Below, piece after piece: positions 1 through 31,635 of a DNA stretch of 31,635 nt (position 1 is the stretch's first letter; every line of letters begins with the position of its first letter). Source of the stretch: a virus; IMG/VR virus record IMGVR_UViG_3300010160_002536, positions 1-31,635 of that record. One strand, written 5' to 3'. Position numbers and translations under genes: made by a program. The notes below the pieces were generated by a model. The model did not search any database. It was not told the origin of the DNA and saw only the letters and a list, made by a program, of their open reading frames with translations.

Positions 1-333
1 GGTAAACACAGCAAAAATTGTGGCAAAGCTCAGACCCATTAATGCCGCAAAACCATGTAAGCATAACTGCGCTACACCTTTGCTAGGATTGTTACCTAAC
101 ACAAAGCTAATACCAAAGATTGCGGCAAGTGGTGATAATATCACAATCCATTTTATCCAGCCTGTAAAAAAGAATTGTAGCAACTCTGGACTAGTGCCCA
201 CAAAGTAACTGACCATCATAGAAACAATAACAGCAAGACTCATGTGTCCGTAGACACGGCCCATTGCTTCATTGATCTGTGAAGCAGAGCGATAATTTAA
301 AATACCACCATCTGTATAATTTGCACCAAACAT
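1..333 (-). CDS. Bax-inhibitor-1 (BI-1/YccA-like) family membrane protein, C-terminus cut by window edge
   Basis: The 111 codons present begin at an ATG with a strong ribosome site (AAAGGAG, six bases upstream) that lies inside the end of the preceding MazG-like gene. The protein starts with a short polar stretch (YRSASQINEAMGRVYGHM) followed by three hydrophobic segments at about residues 29-45, 55-77 and 88-111. The 'R-S-A-S-Q-I-N-E-A-M-G-R-V-Y' entry into the first helix resembles the N-terminus of the BI-1/UPF0005 family, seven-helix inner-membrane proteins linked to calcium leak or FtsH interaction in bacteria. It is the last visible gene of the ligase operon read leftwards. The family call rests on the N-terminal half only; the conserved C-terminal acidic residues lie outside the window. 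A viral copy may affect host membrane or protease function, which is inference. Confidence 0.72.
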   Translation of the reverse strand, partial: MFGANYTDGGILNYRSASQINEAMGRVYGHMSLAVIVSMMVSYFVGTSPELLQFFFTGWIKWIVILSPLAAIFGISFVLGNNPSKGVAQLCLHGFAALMGLSFATIFAVFT

Positions 334-334
334 A

Positions 335-706
335 TTATTCTCCTTTAATAAATTGTGCTAGCTCTGGAGATTTCCAACCTAGCGGTTTCAATACTTTACC
401 GTCTTCACGCTTACGGACTTTGCCCGTTTCGTGATCGATCTTAGCAAAGTTAGTCATCATAACTTCTTTCCAAGCACCTTCGGCATCATAACCTGCACTA
501 TGTATTGCCCCAACAGTTACAACTAGAATATCAATAAGTGCATCTAGTGTTTCTAATTGATTGTGATTATTAACAGCTTCTTTGAGCTCTTTATATTCTT
601 CTTCAATTAGTCCAAGATACAATTTAAATTGATCTTGATTAAAGCCTTCGACTGTTTGGTCACAGGCCTTCATAAATTTCTCTTGGTCTCTAAACGGGTT
701 TGTCAT
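335..706 (-). CDS. MazG-like nucleotide pyrophosphohydrolase
   Basis: A 123-residue all-alpha NTP-pyrophosphohydrolase-like protein. The metal-binding signature is visible as an acidic helix LIEEEYKEL (residues 33-41) followed by DALID (55-59), the E-x-x-E / D-x-x-x-D arrangement of MazG and related enzymes that hydrolyse (d)NTPs to monophosphate and pyrophosphate. The C-terminal part contains G-K-V-R-K-R-E-D-G-K-V, as in many phage members with a basic tail. The ATG overlaps the stop of the preceding small gene (TAATG), and its own end carries the ribosome site for the BI-1-like gene. Phage MazG proteins are thought to adjust nucleotide or alarmone pools during infection; substrate specificity cannot be told from sequence. 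Confidence 0.85.
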   Translation of the reverse strand: MTNPFRDQEKFMKACDQTVEGFNQDQFKLYLGLIEEEYKELKEAVNNHNQLETLDALIDILVVTVGAIHSAGYDAEGAWKEVMMTNFAKIDHETGKVRKREDGKVLKPLGWKSPELAQFIKGE

Positions 707-906
707 TATGCCATCCTATCTACATTTTGTCCCGGGCGATTCATCCGGCGATTCATCTCAATTCTTTTTTCTTCGTTGTCTTTAAGATTCAGACGAACAC
801 GTTGTTCTTCTAATCGTAGTTCTTCGTGTCGCTTATCTAACTTCTTAATTTCCATCTGTCGATACATTTCTATATTTTGAGCAGTGACTCTGCTAATGTC
901 TGTCAT
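706..906 (-). CDS. Small charged coiled-coil protein of unknown function
   Basis: A 66-residue highly charged protein, almost entirely predicted helix. Residues 10-55 are rich in E, K, R and L with heptad-like spacing (for example RHEELRLEEQRVRLNLK), suggesting a coiled coil; there are no membrane segments or cysteines. It is translationally coupled on both sides: its ATG overlaps the ligase stop (ATGA) and its stop overlaps the MazG start (TAATG). I do not recognise a family. It could be an accessory to either neighbour, but only position supports that. Confidence 0.7.
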   Translation of the reverse strand: MTDISRVTAQNIEMYRQMEIKKLDKRHEELRLEEQRVRLNLKDNEEKRIEMNRRMNRPGQNVDRMA

Positions 907-2228
907 AATTTCTCTCCGGACACAAAGCCACGGAATCCTTTAAACCTAGGGAATCTTAAACTGTATGATCCGTCTTGATTTTGTGTAACAGCGTCTGCAC
1001 GTACTTCGACAACATTACCGATAAGGTTATCCCGACCGGACCAATAAGCAGAGCGATTATCATCGCTAAATCCGCTTCCGACATTGACTCTAATAAGTTT
1101 ACCATCATCTTCTCCCTCGCACACTAGCGCACCTAGTTTACCTACATTTTTACCTGTACCTTCTTCTACTGCTACTACTGCAAGACTAACTTCAATAAAT
1201 GGCTTTAACTTCAACCAAGCGACACTACGCTTACATTCATATCCGGCTTCTGGATCCTTAATCATAATACCTTCGTACCCACCGGCAACGGCCTGTGCAT
1301 TAATTTCTTTATAACGCACTTGTCCATCATCAGTATCCAAATCAACTAACTCATGTCCAACGACTGTGACATTGGGCAACAAGTGTTTATAAGTCTTGTG
1401 CCAGTAATATACCATGTCACTACGAGTGGATTGATCTTTGTCCCAAAATCCTTTTTCAAAATCTGCCAGTGGTATTACATCAAACAAATTAAGAACAGCA
1501 TCGCCTGCTTCCACGTTGTCCTTACGATGTACCTGCTTCATCAAGTCTTGGAAACTGCTTGACATGATCTCGCCGTCCAACACAACATCTATATTTTGGT
1601 CAGTGCCATGTGTTTTGACCACATTGCTGATCTGTTCTGTTATGTGAGGAAAGTTTGCAAGCTCTTTACCATTGCGACTAAACATATCCACCCGGCCGTC
1701 ACTACGTACAATAGTGATAACACGAACGCCATCGAGTTTAACTTCGATAAGTTTTTTCCCTGCGACTTTGCTTTCATGGTTAGCACTATCGTGAGCAAGC
1801 TGACAACCAAAAACAGGAATAGCATAATCAGCATATTTCTTCTCCACAACTTTATTAATTGTTTTTTCGCTTACACCACAGCGCAAGTCTTTGATCAAAA
1901 TACGACGGTACCAGCCATTCCATTCTTTTTGGGTAGCTGATTTCATCATTGCTTGAATCATGTCACGTGCTGTATTACCGGTGACGTTGCGAGTAACGAA
2001 ACCAGTAAGAGCGAGAGTAAAACTACTCCAAGGTAAGCCAGGCCCATCCTCATCTTTTTTCTCCGGAATTTGTTTGAGTCCAAAAGTAATCATGGGATCA
2101 AGAGCCAGTCGACAACCTTCGAAAAATTCATCGCACTTTTCCTGTGCAATGACTTCAATGATGCCTTCTTTATCTAAACGTGAATTATGGGTTTCTAAAT
2201 TCCAAATATGACTGGCACAAACGCTCAT
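903..2228 (-). CDS. ATP-dependent DNA ligase
   Basis: This 441-residue protein carries the nucleotidyltransferase motifs in order. Motif I is EVKLDGVRV with catalytic lysine K164, motif III is VLDGEI (216-221), motif IV is EGIMIK (319-324) and motif V is WLKLKP (338-343). An OB-fold region follows, with a VNVGSGFSD turn (381-389) and an R-F-P-R-F-K-G-F-R end typical of phage ligases. It is slightly shorter than T4 gp30 (487 residues). The N-terminal helical part (about 1-150) is the expected DNA-binding domain. The enzyme seals nicks using ATP through a lysyl-AMP intermediate and presumably serves viral replication and repair. It is the first gene after the consensus promoter at 2261-2289; the ATG has a GGAG site nine bases upstream. 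Confidence 0.96.
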   Translation of the reverse strand: MSVCASHIWNLETHNSRLDKEGIIEVIAQEKCDEFFEGCRLALDPMITFGLKQIPEKKDEDGPGLPWSSFTLALTGFVTRNVTGNTARDMIQAMMKSATQKEWNGWYRRILIKDLRCGVSEKTINKVVEKKYADYAIPVFGCQLAHDSANHESKVAGKKLIEVKLDGVRVITIVRSDGRVDMFSRNGKELANFPHITEQISNVVKTHGTDQNIDVVLDGEIMSSSFQDLMKQVHRKDNVEAGDAVLNLFDVIPLADFEKGFWDKDQSTRSDMVYYWHKTYKHLLPNVTVVGHELVDLDTDDGQVRYKEINAQAVAGGYEGIMIKDPEAGYECKRSVAWLKLKPFIEVSLAVVAVEEGTGKNVGKLGALVCEGEDDGKLIRVNVGSGFSDDNRSAYWSGRDNLIGNVVEVRADAVTQNQDGSYSLRFPRFKGFRGFVSGEKL

Positions 2229-2260
2229 TTTGACTCCGATGATTAACTGTATAAGTTTAT

Positions 2261-2289
2261 ATTATACAGAGTAATTATCAGTATGTCAA
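2261..2289 (-). promoter_or_regulatory. Perfect-consensus sigma70-type promoter for the ligase operon
   Basis: On the minus strand TTGACA (2289-2284) is followed by 17 bases and TATAAT (2266-2261), matching both hexamers at all 12 positions. Transcription would start near 2254, about 25 bases before the ligase ATG at 2228. The -35 box lies in the last codons of the upstream metallopeptidase gene, so that gene and the promoter share DNA. This looks like a host RNA polymerase (early) promoter. Confidence 0.85.
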
Positions 2290-3003
2290 GTGATTTGTGG
2301 TCTTAAATGGCTTGCCGAAGTGTGCATTTTCCAAATTACGCACAACCAAATTTCTCATCCTGCGTATAATTGGATGATTGTGATTCCAGTCAAATGCTTT
2401 CAAATAGTCATTCCATGTGGAATTTTTATGGCGTCGACATTGGTTTGAATCCAAGTATTGTCCAATAGTAAATGTGTCATAACCAAACCGATCAATCAAT
2501 TCGCAAGCACAGTTAAACGCATGAGCACCCATTTCATCTCGGTCACCATAGTACTCTTGCTGTTTACGTTCTTTGGCATATTCTGCGGTGCTTTGGTATC
2601 CGGGAATATTTTTAAAATTACGGCTACGGAATTGGCGCTGATGTACGATTTCATGCAGTACCACATCAGCGAATCTCACAGCCATTCGTTTGAAACGATG
2701 ATTGGTTAATCTTAACTTTTTATCCTCAGGATTATAGTTGAAATTAACTTCTATAGCGGGCACTTTTTTTCGATCCAAATCGCTATAATACACACCACCC
2801 ATAAAAACAAAACCTTTGGTAGTGGGTGCATATATGCATTTCTTAATCTTAACGGGTATATGCCGTTTGACATGCCTAGAAATGCGTTTTTGGATTTGGC
2901 TAGGACTCAGTTCTTTGCCCACTATTTCACTGTTAAGTGAATAGAACATAGAGTACAGATTACTGCGTGTTAGTTCCGACCAATTGAACGGTAGCTGAGT
3001 CAT
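2278..3003 (-). CDS. Putative zinc metallopeptidase-like protein (HExxH), paralogue of the 10696-11364 gene
   Basis: A 241-residue protein with the zinc-protease signature HEIVH (117-121) in the context VVLHEIVHQRQ and a downstream acidic motif GDRDEMGAHAF (154-164) that could supply the third ligand. The same layout, H-E-x-x-H-Q-R-Q then D-E-x-x-A-x-A-F-x-x-A-x-E-L, recurs in the 222-residue protein at 10696-11364, and both end with an N-P/H-P-(V/I)-I-(K/R)-R segment. No signal peptide is present, so it should act in the cytoplasm. The ATG has an AGGAG site six bases upstream. It resembles SprT/WLM-type phage metallopeptidases in organisation, but I cannot assign it to a named family. Substrate unknown. 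Confidence 0.75.
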   Translation of the reverse strand: MTQLPFNWSELTRSNLYSMFYSLNSEIVGKELSPSQIQKRISRHVKRHIPVKIKKCIYAPTTKGFVFMGGVYYSDLDRKKVPAIEVNFNYNPEDKKLRLTNHRFKRMAVRFADVVLHEIVHQRQFRSRNFKNIPGYQSTAEYAKERKQQEYYGDRDEMGAHAFNCACELIDRFGYDTFTIGQYLDSNQCRRHKNSTWNDYLKAFDWNHNHPIIRRMRNLVVRNLENAHFGKPFKTTNHLTY

Positions 3004-3022
3004 GTCACACTCCTAGTAAGTA

Positions 3023-3030
3023 TATTTATA
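3023..3030 (-). promoter_or_regulatory. Possible T4-type late promoter box (TATAAATA)
   Basis: The minus strand reads TATAAATA in the 58-base gap between ClpP and the metallopeptidase gene, 20 bases before the ATG at 3003. This is the T4 late-promoter consensus. In AT-rich DNA an 8-mer like this is expected several times by chance in a window this size, so only its intergenic position supports it. Confidence 0.3.
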
Positions 3031-3061
3031 GTATACTAGGGTGTACCATTATGTACGCACT

Positions 3062-3652
3062 TTATGGGCGTTTTGTTATGATCTCGTCAATCAAACCGTA
3101 ATCTAAAGCTTCTTGCGCACTCATAAATTTATCACGTTCCATATCGTGCCTAAACTGTTCGTAAGTTTTGCCCTTGCTATTATGATTAACATAGATCTGT
3201 GTCAAATTCTTCTTCATTTTGAGAATCTCTTCAACTTGGATTTCCATGTCTGTTGCTTGCCCGCCTGCACCACCCGAGGGCTGGTGAATCATGTGTCTAG
3301 CACTAGGAAGCATTTTACGTTTGCCAGCCGCACCAGCAGTAGCAAGTAGACTACCCATACTACAGGCTTGGCCCATGACCACGGTGGACACATCCGGCTT
3401 AATGAATTGCATGGTATCGTAAATAGCCATACCAGCAGTAACCATTCCACCAGGGCTATTAATGAACATGGTAATGTCTTCGTTGCCTTGACTTTCCAAA
3501 AAGAGCAACTGTGCAACTAGTAAACTTGCCGAATGTTCGTTCACATCCGTATCTAACATTACAATACGATCTTTGAGCAGACGACTGTAAATGTCGTAAC
3601 TACGTTCGCCGCGAGCTTCTTGCTCAATAACCATTGGTACCAAATTAGGCAT
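3062..3652 (-). CDS. clpP: ClpP-like ATP-dependent protease proteolytic subunit
   Basis: A 196-residue protein of the usual ClpP length and layout. The serine nucleophile is S98 in [10 protein letters not shown], the histidine is H123 in HMIHQPSGG and the aspartate is D174 in [13 protein letters not shown]; the oxyanion-hole motif NSPGG is at 65-69. The N-terminus [24 protein letters not shown] matches mature bacterial ClpP with little propeptide. The triad is intact, so it should form an active barrel alone or mixed with host ClpP, working with host ClpX or ClpA because no Clp ATPase is seen here. The ATG overlaps the stop of the small membrane gene before it (TAATG) and has an AAGGA site. 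It is the last gene of the envelope-peptide operon from promoter 4623-4651. Confidence 0.96.
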
Positions 3653-3792
3653 TAATTTTCCTTTTGTTTTTCTTTATTTTTTGATTCTACTTTTTCAATT
3701 GGTGGAGGAAAATAAGGCTCTATTACGTAATGATTGGCACTCCACCAACCAAAAGCAGTAATAAAGCCGTATAGGAATACTTCGAGTATCAC
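3652..3792 (-). CDS. Small single-span membrane protein preceding ClpP
   Basis: A 46-codon gene starting at GTG, in an overlap with the stop of the lipoprotein gene (CAGTGATA). An AAGGA ribosome site lies seven bases upstream. The product begins with a hydrophobic segment ([19 protein letters not shown], residues 1-19) followed by a polar tail with PYFPPP and a K/E/N-rich end. One membrane helix with a cytoplasmic tail is likely. The stop overlaps the ClpP ATG, so the two are probably translated together. No family is recognised. The tight coupling on both sides and the ribosome site for ClpP inside its end support it as a real gene. Confidence 0.72.
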
Positions 3793-4340
3793 TGAAGTTC
3801 CTTGAATGCCTCTGTAGAACGACCTGCGGCAATTTCACGCTGACGTGCGGCTTCTTTGGCCTTACGCAATACGTTTGCATCACCTGTTGGCAACGCTACC
3901 AATACGTATGTACGGAAACGTGGACCTTCTGAAATGTGTTTGATTTCTTTAATTTCAACACCAGTCAAGTCGACACTTTTGCAATTGGTACGCAAAGCCA
4001 TCTCACTAAACTCAGTGCTGGTTGTTTCGCTATCTGTACGATAGATTTTAGTTTGCTGACTTGCAGTTCCACCGGCCGCCATACAAATCTTGCCGTAAGC
4101 ATCTGCCTTGGCTTTGTGATCAGCCATACTCCAATCTGCACTAACACTAGTGCCTGCTTCAAAAACAGCACTATTGCTAATAGGAGGTTCACGGAACCAT
4201 TTAGGTGCTTTGTCGATAGCTTTTTCAACATAGCGTTCAGAACGCTCACGCTCGTTGTCTGCACGTTTTTGATAAACGTCTGTAGTACCACATGCAGTAA
4301 GTGCGGCCACGATTGGCAATACAATAAAAATCTTTTTCAT
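3789..4340 (-). CDS. LPP20-like lipoprotein
   Basis: A 183-residue protein with a lipoprotein signal peptide: MKK, a hydrophobic core, and lipobox LTAC with C17 as the lipidation site. After a charged helical linker (residues 22-50) there is a region with ADHKAKADAYGKICMAAGG (residues 73-91), then a beta-rich part ending in RFRTYVLVALPTGDAN. Alternating alanine-rich helix and 'Y-V-L-V-A-L-P' strand resembles the LPP20/flagellar-assembly-lipoprotein fold, moderately convincing by eye. C85 and C119 could form a disulphide in the periplasm. It sits between an entericidin-like lipopeptide and a small membrane protein with overlapping starts and stops. A viral periplasmic lipoprotein could act in superinfection exclusion or lysis timing; that is inference. 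Confidence 0.8.
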   Translation of the reverse strand: MKKIFIVLPIVAALTACGTTDVYQKRADNERERSERYVEKAIDKAPKWFREPPISNSAVFEAGTSVSADWSMADHKAKADAYGKICMAAGGTASQQTKIYRTDSETTSTEFSEMALRTNCKSVDLTGVEIKEIKHISEGPRFRTYVLVALPTGDANVLRKAKEAARQREIAAGRSTEAFKELQ

Positions 4341-4462
4341 TATTTTCCACCCATCTTATCTTTAGTCCATTCGGCGGTTGACGAAATGTCTTTACCAAGT
4401 CCCGAAACTGTCGAACATGCGGCTAGTGTACTAGCCAAAATTAGTGCTACAAGAATTTTCAT
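4340..4462 (-). CDS. Entericidin-like small lipoprotein
   Basis: A 40-residue lipopeptide: MKILVALILASTLAAC forms a signal sequence with lipobox LAAC (C16), followed by a short mature part STVSGLGKDISSTAEWTKDK and a basic end. The size, the C-S/N-T-V-x-G-x-G-K-D pattern and the helical mature part match bacterial entericidin A/B peptides, outer-membrane lipopeptides tied to bacteriolysis and stress. Its ATG overlaps the stop of the preceding small gene (ATGA) and its stop overlaps the next lipoprotein start (TAATG). Whether it contributes to lysis or envelope stress is not shown by sequence. Confidence 0.8.
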   Translation of the reverse strand: MKILVALILASTLAACSTVSGLGKDISSTAEWTKDKMGGK

Positions 4463-4587
4463 TTTGCCATCTCCTGACTGTGTGTTTTAACTGTGTCTAC
4501 GCCTTTGTCCAACATCTTAGCAATGCCAGAAAATCCAACAGTTGCTAGGACTAGTCCAAAGACTGTGCCTAAAATAAATGCCTTCAT
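4459..4587 (-). CDS. Small hydrophobic protein, first gene of the envelope-peptide/ClpP operon
   Basis: A 42-residue protein beginning MKAFILGTVFGLVLATVGFSG, a hydrophobic segment of about 18 residues with small residues at its end, then an amphipathic tail (IAKMLDKGVDTVKTHSQEM). It could be a cleaved secreted peptide or a single-span inner-membrane protein. An AAAGG site lies seven bases before the ATG, and the consensus promoter at 4623-4651 is directly upstream, with about 29 bases of leader. The stop overlaps the entericidin-like start. No family is recognised. Confidence 0.72.
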   Translation of the reverse strand: MKAFILGTVFGLVLATVGFSGIAKMLDKGVDTVKTHSQEMAK

Positions 4588-4622
4588 AAAGTTGCCTTTC
4601 TATGTGTGTTAAACATGTTAGT

Positions 4623-4651
4623 ATTATAGCGTACTCGTAGTCAAATGTCAA
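4623..4651 (-). promoter_or_regulatory. Perfect-consensus sigma70-type promoter for the envelope-peptide/ClpP operon
   Basis: On the minus strand TTGACA (4651-4646), 17 bases, TATAAT (4628-4623): a 12/12 match with optimal spacing, lying in the intergenic gap before the gene at 4587. Predicted transcription start is near 4616. The flank AAATGCTTTGAC resembles the AGCATTTGAC flank of the tRNA promoter at 12780-12808. Confidence 0.87.
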
Positions 4652-4660
4652 AGCATTTGG

Positions 4661-5227
4661 TTACCATCTATCTACCACAGTCCAATTATCGTCTATTCGA
4701 TTTTTACAGATAACACCATTGTAAATTTGGACGTTGCCTTTGATAGTGTATTTTTCGGTAAACATCCTACAAGTTTGGTTATTGTATGTAAAGTAATTTT
4801 CAATTTTACTACGACCTGCTTCATTTTCCAAAATAGTATCACCAATTGCTAGCTTGATTGGTTCGAATTCATTTGCCATACGTTCTGTTTTGTCAGATCC
4901 TTCACGACAAACTGTAATCGCTTCAGTTGTAAATTTTCCACCAATGCTAGCCAAAAGTTTTTCCTTGCCGTATCTGATAGCATCACGGCATAGGGCTGAT
5001 TCTTTGGTCCACTGATCTGCTTGCGTTTCCTCAATGTTGTACCATTTATTGTTTACATTAAGTTTAAACTGAACAGTGCATTTGCCCAAAGTGATGATCT
5101 GTTTTAAATTAGTAACTTCACCAACAATGTTCTGTCCGTTAAGCACACTTGCGGATCTAACATTACAATTGGCTAGAGCAATTTGATTAACCAGCAACAA
5201 TGATATTAAAATTGATTGTTTAATCAT
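4661..5227 (-). CDS. Secreted cysteine-containing protein of unknown function
   Basis: The start is placed at the ATG at 5227, which overlaps the stop of the upstream lipoprotein gene (ATGA) and gives 188 residues with a clean signal peptide (MIKQSILISLLLVNQIALA, then N-C). An in-frame ATG nine codons earlier would put charged residues ahead of the signal. The mature protein has several cysteines and a C-terminal domain with two Y-x-I/C and I-C-K segments, consistent with a disulphide-bonded periplasmic protein. No family recognised. It follows two coupled genes and ends just before the 4623-4651 promoter, so it is the last gene of its operon. Confidence 0.75.
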   Translation of the reverse strand: MIKQSILISLLLVNQIALANCNVRSASVLNGQNIVGEVTNLKQIITLGKCTVQFKLNVNNKWYNIEETQADQWTKESALCRDAIRYGKEKLLASIGGKFTTEAITVCREGSDKTERMANEFEPIKLAIGDTILENEAGRSKIENYFTYNNQTCRMFTEKYTIKGNVQIYNGVICKNRIDDNWTVVDRW

Positions 5228-5493
5228 TTTTCGCATCCAAAATAGAACCACCAAATAGTAGCTTTCAATCTGCTGTTGTATGCCTTATCGAGATCATTCA
5301 ATTCGTCGGGATCGGAATTAAATTTTTTAATTTTTTGTAACTGACGAAGATGAGACAATTGTTTTTCTTTTAGTTTGCAATCTACTGGGTAACTGCGCAA
5401 TTCTTCTAACGATAGAATTTTTACTTCAGCAAAGGACTTAGCAGGATAACAACCTGCTAAGATTAATGCAACTACAATGGTAACAAGTTTCAT
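5224..5493 (-). CDS. Small lipoprotein of unknown function
   Basis: An 89-residue protein with a lipoprotein signal: MKLVTIVVALILAGC, lipobox LAGC with C15. The mature part is highly charged and helical (ELRSYPVDCKLKEKQLSHLR onward), ending in a short hydrophobic stretch ATIWWFYFGC. It contains two more cysteines (C39 and the one near the end). Both ends are coupled by ATGA overlaps to the neighbours. A helical periplasmic lipoprotein with an aromatic C-terminus is reminiscent of spanin outer subunits only in a general way; no partner inner-membrane spanin is obvious, so I leave the role open. Confidence 0.75.
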   Translation of the reverse strand: MKLVTIVVALILAGCYPAKSFAEVKILSLEELRSYPVDCKLKEKQLSHLRQLQKIKKFNSDPDELNDLDKAYNSRLKATIWWFYFGCEK

Positions 5494-5915
5494 TGATATT
5501 TGTCATTCAAGTCGACACCAGACAAACTGGCCAAAGTTTGGAATTTATCCCAAGCCATTTTAACTGCTGGATTGTTTTCCAATTCACTGTTGGGTAATAC
5601 TGCTTCCAACCAAATTTCTGGACGGCGCCTTGGATGAGCACCAAATTTGCGTGGCTGATGCATCTTACCATCTTCGTAGAGCATGATGCTGATGCTACGG
5701 AATTTGTCTTCATGATCTTTGTTATTCAAATCATAGTTGGCCCACTCAGGGTTACTCAATCCACCCAATGTGTATCCTTGCCAAATACCTATCCACTCTT
5801 CATCGACTCGAGGATCAAAATCCGTACGGGTAATAAGAACCAAAACATCGTCAATGTCCACACGACCTTCAACAATGTCCAAAACGCAACGGCTATAGCT
5901 TAGACCAATTTTCAT
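5490..5915 (-). CDS. Conserved-looking phage protein of unknown function
   Basis: A 141-residue cytoplasmic protein with no signal or membrane segment. It starts MKIGLSYSRCVLDIVEG and contains acidic segments (DIDDVLVLITRTDFDPRVDEE), tryptophan-rich stretches (EEWIGIWQGY) and a basic patch KFGAHPRRRPEIW. The even distribution of charged and aromatic residues suggests a folded globular alpha/beta protein. Its start and stop both overlap neighbours (ATGA). No family recognised. Confidence 0.72.
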   Translation of the reverse strand: MKIGLSYSRCVLDIVEGRVDIDDVLVLITRTDFDPRVDEEWIGIWQGYTLGGLSNPEWANYDLNNKDHEDKFRSISIMLYEDGKMHQPRKFGAHPRRRPEIWLEAVLPNSELENNPAVKMAWDKFQTLASLSGVDLNDKYQ

Positions 5916-6226
5916 ACAATCACACTTTCGGTTTTAGGTGTTTTAAATACATTCTGTCCACAACGCCTAATGGCGTCTGCCAATTCCTGCGGTTGATCTT
6001 TGGCATACTCATTTAACTCGTCCAAACTGATTTCGCTTTCGAAAGCCCAAATTTCAGGAAAACGTTGCGGGTTAGCTTGTGCTCTTATTATAGCATATCT
6101 GGGTATAGGGAAGTCAACTTTCTCGTCACCTTTTAACACCGCCCAAAACTTTTTCTTTTCGTATTCGGTTACATTAAAGATCCATTCAAAACCCAATGTA
6201 TCAAAGTATGCCATGTAAGCTGACAT
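5912..6226 (-). CDS. Hypothetical protein
   Basis: Start chosen at the ATG at 6226 (MSAYMAYFDTLGFEW), one base after the stop of the previous gene and preceded by AGAGG; an upstream in-frame ATG would overlap that gene by more than 90 bases. The resulting protein has 104 residues, rich in aromatic and acidic residues, with a C-terminal helix-rich part (SLDELNEYAKDQPQELADAI). No motif or family recognised. A TTGACT/TATAAT pair with 19-base spacing at 6087-6117 inside this gene might be a weak internal promoter. Confidence 0.68.
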   Translation of the reverse strand: MSAYMAYFDTLGFEWIFNVTEYEKKKFWAVLKGDEKVDFPIPRYAIIRAQANPQRFPEIWAFESEISLDELNEYAKDQPQELADAIRRCGQNVFKTPKTESVIV

Positions 6227-6227
6227 G

Positions 6228-6467
6228 TTAGCCTCTTGTGCTTGTTTTGGTTTTAGTAACAGTTGGACCATCGCTGGTAAAGTCCATACCAGCGGCACGG
6301 CCTTCATATGTGCGGCCATTCCAGTTCATTAACAATTTGACTGATTTATTCATGACCACAGTCAAGTTACGACCTTCGTTAAACGCCATAACTTCACCAT
6401 CTACTTCTTTGCCAGTAGCGGCCTGTTTAACTGTGCATCTATCACTGTGTCTCGTTACTGTGCTCAT
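6228..6467 (-). CDS. Small predicted beta-barrel protein, unknown function
   Basis: A 79-residue protein whose pattern of alternating hydrophobic residues (RCTVKQAATGKEVDGEVMAF, NLTVVMNKSVKLLMNW, GRTYEGRAAGMDFTSDGP) suggests a small all-beta fold of SH3/Sm type. Its ATG lies 26 bases inside the 3' end of the WYL_2-like gene in a different frame. It might work with that gene, which encodes another small barrel, but the only support is adjacency and fold class. No named family. Confidence 0.66.
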   Translation of the reverse strand: MSTVTRHSDRCTVKQAATGKEVDGEVMAFNEGRNLTVVMNKSVKLLMNWNGRTYEGRAAGMDFTSDGPTVTKTKTSTRG

Positions 6468-6756
6468 ATGCTTGACCTAATGTGAATGAAACAGATTTAA
6501 TTGAGTCCCAACGAAAACTCTTCCAATGTCCAGCCTCCATGTCATATACAGGCATTACATCTTCGTTAATTTTCTTTTCTCTTTTAGCTTCAACCGATGC
6601 TGGTTCCTTAAACATAATATATGTAGGATTGGTTGTGCATTTCATAACTCGTTCAGTACCGTCCTTTTTGGTAAAGGTAACTGTAACAGGTCCAAATTTC
6701 AAATGTGACCTAAGCCATTTTTTAAATAGCTTAAAATCGTTTTCATTTAAGGTCAT
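6442..6756 (-). CDS. WYL_2/DUF2693-type Sm-like SH3-barrel phage protein
   Basis: A 104-residue protein matching the phage WYL_2 (formerly DUF2693) pattern by eye: an N-terminal helix with FKKWLRSHLKFGPVTVTFTK (residues 9-28), then KDGTERVMKCT (28-38), a variable charged loop, and a closing strand VYDMEAGHWKSFRWDSIKSV. The K-K-D-G-T-x-R-x-M-x-C-T core and the late 'W-(K/R)-S-F-R-x-D-S-I' are the family hallmarks. Members are small nucleic-acid- or ligand-binding barrels of unknown role in phages. The start overlaps the previous gene by 14 bases. Confidence 0.82.
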   Translation of the reverse strand: MTLNENDFKLFKKWLRSHLKFGPVTVTFTKKDGTERVMKCTTNPTYIMFKEPASVEAKREKKINEDVMPVYDMEAGHWKSFRWDSIKSVSFTLGQAYEHSNETQ

Positions 6757-6922
6757 CGGCTTTGCTTTCCAGATCGGATATTCTATTTGTTAATTGTACT
6801 ATAGATTGTTCTAACTTGTCAATATGATCGGCAATTTGAGTTAGAAAAATTGTTTGATTTTCCGCAGTGATTCTAATCATGTCTGCTACTTTGATTGTTT
6901 CTTGTTTGTTTTCTGTTGTCAT
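6743..6922 (-). CDS. Small coiled-coil protein
   Basis: A 59-residue protein starting at an ATG directly after the stop of the 2OG oxygenase gene, with a GGAG ribosome site eight bases upstream. Residues 20-55 form a heptad-like helix with I/L at repeating positions (QIADHIDKLEQSIVQLTNRI), pointing to a coiled-coil oligomer. No cysteines or membrane segments. It is coupled to the WYL_2-like gene by a 14-base overlap. Function unknown. Confidence 0.68.
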   Translation of the reverse strand: MTTENKQETIKVADMIRITAENQTIFLTQIADHIDKLEQSIVQLTNRISDLESKADDLK

Positions 6923-7534
6923 TTAATTCTCCGTATGAATTTTAAAATTGGTTGCAAGGCTAACCCGCAAATTATCGCTATTGTTCTGTTCCACATGATG
7001 TAAGAACCAACCTGGAAAAATTATATAGTCGCCTTTTTTTGGTGTGTATCTAAATTGTGTTTGAAATATATTGGCAGTTTTGGTTACAGCCACCGACGTG
7101 TTTCTCGAAGACCCTACATCAGACAACACCAACGGGCTATTATCATCTGTCAAATACACCACTGATGAAAAAACTGATCCCGGATGATTGTGCAATATGT
7201 TATAATCGTTTTTCAAATTAAAATTGAACCAGGAGTTTCCTGGCTCAATTTCAAACAGTTCCGATGTTTTATAACTATGATTCACACCTTCTCGAATTAA
7301 GCCAGATAATACTCCAAGCAATTTTTGGAATTCATCTGAATTCGAGTAGTGGTCAACATTGTGAGGCCAAAACGAATTGCTTTGCCATCCGCCACGATTT
7401 GATACAGCAACTCCAGCAGGTTGATCTTGTTTTATCTCGTTTGCAAATGCAAACAATTTTTCAAGATCAACACCTCCGAGTTCTCCAATCCATACAGCAT
7501 CTTTGAATGGAACAATTTCAGTTATTGTAAGCAT
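6923..7534 (-). CDS. 2OG-Fe(II) oxygenase family protein (2OG-FeII_Oxy_5 type)
   Basis: A 203-residue protein with the layout of the phage 2-oxoglutarate/iron dioxygenase family. The N-terminal part has WFNFNLKNDYNILHNHPGSV, with candidate iron ligands H115 and H117, and a strand SVVYL. The C-terminal part has GDYIIFPGWFLHHVEQN with distal H180 and an R190-V-S-L-A-T-N-F end that would bind 2OG. These are the family's expected motifs. Such phage proteins are abundant in aquatic viruses, and substrates are largely unknown. The ATG overlaps the stop of the metallophosphoesterase gene (TAATG). It is the only oxygenase-like gene in the left half; four more lie in the right half, from a different branch. 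Confidence 0.88.
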   Translation of the reverse strand: MLTITEIVPFKDAVWIGELGGVDLEKLFAFANEIKQDQPAGVAVSNRGGWQSNSFWPHNVDHYSNSDEFQKLLGVLSGLIREGVNHSYKTSELFEIEPGNSWFNFNLKNDYNILHNHPGSVFSSVVYLTDDNSPLVLSDVGSSRNTSVAVTKTANIFQTQFRYTPKKGDYIIFPGWFLHHVEQNNSDNLRVSLATNFKIHTEN

Positions 7535-8388
7535 TACACTTCCAATAAAATATTTGGGTTCCAGCCTGTATCTTCGCTGTAACCATCGTTTTCGTAACCA
7601 CGTGGGTTACATACAACTCTAGTTTCACCAATCATGTAATCAAACGGATGATGGGTGTGTCCGTGTACCCACAGTTTGATCTGTGGACGATCCAGGATGA
7701 ATTCACTCAAGTCACTGTGGTAAGCACCGTTCATCAAAGTTTCATGTTTGTATCCTTCATGGACACTTTGGAAACTTGGACTGTGATGTCCTACAACAAC
7801 AAACTTTTCATCAGGCCGTTCTGCCACTACAGTTTTAATGTAGCCAAGCATATGACGATGACGAACCACTGTGTCGTAAGGCTTGAGGTTAGTATAACCT
7901 TCAAGATCCTTTTTGATAACACGGAAGTCATTCATCATGTCACGTACTGAATGAAGTGTCAGCGGGTCGCCTTTGTTCATGTCAGTCCACAATGTACCAC
8001 CAATGAAAGTTACATCATCAATTTTCTTTGAGCCTGCTTCAAGAAAGTAGACGTTGGGAAACTTGGCACACTCATTGCTAAGTGTAGTTAAACTTTGATT
8101 CCACTTACCGTGATAGAACTCATGGTTACCGGCAACGTATATAACATGTGGAAACTGGAAACTACAACGCTTCAAAAAGTCACGAAATCGCTGAGCAGTT
8201 TGTTGTCTGCGTCCGAGCCCTTCCAAGTTAACATTGGAATACATGCTATAGTCCATCTCAGGATGATCGTGAAGATCCGTGGCAACCATAATGTCGCCGG
8301 CAAGAATCAAAACATCATAGTTTTGATCATTTGGAATCATGATATCGGAAAACTCCAAATGGAGATCCGATACAAGTTTAATCCTCAT
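7534..8388 (-). CDS. Calcineurin-like metallophosphoesterase
   Basis: Start placed at the ATG at 8388 (MRIKLVSDLHLEF), which begins directly with the first metal-binding strand. The longer in-frame extension would overlap the upstream gene by over 130 bases and encodes an unlikely basic leader. The 284-residue protein has all the metallophosphoesterase motifs: D8-x-H10, G-D32 (LAGDIMVATD), GNHE (87-90), VVGHHSPS, and VHGHTHHPFDY near the C-terminus. These would form a two-metal site for hydrolysing phosphodiesters or monoesters. The size fits small bacterial and phage phosphoesterases of the Icc/YfcE class; substrate unknown. It is coupled to the oxygenase downstream (TAATG). Confidence 0.92.
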   Translation of the reverse strand: MRIKLVSDLHLEFSDIMIPNDQNYDVLILAGDIMVATDLHDHPEMDYSMYSNVNLEGLGRRQQTAQRFRDFLKRCSFQFPHVIYVAGNHEFYHGKWNQSLTTLSNECAKFPNVYFLEAGSKKIDDVTFIGGTLWTDMNKGDPLTLHSVRDMMNDFRVIKKDLEGYTNLKPYDTVVRHRHMLGYIKTVVAERPDEKFVVVGHHSPSFQSVHEGYKHETLMNGAYHSDLSEFILDRPQIKLWVHGHTHHPFDYMIGETRVVCNPRGYENDGYSEDTGWNPNILLEV

Positions 8389-8980
8389 CGTCTTCTTTCT
8401 CAAATGGCCAAGATGTACCTTGACTTTCCAAAACAAAATTTTGAGCATCTTTTTTAGTGAGACGCCCCGCTTCAACTTCTGCAATAGCATGACGCAATGC
8501 TTCTTCAACAAGCTCGTTAAAAGTCATATCACGCTCATGCGCTAGTTTCATATATTGTAACAGTTCTTCATCCGAAAAGTCAACCGGAACCTGCACCCGT
8601 GTATCATAAGTCTCACCAGCACGAATTGCCAGTGCCTTTTGGATGAAGTCATTCACTATATCCAAATCAACATAGTCAACGCAATCCCACGCTTCATTCA
8701 AATTAACATCACGAGCTAGTGCTTCCTTGCGATGTTTTTCCTGATTTTTTGGATTGATCATACGATAAGCACGGTCATTAGTATAGTCGCACATACTGAC
8801 TTCGTATACTTTTTGGCTCTTGGTACTGAACACAATACTGAAACTGTAGCCGCCTGCACCATGGACACCATTCCAAGAATCTAGTGTATAGGCGTTTGGG
8901 CCGTAACAACTCCAACCATATTCACTGCCTTCGGTAATTTTATAGTCAACCAATTCCATCCATTCTTTCATTGTAATCAT
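8378..8980 (-). CDS. Unknown protein with a possible C-terminal ribbon-helix-helix segment
   Basis: A 200-residue cytoplasmic protein. The N-terminal half (1-100) is aromatic and acidic (MKEWMELVDYKITEGSEYGW, YSFSIVFSTKSQKVYEV), suggesting a small alpha/beta domain. The C-terminal half contains VQVPVDFSDEELLQYMKLAH, a strand followed by two helices (DMTFNELVEEALRHAI), which resembles a ribbon-helix-helix DNA-binding unit. The last residues are very acidic. No full-length family is recognised. The start overlaps the stop of the small membrane gene (ATGA), and its stop lies eleven bases inside the metallophosphoesterase gene. Confidence 0.72.
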   Translation of the reverse strand: MITMKEWMELVDYKITEGSEYGWSCYGPNAYTLDSWNGVHGAGGYSFSIVFSTKSQKVYEVSMCDYTNDRAYRMINPKNQEKHRKEALARDVNLNEAWDCVDYVDLDIVNDFIQKALAIRAGETYDTRVQVPVDFSDEELLQYMKLAHERDMTFNELVEEALRHAIAEVEAGRLTKKDAQNFVLESQGTSWPFEKEDDED

Positions 8981-9138
8981 TGTACTAATCCTTCTTTACG
9001 TTGATAAAAAGTAACTTCAATCCAGCCAATCAAGGCCACCAGCCAGCCTGCGTTTGCAGGAGTTTCCCAAGTGGCAAATACTTGAAAAACGCACATTATT
9101 AAAATTGCAATTGATAAAATTTGTTTAAGTTTAATCAT
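8977..9138 (-). CDS. Small two-helix membrane protein
   Basis: A 53-residue protein with two hydrophobic segments: residues 5-21 (KQILSIAILIMCVFQVF) and 31-47 (GWLVALIGWIEVTFYQ), separated by a short polar loop TWETPANA. This is a hairpin-like inner-membrane protein. Both ends are in ATGA overlaps with neighbouring genes, which strongly supports translation. No family recognised. A cleaved signal is less likely given the second segment. Confidence 0.7.
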   Translation of the reverse strand: MIKLKQILSIAILIMCVFQVFATWETPANAGWLVALIGWIEVTFYQRKEGLVQ

Positions 9139-9575
9139 AACTCTAATCCATCCTTTCTACATTGTTCTTCAATTCGAGCATTACGCTCTGCTTCATGTAC
9201 ATCACACAATGTACGCACCCAGCCACCACTACGGCGTTTACCAATACCGCCACAAACCTCGCAGGCAATATCTGCCCAAGATTCTGCCATACTAACTAGC
9301 CCATGAACATAGTCATCTCCGCCTTCATAGTAGAATCGTAGTCCGCCAAATTTTTCTTTAACTTGCATTACAACAACTTGTGGGCAAACTTCAGTTTCCC
9401 TGTTAGCAAATTCAATGTGTTGCTGGATGCTAGAACTTAATCGTTCAATGATTGGATACCAGCCCTTGCCTACAGCAAACCCGCCGTACTTGCCCTCATA
9501 CATTTTAGGATAGGACTTCTCCAAACGTTGGGCAAATGTTTCATAATCTATAAATTCTTGATCTTCATTGTTCAT
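9135..9575 (-). CDS. Phage protein with CxxC...CxxH zinc-finger-like motif
   Basis: A 146-residue protein. The central part VMQVKEKFGGLRFYY (69-83) is a turn frequently seen in phage hypotheticals. The C-terminal part has C105-E-V-C108, about fifteen residues, then C124-D-V-H127, a likely zinc-binding module. The rest is helical and charged. Function unknown; zinc-finger and helical composition suggest nucleic-acid or protein contact. It precedes the small membrane gene with an ATGA overlap. Confidence 0.74.
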   Translation of the reverse strand: MNNEDQEFIDYETFAQRLEKSYPKMYEGKYGGFAVGKGWYPIIERLSSSIQQHIEFANRETEVCPQVVVMQVKEKFGGLRFYYEGGDDYVHGLVSMAESWADIACEVCGGIGKRRSGGWVRTLCDVHEAERNARIEEQCRKDGLEL

Positions 9576-9576
9576 A

Positions 9577-9744
9577 TTAATGTACCGATTCCTTTGCGTC
9601 TACTGTACATTCAACAACCCAATTGTTGAATTGTGTAAACTTATTAACTTCGATACCTAACCCAACTGCTTCATTTACAAAATGTTGTAACAGTGAATTG
9701 TACAACTCGTCGGGCATGGTATTTTTATCAAATTTGATTTTCAT
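9577..9744 (-). CDS. Small hypothetical protein
   Basis: A 55-residue protein starting MKIKFDKNTMPDELYNSLLQ, with one cysteine and no membrane segment; an alpha/beta pattern ends in WVVECTVDAKESVH. A TAGGA ribosome site lies seven bases before the ATG, formed by the end of the preceding gene. The stop lies one base before the next ATG. No family recognised. Its position in a gapless operon and its good ribosome site make it credible. Confidence 0.66.
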   Translation of the reverse strand: MKIKFDKNTMPDELYNSLLQHFVNEAVGLGIEVNKFTQFNNWVVECTVDAKESVH

Positions 9745-9751
9745 ATTAATC

Positions 9752-9970
9752 CTAATCGTAAGCTACACCGGGCATTTGTTTCTTGCCTTCCCAATGTTCT
9801 CGAGTTACGCATAAACCTTTGTGACGTACTTTCATTGGATGATCTAAATTAGTCAATTGTATTTTCACAGCTTCACAATCTTTTTGACTATTGAAGCCTA
9901 CAGTATTCTTCCCCATGAAGTCTCCAGCAGGGCTATACATTGCTATGATTAAAATCCAGGAGTATGTCAT
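9752..9970 (-). CDS. Small hypothetical protein
   Basis: A 72-residue protein that opens with a moderately hydrophobic stretch (MTYSWILIIAMYSPAGDFM), which may be a signal or membrane anchor, followed by a segment with two cysteines (C32 and C54) that could form a disulphide if exported. The start overlaps the stop of the preceding gene (ATGA). No family recognised. Confidence 0.62.
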   Translation of the reverse strand: MTYSWILIIAMYSPAGDFMGKNTVGFNSQKDCEAVKIQLTNLDHPMKVRHKGLCVTREHWEGKKQMPGVAYD

Positions 9971-10659
9971 TGTGCCGCCTTTACGTAGTTAAGTCTAGTA
10001 ACATCGTTGCCGTGCTTCCAGTGTTTAGAGTGATCTTTAACTTTGGCTTTGACAATAATACATGCACCCAACTGCAAGTTAGTTTTGTTTAGCCAAGAGC
10101 ACATCTTACTGTTGATTATAGCATCTATATTGTAACCTTCAAAGTTTTTTGACTTGATTGAGGAAATTATTTCTGCATCCAAGTCTTTAAGATTACTACC
10201 AATATCTGACAAGTAACCTTCTTCAACTGACCGTGCGGCCTTCTTAACTTTAGATTGAGCAATGTCTCTTACATATACACTGGGCAAGCAAGCCACATAA
10301 CCAAATTGATTTTGTTTAACTGTATCGCCCGACAGTATTGTGTTTATATTAGTTTGAAAATCATTCTCACCTTCGATAGCACTGAACAAGAATTTTCGAA
10401 AATGTTTTTTGATTTCTTCTGCTAGAGCAGTATCTTCGGCAAGTACCTTTAAAGGCATTGGTGCTTCTTTAGGATCGGCAGTCCAAATGGCAGGATCGAG
10501 TGTACACAACATCATTAATTTATTGGTCTGTTTGGAATACATGTAGATATTGTCGTCCGAGTAAACAGCCTGTGCTTCCTTGATATAAGCACCGTTTACT
10601 CGTTGTGCCGCACAAGCCAGCTCTAGAACTTGTTGGGTTGGAAACTCTTTGTTAGCCAT
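9967..10659 (-). CDS. Conserved-looking phage protein, possible OB-fold C-terminus
   Basis: A 230-residue cytoplasmic protein, first gene after the promoter at 10693-10721. The N-terminus (KEFPTQQVLELACAAQRVNG) is helical. The middle has several acidic helices (EEIKKHFRKFLFSAIEGEND). The last 40 residues (NLQLGACIIVKAKVKDHSKH then DVTRLNYVKAAQ) show a beta pattern of the kind found at the end of phage DNA-metabolism proteins with an OB-type domain. That reading is a guess from pattern only. It may act in replication given its promoter and position, but no catalytic motif is visible. Confidence 0.72.
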   Translation of the reverse strand: MANKEFPTQQVLELACAAQRVNGAYIKEAQAVYSDDNIYMYSKQTNKLMMLCTLDPAIWTADPKEAPMPLKVLAEDTALAEEIKKHFRKFLFSAIEGENDFQTNINTILSGDTVKQNQFGYVACLPSVYVRDIAQSKVKKAARSVEEGYLSDIGSNLKDLDAEIISSIKSKNFEGYNIDAIINSKMCSWLNKTNLQLGACIIVKAKVKDHSKHWKHGNDVTRLNYVKAAQ

Positions 10660-10692
10660 TTTGCTCTCTGTATGTGAGTTAATATACTTTGT

Positions 10693-10721
10693 ATTTTACA
10701 CGAAGACGGCATCTGTGTCAA
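10693..10721 (-). promoter_or_regulatory. Near-consensus sigma70-type promoter nested over a stop codon
   Basis: On the minus strand TTGACA (10721-10716), 17 bases, TAAAAT (10698-10693), an 11/12 match with ideal spacing. The -35 box lies in the last codons of the metallopeptidase-like gene and the -10 box contains that gene's TAA stop. Predicted start is near 10686, 27 bases before the ATG at 10659. Confidence 0.78.
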
Positions 10722-11364
10722 TCTTTTGCAGGCGTACATAGACCTTTTTGGTTAGCCGTTTGATTACAGGATTGGTTAAATCTCCAAACTGTCCAAAATA
10801 AGAAGCCAAACACGGACTAACGAATTTGCCATTAAACTTTAATTTGGCTAGAGAAGATACCCTATGCATATATCGTAATGCACGATATTTTCCTAAAGCA
10901 CGACATAGTTCAACGGCTATGCTAAATGCATAAGCATCAATTTCGTCGTCTTCTTCTAAATAATCTTTGTAGGGTTTTTTAACGTAGTCTGAATAGATTA
11001 CATATTTTCGTTTTACGCTTTGTCGTTGGTGTTTGAATTCATGTATAGTGGCGTCAAAAATTTGAATTAAGAATTCTGTAGTTTGTGTAGTATCCCAAAT
11101 AACTGTATTATCAAAATTATGATGCACAACTACTTCTATAGGTGTTTCGTTATTTTGATCTTCTTCGGCATCATAATATGCGTTAACATAAAATTCTTCG
11201 GGCCCTAGTACTTTATCTCTAGTGGATTTAATTTTTAAATTAAATTTTGCCAACCTAAATTCTCTACGAAGAGATACTACTAGATTTTGGAAACTGGAAC
11301 CGAGTTTACTTTTGCGTCTAACTTGATTGCAAACAGCACTGACAGTTTCCATTACGGCATTCAT
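10696..11364 (-). CDS. Putative zinc metallopeptidase-like protein (HExxH), second paralogue
   Basis: A 222-residue protein with HEFKH (108-112) in DATIHEFKHQRQ and a downstream EEDDEIDAYAFSIAVEL (137-154). Shared with the 241-residue protein at 2278-3003 are H-E-x-x-H-Q-R-Q, the acidic D-E-x-x-A-x-A-F-x-x-A-x-E-L and the C-terminal NPVIKRL segment. In this copy the histidine of the 'A-H-A-F' is tyrosine, so the conserved glutamate (E141) is the better third-ligand candidate. The N-terminus carries a basic run QVRRKSK. No signal peptide. The ATG comes one base after the IF-1 stop, so the two are probably co-translated. Confidence 0.74.
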   Translation of the reverse strand: MNAVMETVSAVCNQVRRKSKLGSSFQNLVVSLRREFRLAKFNLKIKSTRDKVLGPEEFYVNAYYDAEEDQNNETPIEVVVHHNFDNTVIWDTTQTTEFLIQIFDATIHEFKHQRQSVKRKYVIYSDYVKKPYKDYLEEDDEIDAYAFSIAVELCRALGKYRALRYMHRVSSLAKLKFNGKFVSPCLASYFGQFGDLTNPVIKRLTKKVYVRLQKIDTDAVFV

Positions 11365-11365
11365 T

Positions 11366-11584
11366 TTATAACCTATACGTTACGCGACCTTTTGATAAAT
11401 CATAAGTGCTTACTTCCACTCGGACTTTATCGCCTAAAATAATTTTAATTTTGTGTTGTTTTAATCTGCCACCTAGATAAGCCAATATGATATGTTGATT
11501 ATCGTCCAACTGTACTCTGTACATGTTACCAGGCAATACTTCAGTAACCTGTCCAGTTAATTCAAGTAAGTCGTCTTTACTCAT
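11366..11584 (-). CDS. infA: Translation initiation factor IF-1
   Basis: A 72-residue protein exactly the length of bacterial IF-1 and aligning along its whole length: LLELTGQVTEVLPGNMYRVQ corresponds to the first strands, then a strand with AYLGGRLKQHKIKIILGDKV and the family end VEVSTYDLSKGRVTYRL (compare the Y-D-L-S-K-G-R ending of bacterial IF-1). It is an OB-fold protein that occupies the ribosomal A site during initiation. The ATG overlaps the stop of the AbrB-like gene (ATGA). No other host-type ribosomal genes are nearby, and the context is otherwise viral, so a phage-borne IF-1 is likely. The second basic stretch is less arginine-rich than in E. coli. Confidence 0.94.
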   Translation of the reverse strand: MSKDDLLELTGQVTEVLPGNMYRVQLDDNQHIILAYLGGRLKQHKIKIILGDKVRVEVSTYDLSKGRVTYRL

Positions 11585-11751
11585 GCTTTGCTAATGATCA
11601 TTTTTCCATTTTCCACCTGAATATTCAGTGTAGTACCTTCAACCCATCCTTGTGCTTCGCAAATCTCCGGTGGAATTTTCATCATGACATTATCCGGGTC
11701 TCCAGGAATATCTTCAAAAATTTCTTCTGCTAAAAATGTTAGTTTTTCCAT
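11581..11751 (-). CDS. AbrB/MazE/SpoVT-type small DNA-binding protein
   Basis: A 56-residue protein. Its core reads MMKIPPEICEAQGWVEGTTL then NIQVENGKMIISKA, the swapped-hairpin pattern of AbrB-like domains (x-K-I-P-x-E-I, G-W-x-x-G-x-x-L-x-I, x-x-G-x-x-I). The leading part IFEDIPGDPDNV is the acidic extension seen in phage members. There is no toxin gene next to it, so it is more likely a small regulator than an antitoxin. It precedes IF-1 with an ATGA overlap. The ribosome site is weak (a 13-base gap after the previous stop). Confidence 0.8.
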   Translation of the reverse strand: MEKLTFLAEEIFEDIPGDPDNVMMKIPPEICEAQGWVEGTTLNIQVENGKMIISKA

Positions 11752-11764
11752 AATAGTATTTACT

Positions 11765-12319
11765 TTATAGTTCTTCGTCTTTATAAGGAACTGGTCTCCA
11801 TCCCAATCGATTTAAATCTAATTCAATTTCTTCAGTTACTTGACCTTCTGGAACATAGGTACGACCATCAGAGACATCCGGCACAGTTCCATCTAAACCA
11901 TTGCCTAATTCTGGATTGCCAATACCGCTACAATACCAATCGATGTAGTCACCTTGTTCTCGCATGTTTGCAACAATGCCACCGGCACTACGCCAACTGC
12001 AACCCCAATTTTCTTCTTTCATTTCTGGCCATAGATCTCGTTTGCGCCATTCCTGATTGCACATTGCGGCATACAAGTTTTGAGCATAGTTATCACTGGT
12101 CTTGACTTTATCGCAAATCCATTTGGTACTACGGAGGTCATACTCCATATTATCCTGTTGCCATTCTGGATCTTTTAGTTGTTCTGCTTCCTGTTCTCGC
12201 CAAGATTTATACATAGCAACATATTCAGGATTAGGAAGTTTACCCTCTTCCTCACAGCGTTTAACATACCCTTCTTTTTGAAAGGTATGTCGTTCTGGAC
12301 TTGATGCTATTTTTTTCAT
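11765..12319 (-). CDS. Tryptophan-rich phage protein of unknown function
   Basis: A 184-residue cytoplasmic protein with an N-terminal charged helical part (EGYVKRCEEEGKLPNPEYVAM) and a conserved-looking core WGCSWRSAGGIVANMREQGD followed by YIDWYCSGIG. Several W and C residues cluster there. The C-terminus is acidic (EEIELDLNRLGWRPVPYKDE). I recall the C-S-W-R-x-A-G-G core from marine phage hypotheticals, but no function is attached to it. The ATG overlaps the stop of the secreted HExxH gene (ATGA). Confidence 0.74.
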   Translation of the reverse strand: MKKIASSPERHTFQKEGYVKRCEEEGKLPNPEYVAMYKSWREQEAEQLKDPEWQQDNMEYDLRSTKWICDKVKTSDNYAQNLYAAMCNQEWRKRDLWPEMKEENWGCSWRSAGGIVANMREQGDYIDWYCSGIGNPELGNGLDGTVPDVSDGRTYVPEGQVTEEIELDLNRLGWRPVPYKDEEL

Positions 12320-12648
12320 TTATGGAAATTGCCTTGGAAACAATGCCGGACTTCGTGACCTACTGTATCGTGGTCTGTAGTCTTTGCTGTGATAATAGTA
12401 CACATATTAGTTTTGTTTGGAGTAGTGTTAGACCAAAAAGAACAACCGTCCATCTTTTGGCCTGAACCTAATCTTGCAAAACCGCCGTTGCCACGATTTT
12501 TACTTTCAGTATCGCAAGCTTCGAATACATTGTCAACTTGTATCCACTTGATGGTACTAGTTGTAACAACATTAGAATTTGTAGAAAACTGTTCGCTAGC
12601 CTGAACTGTTCCCACAAACATTAACAATACTATCAGTGCCTTTTTCAT
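12316..12648 (-). CDS. Small secreted protein with C-terminal HExxH motif
   Basis: A 110-residue protein with a signal peptide (MKKALIVLLMFVGTVQA, cleavage before S18). The mature part has four cysteines (C45, C69, C83, C103), fitting two disulphides, and ends in TVGHEVRHCFQGNFHK, with H98-E99-x-x-H102 and another histidine (H109) seven residues on. That spacing could bind a metal, so a tiny periplasmic metallohydrolase is possible, although the domain is short for a peptidase. It is the first protein gene after the tRNA-like gene. A GAGG site lies six bases before its ATG. Confidence 0.75.
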   Translation of the reverse strand: MKKALIVLLMFVGTVQASEQFSTNSNVVTTSTIKWIQVDNVFEACDTESKNRGNGGFARLGSGQKMDGCSFWSNTTPNKTNMCTIITAKTTDHDTVGHEVRHCFQGNFHK

Positions 12649-12677
12649 ATGTGCCTCTTTCTGTGTGTAATTAAAAA

Positions 12678-12773
12678 TGGTGTAGATGGTAGGATTCGAA
12701 CCTACAAAGGCAGCTAATAGCCTAGCCCTGTTCCCAGCAAGCTGGAGGTCTACCAGATTCCACTCACATCTAC
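12678..12773 (-). tRNA. tRNA-like gene, class II and Leu-like, identity uncertain (non-canonical anticodon arm)
   Basis: Read on the minus strand, 96 bases end in an encoded CCA. The acceptor stem is GTAGATG/CATCTAC (7 bp, perfect) with discriminator A. The T arm is GTAGG-TTCGAAT-CCTAC (perfect). The D region GTGGAATCTGGTAGAC resembles leucine tRNAs, and a hairpin AGG-GCTA/TAGC-(TG)-CCT fits a long class II variable arm. Class II with discriminator A favours leucine. However, I cannot fold a normal 5-bp anticodon stem with a 7-base loop in CCTCCAGCTTGCTGGGAAC; the best options give a 6-base loop (TCCA/TGGG) or a 2-base loop (CCAGC/GCTGG). It may be an unusual or degenerate tRNA. The 5' end coincides with the start predicted from the promoter 12780-12808. 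Confidence 0.72.
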
Positions 12774-12779
12774 CATGTA

Positions 12780-12808
12780 ATTATATAGCCATTTTGGATT
12801 AAAGTCAA
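12780..12808 (-). promoter_or_regulatory. Near-consensus sigma70-type promoter for the tRNA-like gene and downstream operon
   Basis: On the minus strand TTGACT (12808-12803), 17 bases, TATAAT (12785-12780), an 11/12 match with ideal spacing. The seventh base after the -10 box is 12773, the 5' G of the tRNA-like gene. The flank AGCATTTGAC is close to that of the 4623-4651 promoter. The rest of the 92-base divergent gap (12774-12865) shows no clear plus-strand consensus promoter, only GTTAAATA just before the gene at 12866. Confidence 0.83.
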
Positions 12809-12865
12809 ATGCTTTTGGTGACCTCATAATTTTTTGGCTAGTAATATAGCGGTTAAATATACGCG

Positions 12866-13861
12866 ATGAACTTTACAGATATTCCATTCAAGAATATTGT
12901 ACGTTTTGGACAGCGTACAATGTTAACCAAACCATTATTTTCTACCAGTTGGATCCTAGGTAGGTTTTGTAACTATAATTGTAGTTACTGTTGGCCCTAT
13001 GCTCGCAGTGACCAAATGGATCACCAACCATTTGAAGTATATAAATCTACTGTAGACGAGATTAAGCGTCAAGCACGAGCCAATGGGTTTAACCAGTTCC
13101 ACTGGTCGTTCAGTGGAGGTGAGCCTACTGCATATAAACATTTACTAGAACTAACCAAATACTTGGATGACGGAGTACAAACGCCCTATCAAAGTATACA
13201 CATGACAACTAATTTGTCGCCAGGAAGTAAGTGGTGGAACACTTGGTGTACTAATACTGAAATGCTACAACGCAGGAGTATCACGGCCAGTTATCACGAT
13301 GAGTTTGCCAAAGAGCAAGAGTTTGGCGACAAGTGTTTACAGTTAATGTATGAACTAGTACATGTTACAATCAATCAAGTAATGGTGCCTGAAAAGTTTT
13401 ATGAGTTATACGACCGCATGGAACGATTTCATAGCCGAGGCATCAACGTTACATTGAAACCGCAAAGCAATCCGTCAGCAACCGCAATTGTAGAGGGGTA
13501 TAATGAGGATATGATATATAAAATGCAAACAGGGTTTCCTCAACGTACCGATGATGAGGAAGTTTATCAAGTGGCGTTATACGATTCACAAGGTGACGAA
13601 TACCTATTTGACCAAGCTGAAAGGTTTAATGCTTTTGGATTTAATGAATTTACCAATTGGACTTGTAATTCGGGTTATCAAAGTGTTATAATAAGAGGTA
13701 ATGAAGTAAAACGATCGTATAGCTGTTATGACGTCCCGTTAGGAACATTACAAGATTTTAAACTTTTTACAACTCCGGTGACTTGCACAACTCCTAGATG
13801 TGTTAGTTCTGCGGATTCAAAAATACCAAAAATAAAACAGGAGAATAATTTTGGAAAGTAA
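12866..13861 (+). CDS. Radical SAM protein with C-terminal cysteine cluster
   Basis: A 331-residue protein. The [4Fe-4S] motif is FCNYNCSYC with C35, C39 and C42 (CX3CX2C), followed by the SAM-contacting strand FSGGEPT (82-88). The middle keeps the barrel pattern (MTTNLSP, TASYHDEF, INQVMVPEKF). The C-terminus has further cysteines (TCNSGY, SYSCYDV, TCTTPRC) that could hold a second iron-sulphur cluster of twitch/SPASM type. It shares this design with the 300-residue protein at 21710-22612. It opens the long plus-strand operon; the next gene starts inside its 3' end. No clear Shine-Dalgarno precedes its ATG. Reaction unknown: radical SAM enzymes make a 5'-deoxyadenosyl radical. Confidence 0.9.
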   Translation: MNFTDIPFKNIVRFGQRTMLTKPLFSTSWILGRFCNYNCSYCWPYARSDQMDHQPFEVYKSTVDEIKRQARANGFNQFHWSFSGGEPTAYKHLLELTKYLDDGVQTPYQSIHMTTNLSPGSKWWNTWCTNTEMLQRRSITASYHDEFAKEQEFGDKCLQLMYELVHVTINQVMVPEKFYELYDRMERFHSRGINVTLKPQSNPSATAIVEGYNEDMIYKMQTGFPQRTDDEEVYQVALYDSQGDEYLFDQAERFNAFGFNEFTNWTCNSGYQSVIIRGNEVKRSYSCYDVPLGTLQDFKLFTTPVTCTTPRCVSSADSKIPKIKQENNFGK

Positions 13862-14261
13862 TTTAAGAACTATTATTAAAACGCTGTCATATCGAACAGC
13901 AGTAGCATTATCAATATTCATTGCATCAATTGTTATGAATTACGGAGCCGGATTTGGATTGAAGTTTGTGATTTTGGTTTACACTTTAGGATCTCTAACA
14001 TTTTACATACAAGAACGACTATGGCTTAGAGTCAAATGGGGAATGGAAGGAATTCATGAGTTACATAAGAGAACTGTTGCCAAAACGATTACATGGAGAA
14101 TTTGGTCGTTGATTGTTTTGTTTGTGTTTGGTATAGTAATGGGTCTACAAAGTTCTGACGCAATTGAGTGGACCATAGTAACTAATGTTTTGTTTATTGT
14201 TGTACATTATGCACACGAACGTGCTTGGAACTTAATTTCTTGGAGAAAGGTATCTGTATGA
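13851..14261 (+). CDS. DUF2061-type membrane protein (two repeats)
   Basis: A 136-residue protein starting at TTG with GGAG seven to eight bases upstream, overlapping the radical SAM stop by 11 bases. Two DUF2061-like repeats are visible: RTIIKTLSYRTAVALSIF to YIQERLW (about 6-58) and RTVAKTITWRIWSLIVLF to VVHYAHERAWN (about 73-127). Each has the K-T-x-x-(Y/W)-R entry, two hydrophobic helices and an E-R-x-W exit, giving four membrane segments. DUF2061 proteins are small inner-membrane proteins of unknown function. Placement between a radical SAM enzyme and an outer-membrane barrel suggests an envelope-directed step. Confidence 0.85.
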   Translation: MESNLRTIIKTLSYRTAVALSIFIASIVMNYGAGFGLKFVILVYTLGSLTFYIQERLWLRVKWGMEGIHELHKRTVAKTITWRIWSLIVLFVFGIVMGLQSSDAIEWTIVTNVLFIVVHYAHERAWNLISWRKVSV

Positions 14262-14830
14262 AAAAATTAATAACAATATTAGCAAGTATGATCTGTATGG
14301 CCACAGCCCAGGCAGGTACTGTTGTGGTTGCGGCAGGCGTGGGCCAAGAAAATATCACTTACCCTAAAACATTTACTGTTGACCTTTATCAAGTAGCAGT
14401 ATCTTATAGATATGATAACGGAGTCTATCTAGGAACAAGTATCCAAAAAGGGTATCCTGAACTTACAACGATACCTTCAGAATCAAGATATGAGGCATAT
14501 ACAGGTTATACCAAAAAGATAGATCAATTCATGCCGTATGCTCAGATAGCAGTTGGCCGCAGAGATATTAATTCTGCAACGGCAACGGATTATAACTACT
14601 ACGCATTGACTGTCGGAACAAAATATGATTTTACATCAAAAATATATGGAGATGTTATGTATCGATATCGTAATAACTATGATACTTCGTCATTATGGAA
14701 GACAAATCTGTATGGTGTCGGTTTAGGTTATAAGATTACTCCAAACGTTAGTGTTGAGGCAGGGTATGCATTAACTTACGGAGATTACGAAAGTAATCAA
14801 TATAGAGTTTTTTTAGTTCGAAGGTTTTAA
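14258..14830 (+). CDS. Outer-membrane beta-barrel protein (Omp/porin-like)
   Basis: Start placed at the ATG at 14258, in an ATGA overlap with the DUF2061 stop and with AAAGG seven bases upstream. The 190-residue product has a signal peptide MKKLITILASMICMATAQAG. The mature chain is a run of amphipathic aromatic strands (TVVVAAGVGQENI, YQVAVSYRYDNGVYLGTSI, YEAYTGYTKKI, YGVGLGYKITPNVSVEAGYA) and ends in phenylalanine (VFLVRRF), the C-terminal aromatic signal recognised by the BAM complex. About eight strands are likely, as in OmpA/OmpX-like or opacity-type proteins. A virus encoding its own outer-membrane barrel might alter receptors or permeability. Confidence 0.87.
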   Translation: MKKLITILASMICMATAQAGTVVVAAGVGQENITYPKTFTVDLYQVAVSYRYDNGVYLGTSIQKGYPELTTIPSESRYEAYTGYTKKIDQFMPYAQIAVGRRDINSATATDYNYYALTVGTKYDFTSKIYGDVMYRYRNNYDTSSLWKTNLYGVGLGYKITPNVSVEAGYALTYGDYESNQYRVFLVRRF

Positions 14831-14831
14831 A

Positions 14832-16016
14832 TTGAAGATTTATCAGAACGGACTTTTACTTAACCTATCGAATAAAGTTTTAGATTATGTAGATAAGTTA
14901 AAAAAGGAACAGGTAGTAACAATCTGTTCGATAGATCACGCTGAGCATATTGCCGCTTATGTCGCTTGGATGACAGTAGGCGGCAATATTTTTATTAAAG
15001 CACCATTTCTTTCAAAAACAGAGTCGTCGTATCTAGACGAGAAAGTTTTAACTTTACCATACAATGACTCTTTGTTTTTTCATACTAGCGGCACTACCGG
15101 ATTGCCTAAAATTGCTGTGCATCAAAAACAGCAGATACAACACGCAATTATTTCGTCTACTACTATCATGGGATGGGATAGTAATGTTAAATTTTTAAAT
15201 CTGTTACCAGCATTTACAGTTGGGTTTTGGAATATGATTATTCCTTCTTTAATAGAACACAATTTTTCCATAGTGCTAGGATCAAGAGAAACAATTCTAG
15301 ATGATCTTAATCAAAATACTAATGTTACTATTATAGTACCAGCACTAATGGACTACTTACGCTTGAGAAATGTTCCTATTGATTTTTCAAAATATAATAA
15401 AGTAGGAATAGGTTCTTCGGCAGTACTTGATCGCCATGTAGAATTCTTTTTTAAAAATAAAGGAAAAGCTCTAAATCACATGTATGGAACTACGGAAGTA
15501 GGTACTCCTATATTACATCGATTATCAACAAACTCTGACGATTTTGCAAGATACTTAAATTTAACTTCAACTCAGTCTGCTGAGTTTAAAATAATGAATA
15601 AAGAGTTATGGATCAAAGGGCCAACTCTGTGTGCTAATATACAAGACTTTGGACTAACTGATGGTTGGTTTAATACTCACGATTTGTGGGATCAACAAGA
15701 TAACATGATTAAATTTATAGGCAGGTCAAATGACATTGTTAAATTAAATGGATTTAAAGCTAGTTTATTAGCCATTGAAACAATTGCCGAAGACGATGCG
15801 GAGTTGGGAGAGGCCGTTGCAGTTGTCAGAAACAGTTTAGGCACAGATTGGATAGAATTATTTTTTACTAATAAGAACGCTGTTACTAATAAAACTGCCA
15901 TGAATGAAATATTTCTTAAAAAGTTACCAGACTTCAGTGTTCCTAGAAAATTTACATACATAGATGCTGTTCCACGAAATGCAATGGGCAAAAAAACAAG
16001 AGCAATTGACTTATGA
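14832..16016 (+). CDS. ANL-superfamily adenylate-forming enzyme (AMP-binding)
   Basis: A 394-residue enzyme beginning at TTG, two bases after the barrel gene stop and with GAAGG nine bases before it. The ANL motifs are in order: HTSGTTGLPK (84-93, P-loop), MYGTTEVG (217-224), DGWFNTHDLW (277-286, D284), FIGRSNDIVKLNGFK (295-309, hinge), and C-terminal RNAMGKKTR (382-390) with candidate catalytic lysine K387. The N-terminal subdomain before the P-loop is short (about 80 residues), making it compact relative to typical 500-600-residue acyl-CoA synthetases. It would activate a carboxylate as acyl-AMP. No carrier protein or acyltransferase is seen nearby, so the acceptor is unknown. Confidence 0.92.
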   Translation: MKIYQNGLLLNLSNKVLDYVDKLKKEQVVTICSIDHAEHIAAYVAWMTVGGNIFIKAPFLSKTESSYLDEKVLTLPYNDSLFFHTSGTTGLPKIAVHQKQQIQHAIISSTTIMGWDSNVKFLNLLPAFTVGFWNMIIPSLIEHNFSIVLGSRETILDDLNQNTNVTIIVPALMDYLRLRNVPIDFSKYNKVGIGSSAVLDRHVEFFFKNKGKALNHMYGTTEVGTPILHRLSTNSDDFARYLNLTSTQSAEFKIMNKELWIKGPTLCANIQDFGLTDGWFNTHDLWDQQDNMIKFIGRSNDIVKLNGFKASLLAIETIAEDDAELGEAVAVVRNSLGTDWIELFFTNKNAVTNKTAMNEIFLKKLPDFSVPRKFTYIDAVPRNAMGKKTRAIDL

Positions 16017-16633
16017 AAATTGATACAGAACACTTACACTATTGGATGCAAGCTATTCGACAAAGTCCAGATCCTATTCGGACCATGGATGCCTTTTGGT
16101 CAGGACAACTTAAAAGTAAAGAGTGGCTAATTAATTCGTTAGAGTTAGTTGTTCATCCTCAAGTTGATTGTACATTGCCTAAGCCTTTTTCTATAGACAT
16201 TCACGGTGGGTGGGTTGGTGTTCTTGCCAGCATGATGTTTCAAAGTAGGATCCCGGTAGCTAGTATTCGCAGTATTGATATAGATCCTAGTTGTGAATCT
16301 ATTGCTACTATGATGAATAAGGGTGAGGAAATATTAGGAAAGTTTCGAGCAATTACATCGGATATGTGTGCCATAAGAAGTGATGCCGATATTATTATTA
16401 ATACTAGTTGTGAACATATTACACAAGATCAATATGATTTATGGCTTAGTGGACACCCTCAAAATAGTTTGTTAGTTCTTCAAAGCAATAACTATAACAT
16501 TCCCGAACATGTGCGCATCTCTAAAGATTTAGAAGAATTTAAAGAGCAATGCCAACTTGAAATATTATGGGCTGGAGAATTAGAACTACCGTTATACAAA
16601 CGATGGATGGTTATAGGACATAAAAATGTATAA
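16013..16633 (+). CDS. Class I SAM-dependent methyltransferase-like protein
   Basis: A 206-residue protein with a Rossmann-like pattern: SIDIHGGWVGVLASMMFQ (65-82) corresponds to the SAM-binding glycine loop, IRSIDIDPSCESI (92-104) to the acidic end of strand two, ITSDMCAI (119-126) to the third motif, and ADIIINTSCEHI (130-141) to strand four. The family assignment is by fold pattern; the target is unknown. The ATG overlaps the ANL gene stop (ATGA), and the next radical SAM gene starts eight bases before its end. Adjacency to a radical SAM enzyme and an adenylating enzyme suggests a shared pathway. Confidence 0.76.
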   Translation: MKIDTEHLHYWMQAIRQSPDPIRTMDAFWSGQLKSKEWLINSLELVVHPQVDCTLPKPFSIDIHGGWVGVLASMMFQSRIPVASIRSIDIDPSCESIATMMNKGEEILGKFRAITSDMCAIRSDADIIINTSCEHITQDQYDLWLSGHPQNSLLVLQSNNYNIPEHVRISKDLEEFKEQCQLEILWAGELELPLYKRWMVIGHKNV

Positions 16634-17609
16634 ATTAGATCAAATTAAAGAAATTCATTTAGAATTAACAAACAAATGTCAAGCCAGTTGTCCGATGTGT
16701 CAACGTAATATACAAGGCGGCATTGCAAACCCTTGGTTAATAGAAACAGAAATTACTATAGACCAATTCAAAAAATGGTTTCCTATTCCCTTTATCAAAC
16801 AGCTAACCAAATTATTCATGTGCGGTAACTCAGGCGATGCCATAGTTGCTAAAGATACACTTAAAGTATTCCAGTATGTTAGAGAGCATAACTCAAACAT
16901 AGAACTAGGGTTGCATACTAATGGCAGCGCACAATCAGAAAAATGGTGGGAACAATTGGCCAAATTGAATGTGTTTGTTACATTTGGTATTGACGGGTTA
17001 GCTGATACACATTCATTGTATCGAATCGGAACTAATTTTGATAAGATAATTAACAATGCCACAGTCTTTATTCAGTCTGGTGGCCTAGCAAGATGGCACA
17101 TGTTAGTGTTCGAACACAACAAACATCAAATAGATGAATGTAGGAGTTTAAGTGAAAAGTTAGGATTCTCAGAATTTGTACAAAAGAATTCTGCTAGATT
17201 CCGAGATGGGCACTTGCCAGTTCTCACCAAAGAAGGCAAGACTAGCCATATAATTTACCCTACCGAAAGAAGCATTGATATATCTAAGAAATTGTTTTCC
17301 ATCAAATTGGAAGAAACAAAAAAAATAAATTGTAAAGTTAAAAAAGATAAAAGTTTGTTTGTAGGAGCAGACGGTAGTGTTACTCCGTGTTGTTGGTTAG
17401 ATTATACTGGAACAACACCCAACACCTTTAGTCTAGTTGATTACAAAGACCAAGGGTTCGTTAATCCAAATCTTAATACACAATCATTTGAAGATATATT
17501 TGAAAGTCAATTTTTCAATCGTATTGAAGAAACGTGGTCTAATAAACCCTTGCGAGCATGTACTAAACAATGCGGCGAAGTAGACAAGGCCAATGAACAA
17601 TTTAGATAA
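16626..17609 (+). CDS. Radical SAM protein with twitch/SPASM-like C-terminus
   Basis: A 327-residue protein. The cluster motif is KCQASCPMC, C18, C22 and C25. The usual GGEP motif is replaced by FMCGNSGDA (64-72), the C-G-N-x-G-D variant seen in some subfamilies. The barrel continues with LHTNGSA and VTFGIDGLADTHSLYR. The C-terminal region has INCKV, a strand LFVGADGSVTPCCWLDYTG and RACTKQCG, an arrangement of cysteines for an auxiliary Fe-S cluster. It differs from the N-terminal-twitch radical SAM genes that follow. It overlaps both neighbours. Substrate unknown. Confidence 0.92.
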   Translation: MYKLDQIKEIHLELTNKCQASCPMCQRNIQGGIANPWLIETEITIDQFKKWFPIPFIKQLTKLFMCGNSGDAIVAKDTLKVFQYVREHNSNIELGLHTNGSAQSEKWWEQLAKLNVFVTFGIDGLADTHSLYRIGTNFDKIINNATVFIQSGGLARWHMLVFEHNKHQIDECRSLSEKLGFSEFVQKNSARFRDGHLPVLTKEGKTSHIIYPTERSIDISKKLFSIKLEETKKINCKVKKDKSLFVGADGSVTPCCWLDYTGTTPNTFSLVDYKDQGFVNPNLNTQSFEDIFESQFFNRIEETWSNKPLRACTKQCGEVDKANEQFR

Positions 17610-18870
17610 CGTATGGTGTCCTATCCCATGGAGTCATGTTGCTGTTAAAAGTAACGGATATCTACGGGTATGCTCTCATAGCCAAAGTGGCGGCAATAAA
17701 AATACGTTACTTGAAAAAGATGGAAGACTTTTAAGAATAAATGATATTGATCAAGCATTAAATTCTGATACTTTAAAAGATGTTAGAATAAAATTTCTTA
17801 ATAACGAATGGCCGGAACAATGCCGGCGTTGTAAACTAGAGCAAGCTGCCGGAAAACGTAGTCGCAACCAATGGGAAGCGACCATGTATGACTTTACCAG
17901 AGAGGATGCTGAACGAATCACACTGCTGGACGGAACTGTGACCGAACAACGGGTACTATCAATGGATTTAAGGCTAGGTAATAAATGTAACCTGCAATGT
18001 GTTATGTGCTATCCTGGCGAAAGTAATCAGTGGAATAAGATACAAGAACAAATTACAGGATCTAAAGTGTTCATGATAGATCATGTTACTTATAGCACAG
18101 ACGGTCACGAACATTTTGATTGGTGCAATCAGCAAGACTATTATCAACTGTTAACTGACCATTCAGAGTATTTGCAAAAAATCAAATTTGGCGGCGGTGA
18201 ACCGTGGCTTGTTAAACAACACTTGATATTATTAAAAAATTTAATAGAGCAGGGATTTTCCAAAAATATTGAATTAGAGTACAGCATCAATGTCACAGTC
18301 ATTCCTAAAGAATTCCTAGATGCTATCAGTCAATTTAAATTTGTTAAATTATGTTGTTCCATTGATGCGTATGGCGAAGTTAATGAGGCCATACGTTATC
18401 CAACTAAATGGAACGTAATTGAAAAAAACTTAGATTTTTTAGATGGCATGCCCGATCATTTTTCTATCTTCACTAGCACAACTTTATCAATTTTAAACAT
18501 TGAGCACTTTGTTACGTGGATGCAATGGTTAGAGAGCAAACAATTTAAAAAGATTAACCTTAATACGTTTTCTGATATAGTAAGTCATCCTGTGATGAAT
18601 CCAAAATATTTAAATTTACGATTAATGACTGCCAAGCAACATTTGGAAATATTTAAATATCTTAAAGAACAAACGGATAACCACAGAATATTGACAATGC
18701 TAACCCAATGGGAAGAGTATTCTAAAACCCTTCCTATGACTGACAAAGAAATTGTGCAAGGCAGAAAAGATTTATTAAACTTTTTTATAAAGATGTCTGC
18801 AATACAAGGTAAAGATTGGAAAATAATTTTCCCCAGATGTCATAGGATGATAGTAGAATGGAACGAGTAA
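17593..18870 (+). CDS. N-terminal-twitch radical SAM protein (copy A)
   Basis: A 425-residue protein with the auxiliary-cluster (twitch) domain at the N-terminus. WCPIPWSHVAVKSNGYLRVC provides C9 and C27, and EQCRRCKLEQ provides C77 and C80. The radical SAM core then begins with LRLGNKCNLQCVMC (C132, C136, C139) and KFGGGEPWLVK (198-208), followed by CCSIDAYGEVNEAIRYPTKW, the family's characteristic S-I-D-(A/G)-x-G-x-x-(N)-x-x-I-R-Y-P. This domain order corresponds to the 'twitch domain-containing radical SAM' group of phages and bacteria. It overlaps the preceding radical SAM gene by 17 bases. The substrate is not known for this group, to my knowledge. Confidence 0.92.
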   Translation: MNNLDNVWCPIPWSHVAVKSNGYLRVCSHSQSGGNKNTLLEKDGRLLRINDIDQALNSDTLKDVRIKFLNNEWPEQCRRCKLEQAAGKRSRNQWEATMYDFTREDAERITLLDGTVTEQRVLSMDLRLGNKCNLQCVMCYPGESNQWNKIQEQITGSKVFMIDHVTYSTDGHEHFDWCNQQDYYQLLTDHSEYLQKIKFGGGEPWLVKQHLILLKNLIEQGFSKNIELEYSINVTVIPKEFLDAISQFKFVKLCCSIDAYGEVNEAIRYPTKWNVIEKNLDFLDGMPDHFSIFTSTTLSILNIEHFVTWMQWLESKQFKKINLNTFSDIVSHPVMNPKYLNLRLMTAKQHLEIFKYLKEQTDNHRILTMLTQWEEYSKTLPMTDKEIVQGRKDLLNFFIKMSAIQGKDWKIIFPRCHRMIVEWNE

Positions 18871-19712
18871 AAATAGCTCCCGAATATGATGCTAAATGGT
18901 TAGAAGTTGAACGGCCTCAAGCATTATGCGATAATCATTTAGAATCATTATTTTCAAAAGTAATGACCGGCTTCGGCGGACTTGAAGTCGACCACAGAAT
19001 AACTGCCAACACTACATTTAAAGAAAAGGCTAGTAAATGGATACTTGATTCAAGATTAAATCATCTATCAGGCTTTAACAATTTTAATCGTGTGGACATT
19101 ATAAACGGGTGTACTCAATTTATAGATAATATCTACATGCAAGGACCACCTCAAGTTATTGTTGGAGATTATCGGTACCATGAAAGACTAGGCAACCAAG
19201 CAACATATCCAGGTACACTAAAAGAAAGCATACCTTTAATTATTGCAATGCCATTTCCTAGCACAGGTGCAGTACATAATCAAATGACGGAGATATTAAA
19301 TGAAGCACAAGACAAAAATGTTGATGTACATGTGGATGGTGCTTGGCTTACTTGTTGCCGCGGAATTGACTTTGATATAGGTCATCCTGCAATCAAATCC
19401 GTGGGCATAAGTTTGAGCAAGGGATTAGGTCTTGGCTGGAACAGAATCGGCTTACGTTGGTCAAAACATCTGTTGCCTGACAGTATCAGTATAATGAATG
19501 ACTTTCACATGGAATTGAGAATGGGAGCTATCGTTGGGAACTATATACTTGATAATGTTCAGTCAGATTATCTTTGGAGTTCTTACGGAGATTTAAATGC
19601 TAAGATCTGTAAAGATTTTAATCTGACTCCGTCTAATGCAATACATATGGCGTTTAATCAAACTGGCAATTTTGTTGGACTAAGTCCGTTATTACGATAC
19701 TTAATGAAATGA
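18858..19712 (+). CDS. PLP-dependent fold-type-I (aminotransferase-like) enzyme
   Basis: A 284-residue protein with the aminotransferase signature. VDVHVDGAWLT (156-166) carries D160, which would contact the PLP ring nitrogen. SVGISLSKGLGLGWNRIG (181-198) carries K188, the Schiff-base lysine, with a spacing of 28 residues as in this fold. A substrate/phosphate loop may be in MPFPSTGAVHNQ. It is short compared with usual 350-450-residue members, so the N- and C-terminal small domain is reduced. No truncation or frameshift is apparent: the start overlaps the previous radical SAM stop by 13 bases and the end is a normal stop. It could supply or modify an amino group; reaction unknown. Confidence 0.78.
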   Translation: MERVKIAPEYDAKWLEVERPQALCDNHLESLFSKVMTGFGGLEVDHRITANTTFKEKASKWILDSRLNHLSGFNNFNRVDIINGCTQFIDNIYMQGPPQVIVGDYRYHERLGNQATYPGTLKESIPLIIAMPFPSTGAVHNQMTEILNEAQDKNVDVHVDGAWLTCCRGIDFDIGHPAIKSVGISLSKGLGLGWNRIGLRWSKHLLPDSISIMNDFHMELRMGAIVGNYILDNVQSDYLWSSYGDLNAKICKDFNLTPSNAIHMAFNQTGNFVGLSPLLRYLMK

Positions 19713-19740
19713 AACTAAGCATGGTACACAAAATATAAAA

Positions 19741-21039
19741 ATGTCAAATCAAAGTAATACATTCTGTCCGCTACCGTGGATACATCTTGCTACCCGGCCA
19801 AACGGCGATGTTAGAGTATGCTGTACAGCAAATGCCAGCGGTGCGGGTATGGTTGATGTTAAGGATGCAGGTCTTGTAACAGGCATGAATCTTAAAACGC
19901 ACACTATTACAGAAGTTTGGAATAGTGAATTTATGCGCAATGTGAGATTACAAATGCTGGATAATAAAATTCCAAGTAGTTGTACCAAATGTTTCCAGGA
20001 AGAAAGCCAAGGTATTAAAAGTAAGCGTAATTGGGAAACAATAGTGTGGAAAGATCGATTGAATATTGATAGTATTGTATCTCAAACCGAGGCCGATGGA
20101 AGTCTTCCAGTTAACATTCCGTACTTTGATTTACGATTAGGAAATATGTGCCAACTCAAGTGTGTGATGTGTAGTCCTCATGACAGTAGTAGTTGGATCA
20201 AAGAATGGAAGATACAGTATCCAAAATATAAGACTATAGATCTTAAACAAGATCAAGGCTGGGATTTAACGTTTGATTATACATGGTATCAAAAAGGCAG
20301 TTTCTTAGATACCATGAAAGACCAAGCTAGTAACATTCGAGAGTTATATTTTGCTGGCGGCGAGCCTTTAATTATACCCGAACATTATAAAATACTAGAG
20401 TTCATTATAGAATCCGGAGTTGCTAAAGATTGTGTTTTAAGATACAACAGTAACGGATTAGAACTTCCAGAAAAATTATTTGACTTGTGGAGTAAATTTA
20501 AACAGGTAAAATTTAATTTTAGCATTGACGCTGTGGGAGAGAAGAACGATTACATTAGATATCCAAGCAAGTGGTCAACTATTATTAAGAATCTTCAACG
20601 ATTAGATGATACACCGGATAACATTATTGTAAACATAGCCTGTGCTGTGCAATTATTAAACATAATGAATTTACCGGATCTAGTACAATGGAAACGCAGT
20701 ATGAATTTTAAGAAGATCAACATGCCACCGTACGGTGCAGGATTGATAGGTACTCATTTGGTTTATCTTCCTAGCTATCTTAGTATTAGGGTTTTACCTA
20801 TACACATTAAAAAAGAAATAGAATCTCAAATAACTTATTTTTGTTCTAAAAACACACACGACTTAGAGTTTATGTCAAATTCGTATGGCTTGCAACGGTG
20901 GATGGGAATAATTAAATATATGATGTCCGAAGATTGGTCTAGCAAACTTCCTTCAACCATTGAATATTTAGAAACATGCGATGCCCAACGCGGCACTAAT
21001 TTTAGAAAAATATTTCCAGAATTAAGTAATTTAAGATAA
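19741..21039 (+). CDS. N-terminal-twitch radical SAM protein (copy B)
   Basis: A 432-residue relative of copy A. The N-terminal FCPLPWIHLATRPNGDVRVCC gives C9 and C27/C28, and SCTKCFQEESQ gives C81 and C84. The core has DLRLGNMCQLKCVMCSP (C137, C141, C144), AGGEPLI, and SIDAVGEKNDYIRYPSKW. It is closer by eye to the copy at 26708-27985 (FCPRPWIHQMVRPDGGIKMC) than to copy A. A 28-base gap with no obvious ribosome site separates it from the PLP gene, the largest gap in this operon. It is followed 17 bases later by an oxygenase-like gene. Confidence 0.92.
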   Translation: MSNQSNTFCPLPWIHLATRPNGDVRVCCTANASGAGMVDVKDAGLVTGMNLKTHTITEVWNSEFMRNVRLQMLDNKIPSSCTKCFQEESQGIKSKRNWETIVWKDRLNIDSIVSQTEADGSLPVNIPYFDLRLGNMCQLKCVMCSPHDSSSWIKEWKIQYPKYKTIDLKQDQGWDLTFDYTWYQKGSFLDTMKDQASNIRELYFAGGEPLIIPEHYKILEFIIESGVAKDCVLRYNSNGLELPEKLFDLWSKFKQVKFNFSIDAVGEKNDYIRYPSKWSTIIKNLQRLDDTPDNIIVNIACAVQLLNIMNLPDLVQWKRSMNFKKINMPPYGAGLIGTHLVYLPSYLSIRVLPIHIKKEIESQITYFCSKNTHDLEFMSNSYGLQRWMGIIKYMMSEDWSSKLPSTIEYLETCDAQRGTNFRKIFPELSNLR

Positions 21040-21056
21040 TCCAAAGAGAACAACAC

Positions 21057-21713
21057 ATGACACAAGATGAAATTGAAAGAGGACTGTTGTTTAACAGTCT
21101 TGCTAACATGGGGCAATATATTAAATTACAAATGTGTGTTGACCCTAGTAAGTTAGAGCATGATTTAGAAAAATTTAAGAACAATTGGTGCCCGTATAAT
21201 GTAAAAAAAGATAGCCACAACAACAGGTGGGGACTGCCTGTTACTAGCCACACTGGTGATGTCATGGACAACTATCACCTTAACAGTTTTGGCTATATGC
21301 AAGAGTATCACACTGAAGAAATGCGTGAAGATAATTTTATAACTCCTACAGAAGTGTATCATGCTCTTCCACAAATTCAAGAAATTATAGATATGTTCAC
21401 ACCTGACATTGGTCGTGTGCATTTTTTAAAAATAGGTGCTGGCGGTTATTTCCCTCCACATATTGATCACCCTGGCTATTCTCCAGAGTATATTAGGTTA
21501 ATTATTGTATTTGGGAAATGCAAGCCAGAACATTTTGTGCAAATGATCGATGGCAAACCAGTTTACCTTGATCCTGGATATGTATACTTTGTTAATTTTC
21601 AACTTGAACATAGTGTTTTTAGTTTTACAGATAGCGTATATTCAATGATACTTACTGTTAAAATGACTGAAAAGAATTTCAATACTATTCTAAAAAATAT
21701 GATGAGTCAATGA
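21057..21713 (+). CDS. Aspartyl/2OG-Fe(II) hydroxylase-like protein
   Basis: A 218-residue protein. RVHFLKIGAGGYFPPHIDHP (120-139) contains H135-x-D137, and YFVNFQLEHSVFSFTDS (177-193) contains H185, which together fit the H-x-D...H iron facial triad of cupin-fold oxygenases. The strand pattern between them (IRLIIVFG, YLDPGYVY) supports a double-stranded beta-helix. The N-terminal 110 residues are helical. Substrate unknown; the family includes protein and peptide hydroxylases. It is tightly linked to radical SAM genes on both sides (the next gene starts four bases before its end). Confidence 0.8.
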   Translation: MTQDEIERGLLFNSLANMGQYIKLQMCVDPSKLEHDLEKFKNNWCPYNVKKDSHNNRWGLPVTSHTGDVMDNYHLNSFGYMQEYHTEEMREDNFITPTEVYHALPQIQEIIDMFTPDIGRVHFLKIGAGGYFPPHIDHPGYSPEYIRLIIVFGKCKPEHFVQMIDGKPVYLDPGYVYFVNFQLEHSVFSFTDSVYSMILTVKMTEKNFNTILKNMMSQ

Positions 21714-22612
21714 GCGAATTAACATATTACGATCCTGCCAAGGCAAATTGGTTTTTAGTTAGTTGGACCTTGGGAAATAAATGTAACTACAAATGCAGTT
21801 ATTGCCCAACATTTTTGCATGATGGGTCATCAGGGTGGCCTGATTGGGCTACTGTCAAACAATTTGTAGAAAACTTTGATTATGCAGGTAAAGAAGTTTG
21901 CTATCGTATAAGTGGTGGAGAGCCTACTCATTGGAAACATTTTCTTTCGCTTGCTAAACTAGTTAAAAGCAAAGGTCATATTTTTAGTTACCTAACTAAC
22001 GGAAGTCAAACAGTAGAGTACTATCAACAATTGTCGCAATATACTGATGGCATGATATTAAGCTATCATCCAGAGTATGCTAATATAAATCATTTTGTTT
22101 CTATCTTACAAAACGTTGATGGGCTTAAAGGAGTTAATGTTATGTTTACTCCAGAAAATTTTGACAATATGTTATCCATAGCTGAAACTTTGTATAATGC
22201 ATCACCCACTGTTGCAATGTGGCCAAAAGTAGTACTTGATAAACAAGAAGGTTCTTATACTAACAATCCTGGAAATTTCTCAGTTGCCCAACTTAAAATA
22301 ATTAAAGAATGGAAATTTTTACGTAACTTACCAGACCAAAAATTACATAGAGGCAAACTGTTACTAGATGGAGTTGAAATCAGTGCCAACGAATTAATTA
22401 TGTCGGGTAAAAATAATCATGCAGGATGGAAGTGTTGGGCAGGCATCGATATGATCTGCGTGGATCATTGGGGAGACATCTATCGTAGTGATTGTTTGTA
22501 CGGTGGCAAGATTGGAACTCTTGAACAATATATACTACCTACAGATCCGATTGTATGTGGAAATACTAAGTGTACCTGCCTAAGTGATATTTATTTAAAA
22601 AAAGTTAGTTAA
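21710..22612 (+). CDS. Radical SAM protein, sister of the 12866 gene
   Basis: A 300-residue protein: KCNYKCSYC gives C25, C29 and C32, and RISGGEPTHWKHF (66-78) is the SAM-contact motif. Shared with the 12866 protein are W-(T/I)-L-G-x-x-C-N-Y-x-C-S-Y-C and G-G-E-P-T. The second half has WKCWAGIDMICVDHWGDIYR, DCLYGGK and a final VCGNTKCTCLSD cluster suited to an auxiliary Fe-S centre. It closes the plus-strand operon, and its stop overlaps by 18 bases the end of the minus-strand radical SAM gene. Start coupled to the oxygenase gene (ATGA). Confidence 0.91.
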   Translation: MSELTYYDPAKANWFLVSWTLGNKCNYKCSYCPTFLHDGSSGWPDWATVKQFVENFDYAGKEVCYRISGGEPTHWKHFLSLAKLVKSKGHIFSYLTNGSQTVEYYQQLSQYTDGMILSYHPEYANINHFVSILQNVDGLKGVNVMFTPENFDNMLSIAETLYNASPTVAMWPKVVLDKQEGSYTNNPGNFSVAQLKIIKEWKFLRNLPDQKLHRGKLLLDGVEISANELIMSGKNNHAGWKCWAGIDMICVDHWGDIYRSDCLYGGKIGTLEQYILPTDPIVCGNTKCTCLSDIYLKKVS

Positions 22613-23686
22613 ACTTTTGTGTAACATTGGTATTGTTTCTTCAATACTAGTTTTCATAGCAAAATCCTGCATTGTTATTAATTTTAATAAATTTGTTGGG
22701 TCATAACTAGGACCAACTAACAATCGTTTTAGTTCATCATCTAATAACCCATTATTATCTAACTCCATGATATAATCTTTTGGCAAACTATAAATGGATA
22801 ACTCCGGCGGCCCTTTCAGCAAATCAATATAAATTGGTATGTTATGATGAGCCGCCCATTGTTTTACTAATAAGAACTGATGCAAATTTAATGCCTGTAA
22901 TGTAAAAGCTATGTTAAGATGAATTTGCGGATTAGTACTAGCAAGTTCAATCCATTTTTCAACTACTTTAAATACCTTCTCCCAAGAACACCCGGTTCGT
23001 ATATAATTACACAACTCATCGATGCCATCAATGCTTAATGCTATTGATAATCTTTTAAATTTTAATAGATCAGAAACTACAGATTTAGGAAACGCTGTGC
23101 AATTAGTACTTGTACGTAAAGAAATATTTTCTAAAGATCCTTTATTTTTAATTTCTTGTATCATCAATTCTAAATTATTACCAATGAACGGTTCACCGCC
23201 TTGTAATTTTATCTCGTTTACGTATTTAAAATCTAAAGATTGTAATATACTATGCACCGATCTATTAGCATAGTCATTCAATTGATAATACCGATATGTT
23301 TTTAAATCTGGATGCTTGATAATTAACTTTTCCCATTTGCTACTAGCAGGTGGGCCGCACATTTTGCAAGTTAAATTACATTCATTTGCAAAACTAATAT
23401 CTAAAAATTCTAATTGATTATCAACACCTGTGAATGTTTGATTGTACCGCATACGTGGACTACCTTTGCCAAGCTCTTCATCAAGTCTGCAACCCTCGCA
23501 GCCTGCGTGCCATCCAGTTTCCATTGCAGTTTTTACATCTCTAAGAAACGTAAGATTATATGTATTCCAATCTAAGCTACCTGCTTCAATTGTATTTCCG
23601 CTAAGTTTGTTAAACACACAGCACGGCCTAAATCTAACATCTGTATCAACACATAGGTGGTTGCTTAACGCATTACATTTTGGCAT
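22595..23686 (-). CDS. N-terminal-twitch radical SAM protein (copy C) coupled to beta-propeller genes
   Basis: A 363-residue protein, the shortest of the four N-twitch copies. N-terminal cysteines: C4, C12, C22/C23 (FRPCCVF) and GCEGCRLDEE (C63, C66). The core has FANECNLTCKMCGPPASS (C103, C107, C110), KLQGGEPFIG, and LSIDGIDELCNYIRTGCSW. The ATG overlaps the stop of the upstream propeller gene (TAATG), so it is translated with structural-looking genes rather than with the plus operon. Its 3' end overlaps the plus-strand operon end by 18 bases. A role in modifying the operon's own proteins is plausible but unproven. Confidence 0.91.
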   Translation of the reverse strand: MPKCNALSNHLCVDTDVRFRPCCVFNKLSGNTIEAGSLDWNTYNLTFLRDVKTAMETGWHAGCEGCRLDEELGKGSPRMRYNQTFTGVDNQLEFLDISFANECNLTCKMCGPPASSKWEKLIIKHPDLKTYRYYQLNDYANRSVHSILQSLDFKYVNEIKLQGGEPFIGNNLELMIQEIKNKGSLENISLRTSTNCTAFPKSVVSDLLKFKRLSIALSIDGIDELCNYIRTGCSWEKVFKVVEKWIELASTNPQIHLNIAFTLQALNLHQFLLVKQWAAHHNIPIYIDLLKGPPELSIYSLPKDYIMELDNNGLLDDELKRLLVGPSYDPTNLLKLITMQDFAMKTSIEETIPMLHKSLTNFF

Positions 23687-24849
23687 TAGAATAGTACCTC
23701 AAAGTTTATGTTGTAATCTTTATCTAGTGTTATTAAGCAATGCGCCTGTGTCACTACTTGATAAGCTAACGTGTATATTAACCCATTGTATTCTATAGGT
23801 CTTCCTAAAATATATTCAGGAAATGATTTTCTAAATATAATAGTTCCAGTTTTATCTATAGCAACTATGTCGGCATTAGGCGTTCCTGTAGGAAAAAATA
23901 ACGCAACATTATTATAAACTATACCGCAACGAAATCGATATTTCCCTCCAAAAGATTGTCCAATATCAAATGTAGTGTGTTCGTAAGTAGTTGTATTAAA
24001 CACAAGACCGTAGTTAGCGTCGCCATCATCTTTGTGCCCGTAAGGCACTGCTATAATAATATCGTCAAGTAGCACTCCCACATTGTATTTTTTCATGAAT
24101 GGCGGCAAATTCAACTCCACTAGTTCTGTACTATCTGTAATAGTATCTAATACTAGCATATGGCGCAGATCGCCGCCACGACCAAATGGCAATGCAAATA
24201 ACTTGTTACCCACCTGTATAAAATCACTGTACTTACGTTTACTTAAAGGAAGGTTATTAACTTTAATCATTGTGACTTCTTCAGTATTGGGATTGAATTT
24301 TAAAATACTATCATAATCTAAAGTTTCGCCGCGTGGCGGACTATAATAGTTTCCATTGGCAAACACGCACCCCATGTGACGTTTTAAAGAGTCATTTGGC
24401 GGGATTGGTATTTGTTTAACTGAACCGTCTTTAATAAACAATGCAAAATTAATAATACTATATCCTAACGGTGCCGAGAATGCAGTCATGCCGTCAGATG
24501 CTATATTATAAAATTGTCCAGTTACATTACTATCTATTGAATGATATTTTGCTTTAATATTAGCAGAAAAATCTAATTCTAAAATTGTATTGAATTCGTC
24601 CCATATCGCATACGGTGCAAAAAATACGCTGTTGCCTATACTTGCCATAGAGTTATATTTGCTAGTAGCAGGCGGAGTGTCTACATCAACCCATACTACT
24701 TCTCCGTCCTTGTAAATCAGTACACGACTGTAATCTTTACACTTGTCTGTACAAAACGGTGGACTGATCAAATAGTTGTCATGTTTAAATAGAACCAAGT
24801 GTTTAATTGTGGCTTTTTTGTAGTAGTCTTCGAACGATTTATAAGTCAT
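23686..24849 (-). CDS. Beta-propeller-like repeat protein (copy 2)
   Basis: A 387-residue protein made of about eight repeats of roughly 48 residues. Each has a strand ending in a proline-aromatic/basic-glycine turn followed by a hydrophobic strand, for example YYSPPRGETLDYDSILKFNP, LFALPFGRGGDLRHMLVLDT and IIAVPYGHKDDGDANYGLVF. The repeat count and length fit a seven- or eight-bladed propeller. No signal peptide; few cysteines. It is a paralogue of the next upstream gene and overlaps it by 11 bases. Position after a tail-fibre-like gene suggests a virion adhesin or receptor-binding protein, by inference. The repeats resemble Kelch/NHL-type units only in general geometry. Confidence 0.78.
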   Translation of the reverse strand: MTYKSFEDYYKKATIKHLVLFKHDNYLISPPFCTDKCKDYSRVLIYKDGEVVWVDVDTPPATSKYNSMASIGNSVFFAPYAIWDEFNTILELDFSANIKAKYHSIDSNVTGQFYNIASDGMTAFSAPLGYSIINFALFIKDGSVKQIPIPPNDSLKRHMGCVFANGNYYSPPRGETLDYDSILKFNPNTEEVTMIKVNNLPLSKRKYSDFIQVGNKLFALPFGRGGDLRHMLVLDTITDSTELVELNLPPFMKKYNVGVLLDDIIIAVPYGHKDDGDANYGLVFNTTTYEHTTFDIGQSFGGKYRFRCGIVYNNVALFFPTGTPNADIVAIDKTGTIIFRKSFPEYILGRPIEYNGLIYTLAYQVVTQAHCLITLDKDYNINFEVLF

Positions 24850-26053
24850 TTAAATCCAATGTCTTAATAATTTTCTCAGTCTTAGTATCAAACACTAACA
24901 CTGTTTGGAATGATTCGCTTTCTCCATACGGCATTGCAAATATAACATCGTTCACAATGCAACAGGCATTATATTTTTCAATAGTTGTGTTGTCAGTAAA
25001 GCACTCACTTACATCTACAGTATAATAACTATCATCATTGGAATCGACTACCAGTATTTCAGCAAGATCTCCTGTGAGTTTTAAATCAGCATCCGGGTCG
25101 CACACACAACCTCCCCGTGGAATATAGTACACTTTTCCTTGACTGTTTTCTATGCCTGCAAAGTATTTTTTAGTTTCCTTGGTAACATCCAAATCAATAG
25201 TGGTTATACCATTATCTATGATTAAAAACTTACTCCATGCAGAATGATGCCCTGCTGGAGGAAAGTATAATTTATTATTTGCAGTTTTAACATGAGTAAA
25301 GTACTTGCGGGTAGTGCCAACAATTCCAGTACGTTCACAACTCCACTCGCCGTTCTTGTTCTTTAACATGTAGTCAAAGTTGTCGTCGTATCCATACGGC
25401 GCCGCATAGATAGTATCGTTTAGCAGTGCAATCGTAGTAAATTTCATAGATGTTTCTGAATGTTCTTTATATAAATTAGAAAGATCAGACAACTTAATAG
25501 TTCCATCATCGCAGTTATATTCTATCGCAAAATTAAAAGGCGTGTAAGCACCACGTGGCGCGGCGTAAATTTTATTTTTATAAAGAACGCTCTGATGCCA
25601 TTTTTTACAATCATTTATTGGAACTGGTATATATTTTAGTTCGGTAGTTCGTGTTATTAAATCTATAACAAGTAGATAGTCTAATGGCTTATCTTCGCCG
25701 TACGGCAGCGCATAAATTTTGTTGTTGTACACATGCCCCTGTACATATTTTCCAAGAGTGTCTCCAACGCCAGCTGGCCAATCTATATTAATATAGCTAA
25801 CCGTTTTGAGCAAAGTATTGTATACTAATACACAACCTTCTCCATAAGGTAACCAAAATATTTCATCTCCTACCGTAATACCAAAAGTCCATTTTTCACT
25901 ACTAGAATTGACAGTCAACGATATTTTAAGAATATCATATGTAACAGGATTGATAGCTAACATATAATTTAACGATGCCGATAACCCGTATGGGGGAACG
26001 TAAATAATACCGTCTAAACCCACTGTAGGATAACTGAAAGATTGTGGAGTCAT
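24839..26053 (-). CDS. Beta-propeller-like repeat protein (copy 1)
   Basis: A 404-residue paralogue of the preceding entry. Start chosen at the ATG at 26053 (MTPQSFSYPTVGLDG), one base after the structural-protein stop; in-frame upstream starts (ATG at 26080, GTG at 26089) would overlap that gene. About eight repeats near 50 residues recur: IYVPPYGLSASLNYMLAINP, YALPYGEDKPLDYLLVIDL, YAAPRGAYTPFNFAIEYN, YAAPYGYDDNFDYMLKN, YFPPAGHHSAWSKFLIID and FAMPYGESESFQTVLVFD among them. The consensus is (Y/F)-A-x-P-(Y/R)-G followed by an aromatic and L/I-rich strand. One repeat carries two close cysteines (GGCVCDPDADLK). Likely a rigid propeller; virion location inferred from the neighbour. Confidence 0.79.
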   Translation of the reverse strand: MTPQSFSYPTVGLDGIIYVPPYGLSASLNYMLAINPVTYDILKISLTVNSSSEKWTFGITVGDEIFWLPYGEGCVLVYNTLLKTVSYINIDWPAGVGDTLGKYVQGHVYNNKIYALPYGEDKPLDYLLVIDLITRTTELKYIPVPINDCKKWHQSVLYKNKIYAAPRGAYTPFNFAIEYNCDDGTIKLSDLSNLYKEHSETSMKFTTIALLNDTIYAAPYGYDDNFDYMLKNKNGEWSCERTGIVGTTRKYFTHVKTANNKLYFPPAGHHSAWSKFLIIDNGITTIDLDVTKETKKYFAGIENSQGKVYYIPRGGCVCDPDADLKLTGDLAEILVVDSNDDSYYTVDVSECFTDNTTIEKYNACCIVNDVIFAMPYGESESFQTVLVFDTKTEKIIKTLDLNDL

Positions 26054-26054
26054 A

Positions 26055-26618
26055 TTAAATTTGGTATAGTGGCAGGGCATAGCTAACACCCTGATATATT
26101 GTTTTTACATACTTAGTTGGAATAGGATTACTTGGAACCACAGCTTCGTCGGTTATTGTTAAATTCCCAGTTTCAATATTTCCAGCTATTTTAAGATTGC
26201 CCTTTGAATCAACAACAATCTTTATTTCTAAAGACTTTTCGTTTCCTACTACAATCAACAACTCAGTTGGAATTGATATATCTCCTGCTTGATAGTTATC
26301 TGCTACTTTAAACATCACACTGCCGCATAACGGAGTCTCAAGATGATTGTAACCCATACTGTCACCAGCTTTGATTCTACCGTATACTTGCAATCCACCT
26401 AGCACATCGCCTGCTTCTACAGGGAGTTTATTTTGTGAGTCGCCTCTTGATTTTGTAAGTCCAAGATAGATAGGACTGCCGCCGTCAAATGCTCCATCGA
26501 TATAGATCAACTCGCTATTATCGTTGCCTTGTATAATAACATTAGAAAGAGTATGTTGAAGAGTCGACGTTCCAGTTTCAACTTCGCATATGATAGGTTT
26601 GTTTAGAAGTTGCTCCAT
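26055..26618 (-). CDS. Tail-fibre-like phage structural protein
   Basis: A 187-residue protein with patterns seen in aquatic phage fibre and neck proteins. A mid-region VLGGLQVYGRIKAGDSMGYN is followed by SIPTELLIVVGN, then a beta segment IKIVVDSKGNLKIAGNIETG, and a C-terminal motif KYVKTIYQGVSYALPLYQI, where 'Y-(Y/A)-L-P-L-Y' is a common ending of such proteins. No signal peptide or enzymatic motif. It is first in the minus operon with the two propeller genes and the radical SAM gene. Its ribosome site is weak (AGGA about 13 bases upstream). Confidence 0.78.
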   Translation of the reverse strand: MEQLLNKPIICEVETGTSTLQHTLSNVIIQGNDNSELIYIDGAFDGGSPIYLGLTKSRGDSQNKLPVEAGDVLGGLQVYGRIKAGDSMGYNHLETPLCGSVMFKVADNYQAGDISIPTELLIVVGNEKSLEIKIVVDSKGNLKIAGNIETGNLTITDEAVVPSNPIPTKYVKTIYQGVSYALPLYQI

Positions 26619-26674
26619 TCGTTAATTGTGTCCTATAGCTGTTAAGTAAAAATGTTTCATAGCACTATTTACTT

Positions 26675-26682
26675 GATAAATA
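26675..26682 (+). promoter_or_regulatory. Possible late promoter box in divergent gap (GATAAATA)
   Basis: The 89-base divergent gap 26619-26707 contains GATAAATATTCC, one mismatch from the T4 late consensus TATAAATA, about 26 bases before the ATG of the radical SAM gene at 26708. The string ATAAATATTC is shared with the other divergent gap (29893-29956). No sigma70-type consensus was found here. Chance matches are common in AT-rich DNA, so support is modest. Confidence 0.3.
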
Positions 26683-26707
26683 TTCCGCCAATAAGGATAT
26701 TGATTTT

Positions 26708-27985
26708 ATGGATTCTAAAAGAAAAACGTTCTGCCCTAGACCTTGGATACACCAAATGGTCAGACCAGATGGCGGCATAAAAATGTGTTGTCTTGCAAAA
26801 GAAACACCTGAGTTCAATGCCGGTGAAGGTAATCTTAAAGAATCATTTAATGGCGATCTCGTTCGTAGAGTTAGAAAAAAAATGCTTAACGGAGAGTGGG
26901 ACGAATCCTGTTATCCTTGTAAAAATCTCGAAGATCTAGGAATAGAAACTGCTAGAATGCACGATGCTGTCGAATGGCATGATAGATTCAACTACGATAC
27001 TGCTGTTGCGACAACCAAAGAAGATGGTTCTGTAGACTACGGGCCAAGATATTGGGATTTGAGATTTGGTAACTTTTGTAACATCAAATGTAGAATGTGT
27101 GACCCTAGTGCTAGCCATTCTTGGTATGAGGAATGGGCCGACTATCGTAAAGAAGACGGGTTTCATGATGACGGAAAATTTATTAAATTAGTAAGGAATG
27201 ACAAAGGCCGATTGGTAACGAACCACTATGATTGGCCATCGAAACAAAATTTTTGGGACCAGATGAAAGGAACTATTGATACAACTGAATATATTTTCAT
27301 GGCTGGTGGCGAGCCTTTTTTGATAGAAGAACAAGAACAGATGTTAAAAGAATGTATAGAACAAAATAGAGCAGACAAAATAACTTTAGCCTACAACACC
27401 AACCTAACAACTTTGCCTGATAGGTTGGTAGAATTATGGAAGAAATTTAAATTAGTCAGAGTAGGCGCTAGCATCGACGGTATGGGTGCTGTTCTTAATT
27501 ATCAACGATATCCTTCAGACTGGAATTCTATACTTAAAAATCTACATAAGCTCGATGAGATATGTAGAGAGAATTCTAATATTTTAGGCGCAATAACCGC
27601 CACAGTTACAACATCCAATGTTTATCAATTTCCTGAATACATGTGGTGGAAAGTAACTAAAAGTGGATTTACAAATATTAATAATTTTAAAGAATTTCCT
27701 GTAGTCATGCATCACGTAGCATATCAACCAGAAACTGCAAATATTCAGATATTTCCTAAAGACATAAAAGATAAAATACGAAATCATTACAATAATTATA
27801 TAGAAAAATTCGAAGGAAATAGTTCAGCTATCTCTATATTGAATAATATTTTAACTTTCATGGATGCTAAAGATATGTCTGAACACATGGACGAGTTTAT
27901 AAGATACACCAAATACTTAGACAAATCTAGAGGACAAGACTGGACCATGGTGGTTCCAGAATTAGCCGAGCTTATGCAACGATAA
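26708..27985 (+). CDS. N-terminal-twitch radical SAM protein (copy D)
   Basis: A 425-residue protein, with N-terminal FCPRPWIHQMVRPDGGIKMC (C9, C27/C28) and SCYPCKNLEDLG (C68, C71). The core carries DLRFGNFCNIKCRMCDPS (C124, C128, C131), FMAGGEPFLIEE, and ASIDGMGAVLNYQRYPSDW. It is separated from the plus operon by the inserted minus-strand operon but is a close relative of copy B. An AAGGAT ribosome site lies nine bases before its ATG. The C-terminal part of about 120 residues is helical, with an end RGQDWTMVVPELAELM that resembles copy B's RGTNFRKIFPELSNL. Substrate unknown. Confidence 0.92.
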   Translation: MDSKRKTFCPRPWIHQMVRPDGGIKMCCLAKETPEFNAGEGNLKESFNGDLVRRVRKKMLNGEWDESCYPCKNLEDLGIETARMHDAVEWHDRFNYDTAVATTKEDGSVDYGPRYWDLRFGNFCNIKCRMCDPSASHSWYEEWADYRKEDGFHDDGKFIKLVRNDKGRLVTNHYDWPSKQNFWDQMKGTIDTTEYIFMAGGEPFLIEEQEQMLKECIEQNRADKITLAYNTNLTTLPDRLVELWKKFKLVRVGASIDGMGAVLNYQRYPSDWNSILKNLHKLDEICRENSNILGAITATVTTSNVYQFPEYMWWKVTKSGFTNINNFKEFPVVMHHVAYQPETANIQIFPKDIKDKIRNHYNNYIEKFEGNSSAISILNNILTFMDAKDMSEHMDEFIRYTKYLDKSRGQDWTMVVPELAELMQR

Positions 27986-28018
27986 AGTATTATAGAGTTA
28001 TCACAGGAATATTATCTC

Positions 28019-28768
28019 ATGGAAAAAATTTATTTGATAGAAAAAGACTATCAAAATGAAAGTTTAAATAATTTAGCCCGACGACTGGCTGAATATCATC
28101 TGGCTGAATTATCACTTGATAAAGTTGAGGTACAATACAGTACTTCCATTCCAGCTGACAATAGCAGATTTGTAGAAATAGGTAAATTATCACATCAAGA
28201 AGAAGTCCCTTACACTGTGAATGATTTGCATATTGTAAATGACATTTTTAACTATAATTTATATTTTGAAAATAATAATGATCCGGCGCTGGCAGTAGGT
28301 GACCACTGGGGAACATTTGATTGTTTGGTATCGTTGGCAGCAGGAAAAATGGTCGCAACTAACCCAGATGCAATTGGACTAAAAGGTAACCATTATATAA
28401 TAGATATTAGTCCTACTGCTATACATGCCAGTTTGGGCCTTTATAAAAATATTAATGCATCGTACCAACAAGTTGATATTTTTAATAAATTAGCATTTAA
28501 AGAATTTCTAGCGACTTGCGAAGGAAGTAAGGGATTTTTTGTTATCAGTAATTGTTTTATGTATATTGTTAACTCGTTACTCTATGATGTTAACTTAAGA
28601 TTAAAAATGCAAAACGAATTAATAGATATACTTGCTAACGATAAAATAGACTGGTATGTGTTTATTAACACAGCCGATGGGAATTCTTACCCATGTGCCA
28701 GTGCTAAAGAATTACAGAATAAAAAATTAGACAACAGGTTTAAAATACTACCATGGATCAAACAGTAA
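28019..28768 (+). CDS. Unknown protein with possible Rossmann/methyltransferase-like fold
   Basis: A 249-residue protein. The central part has a strand-turn HYIIDISPTAIHASLGLYKN (121-140), an acidic-ended strand typical of SAM-binding or other Rossmann domains, then YQQVDIFNKL and a hydrophobic strand GFFVISNCFMYIVN. No glycine-rich G-x-G-x-G loop is evident, so a methyltransferase call is weak. The N-terminal 60 residues are helical and charged. An AGGA site lies about nine to ten bases before the ATG. It overlaps the next hydroxylase-like gene by 16 bases, suggesting a joint role. Confidence 0.68.
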   Translation: MEKIYLIEKDYQNESLNNLARRLAEYHLAELSLDKVEVQYSTSIPADNSRFVEIGKLSHQEEVPYTVNDLHIVNDIFNYNLYFENNNDPALAVGDHWGTFDCLVSLAAGKMVATNPDAIGLKGNHYIIDISPTAIHASLGLYKNINASYQQVDIFNKLAFKEFLATCEGSKGFFVISNCFMYIVNSLLYDVNLRLKMQNELIDILANDKIDWYVFINTADGNSYPCASAKELQNKKLDNRFKILPWIKQ

Positions 28769-29487
28769 TAGATTTCTTTAAGATAAATGCAGACTTAGAA
28801 CATAATAAAGATATGTTGGTGCCGCCTGCCGGTATTACAAACGATACAGAAATGTTCTTCAAATGGATTAGGCACGACAGTAAATGTAAAAGTCTGCGTT
28901 TAGACGTAAATGCTGATGTATCTGAAATCAAAGAAGAAATTAAAAATAAAGTAGAGTTAGCTATAGCACACCGGGGACACCCCGGTTGGAGGTCTCTTAC
29001 GTTATTTGGATATTCTTCAGTCATGACCAACTCTTCAGAATATTATAAAGAGAAGGGTATGATAACAGAGTACGATACTCCTGATTGGACTGACGTTAGC
29101 AAATTTTTTCCTAAAACAGTAGCGTGGCTTAAAACACATAACCCGTTAACAGATTTTGTTCGAATAAGATTAATGATATTAGATCCTGGAGGTTCTTCTA
29201 GTCCGCATAAAGATTACCCCTACGGTCAAATGCTGTGCGGGCCCTTGAACATTGCTATTATTAATCCTCCCGGAGCTCAGTTTGTATTGGAAGACGGTGG
29301 CACTGTTCCGTGGGCAGAGGGAGATTTCCGCTCAATGGATTTAGGTAGTAATCATTGTATTAGAAATACTGGCAGCATCCCAAGAGTTCATGTTATTATA
29401 ACTCCTTCTAGTCGTGATTGGGGAATTGAAGCTAAGGCATTGGCATGTCGTAGCTATTTAAAAAATATACAAATCTCCAAAAGCTGA
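28753..29487 (+). CDS. Aspartyl/asparaginyl beta-hydroxylase-like protein
   Basis: A 244-residue protein with the motif pattern of the aspartyl/asparaginyl beta-hydroxylase family. IRLMILDPGGSSSPHKDYPYG (138-158) contains H152-x-D154, then LNIAIINPPGAQFVLEDGG, and SMDLGSNHCIRNTGSIPRVHVII (194-216) contains distal H201 and 2OG-binding candidate R211. Known family members hydroxylate Asp/Asn side chains in proteins. It overlaps the previous gene by 16 bases and meets the minus-strand kinase-like gene head-on with a 30-base overlap. A perfect 7-bp GC-rich hairpin lies within it (28970-28986). Confidence 0.86.
   Translation: MDQTVIDFFKINADLEHNKDMLVPPAGITNDTEMFFKWIRHDSKCKSLRLDVNADVSEIKEEIKNKVELAIAHRGHPGWRSLTLFGYSSVMTNSSEYYKEKGMITEYDTPDWTDVSKFFPKTVAWLKTHNPLTDFVRIRLMILDPGGSSSPHKDYPYGQMLCGPLNIAIINPPGAQFVLEDGGTVPWAEGDFRSMDLGSNHCIRNTGSIPRVHVIITPSSRDWGIEAKALACRSYLKNIQISKS
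28970..28986 (+). repeat. GC-rich hairpin inside the hydroxylase-like gene
   Basis: ACCGGGG-ACA-CCCCGGT is a perfect 7-bp inverted repeat with a 3-base loop in otherwise AT-rich coding DNA (it encodes part of H-R-G-H-P-G). It is not followed by a T-run, so it is not a standard terminator. Function, if any, unknown. Confidence 0.6.
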
Positions 29488-29892
29488 TTTTAAGTCGTTG
29501 TTTAGTTTATTATAGACTTCATCGTCGGGGTACTGCCCTAAATTATCCCAATCAACCATGGTCATGGTGTTGCCGTTTATAATAATATTACTCAAAGACC
29601 AATCACCGTGATACCACGGTTTAGTATTCCTAATTTGATCAAGACAAAACGCATGTATTTTTTTTACAAATTCAAGTGAATGCGGAAATTCACTTGCAGG
29701 GGTTCCGGCAACAATGTTGTAAGAAATCCAATTTTTTCCATGATCTATAACATAACCTGGTACATGTTCCTCAAGCAATCGAACATGATTAGCTATCCAT
29801 CCATCAGACGGACTATCCCAAATTTTGATGTATCGGTCATACTCAAAAAATACAGAACGACGTTTCTCTAGGTTTCTTCGGATTAGCTTCAT
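29458..29892 (-). CDS. Compact kinase-like (APH/choline-kinase fold) protein
   Basis: A 144-residue protein with the catalytic core of the aminoglycoside-phosphotransferase/choline-kinase class: YHGDWSLSNIIING (94-107) gives H95-G-D97 and N102 (the H-x-D-x-x-x-x-N motif), and TMVDWDNLG (111-119) gives the metal-binding D114. An N-terminal lysine in DRYIKIW (K23) may be the ATP-binding lysine. The N-lobe is strongly reduced, making the protein less than half the usual kinase length. It is on the minus strand alone, overlaps the hydroxylase-like gene by 30 bases at its end, and has no clear ribosome site. Substrate unknown; it may target a small molecule or a protein. Confidence 0.78.
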   Translation of the reverse strand: MKLIRRNLEKRRSVFFEYDRYIKIWDSPSDGWIANHVRLLEEHVPGYVIDHGKNWISYNIVAGTPASEFPHSLEFVKKIHAFCLDQIRNTKPWYHGDWSLSNIIINGNTMTMVDWDNLGQYPDDEVYNKLNNDLKSAFGDLYIF

Positions 29893-29899
29893 TGGTATT

Positions 29900-29920
29900 T
29901 TGAATAGTATAAATATTCAA
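29900..29920. promoter_or_regulatory. Inverted repeat containing TATAAATA in divergent gap
   Basis: In the 64-base gap between the kinase-like gene and the gene at 29957 there is a perfect 7-bp inverted repeat, TTGAATA-GTATAAA-TATTCAA. The T4-type late box TATAAATA lies inside it at 29908-29915 on the plus strand. It could be an operator or a promoter serving the rightward gene. ATAAATATTC is shared with the 26619-26707 gap. No test beyond pattern is possible here. Confidence 0.4.
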
Positions 29921-29956
29921 CATATTTAACAAAGATATTATCAGGAGATACCCATC

Positions 29957-30700
29957 TTGGATCCACGTATTATAAAGAATTACGATCCCCATACTCATCA
30001 TATTACAAACGAATTTTTGTTTGAAACTAATGATTGGGATCTAATTGAGCTTAATTATAACATTGATGTGGAAAAAATGCAAAGGTGGTACGACATACTA
30101 GAAGATCAATACAGCAATTTAAAATTTGGATTCAACAACAACCTTCAAAAGCTAAATGTTGAAACTAGCAAACAAATGGTTGACGATGGGTATTGCGGAT
30201 ACTATTGCGGCCCAATTGAAGGAATAACACTTGCATGGACCGAAGAAAGATACGAACCGTTGCCGCCATCAGAACAATGCAATGCTGACCTATTTCCGGA
30301 AGTTGACACAAAAACATTTAGGAATGAAACACGCATATTATCAAAATTAAGATTTGGGTATTTTGATTACTTAATAAATTTATTTGGCGAAGATGCTTGG
30401 AAAAAAGCTGTTGTAACAATACATCACCCAGGAATGTATATACGACAGCATACAGATAGCAAAGATTTAAAATTACATATTCCAATCTACTCTAATGAAA
30501 ATGCACTATTTCACTTTGGAAAAGATAGAGATAGAAGTTATCATATGAAAGTAGGAAAAGCATACATTTTGAACACGGCTGACTGGCATGGCACTTCTAA
30601 TGAAACAAACGGTGGATTCAAGATTCATACTATTTCTAGAATTAAACAGCATGTAATGCAATATGTACTAGGGCTTACGAATGAAAGTACAAGTATATAA
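29957..30700 (+). CDS. Aspartyl/2OG-Fe(II) hydroxylase-like protein
   Basis: A 247-residue protein beginning at TTG with AGGAG nine bases upstream. The iron-site pattern is MYIRQHTDSKDLKLHIPIYS (160-179) with H165-x-D167 and LNTADWHGTSNETNGG (205-220) with H211. The N-terminal part has cysteines (GYCGYYCGPIEG). The core resembles the incomplete protein at 31100-31635, which has the same L-K-(L/I)-H-I-P-I and L-(N/V)-N-T...H-G-T features, so these are paralogues. It overlaps the phosphatase-like gene by 20 bases. Substrate unknown. Confidence 0.8.
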   Translation: MDPRIIKNYDPHTHHITNEFLFETNDWDLIELNYNIDVEKMQRWYDILEDQYSNLKFGFNNNLQKLNVETSKQMVDDGYCGYYCGPIEGITLAWTEERYEPLPPSEQCNADLFPEVDTKTFRNETRILSKLRFGYFDYLINLFGEDAWKKAVVTIHHPGMYIRQHTDSKDLKLHIPIYSNENALFHFGKDRDRSYHMKVGKAYILNTADWHGTSNETNGGFKIHTISRIKQHVMQYVLGLTNESTSI

Positions 30701-31115
30701 TCAGGATAATTTTAGAATATCTTCTGGATTTAATGATACAAATATAGAAGATTTTAAAAATAATTATTTTATATGTGTCAATTCTTCTGGGTCTAGATAT
30801 GGTATTCCGGTTTTTAAAAAACCCCACGATCGTGTACTTAATATGTTTTTTGACGATACCGAACGTAATAAAATTAAAGTGTCTGGGCCAATTGTTTATT
30901 ATGCGGTTGCTTGCAAATCTAGTCAGGCCAAGTCTATCAAAGAGTTTGTTGACACAATCCCAGAAGACGCTACAATACATGTTTATTGTGCCAAAGGAAA
31001 ATCTCGAAGCACAGCGGTGGCAAAATTTATAGAGGAATATCGCAAAGTATATGACAAAACAAAGTTTGACAGTTATAATACTTTTGTGTATAATTTATTA
31101 TGGTCACAAGTTTAG
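30681..31115 (+). CDS. Protein tyrosine/dual-specificity phosphatase-like protein
   Basis: A 144-residue protein whose signature IHVYCAKGKSRSTAVAKF (99-116) contains the P-loop C103-X5-R109 followed by S110, as in tyrosine and dual-specificity phosphatases; the residue before the cysteine is Y rather than the usual H. A possible general acid is in FFDDTE (56-61). The short length fits minimal phage members. It starts 20 bases inside the end of the previous gene and overlaps the next gene start. It is the only phosphatase of this class in the window and sits near a kinase-like gene. Confidence 0.82.
   Translation: MKVQVYNQDNFRISSGFNDTNIEDFKNNYFICVNSSGSRYGIPVFKKPHDRVLNMFFDDTERNKIKVSGPIVYYAVACKSSQAKSIKEFVDTIPEDATIHVYCAKGKSRSTAVAKFIEEYRKVYDKTKFDSYNTFVYNLLWSQV
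31066..31094 (+). promoter_or_regulatory. Perfect-consensus sigma70-type promoter overlapping the end of the phosphatase gene
   Basis: On the plus strand TTGACA (31066-31071), 17 bases, TATAAT (31089-31094), a 12/12 match. The predicted start (about 31101) falls at the ATG at 31100 of the next gene, which has no Shine-Dalgarno. Either that gene is read as a leaderless message, or its true start is downstream, or the match is fortuitous inside coding DNA. Confidence 0.6.
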
Positions 31116-31635
31116 ATTTCAAAATAAAGAAACTTGATAATGTAAAATTTAATCACAAAGAACTTTTACATTACTACAATCAAATTGTAGAAAAATTCCC
31201 TCACCTCAAATGGATGCCTAACAGCACAACAGAAACTTTAGACCATAATGTAGACAATACCTACAGTTGGGCAATTCAAAGTAATTATATAGATACAAAT
31301 ATTCCTTGTCCGCCTTATCATATTGATACTACTTCAGAGTTCGTTGATCCTGAAAATAAGTTTTCAAATCCTACTAAATTAGTTTTTGGGTTTGGAAAAA
31401 AGATAGTAGACACATTTCCTGAAGTTCGACAAACGGGTATTGTTGGACATCCTCCAGGCACAAAAATTCAATTGCATCCAGACAACGATGAATTTTTAAA
31501 GATACACATACCTATTATGACAAATCCAGATTCGTGGTTCTTTTTTGAAGATGAAAAGTTTAATATGGAAATAGGCTCCGCTTACCTAGTTAATACTATT
31601 ATTCCCCATGGAACTGTTAACACTGGTGATACTGA
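31100..31635 (+). CDS. Aspartyl/2OG-Fe(II) hydroxylase-like protein, C-terminus cut by window edge
   Basis: 178 complete codons are present and no stop occurs before the window ends. The iron-site pattern is TKIQLHPDNDEFLKIHIPIM (121-140) with H126-x-D128 and LVNTIIPHGTVNTGDT (163-178) with distal H170, the same architecture as the gene at 29957 (HTDSKDLKLHIPIY and LNTADWHGT). An additional segment PPYHIDTTSEF (71-81) contains H74. The start is an ATG overlapping the phosphatase gene end without a ribosome site; an alternative ATG is at 31214. The arginine that would bind 2OG lies outside the window. Confidence 0.76.
   Translation, partial: MVTSLDFKIKKLDNVKFNHKELLHYYNQIVEKFPHLKWMPNSTTETLDHNVDNTYSWAIQSNYIDTNIPCPPYHIDTTSEFVDPENKFSNPTKLVFGFGKKIVDTFPEVRQTGIVGHPPGTKIQLHPDNDEFLKIHIPIMTNPDSWFFFEDEKFNMEIGSAYLVNTIIPHGTVNTGDT

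Follow-up and report, generated by a model that had tools for sequence, protein, structure and literature searches.

The 31.6 kb viral contig analysed here (31,635 nucleotides, hereafter the window) carries seven radical SAM genes as intact open frames within 15.1 kb; the region that holds them is very probably a variant of a phage-specific tailoring island that is conserved and recombines. Its core consists of the radical SAM gene R1, a methyltransferase gene (MT), and the radical SAM genes R2 and R4; further radical SAM proteins, a PLP enzyme, AspH-type oxygenases and activating enzymes (of the ANL or PP-loop type) would form its variable part.

Radical SAM genes and their lineages

A profile search of the whole record returned exactly seven PF04055 matches, all above the curated cut-off (32.5–48.3 bits, E 2e-14 to 1.5e-9); they fall on the same seven genes, and the same strands, that an earlier note on this DNA had picked out within about 15 kb. 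All seven proteins belong to the radical SAM superfamily (PF04055) and possess the CX3CX2C motif, as that note had stated; the GGEP motif, which it had ascribed to most of them, is found in six, and R2 has GNSGD in its place.

The seven proteins represent three lineages. Lineage A comprises R1 (12866..13861, plus strand; CX3CX2C at 35, GGEP; PF04055 E 7e-12) and R5 (21710..22612, plus strand; PF04055 E 7e-10), both with auxiliary cysteines at the C-terminus; the two motifs are kept in 51/51 full-length R1 homologues and in 9/9 R5 homologues. R1 has at least 599 relatives in IMG/VR, and a single-protein search of the INPHARED phages recovered none. Lineage B consists of R3 (17593..18870, plus strand; 288 bits), R4 (19741..21039, plus strand; 418.5 bits), R6 (22595..23686, minus strand; 199 bits) and R7 (26708..27985, plus strand; 361 bits); these four have N-terminal twitch cysteines and pass the curated cut-off (170 bits) of the NCBIfam model NF033640 (N_Twi_rSAM) with 199–418 bits, which R1, R2 and R5 do not, and the name of this model denotes a domain layout, not a function. 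R2 (16626..17609, plus strand; PF04055, PF13186), with a C-terminal SPASM domain, constitutes lineage C. SPASM matches exceeded the cut-off in R2, R3 and R4, and R7 remained just under it. PDB sequence searches with R1, R4, R5 and the propeller-like protein PROP2 (see below) gave marginal matches or none.

Partner enzymes and gene layout

The partner enzymes that had been read from the sequence by the earlier note were recovered by profile, model or homology. The ANL adenylating enzyme (14832..16016, plus strand; PF00501 E 1.4e-14) is N-terminally short, and its active-site motifs TSGTTGLPK, YGTTE and PRNAMGK are present by inspection; the sole other close copy lies on an identical contig (L008), and since the gene occurs in this strain only, it was rejected as a core member and is regarded as accessory. 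The core gene MT (16013..16633, plus strand; A1 alignment) is predicted to have a class I Rossmann fold of the SAM-dependent methyltransferases, based on its structure model (pLDDT 89.6) and on Foldseek matches to methyltransferases, the best being ScNTM1 (TMq 0.67).

The PLP enzyme (18858..19712, plus strand) has no Pfam match; its model (pLDDT 87.2), with Foldseek matches to NifS, IscS and aminotransferases, confirms at the level of predicted structure a minimal fold type I enzyme with Schiff-base lysine (Lys188 in SLSKG) and pyridine-binding aspartate (Asp160 in HVDGAW), and K188, D160 and H158 are invariant in 18 homologues. It had no relatives in INPHARED in a single-protein search and only one match in GTDB, where two peptide patterns were used that distant cellular relatives could escape. 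This one match (L133), from a Nitrosopelagicus MAG, joins an aspartokinase to the PLP enzyme; a scan of 201 genomes from the same order found it only once, so that it could be chimeric and was set aside as evidence. The oxygenase-like protein OX (21057..21713, plus strand), overlapping R5 by 4 bases, likewise has no Pfam match of its own; it is classed as an AspH-like, 2OG-Fe(II) oxygenase through its homologue Mosig_00081 (37% identity), which weakly matches PF05118 (Asp_Arg_Hydrox) and is annotated as such.

Between R1 and the ANL gene lie a DUF2061 small membrane protein (13851..14261, plus strand; PF09834 above cut-off) and an outer-membrane beta-barrel-like protein (14258..14830, plus strand; PF13505 E 1.2e-5, just below cut-off), whose start was reset by inspection to the ATG at 14258. 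Throughout the plus operon (12866–22612) the intergenic gaps measure −17 to +28 bases, so that the maximum of 28 bases given earlier is exact. A tRNA-Pro (GGG; 12678..12773, minus strand; ARAGORN) marks the border between the island and a minus-strand block; the left flank of the window encodes ligase, ClpP and MazG, not virion genes. Predicted promoters and terminators were roughly as frequent as in shuffled sequence.

Next to R6, the propeller-like repeat protein PROP1 (23686..24849, minus strand; weak Kelch match only) and its paralogue PROP2 (24839..26089, minus strand; ~25% identity) occupy positions 23686–26089 as conserved neighbours of the radical SAM set. They are followed by a small protein (26055..26618, minus strand) of tail-fibre-like composition that is kept between an R4-type gene and MT2; a tail-fibre identity was dropped as an impression without any family match. 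The island set runs on to the contig end (28019–31633) with two PF05118 proteins and a third assigned by similarity: MT2 (28019..28768, plus strand), a conserved protein that is methyltransferase-like by eye only and has no family match, is conserved together with the small protein at 26055 and with AspH1 (28753..29487, plus strand; aspartyl/asparaginyl beta-hydroxylase family, PF05118 E 2.8e-9), and precedes a small APH-like phosphotransferase (29458..29892, minus strand; weak PF01636 match below cut-off), AspH2 (29957..30700, plus strand; same hydroxylase family, PF05118 above cut-off), a conserved small protein (30681..31115, plus strand; conserved position, CxxGxxRS-type motif by eye, no Pfam match) and AspH3 (31100..31633, plus strand; AspH-like by similarity and conserved position), which is cut by the contig end.

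Conservation in related viruses and counterparts in cultured phages

Among 35 distinct IMG/VR loci having R1, MT follows in 34, R2 in 33, and a radical SAM gene of the R3/R4/R7 type in 27. Related viral contigs hold 6–17 PF04055 genes each, and the concentration of such genes is therefore greater than expected by chance. The core R1-MT-R2-R4 is conserved in order, and genes of the plus operon overlap; the set OX-R5-PROP1-PROP2 is co-conserved, with the PROP pair beside OX-R5 wherever it is found and PROP1 adjoining R5, or one gene off, in the related loci that possess it. For most genes dN is ~0.06–0.35 against a dS of ~0.7 or more, indicating purifying selection, and the radical SAM cysteine motifs are fully conserved among homologues. 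The comparison of gene co-occurrence and order, which had been set beforehand, thus shows genes with conserved neighbours rather than scattered ones, and catalytic residues that do not vary as if non-functional; the dedicated pathway suggested by the earlier note is supported.

This pattern bears on the possibility that the radical SAM genes are independent morons with unrelated roles, viperin-like defence for example, heaped in a hypervariable hotspot. The accessory radical SAM and oxygenase genes do vary and swap, and island composition differs strongly even between close relatives; R1 and R5 also show weak viperin-model matches (35.6 and 38.5 bits). The fixed core, the overlapping genes and the co-conserved OX set argue otherwise, as does the recurrence of several island enzymes together in a distant cultured phage (Mosig, see below), and the viperin matches fall so far under the 180-bit cut-off of NF038283 that viperin-type defence was rejected; independent morons are a very improbable explanation.

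The surroundings of the island differ among relatives, in which its distance to the structural genes varies: they carry a GT25 glycosyltransferase and heptose-type genes some 15–20 kb from the island, an NAD epimerase, and an Mtd_N tail-fibre-type gene ~10 kb from PROP2. No gene of the window matches a family of glycosyltransferases, epimerases or tail fibres. The window, a fragment, lacks a capsid gene; a Gp23-type major capsid protein is encoded by one 220 kb relative, and on this one long relative the island would belong to T4-like phages.

Islands rich in such enzymes had been described before in a few cultured phages, and their kind is not wholly new; the earlier contrast with single radical SAM genes in marine phages holds only in part, as it misses the Campylobacter phages CP220 and CPt10, the Vibrio phages KVP40 and K566, and the cassettes of pelagimyophages. 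CP220 and CPt10 encode 11–12 radical SAM proteins, including a five-gene cluster (Timms 2010, PMC2853527). These T4-related phages resemble the island in their many radical SAM genes, which are clustered and interchangeable between close relatives; the CP220 protein CPT_0081 groups near lineage A, and the five-gene cluster of CP220 adjoins a baseplate lysozyme and PAAR gene and two nucleotide-diphospho-sugar transferases. Pentein/amidinotransferase-type proteins are annotated in CP220 and were seen by eye in related loci, but not in the window. Unlike the window, CP220 has no N-terminal-twitch radical SAM protein above the cut-off, and profiles found no MT or PLP homologue in CP220 or CPt10, which have other partner enzymes.

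In pelagimyophages, radical SAM cassettes belong to a host-recognition cluster that also encodes tail fibres and LPS glycosyltransferases, and VrlC is described as a baseplate component (PMC7029224). The Pelagibacter phage Mosig EXVC030M combines in one island, adjoining vrlC, homologues of the PLP enzyme (27%; A2 profile E 5e-12), MT (29%; A1 profile E 2.5e-13), OX (37%), R2 (31%) and an A-lineage radical SAM protein (28%). This island also holds an epimerase, and a DegT/StrS sugar aminotransferase and a carbamoyltransferase that were not seen in the window; in contrast to the window, Mosig has two PF04055 matches only, one of them above the curated cut-off, and no N-terminal-twitch radical SAM protein. 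Such lineage B genes occur in KVP40 and K566, which have 5–6 radical SAM matches, and none in KVP40 reaches the NF033640 cut-off; in that phage they lie beside genes for a QueC-like protein and NadV. An MT homologue is absent from both Vibrio phages, and a PLP homologue from K566, the one of the two searched with the PLP profile.

The product of the island

As the product of the island we tentatively favour a modified group, derived from a sugar or an amino acid, that would decorate the virion or the surface of the cell. The radical SAM enzymes would carry out carbon-centred radical steps (e.g. C–H functionalisation, C–C or C–S bonds, epimerisation), MT, the PLP enzyme and the oxygenases would tailor one common amino-acid- or sugar-derived building block, and the ANL or PP-loop enzymes would activate carboxylates. 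The finished group would be placed on the receptor-binding apparatus of the phage or on the surface glycan of the infected cell, where it may alter adsorption, superinfection or recognition; swaps of accessory radical SAM and oxygenase genes would vary it. In favour of this reading stand the ordered core with its intact motifs under purifying selection, the Mosig island adjoining vrlC, the host-recognition setting of the pelagimyophage cassettes, the tail-tip and sugar-transferase neighbours of the CP220 cluster, the sugar-related and tail-fibre-type genes of relatives, and the lack of R1 and PLP relatives in INPHARED; against it count the absence of such sugar and fibre genes from the window, its left flank of non-virion genes, the varying distance to structural genes and identities to Mosig of 27–37%. 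It is conceivable, though held with less than even confidence, that R1-MT-R2-R4 and the exchangeable enzymes form a virus-only pathway without cellular counterpart that makes a new radical-tailored decoration, varied by radical SAM swaps.

Twitch and SPASM radical SAM enzymes act mostly on peptides, which favours the main rival, a rather unlikely one: direct modification of residues in a phage or host protein by radical SAM proteins, AspH-type hydroxylases and MT, without a classical RiPP leader. The substrate would perhaps be PROP1 and PROP2 or the small protein encoded at 26055. SPASM or twitch domains in five of the seven radical SAM proteins, the AspH-family enzymes, the weak best fold match of MT to a protein alpha-N-terminal methyltransferase, and the constant position of PROP1 (orthologues 46–82% identical) and PROP2 beside OX-R5 agree with it. 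The PLP, ANL and PP-loop enzymes, however, would sooner be expected with a small molecule than with a protein, and most core-bearing loci lack the PROP genes, which therefore cannot be the core's substrate. A RiPP with a local precursor was rejected, on findings that also weigh against the rival: the narrow gaps of the plus operon leave no room for a precursor-sized gene, as the earlier note had reasoned, and 12 related phage records yielded no PqqD (PF05402) or RRE domain, so that of the features of RiPP maturases only the SPASM/twitch domain is present. A precursor encoded in trans is possible.

PLP and radical SAM enzymes are also known in DNA hypermodification, and PLP, radical SAM and PP-loop enzymes might modify phage DNA bases of the thymidine or 7-deazaguanine type. 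A QueD/PTPS-family gene in 8 of 12 related contigs and a PP-loop protein weakly similar to QueC in 27 loci fit this reading, but no radical SAM protein comes near the QueE cut-offs, the NCBIfam QueC model is not matched by the PP-loop protein, and GTP cyclohydrolase I is absent from the 12 records. Of the QueE, FolE, QueD and QueC set only the QueD-like member is thus found, and 7-deazaguanine modification was rejected for want of FolE and of a QueE-grade match. The islands, moreover, exceed base-modification pathways in size and variability, and a literature search gave nothing relevant on phage radical SAM enzymes with DNA hypermodification; base hypermodification appears improbable.

Hardly more probable is auxiliary host metabolism, in which the enzymes would supply a cofactor or metabolite of the host while it is infected, as Timms et al. 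proposed for CP220/CPt10 (PMC2853527). Some relatives do carry ordinary metabolic genes, such as those for a phosphate-binding protein and a desaturase. Auxiliary metabolic genes usually look like host genes; R1 and the PLP enzyme, by contrast, lack close relatives in cultured phages, the PLP enzyme has its single cellular match, and the island varies strongly between close relatives; a host-derived auxiliary gene set was rejected on the INPHARED results for R1 and the PLP enzyme and the GTDB result for the latter. The substrates named by the earlier note (a larger protein, a nucleotide or sugar, a host metabolite) are all compatible with the data. The surface building block is preferred over a host metabolite because the distinctive enzymes are without close cellular relatives in the searched data.

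Radical SAM enzymes perform chemistry that few other enzymes manage, and phages with many of them are rare. That an abundant phage group gives 15–30 kb to a conserved multi-radical-SAM pathway hints at a novel biomolecule, and the island, whose key enzymes have hardly been seen in cellular genomes, should be a rich ground for finding new radical enzymes. Through the links from uncultured phages to the cultured Mosig, KVP40/K566 and CP220, the old question why some T4-like phages hoard radical SAM genes can be tested in laboratory phages; in this uncultured virus of bacteria, the conserved and widespread island probably builds an unusual chemical decoration.

Radical-SAM genes and partner enzymes of the island

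The seven radical-SAM (rSAM) genes counted by the earlier note in the window, a linear IMG/VR entry of 31,635 bases, were borne out, each as a PF04055 match above the curated cut-off: R1 (12866, plus strand), R2 (16626, plus), R3 (17593, plus), R4 (19741, plus), R5 (21710, plus), R6 (22595, minus) and R7 (26708, plus). CX3CX2C is present in all seven proteins and GGEP in six, R2 having GNSGD; genes in the plus-strand operon overlap or almost touch, and gap measurement returned the 28-base maximum already noted. By tree and architecture the proteins form three families: A (R1, R5), short and with C-terminal auxiliary cysteines; B (R3, R4, R6, R7), with an N-terminal twitch domain (NF033640); and C (R2), with a C-terminal SPASM domain. 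Sequences from Vibrio phages KVP40 and K566 fall inside B, one from Campylobacter phage CP220 lies near A, and those of Pelagibacter phage Mosig stand beside A and C; with group support from 0.53 to 1.0, this tree is an outline and not a resolved phylogeny. Every full-length homologue in every rSAM group examined keeps CX3CX2C, which serves as a check and not as an independent discovery, since groups R1 to R9 were gathered by similarity. Against their nearest relatives, window genes show dN of ~0.06-0.35 (0.5 for R7, which shares 45% identity with its nearest relative) and dS of ~0.7-2.4 or saturated.

The adenylating enzyme (ANL) matches PF00501, with its motifs present. The PLP protein and the methyltransferase (MT) are without Pfam match; structure predictions drawing on 18 homologues for the former and 34 for the latter reached high confidence (pLDDT 87 and 90) and resemble PLP enzymes of fold type I and methyltransferases of class I, respectively. 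The oxygenase OX is AspH-like, as judged from its relation to a Mosig protein. Past the end of the interval delimited in the earlier note lie AspH1 and AspH2 (PF05118 matches), AspH3, assigned by similarity, and small conserved proteins.

At the island start G+C falls from ~0.40 to ~0.35, and the coding strand switches near a tRNA-Pro gene. This tRNA-Pro (GGG; 12678-12773), predicted at an unusually long 96 nt, sits exactly on the boundary and is a possible recombination point. The left half of the window encodes a DNA ligase, a ClpP-like protease and a MazG-like protein, consistent with a phage; another 2OG-Fe(II) oxygenase (PF13759; 6923-7534) also lies outside the island.

Conservation in related loci and cellular counterparts

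R1 had at least 599 matches in IMG/VR, with 78-100% identity among the best 80 of these. Clustering of all ORFs of the long loci and of pieces of two longer contigs placed MT, R1 and R2 in nearly all loci and the R3/R4/R7 type in most. Of 35 distinct R1 loci that extend at least 8 kb downstream, 34 have MT, 33 have R2 and 27 have the R4 type, and in most an additional 4-7 rSAM-like ORFs lie within 10 kb; the loci were fetched via R1 or PLP, so that the presence of these two, and not of MT, R2 or R4, is by construction. A variant block, R1-MT-R8-R2-R4-OX-R5 with the paralogous propeller-like PROP1-PROP2, recurs in seven loci, those fetched by PROP2. Twelve related contigs have 6 to 17 PF04055 genes each, and at least the 220 kb relative is T4-like, because its Gp23 capsid protein shares 72% identity with the one from a Vibrio jumbo phage. 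The multi-rSAM island is a real, conserved and striking feature; the variety of its enzymes and the constancy of its core suggest a single pathway, and the proposal of a dedicated pathway stands.

The T4-like relative G002 (220,867 bases) has 17 radical-SAM matches in regions 14500-19700 and 153000-178700, among them four N-twitch genes in tandem close to its start and a KedN5-like, B12-binding enzyme (L107:17454-19454). An rSAM protein with an HMPTM zinc ribbon in related loci (L043:1768-2934, cluster 44), which resembles the models for TrsS and tetraether lipid synthase, is possibly a pterin- or lipid-type enzyme. Upstream of R1 in 21 loci is a protein of ~172 aa (cluster 11; L013:9049-9561 and relatives) with a variable, Ser/Thr/Gly-rich N-terminus and an almost fixed C-terminus. 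A QueD/PTPS-family gene occurs, without GTP cyclohydrolase I, in 8 of the 12 related contigs (G004, G006 to G012). In the 116 kb relative, a tail-fibre-type gene with an Mtd_N domain (L124:3822-5057) lies ~10 kb from the propeller pair, near a short ANL-type gene (L124:6730-7374).

A survey of 84,980 species genomes gave PLP one relative, from a single MAG; 200 further genomes of that MAG's order had none. Single-protein searches of 50,697 phage records found no relative of R1 or PLP and matched MT to Mosig only; since the scan favours close relatives, a virus-only distribution is provisional. A contig from a Nitrosopelagicus MAG encodes an in-frame fusion of an amino-acid-kinase domain with an island-type PLP domain (L133:8846-10687); this fusion is possibly a chimera, since it did not turn up in 200 other genomes of the order.

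Phage precedents and the possible role of the island

The novelty implied earlier has to be set against precedents in CP220/CPt10, K566, KVP40, Mosig and pelagimyophages: multi-rSAM islands are already known in T4-like phages, and the window's island is a new variant. CP220 and CPt10 encode 11-12 rSAM proteins, including an interchangeable five-rSAM cluster with a putative amidinotransferase (Timms et al., 2010; PMC2853527). We counted 11 PF04055 matches in CP220, six in K566, five in KVP40 and two in Mosig, some below the curated cut-off. Pentein/amidinotransferase-like proteins recurring in related islands (L039:10588-11805, L043:6083-7162, L052:13857-14840) echo the amidinotransferase of the CP220 cluster; they show an HCxT motif by eye, and neither of two tested had a Pfam match.

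The portions of PMC2853527 and PMC7029224 used here do not demonstrate a product of the rSAM enzymes. Action on DNA, as a modification, or on host metabolism is less likely, both being disfavoured by the tests made. The main rival is a protein substrate, for which the SPASM and twitch domains of the rSAM enzymes and the propeller neighbours speak. In the 116 kb relative, a tail-fibre-type gene with an Mtd_N domain (L124:3822-5057) lies ~10 kb from the propeller pair, near a short ANL-type gene (L124:6730-7374).

The neighbourhoods of known islands bear on the role. The CP220 cluster adjoins baseplate lysozyme and PAAR genes, with nucleotide-diphospho-sugar transferases coming after the cluster; the pelagimyophage host-recognition cluster, which also contains tail fibres and LPS glycosyltransferases, holds rSAM cassettes (PMC7029224); and the Mosig island, adjoining the baseplate gene vrlC, has homologues of PLP, OX, R2, MT and an A-lineage rSAM protein together with DegT, carbamoyltransferase and epimerase genes. 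The repeated association with enzymes of glycan metabolism and with genes for receptor binding or the baseplate, in three phage groups, suggests surface or virion decoration as the role of the island.
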